Source: Mesobacillus jeotgali | GTDB lineage: Bacteria > Bacillota > Bacilli > Bacillales > Cytobacillaceae | DNA: 64,000 bases | NCBI RefSeq assembly: GCF_031759225.1 | Contig: NZ_CP134494.1 | Location: forward strand, 4,400,501-4,464,500 | Direction of reading: 5' to 3' | In this document: piece after piece, positions 1 through 64,000 of the stretch | Position numbering within the stretch: position 1 is the first letter of the stretch | How the letters are laid out: each line of letters starts with the position of its first letter | Program-made: the position numbers and the translations under genes | The notes under the pieces: generated by a model | What the model saw: only the letters and a program-made list of their open reading frames with translations | Told to the model about the DNA's origin: nothing | Databases searched by the model: none

Positions 1-32
1 GGGGGTGGAACTGCACAGCCATCCAAATTTCC

Positions 33-1703
33 TTATACTGATTTTGTTGCATCGTCATTCATCCAAACTTCGCCGTTCTTATAGGTCATCTGTTCAGGAT
101 AACGAAGGTCGAGTACTTCCTCCTGAATTTTTTGCGAAGGTGCTGGAGTTGCAAGCGATACGATGACGTTCGCAAGGATTGCAGCCGTAGCGCCGAATAC
201 ACCAGCTCCAGTATCGATGATTCCAAGAATCGTGAAGCCGCCATACTTCGCCGCGAAAATGTATCCCAATGTCACAGCAAGACCGACGAGCATACCTGCA
301 ATAACACCCTGTGAATTTGAGCGCTTCCACCATACGCCAAGAATCAAGGCCGGGAAGAACGTACCACTTGCCAGTGCAAAGGCCCAGGCAACTATTTGCG
401 TGATCGCTCCAGGAGGGTCAAGGGCAATCAGACCAGCAAACAATGTAGCGATAACGATTGACAGACGCGCTACATTCAGACGTGTTTTTTCCGTAGCATT
501 TGGCTTCATGACACGGTAGTATATATCGTGCGCAAAAGCCGAAGAAATCGCGATCATCAAGCCGCCGGCAGTTGAAAGTGCCGCGGCCATAGCGCCTGCC
601 GCTACAAGCCCGATAACGAATACGCCAAGGTTAGCGATTTCCGGTGTCGCCATTACGACGATATCGTTTGAGATGATCAATTCACTCCACTGAAGGACTC
701 CGTCGCCATTACCATCGGCAACCTGCAGCTTACCTGTATCGACCCATGTTTTCGTCCAGGCAGGAAGCTCACTGATTTTGCTGCCGGCAACCTTTGTCAT
801 CAGGATGAAGCGTGAGAACGCTGCATAAGCAGGTGCTGACAGATAAAGCAAACCGATAAAAAGAAGTGCCCATGCGCCTGACCAGCGAGCAGCCTTCATC
901 GTTGAAACTGTATAGAAGCGGACGATTACGTGCGGAAGACCCGCCGTACCAGCCATCAATGTAAACATAAGGGCAAGGAACTGCCATTTCGTGCCGTTCG
1001 TAAATGGCGCGAAGTATTCCGAAATACCGAGCTCACGATCGAGCTCACCCATTTTTCCTACGAGCTCACCATAGGAAAGCCACGGAAGCGCGCTGCTTGT
1101 CACCTGGAGAGACATAAAAATGACAGGGATCAAATAGGCAATGATCAAAATGATATACTGTGCAACCTGTGTCCAGGTAATCCCTTTCATACCACCGAAA
1201 GCTGCGTAGAATGCAATCAGGACAACCCCAATCATCGTACCGAGCTTCGCATCGATTTCGAACAGTCGCCCGATTACCACACCAGAACCGGAAAGCTGGC
1301 CGATTGAATACGTAAAGCTGATGATGATCGTTGAAATCGCCGCGATGACGCGCGCTGTATGGCTGTTGTATCGGTCGCCAATAAATTCAGGTACCGTGTA
1401 TCGCCCGTACTTCCTTAGCTGTGGCGCCAATAGGAAGGTCAGAAGCAAATATCCGCCCGTCCAGCCCATGATATACGCAAGGCCGTCATAGCCGAGCAGC
1501 ATGATCGTACCGGCCATTCCGATGAAGGAAGCGGCACTCATCCAGTCAGCGCCAATCGCCATCCCGTTGAAAACTGGCGGTACGCCGCGGCTGGCAACGT
1601 AGAAGTCAGACGTCTGCTTAGCTGTATTGTAAATCGCAATTCCGATATACAAACCAAATGTAGCTAAAATAATAGATAATGAGACCAAGAATTGTGTATC
1701 CAA
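33..1703 (-). CDS. sodium:solute symporter family protein, acetate permease-like (ActP/YwcA type)
   Basis: A 556-residue polytopic membrane protein of the SSS family, expected to import acetate or another short monocarboxylate with a cation. About thirteen hydrophobic segments are visible, with the family stretch GTAGLPHVIVRFYT near residues 252-265. The start is TTG at 1703, preceded by GGGGGAGAA at good spacing. The gene follows a DUF485 gene by 45 bp on the same strand, the pairing seen for B. subtilis ywcB-ywcA and E. coli yjcH-actP, so the two are probably one operon. Odd: the loop at residues 330-341 (DGNGDGVLQWSE) fits a canonical EF-hand calcium loop. The family is certain; the substrate is inferred from the DUF485 pairing. 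Confidence 0.9.
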   Translation of the reverse strand: MDTQFLVSLSIILATFGLYIGIAIYNTAKQTSDFYVASRGVPPVFNGMAIGADWMSAASFIGMAGTIMLLGYDGLAYIMGWTGGYLLLTFLLAPQLRKYGRYTVPEFIGDRYNSHTARVIAAISTIIISFTYSIGQLSGSGVVIGRLFEIDAKLGTMIGVVLIAFYAAFGGMKGITWTQVAQYIILIIAYLIPVIFMSLQVTSSALPWLSYGELVGKMGELDRELGISEYFAPFTNGTKWQFLALMFTLMAGTAGLPHVIVRFYTVSTMKAARWSGAWALLFIGLLYLSAPAYAAFSRFILMTKVAGSKISELPAWTKTWVDTGKLQVADGNGDGVLQWSELIISNDIVVMATPEIANLGVFVIGLVAAGAMAAALSTAGGLMIAISSAFAHDIYYRVMKPNATEKTRLNVARLSIVIATLFAGLIALDPPGAITQIVAWAFALASGTFFPALILGVWWKRSNSQGVIAGMLVGLAVTLGYIFAAKYGGFTILGIIDTGAGVFGATAAILANVIVSLATPAPSQKIQEEVLDLRYPEQMTYKNGEVWMNDDATKSV

Positions 1704-1748
1704 AGTTCTCCCCCTTATTCAAACGCTCTTTTATTCTTTCTCCGTGGC

Positions 1749-2051
1749 TTAGTGGTCCAGGCTCTTACCTTCGCTCAGCTTGACGTTCTTCTCCTCGTCA
1801 ATACCATACTTCTTGTCAATGCCATCGCTAACCTTAGCGTTGACAAACAACAGGATGATGAACGTTAACACTGCACCCTGCGCTCCCATGAAATAGTGGA
1901 ACGGGAAGCCTCCGATTGAAAACTCGCTCAGCGGTTCTGCGATCATCACCGCACCGAACGAGACAAGGAACCAGATGATGAAATAAATGATCATATTACG
2001 GGTTTTCTCACGGAAATACGCGTCAGCTACTGACTTATCAATTTTCTTCAC
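1749..2051 (-). CDS. DUF485 family membrane protein (YwcB/YjcH-like)
   Basis: A 100-residue protein with two hydrophobic segments (about residues 20-40 and 58-75) and a charged C-terminus, the usual shape of DUF485 proteins. These are encoded next to acetate-type SSS symporters, and their biochemical role is not established. The start is GTG at 2051 with AAAGGGGTG upstream; no nearer ATG is in frame. It lies directly upstream of the symporter gene. It is probably a small partner or stabilising subunit of that symporter, by genomic association only. Confidence 0.85.
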   Translation of the reverse strand: MKKIDKSVADAYFREKTRNMIIYFIIWFLVSFGAVMIAEPLSEFSIGGFPFHYFMGAQGAVLTFIILLFVNAKVSDGIDKKYGIDEEKNVKLSEGKSLDH

Positions 2052-2180
2052 ATTTACACCCCTTTGGTTTTGCTAATCCCCTTTGTATAATCCTTCATGA
2101 ATGACAGACACAGCATTGAATCAAAAAGCTTGCCCCACTCCCTTTTTATGGATTTAAATTATATGAACCTTGCGCCAGGC

Positions 2181-2341
2181 AAAGTTTATACCGATTAGAA
2201 AAGCGCAAGCGCCTTGGTCAGCCCCGACAAGCGCTGGAGGGCCGACCAGTGAAGTCGCTCTTTGACTTCATTGGGCGGACCGAAGCGACTCGAGGGGATA
2301 GGCGCTGAAGCTAGACACTAAAATAAGTTAAAAGTTTATAC
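2181..2341. repeat. MITE-like intergenic repeat element flanked by 11-bp direct repeats
   Basis: This fills most of the 323-bp gap upstream of the DUF485 gene. A GC-rich block (about 2198-2318) differs sharply from its AT-rich surroundings. Its ends form an imperfect inverted pair: TTAG-AGC-AGCGCC read inwards on the left and the same pattern read inwards on the right. AAAGTTTATAC occurs at 2181-2191 and again at 2331-2341, as a target duplication might. It has no ORF. It resembles small dispersed palindromic repeats common in Bacillaceae. There is no second copy in this window. Confidence 0.5.
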
Positions 2342-2374
2342 TTTCTTATAACTCGAGAATGGAATCTTGGTGGT

Positions 2375-2557
2375 TTAACTTAAGCTGAAGATGAATTTCA
2401 CTGTTTCAAAGAAAGGAGCCGGGACCATGATGATCTGGATGAGGAAGTAGAGAAATATGCTCAGGAACGGGACTGCCAGATAAACTAACTTATTTTTTCT
2501 TAAGCCCATGAAAAGGCTTATGCCGGTAATCACCAGCAGGCCGATTAGAATGATCAC
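2375..2557 (-). CDS. small hydrophobic protein, unknown function
   Basis: A 60-residue protein with two membrane segments (about residues 1-18 and 24-46) and a short C-terminal tail. It is unrecognised. The GTG start at 2557 has a strong ribosome site (AGGAGGAATCAAC then GTG, 7-base spacing), the main reason to believe the gene. It stands alone, with 331 bp upstream and a repeat element downstream. A catabolite-response-like site lies about 130 bp upstream. It could be a single-gene membrane peptide. No function can be assigned. Confidence 0.6.
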   Translation of the reverse strand: MIILIGLLVITGISLFMGLRKNKLVYLAVPFLSIFLYFLIQIIMVPAPFFETVKFIFSLS

Positions 2558-2842
2558 GTTGATTCCTCCTGTTAAAAATTATTTTGTATATGTATGAATA
2601 ATTATTTATTTAACTAAATATTTAGAAAATTTAATTTAATTATCCATATAATGTCCAGGCAGGTCAATACGTTATTTTTAAAAAATGTAATCGCTTTCTA
2701 TGTCGATTTTTTACAGGCCGTGCCAAACCCGTCAGTAATGGTACGGTTTTGGAGGGCTACATGACAATCGAGTTTGTCGAAAAAAAATTTTTGCTTATTT
2801 CCATAGAATTGCTGGGTCTGTAATGATTTTACAGAATAGTAA
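2558..2842. other. gene-free gap upstream of the small membrane protein gene
   Basis: Very AT-rich sequence. I see the ribosome site of the small gene at 2560-2570, a cre-like site at 2686-2699 and the ggt terminator from 2843. There is no ORF with a ribosome site on either strand. Confidence 0.5.
2686..2699 (+). promoter_or_regulatory. possible cre (CcpA) site
   Basis: TGTAATCGCTTTCT matches the catabolite-response consensus TGNAANCGNWNWCA at all but the last base. It lies about 130 bp upstream of the small membrane gene start, so if real it would most likely act on that gene. Sequence match only. Confidence 0.3.
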
Positions 2843-2873
2843 AAGGAACACTCGCCTTTGAGTGTTCCTTCAT
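2843..2873 (-). terminator. terminator of ggt
   Basis: A perfect 10-bp stem (2843-2852 with 2861-2870) and 8-base loop lie 16 bp past the ggt stop. It is followed by TTTT on the minus strand and is A-rich on the other side, so it may act in both directions. Confidence 0.7.
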
Positions 2874-2888
2874 TAAAATATAATTTAT

Positions 2889-4493
2889 TTACCAGCAGGC
2901 AATTGCGCCATCGGTTCTCATTTCCGTTCCGCCGGTCAGGACGCCGGTTTCCGGATTGCGGACGATGACCTGACCGCGGCCAAAACCTCCGCCATCATAT
3001 GCTACCTTCATTTGATGCCCTTGTCTAGCAAGCTCTTTGACGATATGATTCGGGAAGTGGTGCTCGACTTCGATTTGCTTGCCTTCAATCCACTGCCAGC
3101 GAGGTGCGTCAAGTGCCGCCTGAGGATTCATCCCGTAATCAATCAGATTCATCGCCACCTGAACATGCCCCTGTGGCTGCATATAGCCGCCCATCACGCC
3201 GAACGGTCCTACTGCCTGGCCATCCTTCGTGATGAAGCCAGGAATGATTGTATGGTATGTCTTCTTGCCTGGAGCCAGTGCATTCGCATGATTCGGATCT
3301 AGTGAGAAGTCATGCCCGCGGTTTTGCAGTCCGATTCCTGTTCCCGGAACGACTACTCCTGAACCGAAGCCCATATAGTTGCTCTGGATGAAGGAAACCA
3401 TATTGCCTTCTCCATCCGCAGTAGACAAGTAGACTGTTCCCCCTTTAGGGAGCTGGCCAGGTTCCGGCATTCTCGCTTCATCAGAGATTTTCGCGCGAGC
3501 ATCCTCTCCATACTTCTCAGACAGAAGATCTGTTACCTTCGTCTGCATCGTCCTAGGGTCTGTCACATACTCCTTGCCATCGGTGAACGCCTGCTTCATC
3601 GCTTCCAGCTGAAGATGCACACCCTGTACGTCATCACGATGAGTAAACTCGTAGCCTTTTAAAATATTCAATGCCATCAAGGCAACGATTCCCTGTCCGT
3701 TCGGCGGGATTTCCCACACCTCGTGCCCGCGGTAGGACACAGAAATTGGCTCCACCCATTCAGGATGATAGTTTTCGAGATCGGACTTACTCAGGAAAGC
3801 ACCCGCTTTTTCGGATGCCTTTGCGATTCTATCAGCAAGCACCCCCCTGTAAAAGCTCTCCCCATTCGTTTCAGCGATTTCCTGGAGCGTGTTCGCATGA
3901 TCCTCCGATTTCCACATCTCTCCTGCCTCAGGAACCTTGCCATCAGGAGCAAAGACGCGGAACCACTCATCGTACTCCTCGCCCTGGAAGCGATTCTTAT
4001 AGGCATTGTAAGCACCCTTCCAGTATTTTGCGAGAATAGGAGTCAATGGATACCCATTGCGCGCATAATCAATCGCTGGCTTCAGCACTTCAGTAAGCGG
4101 CAGGCGCCCAAATTTTTTCGATAGCTCCGCCCATGCTGATGGAGCTCCAGGAACCGTGACCGGAGTCCAGCCATGTGAAGGCATTTTTTCATGGCCCAGC
4201 TCCTTCACCTTTTCAATTGAAATGGATTGTGGTGCAGGACCGCTCGCATTCAAGCCATACAGCTTATCTTTCACCCAAACAAGCGCGAATGCGTCACCGC
4301 CAATCCCGTTGGATGTTGGTTCCACAACCGTCAGGCAAGCCGCTGTCGCGATTGCCGCATCAATCGCATTTCCGCCCTTTTTTAAAATATCAAGCCCCGC
4401 CTGCGCAGCAAGCGGCTGTGACGTAGCGACCATCCCATTGCGCGCCACCGCCGCCATCCGCTGGGAAGGATAAGGATATGTATGCAAAGACAT
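2889..4493 (-). CDS. gamma-glutamyltransferase family protein (YwrD-like)
   Basis: A 534-residue Ntn-hydrolase of the gamma-glutamyltransferase family. The precursor of such enzymes cuts itself into large and small chains, and the new N-terminal threonine attacks gamma-glutamyl bonds. Here that residue is most likely Thr353 in PKGGTVYLS, which gives a large chain of about 352 residues and a small chain of about 182. There is no signal peptide: the protein starts MSLHTYPYPSQRMAAVARNG. This suggests a cytoplasmic enzyme like B. subtilis YwrD rather than secreted Ggt. The ATG at 4493 has a GGGGGAATCTGA ribosome site. It appears monocistronic and has its own terminator. The physiological substrate is unknown. 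Confidence 0.88.
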   Translation of the reverse strand: MSLHTYPYPSQRMAAVARNGMVATSQPLAAQAGLDILKKGGNAIDAAIATAACLTVVEPTSNGIGGDAFALVWVKDKLYGLNASGPAPQSISIEKVKELGHEKMPSHGWTPVTVPGAPSAWAELSKKFGRLPLTEVLKPAIDYARNGYPLTPILAKYWKGAYNAYKNRFQGEEYDEWFRVFAPDGKVPEAGEMWKSEDHANTLQEIAETNGESFYRGVLADRIAKASEKAGAFLSKSDLENYHPEWVEPISVSYRGHEVWEIPPNGQGIVALMALNILKGYEFTHRDDVQGVHLQLEAMKQAFTDGKEYVTDPRTMQTKVTDLLSEKYGEDARAKISDEARMPEPGQLPKGGTVYLSTADGEGNMVSFIQSNYMGFGSGVVVPGTGIGLQNRGHDFSLDPNHANALAPGKKTYHTIIPGFITKDGQAVGPFGVMGGYMQPQGHVQVAMNLIDYGMNPQAALDAPRWQWIEGKQIEVEHHFPNHIVKELARQGHQMKVAYDGGGFGRGQVIVRNPETGVLTGGTEMRTDGAIACW

Positions 4494-4576
4494 TCAGATT
4501 CCCCCTAATAATTTTCGTCTTACGAAATATTATATCAAAATAGCTGAAAATTCGAAATAGAGAAATCTCAATTATA

Positions 4577-4603
4577 AAAGCCCGGCCATATTCGGCCGGA
4601 CTT
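4577..4603 (-). terminator. terminator of the PBP gene
   Basis: A hairpin of GTCCGGCC and GGCCGGGC with a short loop, followed by TTTTAT on the minus strand, just after the transpeptidase stop codon. Confidence 0.85.
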
Positions 4604-4604
4604 C

Positions 4605-6605
4605 CTACATTCCACTCTGCAATCTTAGTTCATAGAACTCTTTCACCCGTGTCACGACCTCCTTGGATCCAGAATCCTCGATCATCATCGCGACGATCAT
4701 ATCGGTGGACTGCGGTTTATAGGCGACGAACCAGCCGAGTTCCTTGCCCTTTTCGCCTTGTTTTTCCTTGATTTCCGCTGTTCCGGTTTTACCGGCGAGC
4801 GGATAGTTAGCGATCAGTCCATTGTGGGCGGTTCCTTTTGGATCGGTGATGACTTTTGTCAGCATGCCATTAAGAGCTGCTGCATTTTCCGCGCTGACAA
4901 TCCCTTCCTTCCATACCTGTCCCTGCTCATCCTCCATGTTCAAGATCGGTTTAACAAGGTTGCCCTCGTTTACCAAAGGTGAATATGTGGTTGCAAGATG
5001 GAGGATATTCATTTCTACCTGTCCCTGGCCATAAGCAGAATCGGCCAGACTGATTTCGCTGTCAATTTTGCCGATTTGGGACGGCTCGATTGGATAGAGA
5101 TATTCCGGTTGATCTTCAAAGCCGAACTTCTTCAATCCTTCTGTAAAAGTATCCTGACCCATTTCGAGCGTAGATCGTGCAAAGTAAATGTTATCTGAAT
5201 AGATCAGCGCTTTTTCCAGGTTGATGCTGCCTTTTACATCAGAGTATCTTGTCACCTTGTACTTGCCCCATGATGCGTCTTTTTGCCACTGTTTCTCATT
5301 GATATCAAAAGCAGTATCCAGCTGGAGTTTTCCACTCTCAAGGCCAATGGCGGCTGTGATTGGCTTGATCACCGAACCCGGCACATAGGTCAACTTAAAT
5401 CTATTAAGCGTTGGTTTAAACGGATCATCTTCTAGCATTTTGCGTTTGTTTTGCGAGATTCCGAGCGCCATTTCATTCGGATCGAAGCCTGGCGCGCTTA
5501 CCAATGCCAGCGTCTCACCTGTCTTCGGGTTGATTGCCGATGCTGTACCCGCTTTTCCTTTTAGCTGGTCATATAATTGCTGCTGGGCGACAACATCGAT
5601 TGTCAGCTTGACATCCTTTCCGTTTTCCACCGGCTTTTCGGCAAGCGTCTTGACGGTTCCATCCTCTTTAACAATCGAAATCCTGACTCCGTTTGTTCCT
5701 TTTAATTGTTCTTCGAGGACCTGTTCAAGACCGCGGCGTCCAATGAGGTCGGTTGCGGTGTAGCCTTTGCCCTCCAGTTCTTCTAGGTCATCGGCAAGGA
5801 TCGGACCGACATATCCAATTAAGTGGGACAATGCCTCTCCGTATGGATATTCACGGGCTCCCACCATTTGGCTTGTCACTCCATCAAGCGCAAATAATTT
5901 TTCATGAAGCCCTTTATCTGTCTTCGAAACTTTTTTCAGCGGAACGAACAGTTCAGGTTTTACCCACCCTGCGTTCATGGCTTTGTTGATTTGCTCTTCT
6001 GACATTTCTAGCAGCTCCGCAAGCTTGGTGATTGTCTGCTCTTTTGGTTCACCCAATTCACCAGGTACCACTCCGATCTGGACAGCTGTTCCATTAATCG
6101 CAAGTCCGTTCCCAGCACGGTCAAGGATGCTGCCGCGTTCTGCCTGGACATTCTTGAAGCTGATTTTATCCCCTGCTTCAAGCTCCGGGAAAATATAAGT
6201 CGTGTTCCAATCAACATACCAATTTGTTTCTTTTTCACGCTCTTCTTTTACAAGAGTAGCATTGTGGTCGAATGCAATTGGACCAGCGACACTATTCATT
6301 TTTGCTAAAAAAGGAAGTTCTGCATTTTCTTCATGTTCCTGCTCTTCCTTAGGCTGCTTGTAGCTCACCTTCAGCTCATTGATCTCTAAATCTTTGTAAA
6401 TTTTATTATAGCGAGAGACGAATTCCTCCTTGGAGATGGAATCCTTCGCTTTTTCTGATAAAAATCCATACATCTCTTCAAACTTCTGATCATTCCATAG
6501 CTTTACATACTGGGAAAACCGTTCTTCGGGAGTCGGTTCCTTGCTGCAGCCGGAAATGAGTGCGGCAATTACGACCGACAAGAGTATAATCAATGCCCGT
6601 TTCAT
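4605..6605 (-). CDS. pbpC: class B penicillin-binding protein, PBP3-like lipoprotein with MecA N-terminal domain
   Basis: A 666-residue peptidoglycan transpeptidase on the outer face of the membrane. A signal segment ends in a lipobox (LISGC, Cys20), so the protein is probably lipid-anchored. An NTF2-like MecA_N domain (about 25-145) is followed by the PBP dimerisation domain (about 150-310) and the transpeptidase domain (about 345-660). The active-site motifs are SVIK (Ser411), SDN (470-472) and KTG (606-608). Length and architecture match B. subtilis PbpC (PBP3, 668 aa), and the MecA_N domain is typical of PBPs with low beta-lactam affinity. The gene is single, with terminators behind it and behind spoIIQ upstream. 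The family is certain; orthology to pbpC is likely. Confidence 0.9.
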   Translation of the reverse strand: MKRALIILLSVVIAALISGCSKEPTPEERFSQYVKLWNDQKFEEMYGFLSEKAKDSISKEEFVSRYNKIYKDLEINELKVSYKQPKEEQEHEENAELPFLAKMNSVAGPIAFDHNATLVKEEREKETNWYVDWNTTYIFPELEAGDKISFKNVQAERGSILDRAGNGLAINGTAVQIGVVPGELGEPKEQTITKLAELLEMSEEQINKAMNAGWVKPELFVPLKKVSKTDKGLHEKLFALDGVTSQMVGAREYPYGEALSHLIGYVGPILADDLEELEGKGYTATDLIGRRGLEQVLEEQLKGTNGVRISIVKEDGTVKTLAEKPVENGKDVKLTIDVVAQQQLYDQLKGKAGTASAINPKTGETLALVSAPGFDPNEMALGISQNKRKMLEDDPFKPTLNRFKLTYVPGSVIKPITAAIGLESGKLQLDTAFDINEKQWQKDASWGKYKVTRYSDVKGSINLEKALIYSDNIYFARSTLEMGQDTFTEGLKKFGFEDQPEYLYPIEPSQIGKIDSEISLADSAYGQGQVEMNILHLATTYSPLVNEGNLVKPILNMEDEQGQVWKEGIVSAENAAALNGMLTKVITDPKGTAHNGLIANYPLAGKTGTAEIKEKQGEKGKELGWFVAYKPQSTDMIVAMMIEDSGSKEVVTRVKEFYELRLQSGM

Positions 6606-6682
6606 ATGTATCCCTCCTCTTGTCTGATTTTACCATAGAATTGGCAATTAGATAAGTTTGGAGCTTTTCTGATTAATCCAAT

Positions 6683-6713
6683 AAAAAAACCCGCCTTTAT
6701 AGCAAGGCAGGTT
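6683..6713 (-). terminator. terminator of spoIIQ
   Basis: A stem of AACCTGCCTT with AAGGCGGGTT (minus strand), followed by TTTTTTT, 20 bp past the spoIIQ stop. Confidence 0.9.
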
Positions 6714-6732
6714 CCATAAATTTCAGATTTTA

Positions 6733-7680
6733 TTAAGAGTTGGTTGAAGTATCAGAGTCAGTTGAAGAGTCTTTGTCTTTATCTTCTCCTGCATCCTTAT
6801 CTTCGTCTTTTTTATCAGAGCCGCCTTCTGCAGGCTTGTCTTCTGCTGGAGTTGTGCCTTCAGCATCTTCCTCTGATGGAGTCGTACCTTCAGCGTCTTC
6901 CTCCGAGCTTCCTTCTACATCTTCCTCGGCAGCATCTTCAGACTTGCCTGCATCTGCATCAGAAGAAGCTTTCTCTTCTGTCACATTTGCATCCTGCAAT
7001 GCGCTTAGAGGCTTATTGAAGTACTCATGCGGATTGACTGGTACATCGTCCTTGCGGATTTCAAAGTGTACGTGATTGCCAGCCTTCTCATTGATCAGGC
7101 TTGTTCCGGATTTCGCAATGACTTGTCCTTGCTCAACCTGGTCGCCAACCTTAACTTGGTAGTCTTTCACTGACTGATATTGTGTTACAATACCTTTGTC
7201 ATGCTCGATTTCAATGACGTTTCCAAGCACTGCATCTTCCATGACATTTGTGACAGTACCACTTAGTGATGCGATTACATCAAATTCCTTGCCTTCTTTT
7301 GCTGCAATGTCCAGACCAGTGTTCGGATGGTACGTATTATCATAGAACACTAGAGCTGCTTCTTGCTCAGCCGCGTCGCCGTCATTGTCATAGAATCCCA
7401 TTTGGACGACTGCATCATCTTCATTCACCACTGGCATTACAAAGTTCTCCATCGCGCGGTTCACTTCAACTGCTGGCTGGTCATTCATCTTTTTGCCAGG
7501 CATGTCAGTCGCTTTGTATTCCGACTGATCCAGCTGATCGGTTCCGCTGTTTTGATACCATAGGACACCAGTTAGAATGATTGCGGCACTAGCAATATAA
7601 ACTGTTGGATACACCCACCGCTTCTTGAAAAAGCTGTTCTTGCTTTTGTCTTGAGAAGATCTTTTTTCTTCCTCTCTCAT
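6733..7680 (-). CDS. spoIIQ: stage II sporulation protein Q, degenerate LytM/M23 domain
   Basis: A 315-residue forespore membrane protein. A charged N-terminus and one membrane segment (about 25-45) precede an M23-like domain (about 110-220) and an acidic, low-complexity C-terminal tail rich in E/D/S/T that carries a duplicated EEDAEGTT. SpoIIQ pairs with SpoIIIAH to form the channel and zipper between forespore and mother cell. The second zinc motif HVH is present. At the first, the residue four before the Asp is Asn (NTGLD) instead of the His of active M23 enzymes, so it is probably not a functional peptidase. ATG 7680 is chosen because GAGGTG lies six bases upstream; a GTG at 7689 overlaps that site. 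A sigma-F-type promoter precedes it. The tail is longer than in B. subtilis SpoIIQ (283 aa). Confidence 0.9.
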   Translation of the reverse strand: MREEEKRSSQDKSKNSFFKKRWVYPTVYIASAAIILTGVLWYQNSGTDQLDQSEYKATDMPGKKMNDQPAVEVNRAMENFVMPVVNEDDAVVQMGFYDNDGDAAEQEAALVFYDNTYHPNTGLDIAAKEGKEFDVIASLSGTVTNVMEDAVLGNVIEIEHDKGIVTQYQSVKDYQVKVGDQVEQGQVIAKSGTSLINEKAGNHVHFEIRKDDVPVNPHEYFNKPLSALQDANVTEEKASSDADAGKSEDAAEEDVEGSSEEDAEGTTPSEEDAEGTTPAEDKPAEGGSDKKDEDKDAGEDKDKDSSTDSDTSTNS

Positions 7681-7698
7681 TTCCATCACCTCAGCAAT

Positions 7699-7728
7699 CA
7701 GTTTGAACAGAAGCGAAAAAATATATAC
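7699..7728 (-). promoter_or_regulatory. sigma-F-type promoter of spoIIQ
   Basis: GTATA (7724-7728), a 15-bp spacer, then GTTCAAACTG (7699-7708) on the minus strand. This fits the sigma-F pattern GYATA-N15-GGNNANANTR with one change (second G to T). It ends 18 bp before the start codon, as expected for the forespore-specific gene. Confidence 0.65.
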
Positions 7729-7848
7729 ATAGAGTTGAAAAATTTTTTACTGCTTATTTTTCGACAAAGGTGAAGAAATTATGCAAAAAAGTTTTTTTGG
7801 GGGGTAGTGGGTTAATTTAGCCCCGCCATCCCATTGGACGGATTCCTG

Positions 7849-8058
7849 CTATATTGCTGATTCCTTTAATAAATGGAGTTACCTATATTGCTCTTTCCTT
7901 TTAATGAATGAGTGTTTGCTGTTTCCTTTTAATGAATGAGTTACTACTATATTACTGTTTACTGAAATGAATGAGTCACTACTATATTGCTGTTTACTGA
8001 AATGGATGAGTCAATACTATATTGCTGTTTACTGAAATGAATGAGTTACTATTATAAA
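7849..8058. repeat. 35-bp tandem repeat upstream of the VanZ-family gene
   Basis: About six head-to-tail units begin with CTATATTGCT at 7849, 7883, about 7911 (shortened), 7947, 7982 and 8017, with a partial unit at 8049. The last three full units are nearly identical and exactly 35 bp long. The array covers most of the 391-bp gap between the divergent spoIIQ and VanZ-family genes and runs up to the ribosome site of the latter. Confidence 0.85.
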
Positions 8059-8071
8059 GCGAGGTATTAAG

Positions 8072-8509
8072 ATGAAAAAGTTATTAGTATGGTTTTTACG
8101 AATTCTGCCGCTGCTCTACATGGCCGCAATCTGGATCATGTCCAGCAATCCTGCAGATGCTTTGGTCGAACTGCCCAATCAGGGAATTGACCGTTTTATA
8201 AAAGAATCACTCCATCTCGTAGAGTTCGGAATCCTGTATGTGCTGCTCGTCCTGGCTGCTTTAACTACCGGGCGCTTCACACCGGTGATGAGTTTTACCT
8301 TCATGGGCGTGGCCATCCTGTACGGCCTGCTCGACGAGATTCACCAAAGCTTCGTCCCGTACCGATCAGCAACATTGATTGATTTTATAAAAGACGTAAT
8401 TGGGGTTTTAGCGGCCTCGCACTTTATCCATCACGCCTACTTCAGCGGCAAGTTCCCGCGGCTGGGGAGAGTTTTGCGTCGGATTGAAGAGAGAGTTCGG
8501 AGGATTTAG
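8072..8509 (+). CDS. VanZ family membrane protein
   Basis: A 145-residue protein with four hydrophobic segments and the VanZ signature DEIHQSFVPYRSATLIDFIKD (near residues 89-109, shown within limits as DEIHQSFVPYR then DFIKD). VanZ of enterococci gives low-level teicoplanin resistance, but most chromosomal homologues have no assigned function. The ATG at 8072 has GAGGTATTAAG upstream. It is plus-strand, against the general direction of the window, and follows directly on a tandem repeat array that must contain or overlap its promoter. A role in the envelope is plausible but unproven. Confidence 0.82.
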   Translation: MKKLLVWFLRILPLLYMAAIWIMSSNPADALVELPNQGIDRFIKESLHLVEFGILYVLLVLAALTTGRFTPVMSFTFMGVAILYGLLDEIHQSFVPYRSATLIDFIKDVIGVLAASHFIHHAYFSGKFPRLGRVLRRIEERVRRI

Positions 8510-8617
8510 TTGGATTTAGTATTTAGATAGTTACTAATTACGATTTTTAAGGGGCTGGCCTTGGTATTGGGGCTGGCTTTTTGTGCTTTGTGTCACATTA
8601 TCCCGTTGTTTTTTGCT
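8510..8617. other. AT-rich gap behind the VanZ-family gene
   Basis: The gap between the VanZ-family and NERD genes is 307 bp and is mostly occupied by the 21-bp array described next. In the part before it, a weak GCCT/GGGC hairpin near 8568-8583 followed by TTTTT might end the VanZ-family transcript, but it is not convincing. Confidence 0.35.
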
Positions 8618-8713
8618 CAACTGGTATTATATTCGTTTCAACTGGTATTAAAATGCTTCCAACTGGTATTAAAACTTGTGCAACTGGTATTAAAATCCCC
8701 CCAACTGGTATTA
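8618..8713. repeat. 21-bp-period word array, word CAACTGGTATTA (5 copies)
   Basis: CAACTGGTATTA begins at 8618, 8639, 8660, 8681 and 8702, every step exactly 21 bp. The 12-base word is invariant, apart from what follows it, and the 9 bases between copies vary. It lies about 100 bp upstream of the NERD gene. Confidence 0.95.
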
Positions 8714-8816
8714 TCTTTATTGTTCTTAAAAATTTCACATAATTTATCTAAACAACACAGGTTTTTTCTTTCAATTGTAGAATTTTTAATGAAAATCTAT
8801 TGAGGAAGTGACACTT

Positions 8817-9806
8817 TTGATCGAAAAAGAACGCTCCTACCCCATTCGGCTTCTCATGTATGAAGCATTGATGGAAAATCTGACAGAAAACCACCCTAAA
8901 TTCCCAATTATCGAGCAAGATTATAGAGCTTGGCGAGCTGGTTATAAAGGTGAACTGCAAACTGATTACCGGTTAAGTTTTTTACCGGAAAAAGGGTATC
9001 ATATCTTACGGGATTTACGCCTAGCCGATGAAGAATGGTATTTTCAGATTGATACCCTCATCTTAACACTTCGCTATATCCTTCTTATTGAAACGAAAAA
9101 CTACTCTGGCATCCTTTTCTTTGATAAAGATTCCCAACAGATCATCCAAACAAAAGATGGGCAGGAAAAATCTTATGATAACCCTATTAACCAGGTTCGG
9201 ATGCAAGCCTGGCACTTAAAGAGGTGGCTAAAGAGCCATAAACTCAATGTCCCTCCCATATACCACCTTGTTACGATTAGCAATTCCTCTACTATAATTA
9301 AAGTGAGTGACCGTTCCTTAAATAACTTGATTGTGAAAGGAGATGCCATATTAAATAGAGTGATTCAAATAGATGAAATTACTTCAAACCCTACCTATAA
9401 TGATAAAGAATTAAAGAAGTTATCAAAGTTACTCATAAAGAAACATACTCCTCACCATCCTGACATTTTAAAACCATATTCCCTCACCCAAGCAGATCTA
9501 CAAAAAGGTATCCAATGCCCCTCATGTTTAACCTATGGAATGCAGCGTGATAAATGGACTTGGAGTTGTCCAGTATGCAATCACAAATCAAAATCAGCAC
9601 ACCACAAGAAGATTAAAGATTCCTTTCTTCTTTTTAAACCCTCCATTACAAACCAGGAATTCAGGGAACTATCTAACTGTCTATCGATTAGAGCAGCGAC
9701 CAACATCTTACTTTCAATGAACCTCCCCCACACAGGAACCAAAAAAGGCCGCATCTACCACATGCCACCTGACATCGAAGCATTCTTTAATCCCGCGAAA
9801 AAATAA
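8817..9806 (+). CDS. NERD domain protein with C-terminal zinc ribbon
   Basis: A 329-residue protein with a nuclease-related (NERD) domain at about 30-160: the segments DTLILTLRYILLIETKNYSG and QVRMQAWHLKRWL carry the family's conserved Asp, E-x-K and Gln. A Cys4 zinc ribbon follows near 235-262 (CPSCL and CPVCN). NERD domains are predicted nuclease-fold modules found in many otherwise unassigned bacterial proteins. I take TTG 8817, which has GAGGAAG eight bases upstream; the GTG at 8808 overlaps that site. The gene looks more AT-rich than its neighbours and is flanked by an array and a terminator, so it may be acquired. The substrate is unknown. It could act on DNA or RNA, or serve only as a binding protein. 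Confidence 0.8.
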   Translation: MIEKERSYPIRLLMYEALMENLTENHPKFPIIEQDYRAWRAGYKGELQTDYRLSFLPEKGYHILRDLRLADEEWYFQIDTLILTLRYILLIETKNYSGILFFDKDSQQIIQTKDGQEKSYDNPINQVRMQAWHLKRWLKSHKLNVPPIYHLVTISNSSTIIKVSDRSLNNLIVKGDAILNRVIQIDEITSNPTYNDKELKKLSKLLIKKHTPHHPDILKPYSLTQADLQKGIQCPSCLTYGMQRDKWTWSCPVCNHKSKSAHHKKIKDSFLLFKPSITNQEFRELSNCLSIRAATNILLSMNLPHTGTKKGRIYHMPPDIEAFFNPAKK

Positions 9807-9835
9807 AAGTTTCCTGCTCACAGCCCAAACGCGCT

Positions 9836-9863
9836 AAAAAGCCAGGGCGCTTTTTGCCCTGGC
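9836..9863 (-). terminator. terminator of spoIID
   Basis: A GCCAGGGC/GCCCTGGC stem, then TTTTTAGC on the minus strand, directly behind spoIID. The plus-strand NERD gene converges on it. Confidence 0.85.
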
Positions 9864-9870
9864 CTGGTAA

Positions 9871-10899
9871 TTATTTCTTCGCAGTAACCTTCGTCAGCAT
9901 GCTCTCTGCTTCGCTGATCTCGACGCCTTTGTAGTAGTGTTTGACGATGTCTTGATAGTTCTTGCCTTCGGTGGCCATGCCATTGGCTCCGTATTGGCTC
10001 ATGCCGACGCCGTGGCCGAAGCCTTCGGTGGTGATGACGACGTTATTGCCCTTCAGTTCCCAAGTGAAGTCGCTTGAGCGCAGGCCGAGTTTATCACGAA
10101 CTTCTTTTCCCGTCAGGACTTTACCTCCGATATCAATTTTAGCGACTCGGTTCCCAGTGGTCCTAGAGATGACTTTACCTATCTCCGGAGAATTCGGCAG
10201 CTTGACACCAAGCTTAGCCTCCACATCTGCCACAGTCATGACCGTTTGGTTACGAAACTTAGGTGACTCTAAATCCCATGGGCTTTCCACACTCCGCAAG
10301 TAAGGCAAGGAATTAGACCAGTATTCCTCTGAGTTCTCGGTAAAGCCGTTCGATGTCGAGAAGAAGGTTGCGTCGATTGGCGCACCGTCAAATGTTAGCA
10401 CCTGACCGTCAGTTGCCTTCACTGCCTCGGCGATTTTCTTCATCTTCCATTTGTAGTCGACGCCCCACTGCTTTTTCAATTCTTCCTTATTTTTAAACAC
10501 CTGGTGGATTTCCGTATCATTCAATTGTGCGCCTTCAGGTACGCCTACTTTATTGGGAATTAGCATTTGTCTTACATAATAAGTCCTTGCCGACAGTGCC
10601 TGTGCCTTCAACGCCTCCAGTTCGAACTCGGCGGGCATTTCAGCTGCAACGACTCCGATCAAGTATTCATCAAGCGGAAGCTTTTCTGTTTTGGATAGAG
10701 CTGTCCTGTAAACAGCTACCTCAACTGCGGAATCTGCAGTCGGGACAGCAGCCGTATCCTTCGCCTCTCTCTGCAACTCTTCCCCAAGCTTTCCGCCTGC
10801 CTTATCTTCCATAAAAGGGAGGACGAGCAAGGATGGAATCAGGAGTGTGACAGCGAATAGGATAGCAGCTAGTACGATGATTGGTTTGAATTTTAACAT
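9871..10899 (-). CDS. spoIID: stage II sporulation protein D
   Basis: A 342-residue mother-cell membrane protein with an N-terminal membrane anchor (about 4-25) and a SpoIID/LytB domain (about 65-320) that includes [14 protein letters not shown] and [16 protein letters not shown]. SpoIID is a lytic transglycosylase that works with SpoIIM and SpoIIP to degrade septal peptidoglycan and drive engulfment. ATG 10899 is chosen over an upstream ATG at 10989 because GGAGGC lies eight bases before it and the first residues then form the signal anchor. A sigma-E-type promoter lies just upstream. It sits downstream of murA, as in B. subtilis. The length matches the family (343 aa). Confidence 0.94.
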
Positions 10900-10950
10900 A
10901 GAAAAAGCCTCCATTATGAAATTATTCCGGTCGAAAACCGTCTCATTCCA

Positions 10951-10979
10951 TTCATATGGAGGCAGACAAGCTTTTATGA
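10951..10979 (-). promoter_or_regulatory. sigma-E-type promoter of spoIID
   Basis: TCATAAA (10973-10979), a 14-bp spacer, then CATATGAA (10951-10958) on the minus strand, close to the sigma-E pattern with a CATANNNT -10. Mother-cell expression of spoIID by sigma E is known in B. subtilis. Confidence 0.5.
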
Positions 10980-11124
10980 CAGTTTTCAAAAAAGCTCAGC
11001 ATTTGTATATTTTCTTTTAAAACGTACATAATAAGTCGGTTGAAATTGGACAGATATTTTTAAAATAGATGTTGATTACTATTTCAATCAACAGATTAAG
11101 ATTAAAATATACCTGATAATAAAT
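10980..11124. other. rest of the murA-spoIID gap
   Basis: The murA-spoIID gap is 312 bp. Besides the spoIID promoter and the murA terminator it holds only AT-rich sequence in which I recognise nothing. Confidence 0.4.
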
Positions 11125-11167
11125 CAAAAAACCGCAGAACTATACATTAAAGCACAATTCTCCGGTT
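11125..11167 (-). terminator. terminator of murA
   Basis: AACCGGAGAA pairs with TTCTGCGGTT around an 18-base loop, followed by TTTTGATTT on the minus strand, 45 bp past the murA stop. Confidence 0.65.
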
Positions 11168-11211
11168 CATTGAGTAGTATTCTTTATCGTTCATGTCTGA
11201 GACTAATTATC

Positions 11212-12519
11212 TTACGCGTTCATGTCTGAGACTAATTGATCTGTTACTGGCTGTTCTTCTACTTCGCTGATGCGTTCGATGTCTGCACCAAGTGCTGCAA
11301 GCTTATTGTGGAAGTTCACATAGCCGCGATCCAGGTGGTAAAGCTCTGTCACGCGAGTTACGCCATCTGCTACAAGACCAGTCAGGATCAGTGATGCTGC
11401 GGCACGCAGGTCAGTTGCTGCCACTTCTGCTCCCTGAAGGTTGGATGGTCCATTCATGATGACAGAACGTCCGTCGATTTTGATGTTTGCATTCATGCGG
11501 CGGAATTCTTCTACGTGCATGAAGCGGTTTTCGAAAACAGTTTCTGTGATCATGCTTGTTCCCTGAGCACGCAATAGCAATGCCATCATTTGAGATTGCA
11601 TATCTGTTGGGAAGCCAGGGTGCGGCATTGTCTTGATGTCGACTGCTTTCAATTTTTCAGGCCCGATGACACGAAGGCCCTCTTCTTCTTCAATGATCGT
11701 AACGCCCATTTCTTCCATCTTGGCAACCAATGAAGAAAGGTGTTCCGGAACAGCGCCTTTTACAAGGACGTTGCCGCCAGTGATGGCAGACGCAACCATG
11801 AAGGTTCCTGCTTCGATACGGTCAGGAATGATGTTGTGGTCAGCACCGAACAGTACTTCCACACCCTCGATCTTGATTGTGCCAGTGCCAGCGCCTCTTA
11901 CCTTCGCTCCCATTTTGTTCAGGAAGTTGGCAAGGTCGACGATTTCTGGTTCTTTTGCGACGTTTTCGATGATGGTTGTGCCTTTTGCAAGGACAGCCGC
12001 CATCATGATGTTTTCCGTAGCGCCAACGCTAGGGAAATCAAGGTATATTTTAGCTCCATGCAGACCATTGACTGCTTCGGCTTCAATAAAACCGTTGCCT
12101 ACCTTGACTGTCGCACCCATCGCTTCAAAGCCTTTAAGGTGCTGGTCGATAGGACGGGAACCGATTGCGCAGCCGCCTGGCAATGCTACGCGAGCACGGC
12201 CATTCCTGGCAAGCAGGGATCCCATTACTAATACAGAAGCACGCATTTTACGAACATACTCAAAAGGTGCTTCTATTTTTAACTCTCTGGATGCATCTAC
12301 TGTAATTGTGTTATTTTCAAACTCCACTACGGCGTTTAAAGAACGTAATACTTCGTTGATGGTATATACATCGGAGAGAGTTGGCACATCACGAATTACG
12401 CTTTTTCCGTCACTTGCTAATAATGTTGCAGCGATAACAGGCAAGACGGCATTCTTAGCTCCTTCAACCTTTACAGAACCGCTTAGCCTTTGTCCGCCGC
12501 GGACGATGATTTTTTCCAA
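11212..12519 (-). CDS. murA: UDP-N-acetylglucosamine 1-carboxyvinyltransferase
   Basis: A 435-residue cytosolic enzyme that transfers enolpyruvate from PEP to UDP-GlcNAc, the first committed step of peptidoglycan synthesis. The KNAVLP motif is at 22-27. The catalytic cysteine that fosfomycin alkylates is Cys117 in [10 protein letters not shown]. The start is TTG at 12519 with GGAGGGGAATACAC upstream. The neighbours (ywmB upstream, spoIID downstream) match the B. subtilis murAA locus, so this is the main MurA. A second paralogue lies at 56619-57905. The last residues run past the usual end with a short acidic tail. Confidence 0.96.
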
Positions 12520-12551
12520 GTGTATTCCCCTCCGCGTCCAATTTCTCTATA

Positions 12552-13271
12552 TTAATATTCAATCGTTATGATGGGTGTGCCAACTACAAGGGTAGTCTTT
12601 GCGCCCAATCGATCAGTTTTCCGTAATCCAAGCTGCATATTCATCTCATGGTCATTGCTCAAGGATTTGTCGAACAAAGGCGAAACAGCGGATGTAGATA
12701 TAAATGATTCCTCTTCTACTCCTTCGACTTCCTCAGCTTGAAAAGCCTTTAGCAATTTAGTTTTATAAACAGGTAAAGCCGATTTTATCTTATCACTGAA
12801 CTCGCCTTCAATACAAGAGAAAGTTGTGGCATTTCCGCGAAAAATGTCAAATATTCTGCCTGGTAAATTTTTGTTTAAAAATCTTTCTGTATTTTTATTC
12901 CAGTAGTGACCTCTGACCTCATACATCACATACGTATGTATCAGCCCATTTGTGTCCGTCGAAACAATTTTAATTTTTTCCTGAATCTCAGAAGAATTCG
13001 AAACAGCTGTAAGTTCTCCATCTCGGTGCTTCCATGTCCAACTCGGAAGCTGGACCTTCAATTCTTTTACCAAACCTTCGACACTTTCGTCTTCCAACGT
13101 TTCCCTTGCATATAAAGACCAACCCGTGATCAAAATATTTTCGTCCTGCAAAACTGAGGCCAGAGTTTTGATTTCATGATCAGCGTCAGCTACAGTCGTC
13201 TTATTCCCAGCTTGGAACACAATAAAACCAATAATGCCAAAAATTGATAAAATAAATGGAATCTTTTTCAT
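12552..13271 (-). CDS. ywmB: YwmB family TATA-box-binding-like protein
   Basis: A 239-residue protein with an N-terminal signal or anchor (about 4-22) followed by a mixed alpha/beta region. It matches the YwmB family (TATA-binding-protein-like fold) by position immediately upstream of murA, by length and by the LITGWSLYARE and GRIFDIFRG-like segments. It is probably secreted or membrane-attached outside the cytoplasm. Its function is unknown, and the fold name does not imply transcription. The ATG at 13271 has only a GAGAG-type ribosome site. It is 32 bp before murA, so the two are probably co-transcribed. Confidence 0.75.
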   Translation of the reverse strand: MKKIPFILSIFGIIGFIVFQAGNKTTVADADHEIKTLASVLQDENILITGWSLYARETLEDESVEGLVKELKVQLPSWTWKHRDGELTAVSNSSEIQEKIKIVSTDTNGLIHTYVMYEVRGHYWNKNTERFLNKNLPGRIFDIFRGNATTFSCIEGEFSDKIKSALPVYKTKLLKAFQAEEVEGVEEESFISTSAVSPLFDKSLSNDHEMNMQLGLRKTDRLGAKTTLVVGTPIITIEY

Positions 13272-13581
13272 ATGTCTCTCACTCTCCCCTTATTACCATT
13301 CTTACCAGGAGAGCAAATCGCATACTTGGGAATTCTCGTCACTTTTTGACATCATTCTATGTACCAACTTAACCGGGTGTTCATTTGTTTGTGAAAAAAT
13401 AAACATGCCTTTGCAAAAAACAAGCACAAAAACAATAATACTCAAGTTTTCGCGTTTTGGAAACATGTATGAAGACCTAATTTTTTACCAATTTGTTTAG
13501 AACTAACAGCAGATGGGCTAAAAGGTTGTTACTAAGCTATTTTTGATTGAGAAGTCACAAAGTTTACGAAAAAAAAGAACC
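13272..13581. other. gene-free gap between ywzB and ywmB
   Basis: 310 bp of AT-rich sequence. A plus-strand ORF across it has no ribosome site and is not convincing. I see no terminator with a clear stem behind ywzB and no repeat. Confidence 0.4.
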
Positions 13582-13818
13582 TTACTGAAAAATCATCGGA
13601 AGCTGCTGTGACCATTGGAGGTAATCTAGGAAGAAATTACTTACTGTGGATCCCAGTGCGATGGAAGCAAGAATATATAAGACACGGGCCTGAAGTACAT
13701 GGTTTGCCCTAAGCATTTTATCGAATTGGAGTGCTTGCAGAGCCCACCAAGAAATGGCGATAAAAACAAGATGTGTCAGAATGCTGGTCAGCGCAAAGCC
13801 GCCAAAACCTGTAATCAT
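13582..13818 (-). CDS. ywzB: DUF1146 family membrane protein YwzB
   Basis: A 78-residue protein with two membrane segments (about 6-26 and 46-66), starting MITGFGGFALTSIL, typical of DUF1146. In B. subtilis ywzB lies between the atp and murA regions as here. Its function is unknown. The ATG at 13818 has GGGGGGACCG upstream. It stands alone: the nuo terminator lies upstream and 310 bp of empty sequence downstream. Confidence 0.85.
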   Translation of the reverse strand: MITGFGGFALTSILTHLVFIAISWWALQALQFDKMLRANHVLQARVLYILASIALGSTVSNFFLDYLQWSQQLPMIFQ

Positions 13819-13930
13819 AAACGGTCCCCCCTTACCATGTCTATTTTAACATAAAATAGATGATTACCTGTTATTTTAGACGTTTCAGAAGCTCGAAAGT
13901 TTCATGTGATCTTAGTAATTCTCTATACAG

Positions 13931-13964
13931 TAAAAAAACTGGCCTGCAATGATTGCAGACCAGC
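13931..13964 (-). terminator. terminator of the nuo operon
   Basis: CTGGTCTGCAA pairs with TTGCAGGCCAG, followed by TTTTTTTA on the minus strand, about 80 bp beyond nuoN. Confidence 0.9.
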
Positions 13965-14043
13965 TGAATTTACCCCTTTGTTTCCATGAATAGATTTTCC
14001 CCAAAACCCAAACATGTTAGTGCTTTTTGTTACTAAAAAGCGT

Positions 14044-15564
14044 TTACCTCATAAAATCCACAAACTGATTGAAGTTACTATGCATGAAGTCGATTGCCAG
14101 GTTTGGCAAGACTCCGAACAGGATTGTTCCGACTACTGTAATCAGGATGACGGCAATTGTTCCTGCTGGCAGCTGGATTTTTTCGTCGCTTGCTGCCGGG
14201 CGGAAGAACATTTGCGTCATGATTCCGAAGTAGTAGAAATAGGATACGACTGTTGTTGCAATCATGATCGATACTAGGACGTAGTGTGCCTGGTCGACCA
14301 TCAATGCGCCCATGAAGATGTTCAGCTTACCGATGAAACCTGCTGTACCCGGGATTCCTGCGAGTGACAGGATGAAGATTCCCATTCCCACTGCGAGCAG
14401 CGGTGAGCGGCGGTAGAGGCCGGCGAAGTGGCTGATATCTTCTGAGCCAGTTTTCATTGTGATCACTTGGATCACAGCGAATGCACCAAGGTTCATCAAC
14501 ACGTATGCGAGCATGTAGAACCAGATTGCATCGAATGTCACGAAAGACATGGCAGTCAATGCGACAAGGATGTAACCCGCATGCGCGATACTTGAGTAGG
14601 CGAACATGCGCTTGATGTTGCGCTGTCTCAAGGCGATGACGTTACCAATGATCATCGTTGCTCCCGCCAGGAATGCAATGTAATCCTGGACTGCGAACAG
14701 CAATGGAATTGGCTGCCCATCTTCTTGTGCGACAGGAATGTATCCAAAAATCGATAACAGGATTCGAAGGATGATCACGAATCCAGCTGTTTTTGAGACG
14801 ACGCTCAGGAACGCAGTCACCGGAGTCGGAGCTCCTTCGTATACATCCGGTGCCCACATATGGAATGGCGCCGATGCGAGCTTGAATGACAATCCGACGA
14901 AAATCATGAAGAATGCCAGTCCAAGAATGTAGATATGCTGAGGGTCACTCAGACCACCAAAGACTTGAGCGATTTCTCTTAAGTTTGTTGATCCGGCGAT
15001 TCCGTACACATAGCTCATACCGAACAATGTAATTGCCGAAGAAATTCCGCCGTTTATGACGTATTTCATAGCTGATTCATTCGATTTCAGGTTGCGCTTT
15101 CGCATCCCTGCAAGGACATAGGACGGAATGGACAGCAATTCAAGTCCGACAAACAAGGTAATCAAATCGCCGCTTGATGCCATGAACATCGTACCAAGCA
15201 ATGCCGTCAGGAACAGATAGAAAAATTCTCCCTTGTATTCCTCAAGTCCGTCATTCGTCCTGTAATCGATTGCCAATAGCATGACAAGTGCCGCTCCAAG
15301 TAGAAGGATCAGCTTGAATGCAATCGCAAACGAATCCAATCTGAATGTATCGTATAAAATGGATGTTGTTTCAGTACCAATCAGCGATACCAGCGAAACC
15401 AGCGCCAGTACGATACCAGCGAAACCAGCCCAGCCAAGGACTTTCCGGTCAACATGCTTTGGCATGAATAAATCAGCGACTGATAAAATTGCAATGACAC
15501 CAAGGATGATGAATTCCGGAGTCATCGTCCCCCAATCAAATGATAGAAGTGTATCTAGATCCAT
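14044..15564 (-). CDS. nuoN: NADH-quinone oxidoreductase subunit N
   Basis: A 506-residue antiporter-like membrane subunit of complex I with about fourteen transmembrane segments. The proton-channel core is recognisable: conserved Glu in the GLELLSIPSYVLAG segment, and Lys in the KLASAPFHMWAPDVYEG segment. It is the last gene of the operon, six bases after nuoM, and is followed by a terminator. Together with NuoL and NuoM it forms the three proton-pumping modules of the membrane arm. Confidence 0.95.
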   Translation of the reverse strand: MDLDTLLSFDWGTMTPEFIILGVIAILSVADLFMPKHVDRKVLGWAGFAGIVLALVSLVSLIGTETTSILYDTFRLDSFAIAFKLILLLGAALVMLLAIDYRTNDGLEEYKGEFFYLFLTALLGTMFMASSGDLITLFVGLELLSIPSYVLAGMRKRNLKSNESAMKYVINGGISSAITLFGMSYVYGIAGSTNLREIAQVFGGLSDPQHIYILGLAFFMIFVGLSFKLASAPFHMWAPDVYEGAPTPVTAFLSVVSKTAGFVIILRILLSIFGYIPVAQEDGQPIPLLFAVQDYIAFLAGATMIIGNVIALRQRNIKRMFAYSSIAHAGYILVALTAMSFVTFDAIWFYMLAYVLMNLGAFAVIQVITMKTGSEDISHFAGLYRRSPLLAVGMGIFILSLAGIPGTAGFIGKLNIFMGALMVDQAHYVLVSIMIATTVVSYFYYFGIMTQMFFRPAASDEKIQLPAGTIAVILITVVGTILFGVLPNLAIDFMHSNFNQFVDFMR

Positions 15565-15570
15565 CCTTCA

Positions 15571-17091
15571 TCACCCCCCTATTCCCATCAAGATAGTCTC
15601 TAAAGTTGCCTGAAGCGGTTCACTAAGAACAGCTGGATATACACCGATCAGAACGATCAAGCCGATGAGCACCAAAACTGGAGCCCATTCAAATGAACGG
15701 ATGTCTGAAATTCCAACGAATTCGCGCTCTGCCTTGCCATATGTGATGGCGAGGACTGCACGCAGCAGGTAAACTGCTGTCATGATGATGCCGATTGTAC
15801 CGACCGCAGCAAGGATCGGCATTTCCTCGAATAGTCCAAGGAAGGCCATGAATTCGCTTACGAATCCGGACATGCCAGGCAGTCCAAGTGATGCCATCGC
15901 GCCTGCAAGCAGGAAGCCTGATGCAAGCGGCATTCCTTTTGCCATGCCGCCAAGGTTCGCAAGTGTTGTCGTATGCGTGCGCTCATAAAGAACTCCAACA
16001 AGGAAGAACAATAGAGCTGAAATCAAGCCGTGTGATACGACCTGGAAAATAGCACCTTGAATTCCTGCTTCATTTAATGCTCCAAGTCCGATTAAAACGA
16101 TCCCCATATGGGAAATAGAAGAGTAAGCAAGGACCATTTTGAAATCTGTCTGGATAAAAGCAAGGAACGCTCCGTAAAGCAGGTTAATGACACCCAGTAC
16201 TGCGAGCAGTACGGCTAATTCTGCGAATTGTTCAGGGAAAATCCCCATCCCGAAGCGAATCAGACCGAATGCGCCGATCTTCAGCAAGATCCCTGAGTGG
16301 ATCATGACGATGGATGGCGGTGCTTCAACGTGGACGCGGAGCATCCAGCTGTGCAGCGGAAAGATTGGCAGCTTTACACCGAAAGCCACTAGCAAGGCAA
16401 TCAATAAGCCCATTTTCAATGACTCAGATACGGGCGCAAATAAAGGCGCGTTTTCTGCGTTCATCATGACTGACAGCATTTCGATATTGGATGTGCCAGT
16501 TCTTGAGAACAGCACCATGATGACGATCAGCAGGATGGCCGATCCAAGTCCGTTATAAATCAAGAAGCTGTAGGCAGCCTTTTCTTTGTCGTAATAACCC
16601 CATTTTCCAATCAGGAAGAACATTGGAATCAATGTGATTTCGAAGAAAAGGAAGAACAGGATCAAGTTTTGTGATGTGAATACTCCAAGCATCCCGATTT
16701 CGAGAAGCAAGAACAGCATATAGTAGCCTTTCCATTCTTTTTTGATATGGAAGGAAGCGACTGCCGCAAGCGTCGCGATCACCGCTGTGAGAACAACCAT
16801 GACCAAACCGAAACCATCAATGCCAAGTTCGTAGTTCACTGTGAAGATGCCCTGTTGCTCGGCACCCTGGCCGCCGAATTGGATCCAGCGGAATTTTTCC
16901 GAAAAATTGGCGAGATCATTGCCGCCGCGATACGAAAAGTATGCAATCAATGCAAGGATCAATGACGGCAGTGTTGCCAGTACGCCAAGCATTTTGATGC
17001 CTGATTCATTCGCCTTTGGCATGAAGGCCAAAAGCAGGATTCCTAGTAAAGGGGAGAATACCAGTAAGGTAAGAAAATAGTTGAAATCCAT
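15571..17091 (-). CDS. nuoM: NADH-quinone oxidoreductase subunit M
   Basis: A 506-residue antiporter-like subunit with about fourteen transmembrane segments. Conserved stretches are LFFLFFEITLIPMFFLIGKW (the channel Glu) and KLPIFPLHSWMLRVHVEAP (the channel Lys region). Its start overlaps the nuoL stop by one base, so translation is probably coupled. It pumps protons in the complex I membrane arm. Confidence 0.95.
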   Translation of the reverse strand: MDFNYFLTLLVFSPLLGILLLAFMPKANESGIKMLGVLATLPSLILALIAYFSYRGGNDLANFSEKFRWIQFGGQGAEQQGIFTVNYELGIDGFGLVMVVLTAVIATLAAVASFHIKKEWKGYYMLFLLLEIGMLGVFTSQNLILFFLFFEITLIPMFFLIGKWGYYDKEKAAYSFLIYNGLGSAILLIVIMVLFSRTGTSNIEMLSVMMNAENAPLFAPVSESLKMGLLIALLVAFGVKLPIFPLHSWMLRVHVEAPPSIVMIHSGILLKIGAFGLIRFGMGIFPEQFAELAVLLAVLGVINLLYGAFLAFIQTDFKMVLAYSSISHMGIVLIGLGALNEAGIQGAIFQVVSHGLISALLFFLVGVLYERTHTTTLANLGGMAKGMPLASGFLLAGAMASLGLPGMSGFVSEFMAFLGLFEEMPILAAVGTIGIIMTAVYLLRAVLAITYGKAEREFVGISDIRSFEWAPVLVLIGLIVLIGVYPAVLSEPLQATLETILMGIGG

Positions 17092-18953
17092 TATAAATAC
17101 CCCCCTGTTAACGCATAGATGACAATCAGGACTGCAAGGCCGACAAAGGCGATCGTGCCGTATGTCTGTACCTGGCCGTTCTGGATTTTCGCACCTGTTT
17201 TACCAAGTCCCTGGACAGCTGCTGTTGTCAGCTTGACGAGTCCCTCAACAAGGAAGACCTCGATGAAGCGCAGGAACAAGCTGATTCCCTTCGCAGCAAA
17301 CACGATGCTTTGATTGTAAATTTCATCGATATAGTACTTGTTTTTCACGATGCCATAAGCGATTGGCGCTCTGCTGGATAGCCAGTCGCGGGATACTGAT
17401 TTCTTGCTGTACATCATCCATGCAAGCAGGATGCCGAGCAAAGATACAGCTGTCGCGACAATCATGATCCAGCCTGGGCCTTCGATATGACCGTGGCCAA
17501 GTGCTTCGTTTCCTTCAACAAGCCAGTCGCCAAGGAATGCGCCGAACCAAGGTGTGTTCACATAACCAGCAACGACTGCCAGTACAGCAAGCACAACCAT
17601 CGGCAGGGTCATGACGGATGGCGATTCATGGACATTCTTCATTTCGCTTCGTGCTTCACCGGAGAAGACCATGAAGAACAGGCGGAACATGTAGAATGCT
17701 GTGAAGAACGCTGCGATCACTGCCAGCCAGAACAAAGTGTAATTGCCATGTGCCCATGCAGCGATCAAAATTTCATCTTTACTGAAAAAGCCTGAGAACA
17801 ATGGGACACCACTGATTGCCAGTGTTCCGATCAGGAACAGAGGTCCAGTGAAGGTAAGCTTTTTCCAAAGCCCGCCCATTTTTTCAATATCCTGAGTATG
17901 TACAGCATGGATGACGCTGCCTGCTGCAAGGAATAACAATGCTTTAAAGAAAGCATGAGTCATTAAGTGGAATACTCCAGCAACATAACCGGCAGATCCT
18001 AATGCAAGCATCATATAGCCAAGCTGGCTGACAGTCGAGAATGCAAGAACACGCTTGATGTCAGTCTGGACAAGACCGATTGTTGCCGCAAAAATCGCTG
18101 TGAAGGCACCGATGATCGCAACAGTCAGCATAGCCGTTTCACTCGCATTGAATAGCGGGAACAGCGATGCGACCAAGTAAACACCGGCCGCTACCATCGT
18201 CGCTGCGTGGATTAACGCAGAAACTGGCGTCGGGCCTTCCATCGCGTCTGGAAGCCATGTATGAAGCGGGAACTGACCTGATTTACCAACTGCACCGATG
18301 AAGATCAGGATTGCAGTAAGGGTAATCATCGTACCTGAAATCGCGCCTTCTTCTACTGCGGCGAAAATTTCATCATATTCGAAGCTGCCAGTCTGCCAGA
18401 ATAAGAGAATCATCCCGATCAGCAGCCCGACATCCCCGATACGTGTCATGATGAAGGCTTTCTTTGCAGCCGCTTTGGCGCTTTCTTTGTAAAAATAGAA
18501 TCCAATCAACAGGAATGAACCTACACCGACCAATTCCCAGAAAATATAGGTCTGCAAAAGATTCGGCGAGATTACAAGACCAAGCATTGCAAAAGTAAAT
18601 AGTCCTAGATAAGCATAGAAAACCGGGAAGCGCTCATCACCATGCATATACCCTTTTGAATAGGTATGCACAAGGAAGCTGACAAGAGACACGATCACCA
18701 GCATCAATGCGTTTAATTGATTTACTTCAAAGCCCGCAGTAAGTTCCAGATTCCCGATTGTCAGCCACACGGCTTCAGCTTTGAATGTAGACTCCGATAA
18801 GCGCTCGATCAGCACAAGGATGGAGTATACAAGAGAGGCAAGCGTCGCAAGAATCCCAACGAATGCGCTCGCTTCTTTAAGCTTTTTACCGAACAGCAGC
18901 AGGAATAGAAAGGATACAAGCGGGAACAGCGGAATGAGCCAAGCATTCTCCAT
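17091..18953 (-). CDS. nuoL: NADH-quinone oxidoreductase subunit L
   Basis: A 620-residue antiporter-like distal subunit of complex I. It has the usual core plus the C-terminal lateral helix (about 540-620) that runs along the membrane arm. The HTWLPDAMEGPTPVSALIH signature lies near residues 232-250. ATG 18953 is preferred to one at 18995 because AAGGGGATT precedes it and the protein then begins MENAWLIPLFPL like other NuoL proteins. The gap from nuoK is 153 bp, larger than elsewhere in this operon, but no terminator or promoter is evident in it. Confidence 0.94.
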   Translation of the reverse strand: MENAWLIPLFPLVSFLFLLLFGKKLKEASAFVGILATLASLVYSILVLIERLSESTFKAEAVWLTIGNLELTAGFEVNQLNALMLVIVSLVSFLVHTYSKGYMHGDERFPVFYAYLGLFTFAMLGLVISPNLLQTYIFWELVGVGSFLLIGFYFYKESAKAAAKKAFIMTRIGDVGLLIGMILLFWQTGSFEYDEIFAAVEEGAISGTMITLTAILIFIGAVGKSGQFPLHTWLPDAMEGPTPVSALIHAATMVAAGVYLVASLFPLFNASETAMLTVAIIGAFTAIFAATIGLVQTDIKRVLAFSTVSQLGYMMLALGSAGYVAGVFHLMTHAFFKALLFLAAGSVIHAVHTQDIEKMGGLWKKLTFTGPLFLIGTLAISGVPLFSGFFSKDEILIAAWAHGNYTLFWLAVIAAFFTAFYMFRLFFMVFSGEARSEMKNVHESPSVMTLPMVVLAVLAVVAGYVNTPWFGAFLGDWLVEGNEALGHGHIEGPGWIMIVATAVSLLGILLAWMMYSKKSVSRDWLSSRAPIAYGIVKNKYYIDEIYNQSIVFAAKGISLFLRFIEVFLVEGLVKLTTAAVQGLGKTGAKIQNGQVQTYGTIAFVGLAVLIVIYALTGGYL

Positions 18954-19106
18954 TAATATCACAATCCCCTTTTTTGAACGCGCGCTATCTATCATATATA
19001 CGCCCGTCAGATTGAGGCCCGTCTTTCACGGGGCAGTCCAGCTACAAGAAATCTTCTGGTTTTAACGGCAAATGCCGCCTTTGAAAAATTCAAATGGTCT
19101 ATGAAT

Positions 19107-19421
19107 CTAATTTTTCAATTGATCCATTTCATCGATATTGACTGTCCTGCGGTTGCGGTAAAGCGAAATCAGGATCGCCAGTCCTACCGCTACTTCAGCT
19201 GCTGCCACCGCAATCGAGAACAGCGCGAAAACCTGGCCAGTAATCGAAGGGTTGACTCCGTATTTACTGAAGGTTACCAGATTGATATTGACCGCATTCA
19301 GCATCAATTCGATGGAAATCAACACAATGACTGTGTTCTTCTTTGTCAGCGCACCATAAAGTCCGATGCAGAAAAGAATAAGTGCGAGCGCCAGATAGGC
19401 TGAAACCGGAACAGAACTCAT
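19107..19421 (-). CDS. nuoK: NADH-quinone oxidoreductase subunit K
   Basis: A 104-residue subunit with three transmembrane segments and the conserved glutamates of the proton path in [13 protein letters not shown] and [13 protein letters not shown]. It starts within the last bases of nuoJ (4-bp overlap), a sign of translational coupling. It is part of the complex I membrane arm. Confidence 0.95.
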
Positions 19422-19942
19422 TCCTGATCACCCTCCTTATCGTCATCCCTGCGCGCAAGCACGATTGCGCCGACAAGCGCAGCAAGCAGGATCACGGATG
19501 TCAGCTCAAACGGGATGATGTAATGCGAGAACAATGATACCCCGATTTGTTCTGTGTTATTTTCATGCAGTGTATTTGGTACTGCTTCGAAATTCAAATC
19601 GTAAATTCCAAAATACACAGCTGCTCCAAAGCCAATTACGCCTAGCAGCAGTGCAAGCTTGCGAAGGATTCCGCCCTTTGGTTCTGCTTCATCACCATGG
19701 TGGCGGGTAAGCATGATCCCGAACAGCATCATGATCGTGATGGCGCCGGAATAGATCATGACTTGGATGACCGCCAGGAATTCAGCGGACAAGAGCACAT
19801 AAATACCTGCAATACTGACGAATGTAAAGACGAGCGCTACGACCATGTGGATTACCTTGGTAAGGTTCAATAAAAGCACGCCGCCGATTACCGCCACTAA
19901 AGCAAGTGACATAAACGCAAAGAATTCGCCTGTTAACGTCAT
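19418..19942 (-). CDS. nuoJ: NADH-quinone oxidoreductase subunit J
   Basis: A 174-residue membrane subunit with five transmembrane segments and the family stretch [21 protein letters not shown] (about 57-77, whose pi-bulge helix moves during turnover). It overlaps both nuoI and nuoK by four bases. It ends in a charged tail ([11 protein letters not shown]). Confidence 0.94.
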
Positions 19943-20358
19943 GCTTTATTCACCTTCCGTATATTCTCATCATTTTCGTCAAGCCATTCCAGGTTCTTGA
20001 ATAAATCATCCCGGCTGTATTCAGCAAGCTCAAAGTTGTTCGTCATGATGATCGCTTCAGTCGGGCAAACTTCTGTGCACAGGTCACAGAGGATGCAAAG
20101 TTCGAAGTTGATATCATACGTATCAATGATTTTGCCTTTTTTCGTTGGATCAGGATGCTTTTTACCAGTCAAATTAATGCAATCTGTCGGACAAATATTG
20201 GCACACTGGTTGCAGACGATGCATTTTTCAGGATAAAACTTCTGGATTCCGCGGAATCTGTCAGGAAGCGGAATCGGTTCGTTTGGATAATCGTAAGTCA
20301 GCTTTTCGCGAGTCAATTGTTTAAGGGTATAAGCTAATCCTTTAGTCCATCCTAGCAC
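19939..20358 (-). CDS. nuoI: NADH-quinone oxidoreductase subunit I, two [4Fe-4S] clusters
   Basis: A ferredoxin-like subunit that holds clusters N6a and N6b and passes electrons to NuoB. Two motifs are visible: CIVCNQCANICP and CILCDLCTEVCP. I choose GTG 20358 (139 aa) because GGGGTGA lies six bases upstream; the GTG at 20367 overlaps that ribosome site and would add three residues. It lies between nuoH and nuoJ as in other complex I operons. Confidence 0.94.
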   Translation of the reverse strand: MLGWTKGLAYTLKQLTREKLTYDYPNEPIPLPDRFRGIQKFYPEKCIVCNQCANICPTDCINLTGKKHPDPTKKGKIIDTYDINFELCILCDLCTEVCPTEAIIMTNNFELAEYSRDDLFKNLEWLDENDENIRKVNKA

Positions 20359-20401
20359 GTAATTCACCCCTTTAATGCAGGAAGCAATGGTGCTTCCGTT
20401 C

Positions 20402-21409
20402 TTATTTTAGAAAAAATTCTTTAATCAAAGCAGTAAGGAAGATGTTTGCAAGCGCTACCGGCAGAAGCACTTTCCATGCGAACTCCATCAATTGGTCGGC
20501 GCGGATACGCGGGAACGTAGCACGGAACCAGATGAGGATATAGACCACCAAGCTGAACTTGAGCGCGAACCATACAGCTCCTGGGATGAAGCCAAGGAAC
20601 GGCAGCGGAAGCCAGCCTCCAAGGAATAATACAGTGATCAACGCAGACATTGCGAACATATACACATATTCAGCAAGCATGAACATCGCCCAGCGGAAGC
20701 CTGAGTACTCTGTGTGGAAACCGGCTACAAGCTCGTTTTCCGCTTCAGCAAGGTCAAACGGAACCCTGTTCAACTCAGCAGTAGCTGCGATGAAGAACAC
20801 GATGAACGCGATTGGCTGCCACAGAATGAACCAGCCATTGTCACCTTGTGCTGCAACAATTTCATTAAGATTGAGGCTGCCTGTCAGCAGGACGATTCCA
20901 AGTACGCTCATGACCAGCGGGATTTCGTAGGAAATCATCTGGGCCGCGGCACGCATACCGCCAAGCAATGAGTACTTATTGTTGGAAGCCCATCCTGCCA
21001 TCAGCATACCGACAATTGTCAGACCTGAAATAGCGATATAATACAGGAAACCAACATTCAAGTCAGCAAACTGCAGTTCGTCAGTCAAAGGAATCGTCGC
21101 CATGACCATGAAGGACGGCGCGAACGCGATGACCGGTGCGATAATGAACAGCGGCTTATCTGCTGCTTTTGGTATTAAGTCTTCCTTTACTAGTAGCTTT
21201 ACAACGTCGGCAACGGATTGCAACAGCCCCCATTTACCGCCGACATGGGATGGACCATAACGGCCCTGCATGAAACCAAGCACTTTCCGCTCTGCCAGAA
21301 TCGCCATCGTTACGAATCCAAGGATTACGAACAACAGGACGACGGCCAGGACGAAGAAGATGCTGAAATTCATAAGGCCTGCGCTTGATTCGAGTAGCTC
21401 CTGAACCAT
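20402..21409 (-). CDS. nuoH: NADH-quinone oxidoreductase subunit H
   Basis: A 335-residue membrane subunit at the junction of the two arms that forms part of the quinone chamber. It has eight transmembrane segments. Family signatures are ERKVLGFMQGRYGP and the acidic loop RVPFDLAEAENELVAGFHTE. Its ATG overlaps the nuoD stop by one base. The ribosome site is weak (GACGGATA), so coupling to nuoD is likely. Confidence 0.95.
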   Translation of the reverse strand: MVQELLESSAGLMNFSIFFVLAVVLLFVILGFVTMAILAERKVLGFMQGRYGPSHVGGKWGLLQSVADVVKLLVKEDLIPKAADKPLFIIAPVIAFAPSFMVMATIPLTDELQFADLNVGFLYYIAISGLTIVGMLMAGWASNNKYSLLGGMRAAAQMISYEIPLVMSVLGIVLLTGSLNLNEIVAAQGDNGWFILWQPIAFIVFFIAATAELNRVPFDLAEAENELVAGFHTEYSGFRWAMFMLAEYVYMFAMSALITVLFLGGWLPLPFLGFIPGAVWFALKFSLVVYILIWFRATFPRIRADQLMEFAWKVLLPVALANIFLTALIKEFFLK

Positions 21410-22509
21410 TATCCGTCTACCTCCCCAAGAACGATATCAACCGCTCCTAAAATTGCAATCAGATTTGAGATGCTTTCACCTTCGAGCAGTTTAGGGAGGA
21501 TTTGCAGATTATAGAAGCTCGGTCGTCTGAACTTGAGACGGTACGGCTCTTTTTTGCCATCGCTGGAAATATAGCAGCCGATTTCGCCACGTGAGCCCTC
21601 GATCCGGACAAACGCTTCCCCTTTTGGAGCCTTGATGATTTTTGGAACCTTGGCTATGATTTCTCCGTCTTTCGGGAATTGCTGCACAGCCTGTTCGATG
21701 ATTTTCAGTGACTCTTCGATTTCACCCATCCTTACATGGTAACGGGCAAGCGCGTCGCCTTCATCGCGAGTGACAACGTCAAAATCGAAGCGGTCATAGA
21801 TTGAATACGGCTCATCCTTGCGCAGATCCCATTTGACGCCTGTTGAGCGCAGGTTCGGTCCGCTTAATGAGTAATTGATTGCATCTTCCTTTGTATATGT
21901 ACCGATGTTCTTTGTACGGTTGAGGAAGATCTCGTTTCCTGATACCAGCTGGTGGTAGCCTTTTAACTGTCCTCTTAGATAAGGGACGAATTCAGCGACC
22001 TTTTCAATCCAGCCTTCCGGAGCATCCCATTTGACGCCGCCTACACGCATGTAGTTGAACGTCAGACGAGCACCAGACAATTCATTCAGCAGGTTGAGGA
22101 TCATCTCACGGTCACGGAATGCGTAAAGCAATGGGCTTGTCGCACCGAAGTCGAGGATGAATGTGCCCCACCACAGCAGGTGGCTGGCAACCCTGTTCAA
22201 TTCCATCGCCAGTACCCTTAGATACTCGGCGCGTTCAGGTACCTGTAAGCCCATCATCGTTTCGACTGCATGGACGATTACATAGTTATTCGTCATTGCC
22301 GATACGTAGTCCATCCGGTCTGTATACGGAATGATCTGTGTGTATTGCAGGTCTTCGGCTAGTTTTTCAGTACCGCGGTGCAAATAACCGATGACCGGCT
22401 TCGCTTCAACGATAATCTCACCATCAATTTTCAGAACGAGGCGGAATACACCGTGTGTACTAGGGTGCTGCGGGCCCACGTTCAAGAGCATTTCTTCTGT
22501 GCGTATCAC
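21409..22509 (-). CDS. nuoD: NADH-quinone oxidoreductase subunit D
   Basis: A 366-residue 49-kDa-type subunit of the peripheral arm that lines the quinone site next to NuoB. It begins with the typical NVGPQHPSTHGVFRLVL segment and contains YLHRGTEKLAE. It is separate from NuoC, as in most Bacillaceae, not fused as in E. coli. It is slightly shorter than average (about 390-400 aa) but complete at both ends. Confidence 0.95.
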   Translation of the reverse strand: MIRTEEMLLNVGPQHPSTHGVFRLVLKIDGEIIVEAKPVIGYLHRGTEKLAEDLQYTQIIPYTDRMDYVSAMTNNYVIVHAVETMMGLQVPERAEYLRVLAMELNRVASHLLWWGTFILDFGATSPLLYAFRDREMILNLLNELSGARLTFNYMRVGGVKWDAPEGWIEKVAEFVPYLRGQLKGYHQLVSGNEIFLNRTKNIGTYTKEDAINYSLSGPNLRSTGVKWDLRKDEPYSIYDRFDFDVVTRDEGDALARYHVRMGEIEESLKIIEQAVQQFPKDGEIIAKVPKIIKAPKGEAFVRIEGSRGEIGCYISSDGKKEPYRLKFRRPSFYNLQILPKLLEGESISNLIAILGAVDIVLGEVDG

Positions 22510-22512
22510 GGG

Positions 22513-23901
22513 CTACACCTCCACATCATACGGTTCATAGTCTTTTCTTAATGGGTGGCCTACCCAGTCTTCACCAAGCATGATGCGATGGAGGTTTGGA
22601 TGGCCTTCAAATTTGATGCCAAGCAGGTCATACGCTTCACATTCCGGCCAGTTCGCACCTGCCCACAGGTTCGCCAGTGACTCAATAACCGGCTGGTCGC
22701 GGTCAAGCTTGACCTTTAATGCAACGGACTGCCTGTTTTTGTATGAGTACAAGTGAACATACACTTCCATATGTGTCTGGAAGTCTGTTCCGTGAATCTC
22801 TGATAGGTAATCAAACCCTAATAGTTCGTTGTACTTCAGGAATTCAGCCAATCGGTAATATGATTCTCTCTTAGCGACAAGCGTCGGGACATCTTTTGAA
22901 AGAGGATTAATATACGAATCTTCCAAAATATCATCGCCTAGATTGTCGGTGATCGCTTTAACGTATTTATCTAAGTAAGGCTGGTTTGGAGATGGCTTTT
23001 TCTCTTCGACAGGCTCTTCTGCTCCTGTTTTTGCACCAGCTGCTGACTTAGCCTTTGCTGCAGCTGCGGCTTTTGCTTTGGCTGCGGCAATCGCTTTCGC
23101 TTTCTCGTCGTCAGCTGATCCACCGCCGGCTGCTGCGGCTTTCGCTTTTGCTGCTGCGGCCGCCTTCGCTTTCGCTACAGCTGCGGCTTTCTTTTTCGCA
23201 AGATCATCATCGTCTCCGGCTGAAGCGTCTGCTCCTCCAGCTGCCTCTTGAGCTTTCCTTTTTGCTGCCGCTGCTGCCTTTGCCTTCGCTACGGCTGCGG
23301 CTTTCTTTTTCTCAAGATCATCATCATCATCGCCTGCTGGAGCATCTGCCCCTCCAGCTGCCTCTTGGGCTTTTCTTTTTGCTGCCGCTGCTGCCTTTGC
23401 TTTCGCTACGGCTGCGGCTTTCTTTTTCGCGAGGTCATCGTCGTCTCCGGCTGAAGCTTCAGGCGCTGCAGATTCGTCAGTGCTTTCCTCTGCCTGGCCA
23501 GATGCCTTCATTTTAGCAAGAGCGGCTGCTTTCGCTTTTGCCGCTGCGGCTGCTTTTTTCTTGGCTAATTCAGCGTCTTGGCCCTCTACCGGAGCTGACA
23601 CTTCCTCTTTCGCTTCCGATGCTTCTTCAGCCTGGCCACTTGCTTTCATTTTTGCCAGTGCAGCTGCTTTCGCCTTCGCTGCTGCGGCGGCTTTCCTTTT
23701 CGCAAGCTCGGCATCGTCACCTGCTGATGCTTCAACATTAGCGTCTGTTTCTTTCACTTCAGGTTCTGCGACTTTGTCGGCAACCTCTTTCGGGTCGTTT
23801 CCTTCCCCTGCCTGTTTAGCAGCCTGGCGCTGCTTCGCAAGCTCTTTCGCCTTTTGGGCTGCTTCTCTCTTTATCTGCTCTAAATCCTTTTCCCCGCTCA
23901 T
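22513..23901 (-). CDS. nuoC: NADH-quinone oxidoreductase subunit C with long Ala/Lys repeat extension
   Basis: A 462-residue protein. Only residues from about 307 to the end form the 30-kDa NuoC domain, with the family segment NWPECEAYDLLGIKFEGHP and C-terminal GHPLRKDYEP. The first about 306 residues are low complexity: six tandem units of 33-46 residues, each with an acidic head (DDDLAKKK), an alanine/lysine helix and a Gly/Ala/acidic linker. Units 3 and 4 are nearly identical in protein and DNA. The extension should be soluble and partly helical or coiled. NuoC docks NuoD and NuoB in the peripheral arm, and nothing known requires this tail. Long NuoC N-termini occur in other bacilli. The ATG at 23901 lies just behind nuoB. 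Confidence 0.92.
   Translation of the reverse strand: MSGEKDLEQIKREAAQKAKELAKQRQAAKQAGEGNDPKEVADKVAEPEVKETDANVEASAGDDAELAKRKAAAAAKAKAAALAKMKASGQAEEASEAKEEVSAPVEGQDAELAKKKAAAAAKAKAAALAKMKASGQAEESTDESAAPEASAGDDDDLAKKKAAAVAKAKAAAAAKRKAQEAAGGADAPAGDDDDDLEKKKAAAVAKAKAAAAAKRKAQEAAGGADASAGDDDDLAKKKAAAVAKAKAAAAAKAKAAAAGGGSADDEKAKAIAAAKAKAAAAAKAKSAAGAKTGAEEPVEEKKPSPNQPYLDKYVKAITDNLGDDILEDSYINPLSKDVPTLVAKRESYYRLAEFLKYNELLGFDYLSEIHGTDFQTHMEVYVHLYSYKNRQSVALKVKLDRDQPVIESLANLWAGANWPECEAYDLLGIKFEGHPNLHRIMLGEDWVGHPLRKDYEPYDVEV
22990..23720. repeat. coding tandem repeat within nuoC (six units)
   Basis: Near-identical DNA blocks of about 115-140 bp encode the Ala/Lys units of NuoC. The two most alike are at about 23160-23330 and 23330-23460. 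The region is GC-rich and purine/pyrimidine-biased and is likely to change length by slippage or recombination. Confidence 0.85.
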
Positions 23902-23904
23902 CGG

Positions 23905-24417
23905 TTAGATCACCTTCTTCCCGGTTTTCGCCTCATAACGGATTTTCTCTTTCAATTTATTAATCCCGTAAATCAATGCTGCAGGATTCGGCGGGCAACC
24001 CGGTATGTAAACATCGACCGGCACAATCTGATCGACACCTTTTACAACTGAGTATGATTTTACATATGGACCGCCTGCTGTCGCGCATGATCCCATCGCG
24101 ATAACCCATTTAGGTTCTGCCAATTGGTCATACAGTCTGCGGACAGTCGGAGCCATTTTTTTCGTAACAGTGCCTGAAACAATCATGACATCGGACTGAC
24201 GAGGCGAGTTTCGGTAGAATGTCCCGAAACGGTCCAGGTCATAGTGAGCCGAACTCGATGCCATCATTTCGATTGCACAGCACGCAAGGCCGAAAGTCAT
24301 TGGCCACATGGAGTTGCTCCTTGCCCAGCCTTTAACCTGTTCAAGAGTTGTCACGAATACGTTTCTTTGGAGTTCTGCTACTTCTTCAGGTGAGAAATCA
24401 TCCAACTTTAAATCCAT
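23905..24417 (-). CDS. nuoB: NADH-quinone oxidoreductase subunit B
   Basis: A 170-residue subunit carrying the terminal [4Fe-4S] cluster N2 that reduces quinone. The cysteine ligands are visible: the tandem pair in [17 protein letters not shown] and [10 protein letters not shown] 24417 is preferred to 24438 because GAAGGTG lies seven bases upstream. With this start the gene overlaps nuoA by ten bases. The C-terminal tail is short, as in other Bacillus homologues. Confidence 0.95.
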
Positions 24418-24785
24418 TTTAGCACCTTCTTTTTCCATGCGTAGATGAGTCCAATCAGAAGCATCACCACGAAAATCAGCATCTCGATCAATGCGAAGAT
24501 TCCCAGCTTCTCATAGGCGACAGCCCATGGATACAAAAACGCTGTTTCTACATCAAAAATAACGAACATAAGAGCAAAAACATAATAACGGACATTAAAC
24601 TGGACCCGCGCATCACTGAACGGTACCATCCCGCTCTCGTAGGTGGTATATTTCCGCTCGTCCTGCTTGTATTTCGGCCGCAGAAGCTTAGCCGCAAACA
24701 AAGCTACGATTGGAAGCAATACCCCGAGACATAGGAACACAAAGACTATCAAATAGTTATTTTGATATAGATTCAACTGCTCCAT
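24408..24785 (-). CDS. nuoA: NADH-quinone oxidoreductase subunit A
   Basis: A 125-residue membrane subunit with three transmembrane segments and the family stretch [20 protein letters not shown] (about 52-71) that contacts the quinone chamber. GGAGGG sits six bases before ATG 24785, making it a better start than the ATG at 24791. It is the first gene of the operon, with a sigma-A promoter about 60 bp upstream. Confidence 0.95.
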
Positions 24786-24842
24786 GCCCATCCCTCCAAT
24801 GTTGTGAAATTTTCATACTTTTTAATCTTGTAACCGATAACA

Positions 24843-24871
24843 ATTATACCATTGTTACAATAGTGTGTCGA
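24843..24871 (-). promoter_or_regulatory. sigma-A promoter of the nuo operon
   Basis: TCGACA (24866-24871), a 17-bp spacer, then TATAAT (24843-24848) on the minus strand, giving a leader of about 50 bases before nuoA. It matches consensus at 11 of 12 positions. Confidence 0.75.
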
Positions 24872-25370
24872 CAAGCCTTTGAACAATCTGGCAACCTTCT
24901 TCCATGCCCTTTTCAATAGAGAAATAGTTTCTGAATTGAGGTGATTTGGACTGGAAAAAAGACGGCTCCCCTTTCATACTTAGTTGCTTGGAAGGCAATA
25001 TATTCTTACTCTTTTGCCCAGGCTTTTTCGGGCGCCTGCCGGTTTGGAGGGTGCAGCCTCCTGATCATGCGCTTTTAAAGGTAAAACGTAGCAGACAATC
25101 GGTTACATTCTATATTTAATCCAATTTGGTTTAAGTTGTCAGTGACGTTTGTCAACATTGGGGAATCTGTTAGGTAGAGTGATTTTGAATTGTTTTTTTG
25201 GCGATTTGTTTGGTGATTTTTGCGGCTGAAGGAGGAACGAATGCAGAGTTCTGCTAATTCTGCTTCCAAACTGGTTGATTGGAAGGAGGAAATCTTCTGA
25301 TTTGGCGAAAATTTGTGGGTGAATTAAGAAATTCTACTGAAAATTGGAGAGTAAATTGGCTGGTGTTTAG
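24872..25370. other. gene-free part of the atpC-nuoA gap
   Basis: The atpC-nuoA gap is 801 bp. Apart from the nuo promoter, the 20-21-bp array and the atp terminator, this stretch holds a GC-rich patch at 25010-25080 with small hairpins (a GGAGG/CCTCC stem near 25045-25062) and no credible ORF. A 64-codon minus-strand ORF at 25075-25269 has no ribosome site. I cannot assign an RNA or other function. Confidence 0.4.
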
Positions 25371-25485
25371 TTTTATTGGCGGTTTTCACAATTTTATTGG
25401 CGATAATTTCGTTTTATTGGCGAAAAAAATTTTTTATTGGCGATAATTTGATTTTATTGGCGATTTTCACTACTTTATTGGCGAA
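25371..25485. repeat. 20-21-bp-period word array, word TTTTATTGGCGA (6 copies)
   Basis: TTTTATTGGCG(A) begins at 25371, 25392, 25412, 25432 and 25452, with a sixth copy (first base changed) at 25473; steps are 21, 20, 20, 20 and 21 bp. The filler between words varies. The array lies about 60 bp beyond the terminator of the ATP synthase operon. Confidence 0.95.
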
Positions 25486-25544
25486 ACGGAATCTGCACCC
25501 AGATTTATAAGGTTACTGGCAGCAGATTCGCAATGCCACGCACA

Positions 25545-25579
25545 TCAAAAACACCCCCCAGCATCGCCGGAGGGTGTTG
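25545..25579 (-). terminator. terminator of the atp operon
   Basis: ACACCCTCC pairs with GGGGGGTGT around a short loop, then TTTTTGATG on the minus strand, 8 bp past atpC. Confidence 0.9.
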
Positions 25580-25586
25580 TAGTATC

Positions 25587-25997
<411 letters not shown>

Positions 25998-26016
25998 TTA
26001 CCCTCCTGGTCCGTTA

Positions 26017-27504
<1,488 letters not shown>

Positions 27505-27517
27505 TCAAATGAAAAAT

Positions 27518-28465
<948 letters not shown>

Positions 28466-28479
28466 CTACTTATTCATGA

Positions 28480-30003
<1,524 letters not shown>

Positions 30004-30012
30004 CTACGAATC

Positions 30013-31310
<1,298 letters not shown>

Positions 31311-31327
31311 TTCTTATACTTAATTAA

Positions 31328-31555
<228 letters not shown>

Positions 31556-31610
31556 TTAATGTATGAAAAAATGTTTTTTTAGTTTTGTCCATTAAATGAA
31601 CAGGTATATA

Positions 31611-32324
<714 letters not shown>

Positions 32325-32344
32325 TTATTCACCTCTCTTCCCCG

Positions 32345-32716
32345 CTATTTACGTGATTGAAAAGACTGGACAAAAAAATCTATCATAATGACAATGTAAG
32401 CTGTCATTAATCCCAAAATTGCAAACACAAGGTTTATGTGATCCGGGTATTCCATTGCAACGATTACAGCAAGTGCTCCGGTAGCAAGCCTCGACATCGA
32501 GCCGAGCGATCGCACCTTCTTCCCCTGTACCACCGAATCCCCGAAGTTGTTCATTTTCCTCGCAAGCAGCCATAAATTAAAAAGGCTCAGGCTTGTACCA
32601 AAGATCAATCCCGCAAAAACAGATTGATAGCTTGTAAAGCCGTACCCGAGTACGTATAAAGACAACAAGGTGAATATGTATTTGCGCTGGCGAGTAAACA
32701 AGTCCTTAATTTCCAT
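32345..32716 (-). CDS. atpI: ATP synthase subunit I
   Basis: A 123-residue protein with four membrane segments, of the AtpI family. AtpI assists assembly of the c-ring and, in some bacilli, is linked to magnesium uptake. Position at the head of the atp operon supports this. The ATG at 32716 lies six bases after the previous gene, so they are co-transcribed. Confidence 0.88.
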   Translation of the reverse strand: MEIKDLFTRQRKYIFTLLSLYVLGYGFTSYQSVFAGLIFGTSLSLFNLWLLARKMNNFGDSVVQGKKVRSLGSMSRLATGALAVIVAMEYPDHINLVFAILGLMTAYIVIMIDFFVQSFQSRK

Positions 32717-32722
32717 AGATGG

Positions 32723-32944
32723 CTAGTCTCCCGAAAAGAAGTGTTGGATGAGGCGGAGCATGGCATAAACACCTGCCGCCAATCCGATCAGCAATCCGAA
32801 TATTAAGAAAAGTGGCTCTGTACCAAGGGTACGGTCAAGCCATCTTCCGGAGAAAATGCCAATTAAAATGGAGCCTACCAATTGAGATAGTATAGCGGAC
32901 ATGAGTGCCATCGCTTGAAAAGGGTGGCGTTTGTTTCGGCGCAT
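32723..32944 (-). CDS. AtpZ/AtpI family small membrane protein
   Basis: A 73-residue protein with two membrane segments (about 12-32 and 43-65) and the GRWLDRTLGTEPLFLIFG stretch typical of the AtpZ-type ATPase gene-1 family. Such proteins are encoded ahead of atpI in many Firmicutes; in alkaliphilic bacilli AtpZ and AtpI affect c-ring assembly and Mg2+ supply. ATG 32944 is taken from the family's usual length; GAGGATG lies upstream. A longer in-frame reading from 33037 has an unlikely N-terminus. Confidence 0.8.
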   Translation of the reverse strand: MRRNKRHPFQAMALMSAILSQLVGSILIGIFSGRWLDRTLGTEPLFLIFGLLIGLAAGVYAMLRLIQHFFSGD

Positions 32945-33075
32945 AAAAAACGCATCCTCACTTTTGAGAATGGGAGCTTCAGGGGGTGAAAAATCATTTT
33001 CCGAAAAAACAATATTTTCACAAAAAAAAGCTTGCATATCAACATTGAAAACCTTATCATTTTATGCCCTTTGTA

Positions 33076-33104
33076 AGCATACAATAGGCAAATGTCAATG
33101 TCAA
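33076..33104 (-). promoter_or_regulatory. sigma-A promoter of the atp operon
   Basis: TTGACA (33099-33104), a 17-bp spacer, then TATGCT (33076-33081) on the minus strand, about 130 bp before the first gene. TTGACA is repeated immediately (33093-33098). Confidence 0.65.
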
Positions 33105-33265
33105 TCCATTGGGGTGAAAAAATTCACAAAGTTTTCACTGTGAATATATACCATTAACCCTATGTAAGTATTATATTATAAAAACTAATTTTAGGTTGCG
33201 TTTTCATCTCGATTTCTTTCAAAATGCCCTTAGCTAGGGCCACTGAAGACCATAAATAATTTCAT

Positions 33266-33465
33266 AAAAATAAGGCTCTGTTAAACTGGGCTGTTGATTT
33301 TCGTTCCAGGCGCTTCGCTTTCCGCGGGCAGTCGGGGAGTCTCCTCGGCGCTTCAAGCGCCTGCGGGGTCTCCCCAGGACTTGCTCTTCCCGCAGGAGTC
33401 TACGCGCCTTCCACTACAATCAACAGGCTTAAAACTACATTGGTCTTTAACAGAGCCAAAAATAA
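33266..33465. mobile_element. MITE-like element with 12-bp terminal inverted repeats and 8-bp target duplication
   Basis: The element spans 33274-33457 (184 bp). Both ends read inwards GGCTCTGTTAAA, perfect for 12 bp. AAAAATAA flanks it exactly on both sides (33266-33273 and 33458-33465). Inside is a GC-rich, palindrome-rich core bounded by GTTGATT and AATCAAC. It has no transposase gene, so it must have been moved in trans. The 8-bp duplication and GGCTCTGTT-type ends recall IS6- or ISL3-type transposons; that assignment is tentative. A relative lies at 58235-58405. Confidence 0.8.
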
Positions 33466-33538
33466 TCGAGTAGGAGGGGGTGACTAACCCCCGACCTCTC
33501 ACACCACCGTACGTACCGTTCGGTATACGGCGGTTCAA

Positions 33539-34798
33539 TTAAGTGTGACGTAGAAATTCATATCTTTGATATAGACTTTTGAGCCCTCGATGACTCCAAT
33601 AAGAGTTATCGAGGGTTTTGTGTAAGATTGGACTTGAGGCAATTCTCCAAAATTTCTTTCTGGAATTTCCCCATTCGTATGCCTTTTGGTCTGGAACGCC
33701 AAGACTTTTGAGTTTTCTTACTCTTGTCTTCGGGTTCTTCCATTGTTTCCATTCAATCATACGGAGTCTTCTTCTAATCCACTCATCAAATTCTTTGAAT
33801 TTACTTGGTGTATCAGCTAATGCAAAATATCCACACCATCCCGTTAGAAATTGATTCAATTTCTCAATTCTAACTTCCATGGGGATTGGTTTAGAACGGG
33901 ATGTTAACTTTCGTATTTTAGCTTTTAGCCTTTTAACACTTTCGTTGGCTATTCGAACCTTCGGTTTCTTATTAACCGTAAAGCTAAAGCCAAGGAATTT
34001 TCGTTTCCACGGGCGGTCAACCGCTGATTTCCCTCTGTTTACTTTGAGCTTTAATTTCTGCTCAATGAAGCATGTAATGGAGTTCATTACTCGTTCTCCA
34101 GCTTTCTTCGATTTCATGTAAATATTACAATCATCGGCGTATCGGACAAACTTGTGACCTCTCCTTTCTAGTTCTTTATCAAGCTTATCCAAAAGTATAT
34201 TCGAAAGAAGAGGGCTCAGGGGACCTCCTTGTGGTGTTCCTTCTTCTGCATCGTAGACTACACCATTTATCATGATTCCTGCTTGGAGATATTTTCGAAT
34301 TAGCTTCAAGACCAATCGGTCTTGGATTCTGCTTGCCAATATCCCCATCAGCTTGTCATGATTCACTTTGTCAAAGAACTTCTCCAAGTCCATGTCAATC
34401 ACCCATCTGTAACCTTCACTTATATATCCCCTTGCTTTACGTACAGCGTCATGGCCTCTTCGGCTTGGCCTAAACCCATAACTATGTTCCGAGAAGGTTG
34501 GGTCAAAAAGCGGAGTTAAAACTTGGGCGATTGCCTGTTGGATGAAACGATCTATCACGGTAGGTATTCCAAGTAACCTTACTCCACCGTTCGGTTTCGG
34601 GATTTCGACTCGACGTACTGGGTTAGGTTGATAGGTACCTTTCCTTAAAGAATCACAAAGGGTGTCCCAGTTCTCATAGAGATGTCTTCGTAGGGATTTT
34701 ACGGACATTCCATCTATGCCGTGACTCCCTTTGTTCTTCTCCACACGTTTAAGTGCTTCTATTAAGTTTTCCCGTGATAGAATCAGATTCATTAACAT
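33539..34798 (-). CDS. ltrA: group IIC intron reverse transcriptase/maturase
   Basis: A 419-residue protein encoded in intron domain IV. Reverse transcriptase blocks run from about 20 to 290: IDGMSV, IPKPNGGVRLLGIPT, YGFRPSRRGHDAV, the EEGTPQGGPLSPLLSN block and the YADD active site (220-223). The maturase/thumb domain X covers about 300-400. There is no C-terminal endonuclease domain, as expected for class C. It closely resembles the GsI-IIC enzyme. It helps the intron RNA fold and splice and copies it into DNA. ATG 34798 has AAAGGAAATATCAC upstream. Complete, with no frameshift. Confidence 0.96.
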   Translation of the reverse strand: MLMNLILSRENLIEALKRVEKNKGSHGIDGMSVKSLRRHLYENWDTLCDSLRKGTYQPNPVRRVEIPKPNGGVRLLGIPTVIDRFIQQAIAQVLTPLFDPTFSEHSYGFRPSRRGHDAVRKARGYISEGYRWVIDMDLEKFFDKVNHDKLMGILASRIQDRLVLKLIRKYLQAGIMINGVVYDAEEGTPQGGPLSPLLSNILLDKLDKELERRGHKFVRYADDCNIYMKSKKAGERVMNSITCFIEQKLKLKVNRGKSAVDRPWKRKFLGFSFTVNKKPKVRIANESVKRLKAKIRKLTSRSKPIPMEVRIEKLNQFLTGWCGYFALADTPSKFKEFDEWIRRRLRMIEWKQWKNPKTRVRKLKSLGVPDQKAYEWGNSRKKFWRIASSPILHKTLDNSYWSHRGLKSLYQRYEFLRHT

Positions 34799-35349
34799 GT
34801 GATATTTCCTTTCGACGTGAACGTAGAAATCTAATTATGTTATTCCTGCTCCACCCTCATGAAGTCCCCTGTGGATTCACCACTTCCTCCTTCAAGTAAG
34901 TCCTTTCGGATTGTCTGCTTCTACACAGGAATTGTATGCCTAGTTCTCGTTCTTCCTAATTGTTCAGTCCTTCCCTTACCGTCTCGAGCCGGTAAAGTAC
35001 TATGACCTCTGCTGACTTCTGATTGTTCAGCTATCTATTGCTAGATAGGTTACCAAGTGTACTTGGCTTTCCAATCAGACCTCCCCGGGTAAGAGTACAG
35101 TCTTTCCCTCCATCTATCTGCTTCATTTACTCTGTACCACCTTCGGCAGTAAGGACTTTGTTTTGTTCTGCAAACTCATCCAATGGTACCTAGCCTTATA
35201 TGAAGTTCGTGTTCCTCAGACCGGAGGTTTGCCGCTCGCTTCCTTCAGATTCCGCGTCACCGCGGACACCCTTGCGTTAAGCTAACCACTACTACTGCCT
35301 TCATGGCTCGGGACTTACACCCTATAGACTGCACCCATGCCGGGCGCAC
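34799..35349 (-). ncRNA. 5' ribozyme part of the group IIC intron (domains I to early IV)
   Basis: This is the non-coding part of the 695-bp stretch between the maturase and the protease. It contains conserved group IIC strings such as AACGCAAGGGTGTCCGCGG and GAATCTGAAGGAAGC near 35220-35290 (minus strand). The rest of the stretch is the exon terminator and the 43-bp repeats. Confidence 0.85.
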
Positions 35350-35386
35350 AAAAAAGGCCCGGAAAGGAATCATCTTTCTCCGGCCC
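35350..35386 (-). terminator. terminator of the protease gene, intron target
   Basis: GGCCGG-AGAAAG pairs with CTTTCCGGGCC, then TTTTTT, directly followed by the intron. The sequence up to the U-run is the 5' exon. Confidence 0.85.
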
Positions 35387-35560
35387 TAGCAGTTTTACAT
35401 AAGGAATGATCAATCGTGATTTCCGCCCCTAGCGTTTTTACATAAAGTACAGTTCAACTCGCTTTCCCTTGCATTCTTTTATAAAGCAATGTTTCAATCG
35501 CGCTCTTCTCCCCTTACATTTTTACTAATAAAAATCATTGTATCGATCGTGCTCTCCTTA
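35387..35560. repeat. degenerate 39-45-bp tandem repeat reaching into the 3' end of the protease gene
   Basis: Units begin near 35389, 35432, 35471 and 35516. Each has a GC-poor TTTTTACATAAAG-like start, then TCAATCG(C/T)G and a pyrimidine tail. The last unit is the coding end of the protease; the other three lie behind its stop codon. Degenerate but visible by eye. Confidence 0.6.
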
Positions 35561-37773
35561 CCCTGCTTTCTCGCAAAAACCTTCGCCAGGTACATCCCTT
35601 CTTCCGGCAAGTTTTTGAGAGGTATTTCTTTTCCAACCATCCCTTTTTCCAGCTTCCTTCCCCAATCAAGGAATCCGACGAAACGATATTGGTCCGGATC
35701 AAAAAGTGCGATGCCAAATTCCTCTGCTCCACCCGGCAAATAGACTTCATAGCGGTACGCTTCCCCATTATCAGCAGGAGCGAAGTCGAAGCCCATCACC
35801 CGTGGGTAATCCGGTTCTTCCACAACATATAGATAGGGGATGCTGATTTTATTTTTCCCATCATCTATAATCAATGCGCCATCGTGGATCTTTTCCTTTA
35901 GCAGGGAAGGGCTGGCGACCATTGCAAGCTCCACGTCTTTTGTTTCTTTCGGTTCCAAAGTGAAACTCATTGGAAGCTCCCAGTCTATTCCCTGTTCTTT
36001 TTTTGGAATGGAAAATGAATAGGTCCTAGTAGATGTGCCTGTATTTTTAACTGTCAGTTTCGCACTGTGCTCATGCATGCTGTCGGCAAGCTGAAATTTC
36101 CCGAATTGGAGGGAACCAGGACTGACCAGGGTTTCTGAATTGATTGCAGCCTCTAACTGAATCCTTCCTGCTCCTTGTTCGAATGTCCGATATCTTTTGC
36201 CGTTTCGATTGGTAATATCCTTAGCCGTATTCATGATTGCCGCCTTGATCTCAGCTGGTGTCCAGTCTGGATGGGCCTGCTTGATCAATGCTGCTGCTCC
36301 TGCAACATGGGGAGCAGCCATGCTCGTGCCTTGAAGCGGGAGGTAACCTCCGGGGATCGTACTGTTGATCGCCACCCCTGGCGCAACGATATCCGGCTTG
36401 ATTTCCCATGTGACCGTCACCGGGCCGCGCGAGCTGAAGTCGGCGAGAATATCTTTTTCTTCTATTAAATTAATTCGGATCAGCGTCGAGTTTTTATCGA
36501 GTTGTTTTTTCAGCGCCAATCCTGCTTCTTTGCTGATCGCAGCCACCGGGATTGGCATGCTTTCTTCCAGGTTCCCGAAGAATGTTCCCTTCGTGTTGTT
36601 ATAGATGATTACCCCGATCGCTCCAGCTTCATATGCGTTCTTCGCTTTTTCGGTAAAAGTTAGCTTACCCCGTTCAACCAATACAAGCTTATCCCTAACA
36701 TCTTTCATTTCCTCTTTCGTTCCGAGACCTGCAAATACCAGGTTCTCACTTTGGGTAATATTCCAATTGTCCGAACCCTGTAAAAGTTCAAGCCTAATCT
36801 TGTTCGATAGGCCTGTAGCGTCGAGGTAAGGCACTTGCATCGGAGGTGTTGACGCACCAACCGAGATTGCCTTTGAAGCGGTACCTGGCGATCCAACCGT
36901 CCAGCGATTAGGGCCAGAGTTCCCAGATGAAGTTACAGCGACGATTCCTTCGTCCACCGCCTTGTTAAGCGCGAGACTGATGGGCAGGTCTGGACCATTG
37001 ACATCGTTTCCGAGAGATAGATTCAGGATGTCAACCTTATCCTTTATCGCTTCATCAATAGCAGCGATCACCTGCTCTGTTGTACCGCTTCCTCCCGGCC
37101 CTAGCGCCCGGTAAGCAACCAGTTTCGCATCGGGAGCGATCCCTCTCATCCTGCCGTTTGCGGCGATGACGCCAGCCACATGCGTGCCGTGCAGGGTGCT
37201 CCGGAAACCGGCTCCCTTCGTTTCCATCGGGTCATCATCACCATCCACCAAATCATGCCCTCCGGCAAAACTTCTCCGCAAGTCAGGATGGTCATAATCA
37301 ATTCCCGTATCAATTACCCCGATTGTTACACCCCTTCCTGTAAGGCGATTGCCTTTTTCATCAAGAATCCCATGGACCGCATCCGTTCCAATCAATTCGA
37401 AGTTATCAATAAAGCTATCGCTTGGTTTGTAACGGTTTGGAAGATGGGCGGAGTTTTCCACCTTGTAGGTATTTACTTCGGATAAAAATTGGATGTCGGT
37501 TGATTTTTTTAACTTCTCAAGCTCAGACACCGGCCCTTTAACAGAGAAACCATTGATCGCATGTGTAAAGATGCGGCGGAGCTTTGTGTTCTTGAGTTGT
37601 TTTAACTGATTATTGATATCCTGTTCATTGGGTTTTTGCTTTGTTAATACAATCGCGATTTTTTCCGTTTGGGGATCTTCTTGAGGAATCGGCGGAAGCT
37701 GCAGCTTTTGCGGTTCGAATGCAGCAAGAATCAGCAATATTGGAAAAATAAAGATTAGAGAACGCTTGATCAA
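35494..37773 (-). CDS. subtilisin-like serine protease, Vpr-type (S8 with PA domain)
   Basis: A 759-residue secreted protease: signal peptide (1-20), inhibitor-I9-like propeptide (about 38-106), then the S8 catalytic domain from about 140. The catalytic residues are Asp155 (VIDTGIDYDHPDL), His195 (HGTHVAGVIAANG) and Ser484 (GTSMAAPHVAGA). A PA domain is inserted at about 325-440, and a C-terminal beta-rich region spans about 550-700. Architecture matches B. subtilis Vpr (806 aa), the extracellular protease; this one is shorter at the C-terminus. There is no cell-wall anchor. Its terminator carries a group II intron, so the coding sequence itself is intact. Confidence 0.9.
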   Translation of the reverse strand: MIKRSLIFIFPILLILAAFEPQKLQLPPIPQEDPQTEKIAIVLTKQKPNEQDINNQLKQLKNTKLRRIFTHAINGFSVKGPVSELEKLKKSTDIQFLSEVNTYKVENSAHLPNRYKPSDSFIDNFELIGTDAVHGILDEKGNRLTGRGVTIGVIDTGIDYDHPDLRRSFAGGHDLVDGDDDPMETKGAGFRSTLHGTHVAGVIAANGRMRGIAPDAKLVAYRALGPGGSGTTEQVIAAIDEAIKDKVDILNLSLGNDVNGPDLPISLALNKAVDEGIVAVTSSGNSGPNRWTVGSPGTASKAISVGASTPPMQVPYLDATGLSNKIRLELLQGSDNWNITQSENLVFAGLGTKEEMKDVRDKLVLVERGKLTFTEKAKNAYEAGAIGVIIYNNTKGTFFGNLEESMPIPVAAISKEAGLALKKQLDKNSTLIRINLIEEKDILADFSSRGPVTVTWEIKPDIVAPGVAINSTIPGGYLPLQGTSMAAPHVAGAAALIKQAHPDWTPAEIKAAIMNTAKDITNRNGKRYRTFEQGAGRIQLEAAINSETLVSPGSLQFGKFQLADSMHEHSAKLTVKNTGTSTRTYSFSIPKKEQGIDWELPMSFTLEPKETKDVELAMVASPSLLKEKIHDGALIIDDGKNKISIPYLYVVEEPDYPRVMGFDFAPADNGEAYRYEVYLPGGAEEFGIALFDPDQYRFVGFLDWGRKLEKGMVGKEIPLKNLPEEGMYLAKVFARKQGKESTIDTMIFISKNVRGEERD

Positions 37774-37848
37774 GACGGAATCCCCCTTTTTCCGTTTAGC
37801 GTTTCAATTGGGGTGCGCTATTATACTTCCAAAAATAGGGTGACTGTG

Positions 37849-37941
37849 CAATTAACCTGAATGTCCGTGCAATTGTCGTTGTTTTTCGCACAATTATTTG
37901 AGTTGAGTCTGCAATTATAAATGATATATGTGCAATTATTG
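37849..37941. repeat. 21-bp-period word array, word TGCAATTA (5 copies)
   Basis: CAATT(A/G), usually within TGCAATTA, begins at 37849, 37870, 37891, 37912 and 37933, every step exactly 21 bp. The third copy reads GCACAATTA. The array is 65 bp beyond the wecB terminator and 75 bp before the protease start. The word is the reverse complement of the one at 52411-52502. Confidence 0.92.
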
Positions 37942-38004
37942 CTTTTTGGTAATTTTAAAATTCTTCCAAATGGTATTTCACCTTCACCCCAACCACAATA
38001 CACA

Positions 38005-38040
38005 TAAAAAACACCCCTTTTTTTTAAAAAAAGAGGTGTC
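38005..38040 (-). terminator. terminator of wecB
   Basis: GACACCTCTTTTTTT pairs with AAAAAAAAGGGGTGT, then TTTTTTATG on the minus strand. Confidence 0.85.
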
Positions 38041-38050
38041 TAAAAAGTGC

Positions 38051-39193
38051 TTATTTATATTGTTCAGGACGATTTTCAGTGCGTTTGAAATAGAAACGAA
38101 TGGCTTCACAAATTCGTTCTGATGCGCGTCCATCTCCATACGGATTGGAGGCTTTGGCCATTTTTTCATATGCTTCCTGGTCTGTCAGCAACTCTGTTGC
38201 CATTTCGTAAATTGGCTGTTCTTCGTTACCGGCGAGCTTCAGCGTTCCTGCCTCGATGCCTTCCGGACGCTCGGTTGTATCACGAAGAACGAGTACAGGC
38301 ACACCTAAAGAAGGTGCTTCTTCCTGCACGCCGCCTGAATCAGTCAGGATGAGATGCGCGCGTGAAGCGAAGTTATGGAAATCAATGACGTCAAGAGGCT
38401 CGATCAGATGGATGCGCGGGTCGTTGCCCAGCACTTCGTCAGCCAGTTCGCGGACCACAGGATTCAAGTGAACAGGGTAAACAACTTGTACATCACGCTG
38501 TTCATCCACGATTCTTTTGATGGCACGGAACATATTGCGCATTGGCTCGCCAAGGTTTTCGCGGCGGTGTGCCGTCATCAGGATCAGGCGGTCATTGCCT
38601 AGCTTATCGAGAACTTCATGCTGATAGGTCTCTTTTACCGTCGTCTTCAATGCATCGATGGCAGTGTTACCGGTTACGAAGATATTTTCTTCAGGCTTGT
38701 TTTCCTGCAGCAAGTTAGCTGCTGATTTGGAAGTAGGGGCGAAGTGAAGATCTGCCATTACTCCTGTCAGCTGGCGGTTCATTTCCTCAGGGAACGGAGA
38801 ATATTTATTCCACGTTCTCAAGCCTGCCTCGACATGTCCGACAACAATCTGGTTGTAGTATGCCGCAAGACTGGCCACAAACGTAGTTGTCGTATCTCCA
38901 TGCACAAGCACGATATCCGGCTTGACTTCCCTCATTACTTTATCCAGGCCTTCTAAACCTCTGGTCGTTACATCGATCAAGGTCTGGCGATCCTTCATGA
39001 TGTTGAGGTCGTGGTGTGGTGTGATATTGAAAATGTTCAGAACCTGATCCAGCATTTGGCGGTGCTGGGCGGTTACCGTTACGATTGATTCAAAATGTTC
39101 AGGGTGTTTCTGTAATTCGAGGACAAGCGGTGCCATTTTAATTGCTTCTGGCCGTGTCCCGAAAATTGTCATTACTTTAATAGGCTTGTTCAT
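38051..39193 (-). CDS. wecB: UDP-N-acetylglucosamine 2-epimerase (non-hydrolysing)
   Basis: A 380-residue cytosolic enzyme that interconverts UDP-GlcNAc and UDP-ManNAc for teichoic-acid linkage units and other wall polymers. It begins MNKPIKVMTIFGTRPEAIKM. The conserved stretches GHVEAGLRT and LTDSGGVQEEAPSLGVPVLVLR are present. ATG 39193 has AAGGAGTG seven bases upstream; an ATG at 39202 is less likely. It lies 12 bp behind upp, so the two are probably co-transcribed. It is also called mnaA/yvyH in Bacillus, where a homologue sits between upp and the atp operon in several species. Confidence 0.94.
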   Translation of the reverse strand: MNKPIKVMTIFGTRPEAIKMAPLVLELQKHPEHFESIVTVTAQHRQMLDQVLNIFNITPHHDLNIMKDRQTLIDVTTRGLEGLDKVMREVKPDIVLVHGDTTTTFVASLAAYYNQIVVGHVEAGLRTWNKYSPFPEEMNRQLTGVMADLHFAPTSKSAANLLQENKPEENIFVTGNTAIDALKTTVKETYQHEVLDKLGNDRLILMTAHRRENLGEPMRNMFRAIKRIVDEQRDVQVVYPVHLNPVVRELADEVLGNDPRIHLIEPLDVIDFHNFASRAHLILTDSGGVQEEAPSLGVPVLVLRDTTERPEGIEAGTLKLAGNEEQPIYEMATELLTDQEAYEKMAKASNPYGDGRASERICEAIRFYFKRTENRPEQYK

Positions 39194-39205
39194 CGCAAAC
39201 ACTCC

Positions 39206-39835
39206 TTATTTAGTCCCGAATAAACGATCTCCTGCGTCGCCTAGTCCAGGTACGATATATCCATGGTCATTCAGTTTTTCATCGAGTGCAGCGATGTAGA
39301 TGTCAACGTCAGGGTGCGCTTCTTTTACCGTTTCTACCCCTTCAGGAGCTGCAATCAAACACATGAACTTGATGTGCTTCGCGCCGCGCTTTTTAAGGGA
39401 GTTGATTGCTTCTACTGCAGATCCGCCTGTCGCAAGCATTGGATCAACGACAATGAAATCGCGCTCTTCTACGTCACTTGGAAGCTTTACATAATATTCA
39501 ACCGGCATCAATGTTTCCGGATCGCGGTAAAGTCCGATATGGCCGACCTTCGCTGCCGGGATCAATTTCAGGATGCCGTCAACCATTCCGATACCTGCGC
39601 GAAGGATCGGGATGATGCCAAGCTTTTTGCCTGATAGTACTTTGGATTTTGTCTTTTCGACTGGTGTTTCAATTTCAATTTCCTCAAGCGGCATGTCACG
39701 CGTGATTTCGAACGCCATCAGCGTTGCTACTTCATCTACAAGCTCGCGGAATTCCTTCGTGCCTGTGCTTTTTTCGCGGATATAAGTAAGTTTATGCTGG
39801 ATCAATGGATGGTCAAATACGTATACTTTTGCCAT
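39206..39835 (-). CDS. upp: uracil phosphoribosyltransferase
   Basis: A 209-residue salvage enzyme that converts uracil and PRPP to UMP. The PRPP-binding loop is [16 protein letters not shown], and the C-terminal uracil-contact segment is [14 protein letters not shown] 39835 ([16 protein letters not shown]) has AAGGAGCG eight bases upstream. An in-frame ATG at 39874 lies in the leader. Length matches B. subtilis Upp (209 aa). Confidence 0.97.
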
Positions 39836-39971
39836 GTGTATCGCTCCTTTTAAAGGTAAATGAGTTGTGAACACCTGTCTGTTATATGTAAGATCTGTTG
39901 AATCACACTTCGTATAATTTTACAGAAAAACCTCTGTACAAGCAACCGCTACAGCGTAATGATTTTTACCA

Positions 39972-40002
39972 GAAAAAACGGCCCTCATACATCAAGGGCC
40001 GC
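39972..40002 (-). terminator. terminator of glyA
   Basis: CGGCCCT pairs with AGGGCCG, then TTTTTTCTGG on the minus strand, 12 bp past glyA. It separates glyA from upp. Confidence 0.88.
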
Positions 40003-40013
40003 CGGGTGAAATC

Positions 40014-41255
40014 TTATCTCTCAGGATATAGTTCGAACTTGCTTGTTAATTCTTCAACTCGTCTGCTTGCTTCTGCCAGCTTCGCTTCGTCTTCGTGGTT
40101 TTTCAATGTGAAGGCGATGATTGAAGCGATTTCGTCCATTTCCTCATGACCGAAGCCGCGGCTTGTGACGGCAGCTGTACCGATACGGACTCCGCTTGTG
40201 ACGAATGGACTTTCCGGATCGAATGGAATTGTATTCTTATTGACGGTGATGCCGATATCATCAAGCACCTTTTCCGCCACTTTCCCAGTCAGGCCAAGTG
40301 AGCGCAAATCAACCAATAGCAAATGGTTATCCGTACCGCCCGATACAAGGTCGATTCCTTCTTTCTTCAAACCTTCAGCAAGGCGATTCGCATTGGTAAT
40401 GATATTTTGCGCGTATTCTTTAAAAGAGTCCTGTAGCGCTTCGCCGAATGCTACTGCTTTTGCAGCGATGACATGCATAAGCGGTCCGCCCTGGATGCCA
40501 GGGAAGATGGATTTATCGATTTTCTTCGCGAATTCTTCTTTGCAGAGAATCATGCCGCCGCGCGGGCCGCGAAGTGTTTTATGAGTAGTTGTTGTAACAA
40601 AATCAGCATATGGCACCGGATTCTGGTGCAGGCCTGCTGCGACAAGACCAGCGATATGCGCCATATCGACCATCAAGTATGCGCCCACTTCATCAGCGAT
40701 TTCACGGAAACGCTTGAAGTCAATCGCTCTCGGGTATGCACTTGCGCCGGCAACAATCAGCTTCGGCTTGTGCTCGCGAGCTTTTTCAAGAACGACATCA
40801 TAGTTGATTGTATGTGTATCTTCGTCGACACCGTACTCAACGAAGTTATACTGGATGCCGCTGAAGTTGACCGGACTACCGTGCGTCAAGTGGCCGCCGT
40901 GTGAAAGATTCATCCCAAGCACAGTGTCCCCTTGCTCAAGAATCGTGAAATAAACAGCCATATTGGCCTGCGCGCCTGAGTGCGGCTGGACATTGACATG
41001 CTCTGCGCCGAAAATTTCCTTCGCGCGGTCGCGGGCAATATTTTCAACAACATCGACATGTTCGCATCCGCCATAATAGCGGCGGCCAGGATAACCTTCT
41101 GCATACTTATTCGTAAGTACAGAGCCCTGCGCCTCCATTACCGCTTCGCTGACAAAGTTCTCTGATGCAATCAATTCGATTTTCGTACGCTGACGCTTCA
41201 ATTCATCCTGCATTGCAGCGTATAGCTGGCTGTCCTGCTGTGACAAGTGCTTCAC
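40014..41255 (-). CDS. glyA: serine hydroxymethyltransferase
   Basis: A 413-residue PLP enzyme that converts serine and tetrahydrofolate to glycine and methylene-THF. The Schiff-base lysine is Lys226 in [14 protein letters not shown]. The start is GTG at 41255 with GAGGGGGAAC seven bases upstream. It is transcribed alone between two gaps and has its own terminator. Length and sequence are normal for Bacillus. Confidence 0.97.
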
Positions 41256-41428
41256 TTAAGTTCCCCCTCTTTATGTATTGCCTTATTCCGTTATTAGAAA
41301 ATTCATTCTTATTTTAGCCGATATTATAATGAAAGGAAAGGCAGAAGGTAAAAGTAGATCTGAAAATCAGGCCTGCAGTTTCCTTCATCGCCTTTCCTCT
41401 GTCAGTAAAACCTAGTTCCCCAATTCTG

Positions 41429-42010
41429 TCAGCAAGACTCGTTTTCTTTTGTATGCTCATAAACCGCCCTGGCGCCTCCGATCAGCTTCGGCCTCGTCTT
41501 CGCCAGCGTCACATGCGCATGGCCGATGCTTTTCTGCTGAACACGCACTGGTACAGCGACATGCTTCATTTGCATGCCGATCAGCGTATCGCCGATATCA
41601 ATGCCGGCGTCAGCTTTTATGAACTCGACAACCACAGCATCTTCGAGATTTTTATAGGCGTAAGCTGCCATTGCGCCGCCCGCGTTCCTCACCGGAATTA
41701 CCGTAACTTCTTCCAGCTGCTTCTTCTCAGCCGTTTCCCTCTCGACGACGACCGCACGGTTCAAATGCTCGCAGCATTGGAATGCCAGCTCGATACCCGT
41801 TTTATCCTGCAGTTCGCGAAGCTGGCCGAACACCATTTCCGCTACCTCATCCGTACCGGCTGTGCCAATCCGCTTGCCAATAATCTCGCTCGTGCTGCAG
41901 CCGACAACCAGCACCTGGCCCTTTTTCAACTGCACCTGCTCATTAAATTCAGTAAGGATGGAGTTCAATTCTGCTTTCCATTGTTGTATAGACAGTTGTA
42001 ACACCTCCAT
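41429..42010 (-). CDS. ywlG: YwlG/TIGR01440 family protein
   Basis: A protein of up to 193 residues, member of a conserved Firmicutes family of unknown function, found between rpiB and glyA as in B. subtilis. Conserved parts include [20 protein letters not shown] and the [21 protein letters not shown] segment. The start is uncertain. The ATG at 42010 has no ribosome site before it; GGAGGTG lies inside the ORF and points to a CTG at 41995, which would give 188 residues starting [11 protein letters not shown] and fits the length of relatives better. Confidence 0.85.
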
Positions 42011-42043
42011 TACATTGGTATTTTAATTTCGGAGTACTCCGGA

Positions 42044-42484
42044 CTATTTATTTTCATACTCCTTGATTTTACCGACGCGGTTTTCGTGGCGGCCGCCTTC
42101 GTATTCTTCTGAAAGCCATACTGCTGCGATTTCACGCGCAAGTCCAGGTCCAATTACGCGTTCACCCATCGCCAGGACATTGCTGTCATTGTGCTGGCGC
42201 GTTGCCTTTGCGCTGAATACGTCATGCACAAGTGCGCAGCGGATTCCTTTTACCTTATTCGCGGCAATGCTCATGCCAATCCCTGTTCCGCAAATCAGGA
42301 TTCCTTTATCGAACTCTCCGTTCGCCACTTTCTCGGCAACCGGAAGCGCATAGTCAGGATAGTCAACAGATGTACCGCATTCGCAGCCAAAATCTTCATA
42401 CTGAATATTCATTTCGTCCATCAAATTCTTGATTTCTTCGCGGATATTCACTCCGCCATGGTCTGAAGCAATAGCAACTTTCAT
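42044..42484 (-). CDS. rpiB: ribose-5-phosphate isomerase B
   Basis: A 146-residue RpiB/LacAB family isomerase (ribose-5-P to ribulose-5-P). It begins MKVAIASDHGGVNIREEIK. The active-site Cys is in ILICGTGIGMSIAANK, and the HNDSNVLAMGERVIG segment follows. In B. subtilis this gene is ywlF. The ATG at 42484 has AGGAGG upstream. It is followed closely by ywlG, a likely operon. Confidence 0.93.
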   Translation of the reverse strand: MKVAIASDHGGVNIREEIKNLMDEMNIQYEDFGCECGTSVDYPDYALPVAEKVANGEFDKGILICGTGIGMSIAANKVKGIRCALVHDVFSAKATRQHNDSNVLAMGERVIGPGLAREIAAVWLSEEYEGGRHENRVGKIKEYENK

Positions 42485-42620
42485 TGTAAAATCCTCCTAT
42501 GTATTCCCGGCTTGCGGGGCGATCAAATCTATCGTTATTTTCTCATATTCGCTCTGAATTATAAAGAAAACCGGTTTTTGCGATCGAATTTTAGCTGGTA
42601 GATCATAATTATTATGTTTT

Positions 42621-42720
42621 ATAGCGAGTTTTCATTTTTTATAGCGACTTTATCATTTATAGCGAGTTTTTATATAGCGACTTTTACGATTTTATAGCGA
42701 GAATTTCATTTATATAGCAA
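42621..42720. repeat. about 20-bp-period word array, word TTATAGCGA (6 copies)
   Basis: ATAGCGA begins at 42621, 42641, 42659, 42674 and 42694, with ATAGCAA at 42714; steps are 20, 18, 15, 20 and 20 bp. It lies within the 306-bp rpiB-chemoreceptor gap, starting 35 bp beyond the chemoreceptor terminator. The rest of that gap (42485-42620) is AT-rich and contains only the rpiB ribosome site. Confidence 0.9.
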
Positions 42721-42754
42721 ATTGGAAATTCCAAAGGATTTTTTCCAGTTTTAC

Positions 42755-42783
42755 AAAAAAACCACAGCATTCCCCGCTGTGGT
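42755..42783 (-). terminator. terminator of the chemoreceptor gene
   Basis: ACCACAGC pairs with GCTGTGGT around GGGGAAT, then TTTTTTTG on the minus strand. Confidence 0.92.
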
Positions 42784-42790
42784 CCAAAAA

Positions 42791-44086
42791 TTATACTGAA
42801 AACTTCGTAATCGTCCCTTTTAATTTTTCCGCCTGATTCTTCAGGTCTACCGCCAAATCTTCGACATTCGCGATGACTTCTGCTTGCTGCTCTGCGGCTG
42901 ATGCTACACTAAGTGCTCCAGCTGAGGTTTCCTCTGCGATTGCCGCCATTTCCTGCGATTGTGTTGAAGTGTGCTGGATAGTTTCCATTTGGTTCTCGAC
43001 AAGCGCTGTGATCGCATGGATGACCTCTGCCATTTCATGGATTGTCGATGTCATTTCGTCGATCACCTGGTTCGTTCTCTCACCTTTTTTCGCTTCGCCA
43101 TTCGCGGTTTCAACCTGTCTGCTGATCTGGCCGACCACATTCCGGACTTCAGACTGGATGTTCTGAATCAGTTCTGATATTCCCTGGACAGCGTCCGCAC
43201 TCTGGTCCGCAAGCTTCCTGACCTCTTCGGCAACCACTGCAAAGCCTTTTCCATGCTCACCAGCACGCGCTGCTTCAATCGAAGCGTTCAATGCAAGCAA
43301 ATTCGTTTGCGCTGCGATATCGCCAACAAGCTGGATGATTTGCTCTACCTTAGCCGCGTTCTCTTCCAATCTTTTTACCGTACCAAGAGATTCACGGTTA
43401 TCATTTGCAAGTGTTTCAATGCCTGAAATCAGTGAGTGGATCGCATTTTTCGATTCCTGCAGGTCTTTGACCATTTCCACAGAGATGGATTCAGATGCAC
43501 GTGCTTTTTCCTGGACATCCTCGGCGATGCGGATGACTTCATCGACAGACTCAGCAGTTGTCTGTGTTGACAATGCTGAAGAATCAGCTCCTGCAGCGAT
43601 TTCTTTAATGGTTGTCGAGATGACGGACGCCTGCTCAGAGGCTGCAGCAGATTGTCCGGAAATCCGGATGACTTTTTCATTTGTTTCTTTAAAGTTACTA
43701 TCAATCTGGCTCACCATTTCACGTAGGTTTGCGAGCATATTATTGAAGGCCAGTCCCAAAGAACGGATCTCATCATCCGATTTTGAAACTTCTGCATCCT
43801 CGCCAATTTCACCTTGTGCAGCTTTTAAAGCAGACTGCTCAAGCTTTTGCAGCGGCTTGACAATCAGCCCCGCAGCCATATACGCAAGCAGACCTGACCA
43901 GAAAATTCCCATAGCTAGAATTGCAGACGTATAGACGACCGAATTGATTTGGATAAAATTTTGAACATAAGGCTGCAGGAAATAAATGAAAATTGCGCTC
44001 GTTGAATACGTGATGATCGCCAACACAGTCGTCAGCATGACCATTTTCTTTCTTAACCCCATTTTGTAGCTGCGTTTAGACCCCAC
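42791..44086 (-). CDS. methyl-accepting chemotaxis protein without a large external sensor domain
   Basis: A 431-residue receptor: two membrane helices (about 18-38 and 53-76) joined by a loop of only about 14 residues, a HAMP domain (about 77-130) and a signalling domain (about 190-430). The CheA-contact hairpin is [22 protein letters not shown] ([20 protein letters not shown]). With no extracytoplasmic ligand domain it may sense membrane, energy or cytoplasmic signals. The start is GTG 44086 because AGGGGGATT lies seven bases upstream; the ORF continues to 44131 without support. It is a single gene inserted between rpiB and ywlE relative to B. subtilis. Confidence 0.9.
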
Positions 44087-44182
44087 TGATAATCCCCCTG
44101 AAAAAATAATAGAATGACGCTTTAACATCATTGCGCTTTTCGGATCGATCGTGCCAGAACCGAAAAGAATTTCTCAAAGGTA

Positions 44183-44620
44183 TTATCGGATTTTATCTAG
44201 GATTCTTTCGATACTTTTTTGAATTTCTTTAAAAGCTTCGCGATAAATTTGTTCATTTCCGCCAAACGGATCTGCCACATCCAGATTTCCCGTTTCCTCC
44301 GCGAATTCTTTCAAGGTAAAAGTTTTATCTGCAGCGAATGGATACTGGTTCATGATCAAACCCTTATGGCTTTGCGTCATCGTCAAAACCAGGGTTGCCC
44401 AGTCAATCTGTTCCCTTGTCAGTGTCGAGGAGCGATGATCATGATTGATATTGTTTTCCGTGAGCACGGTCTTCGCGTTGACCGAAGCTTCCGCACCATT
44501 CGGAGCATATACTCCGGCCGATTTCACCTCAACTCCAGGCAGCTGCTTGCTTTTTAAAATCGCTTCTGCCATTGGGCTGCGGCATGTATTTCCGGTACAG
44601 ACAAATAAAATGCGCGCCAT
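44183..44620 (-). CDS. ywlE: protein arginine phosphatase YwlE (low-molecular-weight phosphatase family)
   Basis: A 145-residue LMW-PTP family enzyme. The P-loop is CTGNTCRS (Cys8-Ser15), and the general-acid Asp is in DPFGG near residue 118. The Thr inside the loop (CTGNTCRS) marks the protein-arginine phosphatases, which undo McsB phosphorylation. The position between mntP and the rpiB region is that of B. subtilis ywlE. The ATG at 44620 follows a GGAGGG site. Confidence 0.93.
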   Translation of the reverse strand: MARILFVCTGNTCRSPMAEAILKSKQLPGVEVKSAGVYAPNGAEASVNAKTVLTENNINHDHRSSTLTREQIDWATLVLTMTQSHKGLIMNQYPFAADKTFTLKEFAEETGNLDVADPFGGNEQIYREAFKEIQKSIERILDKIR

Positions 44621-44685
44621 GCTTGTCCCTCCTGTGAATAACTTTTCTTCATTATATATAAATTATTGCGCATTTTCATTTTTGG

Positions 44686-44714
44686 CAAAAAAAATACACC
44701 TGACGAGCAGGTGC
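44686..44714 (-). terminator. terminator of mntP
   Basis: CACCTGCTCGTCAGGTG hairpin, then TATTTTTTTTG on the minus strand, close behind mntP. Confidence 0.8.
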
Positions 44715-44722
44715 AAAAATTT

Positions 44723-45277
44723 TTATAGCGGGAGGAGCAATTTGAGCCCGAATGCGAGCAGAATGCTGCCACCCAATGCTTCACTGTATGTACCAAGCCA
44801 TCCTTGCACTCTTTTTCCGACCAGGAGGCCTGCCCATGTAAGGACCATTGCCGCTGCACCAAAACAGATCAGCACAAGCAGCGTCCTTGCTCCGTAGATT
44901 CCAAGCGTCAGACCTACCGAAAAACTATCAAGGCTTACGCTGAGGGCAAAAATAAATAAACCCTTGCCTACCGGGGTGATCATGCTTGTCTCATCTTCCT
45001 TGAAGCTGGCCCAGATCATCTGGACACCCAGCACGATCAGGAGCAGGCCGCCAATATACCCCGCGATCGCCCCGAATTGCTCGGACAAAAATCTCCCTGC
45101 CACCATTCCCAGCAGCGGCATCCACACATGGAATAAACCAATCGTGACGCCAATTTTAAATATATGCCTTTTCGTCAGTCTGAACATGCCCATTCCGAGA
45201 CCAACGGAAAATGCATCCATCCCCAACGCGAATGCCATCAATATCAGTGTGAATAATTCGCCGGCTATTGCTGCCAT
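44723..45277 (-). CDS. mntP: manganese efflux pump MntP
   Basis: A 184-residue membrane protein with six segments and two DA/DS-containing repeats: [13 protein letters not shown] near residue 19 and [12 protein letters not shown] near residue 116. These are the DUF204/MntP signatures, whose Asp residues bind Mn2+. It corresponds to B. subtilis ywlD (mntP). It exports excess manganese. A Mn-riboswitch was looked for upstream (45278-45419) but not recognised. It ends with its own terminator. Confidence 0.9.
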
Positions 45278-45381
45278 GTCTTCGCCCCCTCGGACTTGCT
45301 AATTCAGCATATGCACGTCCAAAATGATTTAGAAGCAGGGAATTTTCAGTTTCCGAAATGATATTATGCCGTTCGCAATAC

Positions 45382-45408
45382 AAAAAGCGCTCCATAACCG
45401 AAGCGCTT
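45382..45408 (-). terminator. terminator of ywlC
   Basis: AAGCGCTTCGGTTATGGAGCGCTT hairpin followed by TTTG on the minus strand, just past the ywlC stop. Confidence 0.8.
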
Positions 45409-45419
45409 CCCTTAGTGAC

Positions 45420-46463
45420 TTATTTTTTAATGATTGGCAGTCCTGAAGCCTTTGACAGGCGGTTCATGATGGCCTGGCCCACACCGTGTTCGGGAAAAAT
45501 TTCGCCGAAAATGATATCGAGGTCTTTTTGATTGAAGGCCCGGAGTGTGTCATATAGTGCTTCTGCGACTGTTTCCAGTTTCGCTCTTTCACCGCAGGCG
45601 ATCACTGTGTCGGAGTCATAAAAACCCTTATTTTCCTTTGTTGTCATCACACCGACTTTCTGGCCATCTCTTCGCTTTTCATTCACGAGCTGCTGGATTT
45701 CTTCTTTTGTTCCGTCAACAAGATAGAATGGTGCATTCGGGGCATAGTGGCGATATTTCATCCCGGGTGATTTTGGCGCCTGGTCTGAATCCTTCAGAGC
45801 CGGGTCTACCGCTACTTCACCGACTACTTCTTCCAGCTGTTCCTTCGTTACGCCGCCCGGCCTTAAAATCGCTGGAATCTCGCCGGTACAATCAACAACT
45901 GTGGATTCGAGGCCGACACCGGTCGCTCCTCCATTCACGATCCCGGCAATCCTGCCAGTCAAATCATCTGCAACATGACCCGCTGTTGTCGGACTTGGTT
46001 TGCCTGACAGATTTGCGCTTGGGGCAGCAAGCGGCAAGCCTGACGCTTCGATAAGTGCGAGCGCTACTGGATGGTCGGGCATCCTGACGGCAACTGTGGA
46101 TAATCCGGCAGTTGCTTTTTCAGAAAGCGCACCTTCCTTTTTTTCCAGGATAATCGTCAATGGACCAGGCCAAAAAGCATCCATCAGCACCGCTGCCTGA
46201 TCGGGGATATCCTTTACAAAGGAATGAATTTGCTCAGTATTTGCAATATGGATAATCAACGGGTTATCCCCAGGTCTTCCTTTTGCTTCGAATATTTTCA
46301 AGACGGCTTCATCGCTTTTTGCGTTGCCGCCGAGGCCGTAAACCGTTTCTGTCGGAAAAGCGACTACTTCATTTTGCTTCAGTTTTTGTGCAGCTTCTAT
46401 TATTTGTGGATATGTTTTTAAATTATCCACATTCTTATCCACTGACCACATTTGAGTTTGCAT
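45420..46463 (-). CDS. ywlC: L-threonylcarbamoyladenylate synthase, Sua5-type
   Basis: A 347-residue enzyme that makes threonylcarbamoyl-AMP from threonine, bicarbonate and ATP for the t6A37 base of tRNAs that read ANN codons. It has the YrdC/TsaC domain (about 20-205, with AFPTETVYGLGG and SANLSGKPSPT) and the C-terminal Sua5 domain (about 225-345, PGMKYRHYAPNAP). The ATG at 46463 has AAAGGTGG six bases upstream; the ATG at 46469 directly abuts that site. In B. subtilis it is ywlC, essential in many bacteria. Confidence 0.93.
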   Translation of the reverse strand: MQTQMWSVDKNVDNLKTYPQIIEAAQKLKQNEVVAFPTETVYGLGGNAKSDEAVLKIFEAKGRPGDNPLIIHIANTEQIHSFVKDIPDQAAVLMDAFWPGPLTIILEKKEGALSEKATAGLSTVAVRMPDHPVALALIEASGLPLAAPSANLSGKPSPTTAGHVADDLTGRIAGIVNGGATGVGLESTVVDCTGEIPAILRPGGVTKEQLEEVVGEVAVDPALKDSDQAPKSPGMKYRHYAPNAPFYLVDGTKEEIQQLVNEKRRDGQKVGVMTTKENKGFYDSDTVIACGERAKLETVAEALYDTLRAFNQKDLDIIFGEIFPEHGVGQAIMNRLSKASGLPIIKK

Positions 46464-46605
46464 GTACATCCACCTTTTACTTCTCGCTATACTAGTCTAT
46501 TTCTATGAAAGTATAAAAGAAGAATAAGCAGAACTCAAGTTTTTATCCACAAATTGTGTATAATTTTAACGGATCCGTGGATAACTTTGTGGATTAATCC
46601 ACAAT

Positions 46606-47049
46606 TTACAGAATTATTTTCATAATTGCGGAGTTATCCACAGTTAGAACTTGTTTTAAATGGCTTTTTTCGAGAAGCGATTCAGGAAGCTCCGATTGAT
46701 TAACCATTTCAAATCCGAGACTTGAGAAAAAGGAAACCGCACTCATCTTGTTGGTAACCAGATATAATTCTCCAAGCTCCTGATTTTTCGCAGTCAGGAA
46801 TGCCCGTTTAAACAGCAGCATCAAATCCGGCTGGCCAATTTTCGGGGATACAACAAATGATCGAAGCAGTCCTGCCTTATCTACCGGTTCTACTCCAAGG
46901 CATGCCTTCAGTTCTCCGCTCTGGTTTTCCATCAATGAAAAGTTTTCGATGGAGTCACTCAATCCTTCCGGGCTTACTCCCGCTTCTGTTAAAAAAGCCT
47001 CCAGTTTTGGCAGATCCTCTTTATTCGCACTTCTGATTTTCCACGTCAT
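46606..47049 (-). CDS. GNAT family N-acetyltransferase-like protein (YwlB-like)
   Basis: A 147-residue protein with the GNAT arrangement: an N-terminal beta-alpha region (MTWKIRSANKEDLPKLEAFL), a central strand with LRSFVVSPK, and a C-terminal FFSSLGFEMV segment typical of acetyl-CoA N-acetyltransferases. The position next to ywlC suggests B. subtilis ywlB. The usual Q/R-x-x-G-x-G/A pyrophosphate loop is poorly kept, so activity is uncertain. The substrate is unknown. ATG 47049 has GAGGTG seven bases upstream. Confidence 0.75.
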   Translation of the reverse strand: MTWKIRSANKEDLPKLEAFLTEAGVSPEGLSDSIENFSLMENQSGELKACLGVEPVDKAGLLRSFVVSPKIGQPDLMLLFKRAFLTAKNQELGELYLVTNKMSAVSFFSSLGFEMVNQSELPESLLEKSHLKQVLTVDNSAIMKIIL

Positions 47050-47123
47050 CTCTATCACCTCAAAAATAAGATTCTAGTAAAAAGATATGAGAGAAGGTAG
47101 AAAGTAGAACTTAAAAAAGGATA

Positions 47124-47169
47124 AAAAGAAACACGGCAGCCTCCATTTTTATAATGAAAGCTGCCGTGT
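47124..47169 (-). terminator. terminator of the KGG-repeat gene
   Basis: ACACGGCAG pairs with CTGCCGTGT around a 21-base loop, then TTTCTTTTT on the minus strand. Confidence 0.85.
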
Positions 47170-47202
47170 ATCCTTTGGTTTCTGGCTTTCTAAGCCAACT
47201 GA

Positions 47203-47595
47203 TTAGTTATTGTTGTTATTGTTGTTGCGGGCATTGCCGCCTTTTTCACCGATTTCTTCATAGAAGCTTCGGTCATGGTTTTCAGAAGTCGCTTCCCCGC
47301 CTTTGCGGCCGATCTCCTGATAGAAGTCCTTATCGTGGCTTTCAGAGGTTGCTTCGCCACCTTTTTTCCCGATTTCCTGGTAGAATTCGCTGTCATGGCT
47401 TTCAGCAGTAGCCTCTCCGCCTTTGCGGCCAATTTCCTGATAGAAATCTTTGTCGTGATTGTTCGAAGTTGCTTCGCCGCCTTTACGGCCGATTTCCTGG
47501 TAGAAGTCGCTGCCATGGTTCTGGCTTGTAGCTTCGCCGCCCATGCGTCCTCGTTCTTCACGTGACATCTTATCATTGTTATTGTTTTTAGCCAT
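47203..47595 (-). CDS. KGG-repeat general stress protein (GsiB-like)
   Basis: A 130-residue hydrophilic protein made of five tandem units of about 20 residues, each a variant of FYQEIGRKGGEATSENHDKD, with an N-terminal MSREERGRMGG half-unit and an Asn-rich tail at both ends. These KGG motifs define the stress_B family; B. subtilis GsiB is a sigma-B-controlled hydrophilin-like example. There is no membrane segment and no cysteine. It has a strong ribosome site (AAGGAGGATG before ATG 47595). It is monocistronic with a terminator. Its function is presumed to be protection under desiccation or other stress. Confidence 0.88.
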   Translation of the reverse strand: MAKNNNNDKMSREERGRMGGEATSQNHGSDFYQEIGRKGGEATSNNHDKDFYQEIGRKGGEATAESHDSEFYQEIGKKGGEATSESHDKDFYQEIGRKGGEATSENHDRSFYEEIGEKGGNARNNNNNNN

Positions 47596-47900
47596 TATTA
47601 CTCATCCTCCTTGAAATCTAAGTTTTGATGTTACACTACACTGAATATCCGGATTCTCCCACCCTGAAACTAGTAACAAGGGAATGTAATATGCTTGTTT
47701 AAAGAATGTAATATTTTTGGTAATTCTGACAGTCACTTTTCCTCATTTACCAAGTATTTCTTAAGAGAAGCTAGCTGAAGTTTCCTAGCTTCTCATAGTG
47801 AAAAATTCATAAGTGAGTGATTTAAGTCACTATGTCACCCATTTTGTATGGTTATAATAAATGTATTCAAATGAAAACCTTTCTCACAAGGGGGCACGGG
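47596..47900. other. divergent gap between the KGG and haemoglobin genes
   Basis: 305 bp that must hold two divergent promoters. I could not pick out clear -35/-10 pairs and specifically no convincing sigma-B promoter (GTTTAA-GGGTAT) for the stress gene; TTGTTTAAAG at 47696-47705 is the nearest -35-like sequence, on the plus strand. Confidence 0.35.
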
Positions 47901-48278
47901 ATGGAAATCAAAACAATATACGAGAAGATCGGCGGAGATGAGTCAATCCGCAAGATTGTCGATACTTTTTATCCAAAGGTATACGAAAATGAGGAGCTCA
48001 GTCCGTTGTTCGAGGGCGATATGAGTGAAATCAAGCGGAAGCAATGGATGTTCCTCACCCAGCTGACCGGGGGCGGCGCACTGTACAGCGAGGAATTTGG
48101 ACCGCCTAATATGAGAGTGAGGCATATGCCATTCGAAATCACACCGGTGCGTGCCCAGGCATGGCTGAAGCTGATGCATGAAACACTGACAGAAACCGGC
48201 TTGATTGACACCGAGGGCGGCAAAGCGCTGTTCGAGCGTTTGAGCCAGATCGCACCGATAATGATCAACAAACATTAA
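47901..48278 (+). CDS. truncated haemoglobin, group II (YjbI-like)
   Basis: A 125-residue globin with the truncated 2-on-2 fold. YEKIGGDESIRKIVDTFYPKV begins it (family start, residues 5-25), FL-x-QLTGGG is the E-helix region, and the proximal histidine is most likely in RHMPFEITPVRAQAWL; Trp in AWL is characteristic of group II. Such proteins bind O2 or NO. ATG 47901 is preferred, preceded by AAGGGGG; the ORF extends to 47832 without a site. It is followed after 14 bp by a cupin gene, a probable two-gene operon on the plus strand. Confidence 0.88.
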   Translation: MEIKTIYEKIGGDESIRKIVDTFYPKVYENEELSPLFEGDMSEIKRKQWMFLTQLTGGGALYSEEFGPPNMRVRHMPFEITPVRAQAWLKLMHETLTETGLIDTEGGKALFERLSQIAPIMINKH

Positions 48279-48292
48279 GGAGGAATTCAATC

Positions 48293-48634
48293 ATGGAAAA
48301 ACAATCATTGAAACAATACCAGGAATTCAGCGAAGAACGTTTTACGAAAAGAATTGTTTTCAAAAAAGGCGACAGCACCGTGTTCCTTTTGAACTTCATG
48401 CCAGGACAAGAACTGCCGAAACACACGCATCCAGGTACTGAAGTATTCATTTTAACGATGCAGGGAGAAGGCACATTCCTTGTTGATGGCGAAGAGATCG
48501 TGGCCGCTGCGAACGAGACCGTCCACCTGGGCGGGACTGAAGAACTCGCCTATAAAAACACAGGATCAGAGCCAGTCACGCTTTATGTGATGCTCAATAA
48601 GATTCCGGATGAGAGATTTGCGCAGAATATTTAA
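48293..48634 (+). CDS. single-domain cupin protein
   Basis: A 113-residue beta-barrel protein. Metal-binding motif 1 is seen as LPKHTHPGTEVFIL (two His and a Glu) and motif 2 around ETVHLGGTEELAYKN. Small cupins of this kind are mostly unassigned; some are dioxygenases, isomerases or sensors. The ATG at 48293 has AAGGAGGAATTC upstream. It sits 14 bp behind the globin gene, so it probably works with or is co-expressed with it. Substrate not inferable. Confidence 0.85.
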   Translation: MEKQSLKQYQEFSEERFTKRIVFKKGDSTVFLLNFMPGQELPKHTHPGTEVFILTMQGEGTFLVDGEEIVAAANETVHLGGTEELAYKNTGSEPVTLYVMLNKIPDERFAQNI

Positions 48635-48690
48635 GGGCCAGCAAGATGTATGCAAAAGCCCAAACAAAGAGCGTTATATCCCCACCTGGT

Positions 48691-48821
48691 CGATATAGTC
48701 GAAAATGTGGTCGATAAAATCGGAAATCCGCTGATATAATTTAAAATGTGGTCGATATATTTAAAAATCCGCTGATATAATTCAAAATGTGGTCGATATA
48801 TTTGGAAAATCGCCAATATAT
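48691..48821. repeat. 20-21-bp-period word array with two alternating words (7 copies)
   Basis: GATA(TA) begins at 48692, 48713, 48733, 48754, 48774 and 48795, with AATATA at 48815; steps 21, 20, 21, 20, 21 and 20 bp. Two words take turns from the second copy: GTGGTCGATA and CCGCTGATATAA, so the combined unit is 41 bp. It is 27 bp beyond the spoIIR terminator and 55 bp past the cupin gene. Confidence 0.93.
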
Positions 48822-48846
48822 TTGCCTGCAAGGTATCTCATTAGTT

Positions 48847-48880
48847 AAAAATAGCCCCTGCGGCCTGCGCAGGGGCTTAT
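48847..48880 (-). terminator. terminator of spoIIR
   Basis: AGCCCCTGCG pairs with CGCAGGGGCT, then ATTTTTAAC on the minus strand, directly behind spoIIR. Confidence 0.9.
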
Positions 48881-48881
48881 T

Positions 48882-49607
48882 TTATCCGAAAATCCTGTTC
48901 CAAATCTCGACGAGGAAGAATGATACCTCTACTTCTTCTTCGCCGCCTTCATATACTTTTTTCTCGTCTTTTTTATCTTCGTTTTTCTTATCCTTTTTAT
49001 CTTCGTTTTTCTCATCATCAAGCTCAGCATCAACGGACTCGTCTTCTGTTTCTACTTTTACATCGCCCTTGCTGTCGTTTTCATCGAAGCCTTCGCTTGT
49101 TGCTTCTCCGTTTGAGAAATCAAGGAAGCATAGTGGCGGATAGAGGACGCACCACCAGTTCGCTCCTTCGCCTTCGCCCAAAGTGATCAGGATTGCTTCA
49201 TACTCACCTGCTGGATAGAGAAACTGCCCATATAATTTAGTAGGAAACTGGACTTTGTCAAACTCTGTTTTTACAGATTGGTTTGCGCCTTCAGCTGCAA
49301 CAACACCTTCCGCGATTGCCTGGATTTCCGGAAGCTTGGATTTGATAACTTCTCGCGCTGCTTCGATTGAAGTAAGCTCCTGGACCCATTTCGTGATTTC
49401 TTTGTTCACTTCGTCGCGGATCAAGCGTTTGATGTTCTGGTCTTTCTCCAGGTCGCTGTCAGCGAGGATCCTCAGGCGGATCGCCTCATTCGGGATGACC
49501 ATCGCTTCCTTCGCGGTCACTTCATTTTTTGGTGTATATAAACTTAAAATAGTACCTGCACATAATAAGAGTATGTATAGAATAGCTGCTGATTTTTTCA
49601 TCATCAT
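48882..49607 (-). CDS. spoIIR: stage II sporulation protein R
   Basis: A forespore-secreted signalling protein that activates the SpoIIGA protease to process pro-sigma-E in the mother cell. It has an N-terminal signal (about 3-24) and the family core IPNEAIRLRILADSDLEKDQNIKRL-type segment near 38-60, then WWCVLYPPLCFLDF. Odd: between that block and the conserved-looking end EVSFFLVEIWNRIFG lies a charged, low-complexity insertion of about 60 residues (DEKNEDKKDKK). Start is ambiguous: three ATG codons at 49601-49607 and a GTG at 49616; 49607 is used here (241 aa). A sigma-F-type promoter lies just upstream. Neighbours prmC and ywl genes match B. subtilis. Confidence 0.92.
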   Translation of the reverse strand: MMMKKSAAILYILLLCAGTILSLYTPKNEVTAKEAMVIPNEAIRLRILADSDLEKDQNIKRLIRDEVNKEITKWVQELTSIEAAREVIKSKLPEIQAIAEGVVAAEGANQSVKTEFDKVQFPTKLYGQFLYPAGEYEAILITLGEGEGANWWCVLYPPLCFLDFSNGEATSEGFDENDSKGDVKVETEDESVDAELDDEKNEDKKDKKNEDKKDEKKVYEGGEEEVEVSFFLVEIWNRIFG

Positions 49608-49634
49608 CTCTCGCACCGTCCCTTCACTAGTAAA

Positions 49635-49664
49635 CAGTGTGGACAGTTTGATAGATTCTTAAAC
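49635..49664 (-). promoter_or_regulatory. sigma-F-type promoter of spoIIR
   Basis: GTTTA (49660-49664), a 15-bp spacer, then GTCCACACTG (49635-49644) on the minus strand. It fits GYATA-N15-GGNNANANTR with the same G-to-T change in the -10 as spoIIQ here. It would give a leader of about 20 bases. Confidence 0.55.
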
Positions 49665-49675
49665 TAGTAATTTTG

Positions 49676-49709
49676 AAAAAAATTGGACCCCTTTTTATCA
49701 GGAGTCCAA
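49676..49709 (-). terminator. terminator of prfA-prmC
   Basis: TTGGACTCCT pairs with AGGGGTCCAA, then TTTTTTTC on the minus strand. The stem includes the prmC stop codon. Confidence 0.85.
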
Positions 49710-50564
49710 CTCAGCGAAAACCATCCGGTCCTTGCCGTTAATATCAAAAACAATCTCAACCTTGGCGTCCGGGAAGGTATTTTCCAGTAATCTACGTACC
49801 GCTTCACCCTGTCCAGAACCGATCTCGAAGCCAATGAGCGCTTTTTCTTTTAAAACAAGCGGAAGTTCCTCCATGAACCGGCGATACAGATCCAAGCCAT
49901 CTTCGCCTGCAAAAAGCGCCATATGCGGTTCATGCTCAGTGACGATATCCGACATCCATTCCTGGTCAGCGACCGGGATATAAGGCGGATTCGAAATGAC
50001 AGCATCTACTTTTTTCCCTTGTAAAATGAGCGGCTGCAGGAGGTCTCCGTGCAAAAACTCAATTTCCGCACCAAGCTTGCTTGCATTTTTCCGCGCCACC
50101 TCAATAGCGTCTTTAGAAAGGTCAACTGCAGTTACCTTCAATTCTGGTTTTTCCAGCTTCAAGGTAACCGAAATCGCCCCGCTGCCGGTCCCGACATCGA
50201 CAAGTTCAATAGAATCTCTTTCCGGAAATAGCTTGTCCAGCCGCTGTAGTGTGCCATATACTAGTTCTTCCGTCTCCGGACGGGGAATCAGCACATGCTC
50301 ATTCACTTCAAAACGGCGGCCGTAAAATTCCTCGCTGCCAATAATATATTGAATCGGCTCGCCAGCGGCATGCCTTTTTACAACAGCCTGGAACTCGGAC
50401 CATACTTCGCCATCCAGTTCATCGCGCATCTTCATCAGCATGGATGTACGGGACAGCCCCGAATAGTGCCGCAGCAAAAGCTCACCGGCGAACTCCTCGC
50501 GATTATGTTCTTTTAAAAAAGAAGAAGCCCAATTGAGGGCTTCAAATATTCTTACATTACTCAT
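49698..50564 (-). CDS. prmC: peptide chain release factor N5-glutamine methyltransferase
   Basis: A 288-residue SAM-dependent enzyme that methylates the Gln of the GGQ motif in release factors. The N-terminal helical domain (1-80) is followed by the Rossmann domain with [17 protein letters not shown] and the active-site [15 protein letters not shown] 50564 overlaps the prfA stop by eight bases, so the enzyme is translationally coupled to its substrate gene. Confidence 0.94.
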
Positions 50565-51630
50565 TGTTCGCACTCTCAAGTCTTTGAGACTGGTCTTCCA
50601 TAATTAACGCTTCAATGATCTCATCCATCTTTCCCTGAAGAATCTGGTCAAGCTTCTGGATTGTCAGTCCGATGCGGTGGTCAGTCACTCGGTTTTGCGG
50701 GAAGTTGTACGTACGGATTCGCTCAGAGCGGTCACCAGTACCTACAGCTGACTTACGGACCTGATCATACTCCGCTTGTGCTTCCTGCTGGAACTTGTCA
50801 TAGACGCGGGCACGAAGAACCTTCATCGCCTTGTCTTTGTTTTTATGCTGTGATTTTTCATCCTGACACGATACGACGATTCCAGTTGGGATATGCGTCA
50901 GACGTACAGCTGACATTGTTGTGTTAACAGACTGTCCGCCGGCGCCGCTGGAAGCAAATGCATCAAAGCGGATATCTTTGTCATGCAGCTCGATTTCCAC
51001 CTCTTCTGCTTCTGGAAGACATGCAACAGTAGCGGTTGAAGTATGGATACGGCCGCCAGATTCTGTTTCCGGAACACGCTGGACGCGGTGCGCACCATTT
51101 TCGAACTTCATTTTAGAGTAAGCGCCATTTCCGTTGATCATGAAGATGATCTCTTTAAAACCGCCTACGCCAGTCGTGCTGGCATCGATGACTTCAGTCT
51201 TCCAGCCCTGTGATTCAGCATAACGGCTGTACATCCTGTAAAGGTCACCGGCAAATAAAGCAGCTTCATCGCCACCTGCAGCGCCGCGGATTTCCATGAT
51301 AACGTTCTTGTCATCATTAGGATCTTTAGGGATCAGAAGGACTTTGATGCGAGCTTCAAGCTCCTCGATTCGTGGTTCAAGCTCTGAAATTTCTTCCTTT
51401 ACCATTTCGCGCATCTCTGCATCAAGCTTTTCCTCGAGCATCGCTTTCGCATCTGTCAGCTGTTCTTTTACTTCCTTATATTCACGATAAGCCATGACGG
51501 TTTCCTGGATGTCGGACTGCTCTTTTGAATACTCACGAAGCTTCTTGGAGTCATTGACAACTTCCGGGTCACTCAATAGCTCATTCAATCTTTCATAACG
51601 ATCCTCAACTGATTGAAGACGATCAAACAC
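50557..51630 (-). CDS. prfA: peptide chain release factor 1
   Basis: A 357-residue factor that releases peptides at UAA and UAG. The catalytic GGQ is in [13 protein letters not shown], and the codon-recognition P-x-T-type region lies at about 185-190. The GTG at 51630 is preferred: AGAGGTGA lies seven bases before it and the product starts [15 protein letters not shown] like B. subtilis PrfA (356 aa), whereas the ATG at 51636 abuts the ribosome site. It is the first gene of the prfA-prmC pair. Confidence 0.96.
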
Positions 51631-51810
51631 GGACATTCACCTCTATTTTAATTGCCTTGAAATTGGATTATAAATTTATTCTTGCCTGTGTATTTCCGAA
51701 ACAGGTCTGATAATTCAACATTGCATAACATTCTAATTATAGTATAGCTGACCCCCTCAGTCAAAGCCATTATGACTGGAAAAGCGCAACCTCCGTCATC
51801 TGTAAAATGG

Positions 51811-51839
51811 AAAAAGCATGCCCTTTTATGAGCATGCTG
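51811..51839 (-). terminator. terminator of the spore lipoprotein gene
   Basis: AGCATGC pairs with GCATGCT around a loop of ten, then TTTTTCC on the minus strand. Confidence 0.8.
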
Positions 51840-51854
51840 CTGAAGTAGAAATTT

Positions 51855-52304
51855 CTATTGGATATCAACGTTAATGTCATAGCGCGGCAAAGCTTTCGCC
51901 AGCTTTTGCTGCAATGTCTTTTGGGCTTTTTCACGGTCATTCCTGGTCACGTGGCCTTCAAGCTGGGCAGTTACGTTCATTTCTCCGCCGTTGATCCAGA
52001 TGGAGCCTGGCTCATATCCAGCGTCAGAAATGACATCCTTTGCCTTTTGGACATCCTGGGAAAAACTATGGTGGTTCTCGTTGTCGGTGTTCAATAAGTT
52101 AGGATTCTGGTCGGTCATCGTCATGCCGTCATCCTGATCCCTCGAAAAATTAGGACCATCACCTTCGCGGACACCGTCACCCTCTCTGTTCAGGTCCATG
52201 CCAGCCTGGTCTTGATCCTTGTCATAAACTGATTCGGTATTATCCTGGCCACATCCTGAAACCATAACCACCACAAACACTAGCAACATGAGTAATATTT
52301 TCAA
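51855..52304 (-). CDS. YhcN/YlaJ family sporulation lipoprotein
   Basis: A 149-residue secreted lipoprotein. The signal peptide ends in a lipobox MVSGCG (Cys about residue 17). It is followed by a polar, Asp/Asn-rich region and the conserved C-terminal domain with VQKAKDVISDAGYEPGSIWINGG-like sequence, which places it in the YhcN/YlaJ family of spore-membrane proteins. The start is TTG 52304: GGGAGGTG lies seven bases before it, and the ORF upstream lacks a signal. It lies between tdk and prfA, and its role is probably in the spore membrane. Confidence 0.8.
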   Translation of the reverse strand: MKILLMLLVFVVVMVSGCGQDNTESVYDKDQDQAGMDLNREGDGVREGDGPNFSRDQDDGMTMTDQNPNLLNTDNENHHSFSQDVQKAKDVISDAGYEPGSIWINGGEMNVTAQLEGHVTRNDREKAQKTLQQKLAKALPRYDINVDIQ

Positions 52305-52410
52305 ATTATGGCACCTCCCGTGGTTATCTTGCCCTGTGGAGGTATTAAGCATGCCCTAAATTTTTGAAAAATGAGCAGCTGGAAAAATTATTCTCTTACT
52401 CAACGACTAT

Positions 52411-52503
52411 AATTGCACGTTAAAGAGTATTAATTGCACGAAAAAAACCATTAATTGCGCGTTCAATTGAGATAATTGCACCGCAAAGTGACGTAATTGC
52501 ACT
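52411..52503. repeat. 21-bp-period word array, word TAATTGCAC (5 copies)
   Basis: AATTGC begins at 52411, 52432, 52453, 52474 and 52495, every step exactly 21 bp; four copies extend to TAATTGCAC and one reads TTAATTGCGC. It lies 28 bp beyond the tdk terminator. The word is the reverse complement of the word of the array at 37849. Confidence 0.93.
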
Positions 52504-52530
52504 TTCATCCAATATCAGGGAAATAACAAT

Positions 52531-52559
52531 AAAAAAATCCCCCCGCTTCCGGGAGGATC
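52531..52559 (-). terminator. terminator of tdk
   Basis: ATCCTCCC pairs with GGGGGGAT, then TTTTTTTATTG on the minus strand, just past tdk. Confidence 0.9.
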
Positions 52560-52566
52560 AAACATT

Positions 52567-53187
52567 TTATGTTAAGCTTTCAGTCGTTTTCTCGATTTTC
52601 AGCTCGTTCGGTGATTTTGGCACTTCATGATGGTGTCTGCATCGTGGTTCGTATGATTCGGACGCGCCAACAAGAATGATTGGATCATCATATGAGGCTG
52701 GCTTGCCGTTGATCAGACGCTGTGTACGGCTTGATGGCGATCCGCAGACCGCACACACAGCTTGTAGCTTGGTCACATTTTCAGCAACAGCCATCAGCGC
52801 AGGCATCAGCCCGAATGGCTCACCGCGGAAATCCTGGTCAAGGCCGGCAACGATGACGCGGTAGCCGCTGTCAGCAAGATGCTGGACGACCGGAAGAATT
52901 TCATTATCGAAAAATTGCACTTCATCAATGGCAATGACATCGATATCAGGGTTGATATGCTTGAAAATATCAGTAGAGTTGGCAATAGGCTTTGCAGTAA
53001 CTGCAGTTCCGTTGTGTGATACAACCGATTCTTCGCTGTAGCGGTTATCAATCGCAGGCTTGAATACAGCAATCTTTTGCTTGGCGAATTGAGTTCTGCG
53101 CACGCGGCGGATTAGTTCCTCGGATTTCCCCGAAAACATGCTGCCGCAGATCAATTCGATCCAACCGCTTTGTTTCATAACGTACAT
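52567..53187 (-). CDS. tdk: thymidine kinase
   Basis: A 206-residue type II thymidine kinase that salvages thymidine to dTMP. Its P-loop is [14 protein letters not shown] (about 13-26), and the zinc ligands are in CAVCG and the C-terminal RCRHHH segment. The ATG at 53187 has AAGGAGAGG seven to nine bases upstream; a longer in-frame ORF begins at 53229 but has no site. It is followed by its own terminator. Position between rpmE and prfA matches B. subtilis. Confidence 0.96.
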
Positions 53188-53443
53188 GGTCTGCCTCTCC
53201 TTCCTCAGTGGAAAAAATGAATCGCTCATGCGCTGTTGGCGCTGGAGCGGGCTGTTTAAACAAAAAGCTGCTTTCGTAGAATTACGGCTTTTTCATGCCA
53301 TAAAGGTACGAAAAAAGCCTGATTAAAAGTTCGACACTTTTTTCAGCTTTTTCCATTATAACAAAAATCAGTGCTGAATCCAGACACATTAATAAAGTTC
53401 ACAAAAATAAATTTATGTACCCGATTTCTTCAAAAAAGGCAAA

Positions 53444-53481
53444 ATAAAAAACAGGCAAGTCGCAAAGCTTCTTGCCTGTTT
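53444..53481 (-). terminator. terminator of rpmE
   Basis: AACAGGCAAG pairs with CTTGCCTGTT, then TTTTATTTTG on the minus strand. Confidence 0.92.
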
Positions 53482-53499
53482 GGTTTCTTAATAATACTA

Positions 53500-53709
53500 T
53501 TACTGGTTGTTTTTAAGACCGTATTTCTTGTTGAAGCGGTCAACACGTCCGCCAGCTTCAGCAAACTTCTGACGTCCAGTATAGAATGGGTGGCACTCAG
53601 AGCAAGTTTCAACGCGAATCTCGTTCTTTACAGAACCAGTTTCGAATTCGTTACCGCATGCGCAAGTCACCTTAACTGTTTTGTAGTTTGGATGAATTCC
53701 TGATTTCAT
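53500..53709 (-). CDS. rpmE: 50S ribosomal protein L31, zinc-containing form
   Basis: A 69-residue ribosomal protein. Zinc-ligand cysteines are present (CACGNEF and [12 protein letters not shown]), so this is the C+ (zinc) type. Zinc-free paralogues (ytiA type) replace it under zinc limitation in B. subtilis. The ATG at 53709 has AAGGAGATG eight bases upstream; the ATG at 53718 directly abuts the site. Preceded by its own sigma-A promoter and a leader of about 80 bases that can fold (AACGGTATAACCGTT), possibly an L31 autoregulatory leader (inference). Confidence 0.96.
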
Positions 53710-53796
53710 TCTTTTCATCTCCTTCCGCCCTGAATCATATCCGAAACAGAGTTATAATCAACGGTTATACCGTTATTGGAAAAACACACTGCAATC

Positions 53797-53825
53797 ATTA
53801 TAACAAGTTCAACTATATATTTCAA
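53797..53825 (-). promoter_or_regulatory. sigma-A promoter of rpmE
   Basis: TTGAAA (53820-53825), a 17-bp spacer, then TATAAT (53797-53802) on the minus strand. The leader to the start codon is about 80 bases. Confidence 0.75.
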
Positions 53826-53852
53826 GTCAGTTTTTACATCCAGAATCTGGAA

Positions 53853-55124
53853 CTAAGAACGTTTGTTATTGCCTTTCATTTCTTCGCCAAGGACAGCGAA
53901 GAAATCTTCGTTCGACTTGGACAATCTTAGCTTGCGCAGGAACTTTTCCGCGAAATCCGGTGAATCCGACATTGATTTGCGGATAGCCCAAAGCTTGTCC
54001 AGATGATCCTTTGGAATAAGAAGCTCTTCTTTACGCGTTCCAGATCTGCGGATATCGATTGCCGGGAAGATCCTTCTTTCAGCAAGTGAACGATCAAGGT
54101 GAAGCTCCATGTTACCTGTTCCCTTGAATTCCTCATAGATCACATCATCCATGCGTGATCCTGTATCAACAAGCGCAGTCGCAAGTATTGTCAAGCTGCC
54201 TCCTTCCTCGATATTACGGGCAGCACCGAAAAAGCGCTTCGGACGATGGAATGCCGCAGGATCGATACCGCCGGACAAAGTACGTCCGCTTGGCGGGATG
54301 ACAAGGTTATAGGCACGGGCAAGACGAGTGATGCTATCCATCAGGATGATTACGTCACGCTTGTGTTCAACAAGGCGCATCGCACGCTCAAGCACAAGTT
54401 CAGCCACCTTGATGTGATTTTCAGGCACTTCGTCAAAAGTGGAGCTGACCACATCTCCGGCAACGGAACGTTCGATATCGGTTACCTCTTCCGGACGCTC
54501 ATCGATCAATAGCACAATCAGTTCTGCTTCAGGATGGTTGGTCGTAATGCTGTTTGCAATTTCTTTGATCAGCATCGTTTTACCAGCCTTTGGCGGAGCA
54601 ACGATCAAGCCGCGCTGTCCAAAACCGACTGGAGCGAGGACATCCATGATCCTTGTCGAAACTTTGTTATGCGTCGTTTCCAGTTTCATCTGGCGATCCG
54701 GATACAGCGGCGTCAATCCCGGGAAGTGGACCCTTTCCTTCGCCGATTCAGGGTCATCACCATTGACAGCCTCTACCTGAAGCAAGCCGAAATAACGTTC
54801 ATTCTCTTTAGGAGGACGGACTTTCCCCGATACCTTATCCCCGTTCCTTAAATCAAAACGGCGAATCTGCGAAGCCGAAATATAGATATCCTCAGAGCTT
54901 GGCGAGTAGTTGATCGGGCGCAGGAAACCAAAGCCTTCAGACTGGATGATTTCCAGGACACCTTCCATGAAAAAGTAACCCTGTTGTTCTGCACGCGCTT
55001 TTAAAATAGCAAAAATAAGTTCTTTTTTCGTTAATTTGCTGTAGTAAGAGACTTTATATTCTTTTGCGAGTTCATAAAGCTCTTTCAATTTCATATTTTC
55101 TAAGCTTGAAATATTTACTTCCAT
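53853..55124 (-). CDS. rho: transcription termination factor Rho
   Basis: A 423-residue hexameric RNA helicase. It has an N-terminal Rho_N domain (1-50), the cold-shock-like RNA-binding domain (about 52-120, with GFGFLRP) and the ATPase domain. The P-loop is [14 protein letters not shown], and the Walker B segment is [17 protein letters not shown]. No long low-complexity insertion is present. The ATG at 55124 has a GGTGAC site. It lies between glpX and rpmE, as in B. subtilis. Rho can act at transcripts that lack intrinsic terminators here. Confidence 0.96.
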
Positions 55125-55324
55125 TATGTCACCACGCCTTAAAATATTTCGATTTCCCCCATAAAAAATGTATTAAGAATATCAGCGTATGGATGGAAAA
55201 AGAAGAAATGAGTTCCTTTGAAGGTTGTAAGAAGGAATTAATGAAGGTATACAACTGGTTTGTTTTTCTAGTATCAAAACAATTTTCATTTTACCCTTAA
55301 ACAGGAAAAATAATCAATCTTTTT

Positions 55325-55372
55325 ATTTATCAGCTCCCTTTACCTACATAATGCGGCAAAGGGAGCTGATTT
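55325..55372 (-). terminator. terminator of glpX, bidirectional
   Basis: A perfect 13-bp stem (55329-55341 with 55358-55370) behind glpX, followed by AAATAAAAAG on the minus strand. The U-run is broken but the stem is strong. Confidence 0.7.
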
Positions 55373-55403
55373 GTAAGGGTTTTCGGTTCATTATAAAAAA
55401 ATA

Positions 55404-56366
55404 TTATTTCATGACTAGATGCGGCTTTTTCTTCAGGCTGTGCTGTCCTTCGATGAAGCGGACTGTTCCTGATTTTGCACGCATGACCACTGAGTGGGTT
55501 GAGCCGTAAGAGCCTTTGAACTGAACTCCTTTTAGCAGCTCGCCGTCTGTTACGCCTGTTGCTGCGAATATGGCATCTTCACCGCGGACGAAATCTTCCA
55601 TAAGGAGGACTTTATTGACATCAATGCCCATTTTTTTGCAGCGCTCAAGTTCTGCATCATTTTGCGGAAGCAGTTTACCCTGGATTTCACCGCCTAGGCT
55701 TTTCAACGCTACTGCAGCGATGACACCCTCAGGTGCTCCGCCTGAACCAAACAGGATATCCACGCCCGTAAAATCAAATGCCGTGTTTATGGCGCCTGCT
55801 ACATCGCCGTCATTGATCAATTTAATCCTCGCTCCGGCATCGCGAAGCTGGGCAATGATATGTTCATGGCGAGGGCGGTTCAAAACCGTCGCTACAACAT
55901 CTTCAATATCCTTGTTCTTCGCTTTCGCCACTGCCTTCAGGTTATCAAGAACAGAAGCATTGATATCGACCATTCCTACCGCTTCAGGACCTACCGCCAG
56001 TTTATCCATGTACATGTCAGGTGCATGAAGCAGGTTGCCGTTATCTGCTACCGCGAGGACAGCAAGGGCATTCCAGCCGCCGGACGCTACGATATTCGTT
56101 CCTTCCAAAGGATCGACTGCGACATCCAGACGCGGGCCATAGCCTGTCCCAAGCTTTTCACCGATATACAGCATCGGCGCTTCGTCCATTTCACCTTCAC
56201 CGATCACGACCGTGCCTTTCATCGGGATGGTGTCAAACACATCTCTCATCGCTGACGTTGCAGCATCATCAGCCTCGTCTTTTTTACCTCGTCCCATCCA
56301 GCGTGCTGAAGCAAGCGCAGCCGCCTCTGTCACGCGGACAAGCTCCATCGTTAAGCTACGTTCCAT
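55404..56366 (-). CDS. glpX: fructose-1,6-bisphosphatase, class II
   Basis: A 320-residue GlpX-type phosphatase that dephosphorylates fructose-1,6-bisphosphate in gluconeogenesis. Metal-binding segments are [18 protein letters not shown] and [12 protein letters not shown], and the [12 protein letters not shown] loop is present. The Li+-sensitive phosphatase fold is expected. ATG 56366 has GGGGATGATC upstream. It sits between murA2 and rho as in B. subtilis (ywjI). Together with fbaA and tal nearby it forms a sugar-phosphate group. Confidence 0.95.
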
Positions 56367-56618
56367 ATGATCATCCCCTAATCATGAAAGGCGCTAATGC
56401 CCACCCAAAAGGTATACCTCTCAATCTCTTCGTATTCAGCCCTGGCATAATCAGCATTCTCCTCGTTGGCTGATCATGCTATGAAACTGCTTAGGAAGCG
56501 AAATTTTGATGCAGCCGCAGTTGGCGGTCCGAAAATCAAATAGGTTATACTACTTTACGTTTTAGATAAGCATTAGCACCACTATTTGTATGGTACAACT
56601 TCTATTGTACTATACTTT

Positions 56619-57905
56619 TTATGATTTTTTTACTTCTTCTTGCTCTTCAGATGTCATATCTTCACGCCAAATTGTGGCACCAAGCCCATTGAGCTTTTCA
56701 ACAATGTGGCTGTAGCCGCGATCGATATGGTCGACACCGGTGATTTCGGTGACGCCCTCTGCCATAAGTCCGGCAATGACAAGCGCTGCTCCGGCCCGGA
56801 GGTCACTCGCCTTCACCTTAGCTCCCTGCAGCTTGACAGGACCGCTGATGATCGCCGATCTGCCTTCGACTTTGATATTGGCATTCATTCTTCTTAGTTC
56901 GTCGATATGTTTGAAACGTGCCCCGTAAATCGTATCTGTCACGACACTGGAGCCTTCCGCTCTGGTTAAAAGCGCTGTGAATGGCTGCTGCAGATCTGTC
57001 GGGAAGCCAGGGTAAACCAGAGTTTTGATATCGACTGCTTTATACTGATCAGATGGCGCAATATAAATTTGCTCATCACTAGCTTCAATTTTAGCGCCCA
57101 TTTCCTTCAGCTTGGCCACAAGTGACTCAATATGCTGAGGAATGACATTATCGATTGTCACACCATCGCCAATGGCAGCGCCGAGGATCAGGTATGTGCC
57201 AGCCTCGATGCGATCAGGAATGATCGTATGGCGGCAGCCGTGAAGCTCGTCTACGCCATCAATCCGGATGACATCCGTTCCTGCGCCTTTGATTTTCGCT
57301 CCCATATTGGTAAGCAAAGTCGCTACATCAATGATTTCCGGCTCTTTTGCCGCATTTTCAATGATGGTACGCCCTTTTGCCCTAACAGCAGCAAGCATGA
57401 TGTTGATAGTCGCCCCTACGCTGACAACGTCAAGATAAATCCTCGCACCGCGAAGCTCCTCGGCACGAAGGTAAATTGCGCCCTGTTCGTTCGTCACGCT
57501 TGCACCAAGCGCTTCGAATCCTTTTATATGCTGGTCAATCGGCCTTGGACCCAAATGGCAGCCGCCCGGCAGTCCGATGACAGCCTTTTTGAAACGGCCC
57601 AGCATCGCACCCATTAAATAGTATGAAGCTCGCAGCTTTTTCACTTTTCCATTCGGCAAAGGCATGGAAATCATGGAAGACGGATCTACCGTCATTTCAT
57701 TGTTCGAGAATTCAACAGAACCGCCGATCTCCTCCATTAAGTCCTTGAGCATATGAACGTCGGATATATCCGGCAAACCTTCAATGGTCACAGGCGATTC
57801 TGCTAGAATCGTTGCTGGGATCAAGGCCACTGCGCTGTTTTTCGCGCCGCTGACCCGTACAGTCCCTTTTAAAGGATAGCCGCCTGCAATCTTAAGCTTT
57901 TCCAT
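56619..57905 (-). CDS. murAB: UDP-N-acetylglucosamine 1-carboxyvinyltransferase, second paralogue
   Basis: A 428-residue MurA paralogue (MurZ/MurAB type). The catalytic cysteine is Cys116 in [14 protein letters not shown]. The start ATG 57905 ([20 protein letters not shown]) has AGAAGGGAG upstream, better than 57956. Its place between tal and glpX is that of B. subtilis murAB. It differs from the murA at 11212-12519 in the loop (CHLGPRP against CAIGSRP). In B. subtilis this paralogue is dispensable; its levels can adjust wall precursor supply. Confidence 0.95.
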
Positions 57906-58140
57906 TTTTGACTCCCTTCTAAGCCGTGATGTATTAAGGTCAAGCTGGAGAAGCAAACTTTTTACAGCTAAGACCGATATAGGCTCTACTAAGATTTGTT
58001 TACCGAAATCAACAAGGTATATTTTTCCATTAAAAACACGCAGATTCCGGGAGTTTTCTATTTCTTTAGTTTACACGATATTCCCAAATTCATGTAATAA
58101 AATGCAAAAAAGTTTAAATTGGGTAAAACTTCCTAACAGG
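57906..58140. other. front part of the 534-bp tal-murAB gap
   Basis: AT-rich leader region of murAB. The TTTACACGATATTCCC region near 58070 hints at sequence for a promoter but I see no convincing pair. No ORF with a ribosome site. Confidence 0.35.
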
Positions 58141-58170
58141 AGGTGGTTTCAGTCGGCCGAAACCACCTCT
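58141..58170. terminator. strong hairpin in the tal-murAB gap
   Basis: A perfect 10-bp stem, GAGGTGGTTT with AAACCACCTC, loop CAGTCGGCCG. It has no U-run on either strand (TGTGTATAAA on plus, CTGTTAGGAA on minus), so it may be a Rho-linked or stabilising structure instead of a plain terminator for tal. Confidence 0.5.
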
Positions 58171-58234
58171 GTGTATAAATCTTTTAATTTTCACTATCCG
58201 CTGAGCGGCTGAGATCTTAAACCCCTCATTTTAA

Positions 58235-58405
58235 AAAGTGACTCTCCGAAATCTGTCGTTGATTTCCGTTCCAGGCGCTTCGCTTTCCGCGGGGCGTGAG
58301 GTGAGCCTCCTCAGCGCTAAAGCGCTTGCGGGGTCTCACCTGTCCCGCTGATCCCGCAGGAGTCTGCGCGCCTTCCACTTCAATCAACTAGACTTGGAAA
58401 CACTA
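58235..58405. mobile_element. second copy of the GTTGATT...AATCAAC palindromic element
   Basis: The core 58258-58388 shares GATTTCCGTTCCAGGCGC, GCTTTCCGCGGG, GGGGTCTC and GCAGGAGTCTGCGCGCC with the element at 33274-33457, in the same orientation. It is a long imperfect palindrome. Ends are less clear than at 33.3 kb: AGTG...CACT with partial inverted similarity and no obvious target duplication, so it is probably older. No gene. Confidence 0.7.
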
Positions 58406-58439
58406 TTTTGCTTTTCCCATTCTTTTAAAAAATAGAATT

Positions 58440-59087
58440 TTACTGTCCGCGTGATTCCCAGTCTTTTAGGAAGGCTTCGATGCCTTTGTCTGTTAGTGGG
58501 TGGCTGAACATTTGCTGGATGACTTTGTATGGTACGGTTGCGATGTGTGCTCCTCTTAGTGCTGCGTCTGTTACGTGTTGTGGGTGTCTGATGGACGCGG
58601 CGATGATTTCTGTGTCGATTCCATGGATGGTGAAGATTTCGGCAATCGTTGAAATCAGGTCGAGTCCGTTATGGCCGATGTCATCAAGGCGGCCAAGGAA
58701 TGGTGAAACGTATGTAGCTCCCGCTCTTGCTGCTAGCAATGCCTGGTTTGCACTGAAGACCAATGTTACATTCGTCTTGATTCCCTCTTTTGAGAATACG
58801 GAAACGGCTTTCAAACCTTCTGGGGTCATCGGAACTTTGATTGTGATGTTTGGAGCGATTGCTGCAAGCTCTTTCCCTTCTCTGATCATGCCTTCAGCAT
58901 CCAGTGCGATAACTTCTGCACTGACTGAACCAGGGACTAACTCTGTGATTTCCTTCAGACGGTCTTCAAATTTTACATTCTTTTCTTTTGCCACGAGTGA
59001 CGGGTTTGTCGTAACCCCTGATAAAATTCCCAGTGTATAGGCCTCGCGGATTTCTTCCATATTCGCAGTATCGATAAAAAACTTCAT
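58440..59087 (-). CDS. tal: transaldolase (fructose-6-phosphate aldolase/TalC type)
   Basis: A 215-residue small transaldolase of the pentose-phosphate pathway (B. subtilis ywjH). It begins [16 protein letters not shown]. The Schiff-base lysine is Lys84 in [12 protein letters not shown], and [20 protein letters not shown] follows. Proteins of this short type include both transaldolases and fructose-6-P aldolases; in bacilli transaldolase activity is expected. Position between fbaA and murAB matches B. subtilis. Confidence 0.93.
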
Positions 59088-59133
59088 TTGTAAACGCCTC
59101 CAGTCGACATAATTTTCAAACTTATATAAATGG

Positions 59134-59163
59134 ACAAAAACCGCCTTATTGTAAGGCGGTTTA
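59134..59163 (-). terminator. terminator of fbaA
   Basis: AAACCGCCTTACAATAAGGCGGTTTTT: a 10-bp near-perfect stem with a short U-run on the minus strand, about 23 bp behind fbaA. Confidence 0.85.
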
Positions 59164-59186
59164 ATTATAACAAATTTTTATTGCTA

Positions 59187-60044
59187 TTACGCTTTATTAG
59201 AAGAACCGAATTCACGCATTTTGCCGATTACAGTTTCTTTGATTGCGTCGCGAGCTGGTCCAAGGTATTTACGTGGATCGTACTCGTTAGGCTTTTCAGC
59301 CAATACCTGACGAACAACTTTAGCTGAAGCAATTTGGTTTTCAGTATTTACGTTGACTTTAGCTGTTCCGAAAGAGATAGCTTTCTGGATATCTTTTGTA
59401 GGGATACCAGTTCCGCCGTGCAATACCAATGGTACTCCTGCAGTCTTGTTGATCTCTTCCATTTCTTTGAAGCCAAGGTTCGGTTCACCTTTGTAAGGTC
59501 CGTGAACAGATCCAAGTGCTGGAGCCAGGCAGTCGATGCCAGTGCGTTGAACTAGTTCTTCACACTCTTTTGGATCAGCATAGATAACGCCATCTGCAAC
59601 GACATCATCTTCCTGTCCGCCGACTACTCCCAATTCAGCTTCTACAGAAACACCTTTTGAATGAGCGTATTCTACCACTTTTGAAGTGATTTCAACGTTC
59701 TCTTCGAAAGGACCGTGTGAAGCATCGATCATAACAGATGTGAAACCTGCGTCGATTGCTTCTTTACACTTATCGAAGCTTGAACCATGGTCAAGGTGAA
59801 TTGCAACAGGAACTGTAGTTTTATAGTCCTCCATCAAACCTTCTACCATTTTGACAACTGTCTTGAAGCCGCCCATGTAGCGTGCAGCACCTTCAGAAAC
59901 ACCAAGGATTACTGGTGACTTCTCAGCTTCTGCAGCTTGAAGGATCGCTTGAGTGAACTCAAGGTTATTTAAGTTAAACTGCCCAACAGCGTAGCCTTCT
60001 GCATTCGCTTTTTTAAGCATTTCTGTCATTGAAACTAAAGGCAT
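59187..60044 (-). CDS. fbaA: fructose-1,6-bisphosphate aldolase, class II
   Basis: A 285-residue zinc aldolase of glycolysis/gluconeogenesis. The zinc and catalytic segments are [13 protein letters not shown] and [16 protein letters not shown], with NVNTENQ. ATG 60044 ([20 protein letters not shown]) has AAGGAGG upstream; a longer in-frame ORF to 60077 is unsupported. It is monocistronic with its own terminator and followed by tal. Confidence 0.96.
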
Positions 60045-60306
60045 ATCATTTCCTCCTTCGTTATGATCAATCGTCATTTGACTATGCTACCCTTTAAAAG
60101 GATTTCCTTCTCTGCTTTTGTTTATGTACCCGAGATGGCATTCATCAAAACGATTGATCCTGTGGAATTCATAAGTATCATACCAAAAGAAAATCAGAAA
60201 TGCCATTGTTCTAGCCTTGTTTTTGCAAGTGTCATAAAAATGCTATAAAGCAAGCGCTACCAATAGTTTTACTAGTCTGGAAACTCTGTTTTTTTCTGCC
60301 TTTTAA
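60045..60306. other. fbaA leader region
   Basis: The spo0F-fbaA gap is 319 bp. I note TATGAT near 60178-60186 (minus strand) as a possible -10 for fbaA with a poor -35, and a weak cre-like TGGTAGCGCTTGCT around 60249-60262. Neither is firm. The spo0F terminator ends the gap. Confidence 0.35.
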
Positions 60307-60342
60307 AAAGAAAAGCCCCCAAATATAATCTAGAGGGCCTTT
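60307..60342 (-). terminator. terminator of spo0F
   Basis: AGGCCCTC pairs with GGGGGCTT (one G-U), then TTCTTTTTAAA on the minus strand. Confidence 0.75.
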
Positions 60343-60363
60343 CTATGTAATCAATATTAAAAC

Positions 60364-60732
60364 TTAAGATACGGTTTGTGAGTATTTCTTTACTGCTGCC
60401 CGGATGTCGTCGATATCGAATGGTTTTGCGAAGTGGGTCAGCGCCCCTAAATCCATTGCTTCCTGGATCATATCGAGCTCGCCGTAAGCGGTCATGATGA
60501 TGACGCGGATGTCCGGATCGATTACCTTCATTCTTTTTAGAATTTCAATTCCATCCATTCCAGGAATCTTCATGTCCAAAAGAACGAGATCAGGTGGATG
60601 CTTTTTTACGATATCCAGGGCCTGGACGCCATTTGCAGCCTGATATGTTTGATAACCTTCTTTTTGCAGCACTTCATTAAGTAGAATTCTGATGCCAAAC
60701 TGGTCGTCTACAATAAGTATTTTTTCTTTCAT
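60364..60732 (-). CDS. spo0F: sporulation phosphorelay response regulator Spo0F
   Basis: A 122-residue single-domain response regulator, which takes phosphate from sporulation kinases and passes it to Spo0B and then Spo0A. The acidic pocket is VDDQ (Asp9-Asp10), the phosphorylated residue is Asp53 in [13 protein letters not shown], and the switch Thr81 and Lys103 (FAKPF) are in place. There is no output domain. ATG 60732 has GAGGCGGC upstream; the ORF extends to 60807 without support. A sigma-H promoter with a Spo0A box lies before it. Confidence 0.97.
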
Positions 60733-60814
60733 GCCGCCTCTTCCCCCTAATAAATGTAGTATGTTGTTAAATGTATTTGTCCAGGAAACATTTCGTCTTA
60801 TCCCCATTTACACA

Positions 60815-60867
60815 ATTCGTTAAAAAGCTTGAAATTCCTCCCATATTTTCAAACTTATTTTTCGACA
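60815..60867 (-). promoter_or_regulatory. sigma-H promoter and 0A box of spo0F
   Basis: On the minus strand, GGAGGAATT (60833-60841), 11 bp, AAC, then GAAT (60815-60818), matching the sigma-H pattern RNAGGAWWW-N11-12-RNNGAAT. TGTCGAA, the Spo0A box, lies at 60861-60867, just upstream of the -35. Same layout as B. subtilis spo0F, which Spo0A-P activates. Confidence 0.7.
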
Positions 60868-60930
60868 GATGCTTTTTCATTCTCATTGTAGTACTTTATA
60901 ATCAGTATTGGCAAAAACGGAGGTGCTGTT

Positions 60931-61452
60931 ATGTTAAAAATGTTTTCGACACAGCTTGCTGGCTTGTTCAACAGGCTTCAGGAAAAAGAAGAGTTTTCAA
61001 TCGAAGATGGAGCGAGACTGCTGGCACAAGCTGCAGCTGGTGAGGGCAGTGTTTATATTTTCGGTACGAAAGAGATGCAGGCGGTAGCCCTTGAGGCGGT
61101 CTATGGAGAGGAACCATTGCAATCCGCAGCAATTTTAACAGAGAATATTGAACTCGAGGCGGCTGACCGCGTCCTGATTGTAAGCCGCTACGCAGACGAT
61201 CAAGAGGCTGTTGAGGCAGCGCGCGAACTACAGGAAAAAGGAATCCCATTTGTCGCCATCTCCACTGTCCGTGACAATCAAGAAGCTGAAAGTCTCGATT
61301 CACTGGCTGACGTACACATTGATTTAAAATTAAAAAAAGGACTCCTGCCTGACGAAATGGGCAACAGAGTCGGTTACCCTACGTCAATTGTTGCCTTATT
61401 CATTTACTTCGGGTTGAAATTCACGATTGAAGAGATATTAGAGGAGTACTAA
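60931..61452 (+). CDS. ywjG: DUF2529 family protein YwjG
   Basis: A 173-residue protein of the SIS-like DUF2529 family, unknown function. EGSVYIFGTKEMQAVALEAVYGEE-type sequence and DRVLIVSRYADDQEAVEAAREL follow a phosphosugar-binding-like pattern. It is plus-strand between divergent spo0F and convergent pyrG, exactly as ywjG in B. subtilis. The ATG at 60931 has GGAGGTGCTGTT upstream. Shares a bidirectional terminator with pyrG. Confidence 0.88.
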   Translation: MLKMFSTQLAGLFNRLQEKEEFSIEDGARLLAQAAAGEGSVYIFGTKEMQAVALEAVYGEEPLQSAAILTENIELEAADRVLIVSRYADDQEAVEAARELQEKGIPFVAISTVRDNQEAESLDSLADVHIDLKLKKGLLPDEMGNRVGYPTSIVALFIYFGLKFTIEEILEEY

Positions 61453-61524
61453 TCAGGGAAATTTGGCTTAACAGTATAAAACGAAGCTTCACGGAAAAAC
61501 GTATCCGCAATCCAAATAAAAGCT

Positions 61525-61553
61525 AAAAAAGCCGGTGATTTCACCGGCTTTTC
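61525..61553. terminator. bidirectional terminator between ywjG and pyrG
   Basis: AAGCCGGTGATTTCACCGGCTT, a 10-bp stem flanked by AAAAAA and TTTTCG, so it can end both converging units. Confidence 0.9.
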
Positions 61554-61568
61554 GCTTATATCCCGATA

Positions 61569-63215
<1,647 letters not shown>

Positions 63216-63303
63216 TTAATTGATTTATTAAAAAAATTTTTAACGATTTCATCGGCCTGCTGTTTAAGATGCAAACCTGTTTGTCTGGGGGGTTCTGGAC
63301 AAA

Positions 63304-63343
63304 ATAAAAAAACGCCCCGCATACATAGTATGGGGAGCGTTTT
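63304..63343 (-). terminator. pyrG leader attenuator
   Basis: ACGCTCCCC pairs with GGGGCGT, then TTTTTTTATTTT on the minus strand, lying between the transcription start and pyrG. The 5' arm holds GCUCCCC, complementary to a G-extended transcript 5' end. Confidence 0.85.
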
Positions 63344-63376
63344 GTAGCTGTTTTACATAATCGTCCTTTTTTAAGG

Positions 63377-63416
63377 AGCCCAAAAAGTATTCTACAGCCG
63401 GTCCTATTAAAAGTCA
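63377..63416 (-). promoter_or_regulatory. pyrG promoter with CTP-sensing GGGC start
   Basis: TTGACT (63411-63416), a 17-bp spacer, TAGAAT (63388-63393), seven bases, then GGGCTCC from 63380 on the minus strand. In B. subtilis, low CTP makes RNA polymerase stutter and add extra Gs at this GGGC start; the poly-G end then pairs with the GCUCCC in the leader and blocks the terminator. All parts are present here. Confidence 0.85.
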
Positions 63417-63425
63417 AGCCGTTAA

Positions 63426-63992
63426 TTACAGTTCTTTGTCCTCGTCCTCTTCATCTTCAAGTGGAAGATCTTCATCTTCGTCTTCATCTTCTAACAACTC
63501 ATCATCATCGTCGAAGTCGTCAGTGTCTTCAAGATCCTCATCGAAGTCTTCATCATCTTCATCGTCATCATCCAGGGCATCATCGTCGTCTTCATCAAAT
63601 TCGTCGATGTCATCAAAATCAAGATCTTCCTCATCGATTTCATCGAATTCGTCAAGGTCGAGATCATCCTCATCCACTGCCTTCTTCGACTTCTTCTTCT
63701 TAGGCTTGACTGTCGTGACATTATCTTCTTCAATCTGGTCTACAGGATACCAGACGCGAAGTCCCCAGCGTCCTTCTCCCTGGGACATGAAACGTCCATC
63801 TATGTTTATATCTGTATAGAACTGAACCATTTTTTCATTTACATCAGCCTCGTCCAATTCGAGAATGCTCTTAATTTCAGCCATCATCTCTTGGAACGTG
63901 ATCGCTTGCTTCTTTTCTTTTAAAATTTCGAAGGCAACTTCAATCAATGACATTTCTTGAAGCTCTTCTTTTGAGTATTGACTTAAACTCAA
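63426..63992 (-). CDS. rpoE: RNA polymerase delta subunit, 5' end uncertain at the window edge
   Basis: A protein of at least 188 residues. The ordered HARE-HTH domain (about 5-90, with QFYTDINIDGRFMSQGEGRWGLRVWYP-like sequence) is followed by a Lys-rich patch (KKKKSKKA) and a very acidic Asp/Glu tail of about 80 residues. Delta helps recycle RNA polymerase from nucleic acids and sharpens promoter selection. The TTG at 63992 aligns with the known start (SLSQYSKEEL against MGIKQYSQEEL), but GGAG is only one or two bases away. The next codon upstream would end at 64001, outside the window. So the start cannot be settled from this sequence. Confidence 0.94.
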   Translation of the reverse strand: MSLSQYSKEELQEMSLIEVAFEILKEKKQAITFQEMMAEIKSILELDEADVNEKMVQFYTDINIDGRFMSQGEGRWGLRVWYPVDQIEEDNVTTVKPKKKKSKKAVDEDDLDLDEFDEIDEEDLDFDDIDEFDEDDDDALDDDDEDDEDFDEDLEDTDDFDDDDELLEDEDEDEDLPLEDEEDEDKEL

Positions 63993-64000
63993 TCTCCGCA

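Follow-up and report, generated by a model that had tools for sequence, protein, structure and literature searches.

The window, a 64,000-nt stretch of Mesobacillus jeotgali (a soil relative of Bacillus; contig NZ_CP134494.1, positions 4,400,501–4,464,500), contains six intergenic gaps that each carry five to seven direct copies of a short word at a step of mostly 20–21 bp (Table 1). An earlier note on this DNA had described these gaps, and all six are present in the sequence, as are the three loci (8618, 37849, and 52411) at which five copies follow one another with a step of exactly 21 bp. The same note had every word facing the same side of the DNA. By arithmetic at 10.5 bp per turn this holds for the 21-bp arrays but not for a 20-bp step, where each copy drifts by about 34 degrees, and steps of 20, 15, and 18 bp weaken strict phasing further; because of its steps the 42621 array is the least regular of the six. 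An inverted repeat similar to the one beside this array adjoins 11 of 12 TCGC arrays compared by eye, the exception being the array next to atpC. The 48691 array shows 41–42-bp higher-order units, linkers included. The flank motif near the 52411 array occurs at 15 sites of the genome with up to two mismatches, and 11 of these have a GTGCAATTA array no more than 60 bp away.

Table 1. Word arrays of the window, with associated motifs and neighboring genes
Position	Strand	Feature	Words	Steps (bp)	Remarks
8072-8509		VanZ-like gene			Neighbor of 8618 array
8618..8716	+	CAAC-type array (8618 locus)	5 x CAACTGGTATTA	21	Direct repeats in sequence; codirectional with both neighbors
8808-9806		NERD-domain gene			Neighbor of 8618 array
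24408-24791		nuoA-like gene			Neighbor of 25371 array
25371..25487	-	TCGC-type array (25371 locus)	6 copies, TCGCCAATAAA read in gene direction	21,20,20,20,21	
25587-25994		atpC			Neighbor of 25371 array
37846..37938	+	GTGC-type array (37849 locus)	5 x GTGCAATTA (one copy GCACAATTA)	21	
42620..42720	-	TCGC-type array (42621 locus)	6 copies, TCGCTATAAA read in gene direction	20,20,15,18,20	
42722..42748	none	Inverted repeat	TTGGAAAT..ATTTTTTCCAG		Between terminator and TCGC array
48688..48826	+	Array of seven units (48691 locus)	GTGGTCGATATA / CCGCTGATATAA alternating, last TCGCCAATATA	21,20,21,20,21,20	Gap called convergent
48882-49616		spoIIR-like gene			Neighbor of 48691 array
52379..52398	+	Flank motif of GTGC element	CTGGAAAAATTATTCTCTTA		
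52410..52502	-	GTGC-type array (52411 locus)	5 x GTGCAATTA in gene direction (one copy GCGCAATTA)	21	

Regular Spacing and Recurrent Words across the Genome

We counted exact 8-mer matches by lag in the intergenic sequence of 864 kb of this genome and found 115 at lag 20 and 253 at lag 21, compared with 8 and 3 after shuffling. The peak has harmonics at lags 40–42 and 60–63, and in 80 related loci the same count gives 287 and 414 versus 2 and 4. Lags 10 and 11, with 15 and 10 matches, fall within the range of ordinary lags, and we therefore rule out ten-bp phasing of the kind seen in gyrase wrapping. At steps of 17–25 bp, with repeats in coding sequence counted, the 864 kb hold 25 arrays, and none appeared in three block-shuffled replicates. 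At steps of 19–22 bp, 1.664 Mb of the genome (36%) hold 33 intergenic arrays and one in coding sequence, with genes called by a simple codon-usage script that missed some and with a detector that recovered four of the six window arrays (37849 and 42621 escaped it). The spacing is thus beyond chance, as the earlier note had argued, and its picture of a genome-wide set of arrays with a common pitch, different words, and no single consensus is borne out.

Contrary to the earlier note, a word is not confined to a single locus; the words form families that recur. Pairs of TCGCTATA stand at 17 places in the genome and pairs of GTGCAATTA at 19, while pairs of CAACTGGTATTA stand at five, two of these only as a single pair with three mismatches. 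The same letters at 17–19 places, together with the keeping of the word at the 52411 locus described below (an argument that is partly circular), speak against the suggestion that a protein reads shape and not sequence here. This genome has at least six different CAAC cores side by side, composite CAAC blocks exist, and CAAC copy number is not fixed, one genome (L186) having expanded the array of its CAAC gap to 47 copies; another (L270) has an array of 32. Several CAAC cores occur together in all seven genomes searched, so that a single genome-wide specificity per species is rejected. Higher-order units of 41–42 bp, linkers included, are also found in the array at 2000609 of G000. In G014, triplets of GTGCAATTA number 0 and those of TCGCTATA 74 at up to one mismatch, a count that could miss degenerate arrays and that points to a possible coordinated loss of the word GTGCAATTA. 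Some other taxonomic families carry different words at the same 20–21-bp pitch.

Word Change at a Kept Pitch

The earlier note had proposed comparing orthologous gaps for a kept pitch with a changed word, and this is what we observe at the CAAC gap, where all 18 congeneric genomes have an array at 20–21 bp while the words are of about ten different kinds. The four core columns of the word change together across the copies of an array, and the linkers tend to follow inheritance copy by copy. Among 17 genomes (L186, with its 47 copies, left aside and L172, L183, and L185 included with one of five copies unmatched in each), identity in core columns 4, 6, 7, and 8 is 0.67–0.89 within an array versus 0.30–0.49 for the same copy between species, and in linker columns 16–20 it is 0.16–0.27 versus 0.28–0.40; in columns 14–15 the two are about equal. 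Conservation of the frame columns is partly built in because these columns served to place the copies, which the core columns did not.

In one pair of genomes (L170 and L171), the linkers are 74% identical and the core 40%. More generally, in 69 pairs with different cores, drawn from 14 of the 17 genomes (L172, L183, and L185 omitted, and again without L186), linkers matched by copy index are identical at 0.354 versus a permuted mean of 0.297, a value reached in 0 of 2000 permutations, although species pairs share history and are not independent. This matching by copy index even where cores differ argues against a simple repeat-making process, one of the origins first suggested for the arrays. 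In the 10 pairs at a core distance of 4, linker identity does not rise above background (0.28 and 0.29), and therefore large word changes may be replacements. At the 52411 locus, nine word columns are 76–100% identical across 10 genomes and the linker columns 38–71%, a comparison that is partly circular because 10 of the 15 genomes scored were chosen for matching the word. A word difference, TCGCCAATA versus TCGCTATA, also occurs at the atpC gap; because the linkers there are too rich in A/T for a judgment by eye, it does not count as evidence of in-place change.

Occupancy varies as well. In one gap followed through 17 genomes, L213 has the whole element in reverse orientation while L214 and L215 have none (L013 is a further inverted case), and in another, GTGG-type arrays stand in place of TCGC ones in L243–L245, with none seen in L246, L247, and L251. 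Several genomes (L214, L215, L246, and L247) do without an array at one or another gap, so that each array on its own is dispensable.

Placement, Polarity, and Absence from the Terminus

Only 1 of 32 arrays lies in a divergent gap, compared with 136 of 608 gaps of at least 150 bp (Fisher p 0.004). By script, array words point with transcription in 20 of 22 codirectional cases, which becomes 21 of 22 because the gene caller missed two Pfam-supported genes at the 8618 array and scored it as opposite; four further arrays lie in other gaps, and 7 of the 33 carry no score. A same-strand predicted terminator precedes 19 of the 33 arrays within 250 bp, and one on either strand also commonly follows within that distance (15/33).

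No array lies in the 460 kb sampled around the terminus, and all 33 lie in the other 1204 kb of the 1664 kb sampled. We drew the terminus bounds after seeing the data, which an empty-run test allows for: 12 of 20,000 shuffles did as well, or 32 of 20,000 when weighted by terminators. A control class of repeats with a 52-bp step is not depleted in the terminus (15 in 460 kb, 46 in 1204 kb), and predicted terminators number 59.1 per 100 kb there and 57.4 elsewhere. In G018, the listed places of TCGCTATA, GTGCAATTA, and the CAAC word leave 2.11–3.25 Mb empty. In G016, a second species, 200 kb of terminus hold 0 arrays and 200 kb of outer sequence 14, in a biased sample whose terminus stretches were chosen where our own genome is empty and 4 of whose 10 outer stretches (at 0.90, 1.30, 4.23, and 4.54 Mb) were already known to hold array places; minus those four, the count is 4 arrays in 120 kb versus 0 in 200 kb.

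Search for a Reader

When the 1390 proteins predicted in the 36% sample were compared all against all (E up to 1e-8, 60% cover), inspection by eye showed no large group of small DNA-binding paralogues that could serve as readers, although diverged readers could escape such a comparison; the DNA-binding groups found resemble sigma factors (6 and 4), response regulators (4), and AraC-like proteins (3). A resemblance to YAACNG, a sequence known from eukaryotic Myb-like proteins, made a Myb-like protein a candidate. This candidate was rejected: proteins with PF13921 show no expansion (two in 25 of 31 genomes, three in 6 of 31) and also occur in Bacillus subtilis. The Noc palindrome reads ATTTCCCGGGAAAT, and only two near matches to it (central CCGG exact, up to two mismatches) occur in 1.664 Mb, both in array-free stretches. 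All 21 genomes searched for the Noc family have a match above its cut-off, and our own genome has a Noc gene.

Discussion

The reading we favor, though with confidence a little short of even, is that the arrays are docking platforms for sequence-specific DNA-binding proteins, insulating transcription units or organizing the origin-side arms of the chromosome. Each genome would have a handful of word families (headed CAAC, TCGC, GTGC, or GTGG and mostly ending in ATAAA or ATTA), and each family its own reader or reader variant. The protein would read the words and bind cooperatively, and the bound block would insulate neighboring transcription units, organize origin-proximal nucleoid arms, or both. 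A locus could be re-addressed from one word to another through change of all its copies, and the terminus may be kept free of arrays since a stable block in it would get in the way of the final stages of segregation or division. Counting against this reading are the negative search for a large reader family beside six or more coexisting CAAC cores, the uneven steps, the variable CAAC copy number, the gaps that are empty or inverted in some genomes, the predicted terminators that are also common downstream, and the background-level linkers at core distance 4. A bolder form of the idea, which we think rather unlikely, makes the array a label in an address system: its word, and not its neighborhood, would be read by one of several coexisting word-specific readers, or arrays would be paired like with like via a bridging protein; concerted core change in all copies would reprogram a label in place, absence from the terminus would leave the last-replicated domain unbound, and the pitch would be common to those Bacillales families that have such arrays while the words are their own.

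Other origins have to be weighed against docking. The arrays might belong to MITE-like mobile elements, about 150 bp long, that insert downstream of terminators, with the words as transposase-binding sites and the arrays without a host function. The type-specific flanks that travel with the words, the inverted and missing occupants, the exchange of TCGC for GTGG arrays, and the dispersal of word families over 17–19 places are what such elements would leave, but at the CAAC gap the words keep their regularity as the linkers diverge, and core change happens in place, some of the linker sequence being retained. Moreover, with the element ends compared by eye, neither a transposase nor a target duplication was identified, exact three-copy patterns of TCGCTATA and GTGCAATTA had no match among viral contigs, and the empty terminus is no poorer in predicted terminators than the rest; we consider this origin unlikely, though not negligible. 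Neutral turnover, in which slippage and unequal exchange spread one unit and the word is homogeneous by descent, would explain the expanded arrays of 47 and 32 copies and the higher-order units, and yet at the CAAC locus homogeneity is limited to the word, the linkers within an array being near random identity while matching by copy index between species even under different words. Such turnover is very improbable.

It is distinctly unlikely, if less so than neutral turnover, that the arrays act as RNA, in read-through transcripts offering repeated sites to an RNA-binding protein or a small RNA. The polarity of the words and the inverted repeat that most TCGC arrays follow (by eye) would suit such a role; against it, the arrays would be transcribed mainly by read-through because 19 of 33 lie past a same-strand predicted terminator, the two-turn pitch and the absence from the terminus have no obvious RNA reason, and at the gathering threshold the Rfam matches in the window, a group II intron (two) and an L31 leader, fall outside the arrays. 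We find it barely credible that these are plasmid iterons copied into the chromosome to serve as decoys when a plasmid enters. They do have the look of iterons in their 5–7 direct repeats of 20–22 bp, but for one of the six, a 221-bp stretch (25320–25540) searched against 72,556 plasmid records (E up to 1) gave no match, and decoys would not account for dozens of places per genome, for orthologous positions, or for the empty terminus.

Taken as docking platforms, the arrays hint at an undescribed chromosome-wide protein-docking system. If this is right, a group of Bacillales would carry on the order of a hundred regular docking arrays per chromosome (33 in 36% here), joining three properties that are rarely found together: sequence-specific words able to change concertedly, a pitch shared with other families, and avoidance of the terminus. 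Such arrays would then offer a natural comparable series for studying nucleoid partitioning, the insulation of transcription units, and the joint change of a DNA-binding specificity and its many sites. Orthologous word change at a kept pitch, polarity and placement, absence from the terminus, and the same pitch in some other families are new beyond what the earlier note had claimed.

Comparison with Known Systems

We found no described class of such arrays in the open-licence PMC literature, and a literal search for the words in papers matched only those with unrelated titles. Plasmid iterons are five to seven direct repeats at a pitch of 20–22 bp with a replicon-specific word, and the arrays are like them in having several direct repeats within a 17–22-bp pitch; unlike iterons, which sit next to a rep gene at the origin of a replicon, they are chromosomal, stand at many places per word, have little-constrained linkers, and in the window neighbor ordinary genes. 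REP/BIME elements are also dispersed in non-promoter gaps, at operon 3′ ends, but are palindromic with a shared consensus, whereas the arrays are head-to-tail direct words of several consensuses without a palindromic unit. LytTR-type paired repeats, such as the AgrA and ComE boxes, are recognized by LytTR response regulators and consist of 9-bp direct repeats that start about 21 bp from one another, with two copies at few regulated promoters, and the arrays have five or six copies at dozens of gaps. CRISPR loci combine identical repeats of about 21–48 bp with unique spacers and cas genes; the arrays instead repeat words of about 8–14 bp with short linkers. MITEs are marked by terminal inverted repeats and by target duplication where a site is filled; at the arrays, with ends inspected by eye only, we saw conserved flanks and empty or inverted occupants.

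The TAACTGA direct repeats of Beggiatoaceae and Cyanobacteria resemble the arrays in forming over a hundred mostly intergenic sets in one genome, with a function described as not established (PMC4679880). They are fixed-word heptamers mostly just upstream of start codons, in which the arrays differ (PMC4679880). Noc sites in B. subtilis and SlmA sites in E. coli, according to PMC4726725, number in the tens, are dispersed on the chromosome, and are under-represented in the terminus region, as the arrays are (0 of 33 in 460 kb). Noc and SlmA sites are palindromes, each system having a single consensus (that of Noc is 14 bp long), whereas the arrays are made of direct words.

Regularly spaced word arrays in the window and the chromosome

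All six of the intergenic arrays claimed in the earlier note are present in the window sequence, with copies running head to tail at a step of mostly 20–21 bp and with variable linkers between the words (see the table); at 42621 the steps are 20, 20, 15, 18 and 20. The chromosome is one contig of 4.63 Mb, of which the window is 4,400,501–4,464,500, and the atpC product encoded there shares 98% identity with the Mesobacillus selenatarsenatis SF-1 protein, which makes the organism a Mesobacillus or something close to one. The spacing is beyond chance, as had been argued: in 171 kb of own-genome intergenic sequence, the count of exact 8-mer matches is 115 for a lag of 20 and 253 for a lag of 21, versus 8 and 3 after shuffling, and harmonics are present. 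An array detector allowing steps of 17–25 found 25 arrays in 864 kb (some of them repeats in coding sequence that step by 18 or 24) versus none in three block-shuffled replicates; restricted to steps of 19–22 it found, in 1.664 Mb, 33 arrays between genes and one within coding sequence. The genome total is thus roughly 90, probably an underestimate because the detector overlooked two of the six window arrays.

Arrays and other features (L-numbers in this table are own-genome stretches, given as examples)
Feature	Location	Copies	Remarks
Array	window 8618	5	CAAC words
Array	window 25371	6	TCGC type
Array	window 37849	5	GTGC type
Array	window 42621	6	TCGC type
Array	window 48691	7 units	
Array	window 52411	5	GTGC type
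35-bp repeat	window 7916–8056	4	adjoins VanZ-like gene
Group II intron	window 34967–35266, minus strand		two matches (D1–D4 models)
L31 leader	window 53719–53751		
52–53-bp class	L011:11486–12208		
52–53-bp class	L018 from 34		
52–53-bp class	L039:12781–13131		
52–53-bp class	L042:7862–8159		
52–53-bp class	L134:6756–7065		

Words form families

The words had been described as different at nearly every locus, and this we have to revise. Pairs of CAACTGGTATTA, TCGCTATA and GTGCAATTA occur at 5, 17 and 19 own-genome places, a few of which are a single pair only (two of the five CAACTGGTATTA places rest on one pair with three mismatches); the words are thus a set of word families. Several CAAC cores, i.e., the four variable columns of the CAAC word, coexist. 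GTGC arrays have a flank motif, CTGGAAAAATTATTCTCTTA, with 15 genome sites, 11 of which adjoin GTGCAATTA arrays, and one of the remaining four (L023, at 1,719,232) belongs to a similar element with mixed words. Judged by eye, 11 of 12 listed TCGC arrays adjoin a CTGGAAAAA...TTTCCAG-type inverted repeat.

Words change in orthologous gaps, with the pitch kept at 8618

The 8618 gap, between a VanZ-like and a NERD-domain gene, was retrieved from 17 congeneric genomes in addition to our own; no match came from an eighteenth congener, G009, whose completeness is 66%. In the comparison that the earlier note had proposed, the step is 20–21 bp throughout the 18 genomes and the words differ, CAAC being followed by TGGTATT, CGTTGAT, CGGAGAT, TGGAGAT, CGTAAAT, CGGGAAT, GGGGATT, CGTGAAT, CGTTTAAT/CGTTAAAT, CGTCGAT or, in L186, TGGGATT. 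Copies number five in 14 genomes, four in three (L172, L183 and L185) and 47 in L186. The L186 array (genome G008) is built of CAACTGGGATTA-like units whose linkers come from a small recurring set, and is expanded from five.

Because the copies were located by the frame CAAC.G...AT, part of the frame's constancy comes from the method. Identity in the four core columns (4, 6, 7 and 8) is 0.67–0.89 within an array versus 0.30–0.49 for the same copy between species, and linker columns 16–20 show the reverse, being more alike between species by copy than within an array. Linker and core identities are 74% and 40% for L170 versus L171 (Fisher p 0.02) and 63% and 20% for L170 versus L173 (p 0.004), both being pairs with common history. 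Over 69 different-core pairs, linker identity by copy index is 0.354 versus a permuted mean of 0.297, exceeding all 2000 permutations. It is no higher than background at core distance 4 (0.28 and 0.29, 10 pairs); the largest word changes could therefore also be replacements.

Among 17 genomes compared at the 52411 gap, 10 including our own keep GTGCAATTA, with column identities of 0.76–1.00 in the word and 0.38–0.71 in the linker; L204, L207, L209 and L212 have other words, L213 has the entire element inverted, and L214 and L215 are array-free. The 42621 gap has TCGC arrays in L229–L240, a degenerate one in L241, GTGG-type arrays in their place in L243–L245, and none in L246, L247 and L251, the last from another family. 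The array-free versions L214, L215, L246 and L247 are natural empty sites of use for boundary analysis.

Distribution across genomes

An array was detected in 18 of 80 related atpC-gap loci, nine with TCGC words (L049–L056 and L058) and nine with others, including GGAGAGTAAA, GGCAGATAAA, ATCGGGATTA and TATGAGCC. Further arrays lie in gaps called by a simple gene finder in L218, L248 (genome G028) and L224 (G026). When 100 kb from each of four genomes of other families was searched, three had none and G022 had a GGCGCATAAA-like/GGCGCATAAACC-like word repeated 32 times with a step of exactly 21 bp (L270:2961 onward) and an additional array with a 22-bp step. Of 299 genomes in the order, 8, all of our genus, contain TCGCTATA triplets and 12 contain GTGCAATTA triplets: seven of eight congeners (G014 has none) and five genomes of four other genera. 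A reversed control pattern (ATATCGCT, 20-bp step, three copies, at most one mismatch) gave 26 + 33 = 59 matches in genome G166, which may point to a further array family that has a word of its own.

Arrays mostly follow transcription and were not found around the terminus

The same gene finder gave 608 gaps of 150 bp or longer (404 codirectional, 136 divergent and 68 convergent), and the arrays fall in 24 codirectional, 1 divergent and 7 convergent gaps. Of the 22 codirectional cases that could be scored, 20 have words running with transcription. The exception at 8618 comes from a gene-caller error, since VanZ and NERD genes on the same strand flank the array; the one at L013 appears real. The 8618 genes run against replication, and in this one case the array follows the genes and not the fork. 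Predicted terminators lie within 250 bp upstream on the same strand for 19 of 33 arrays and within 250 bp downstream on either strand for 15 of 33, counts that come from a crude finder and are not directly comparable.

By GC skew, the terminus is at about 2.35–2.42 Mb. The 23 stretches sampled around it (460 kb, starts 2.06–3.38 Mb) yielded no array versus 33 in 1204 kb elsewhere, and predicted terminator density is equal in the two. None of the 41 CAACTGGTATTA, TCGCTATA and GTGCAATTA places lies within 1.96–3.41 Mb; at 2.00 Mb there is one CAAC locus, and at 3.32 Mb an orphan GTGC flank motif. In genome G018, none of 9 TCGCTATA and 13 GTGCAATTA places lies within 1.84–3.25 Mb, and CAAC places extend to 2.10 Mb. 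In genome G016, 200 kb of terminus contained no arrays versus 14 in 200 kb elsewhere, or 4 in 120 kb once the four of ten outer stretches containing places seen beforehand are dropped. The five origin-nearest stretches (100 kb) also had none.

A second intergenic class, with a 52–53-bp step and 61 arrays in the same 1.664 Mb, shows no such depletion (15 in 460 kb versus 46 in 1204 kb). Its unit contains a word and its reverse complement (for example CTTCAGACAGG/CTGTCAGAAG, TATTGGTGACC/GGTCACCAAT, TATCGGACA/TGTCCGATAG), often in many copies; the tandem-repeat finder listed none in the window.

Discussion

Base-specific recurring words, free linkers, mostly 5–6 copies and a two-turn pitch suggest that a protein would bind the words cooperatively. 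What would read the core is the chief problem for this view: several cores coexist, and a 36% protein sample of the own genome showed no reader family. That arrays avoid divergent gaps and are polar with transcription suggests a block that would separate transcription units.

A Noc gene scores over cut-off at 4,625,462, yet the Noc palindrome has only two near matches in 1.664 Mb; Noc sites in this genome may differ or be few. We found no description of the array class among the papers listed by searches of the open-licence PMC literature; the nearest described case is the TAACTGA heptamer repeats (PMC4679880). Noc and SlmA sites are likewise under-represented at the terminus (PMC4726725), and this shared avoidance suggests that the arrays may act at chromosome scale.
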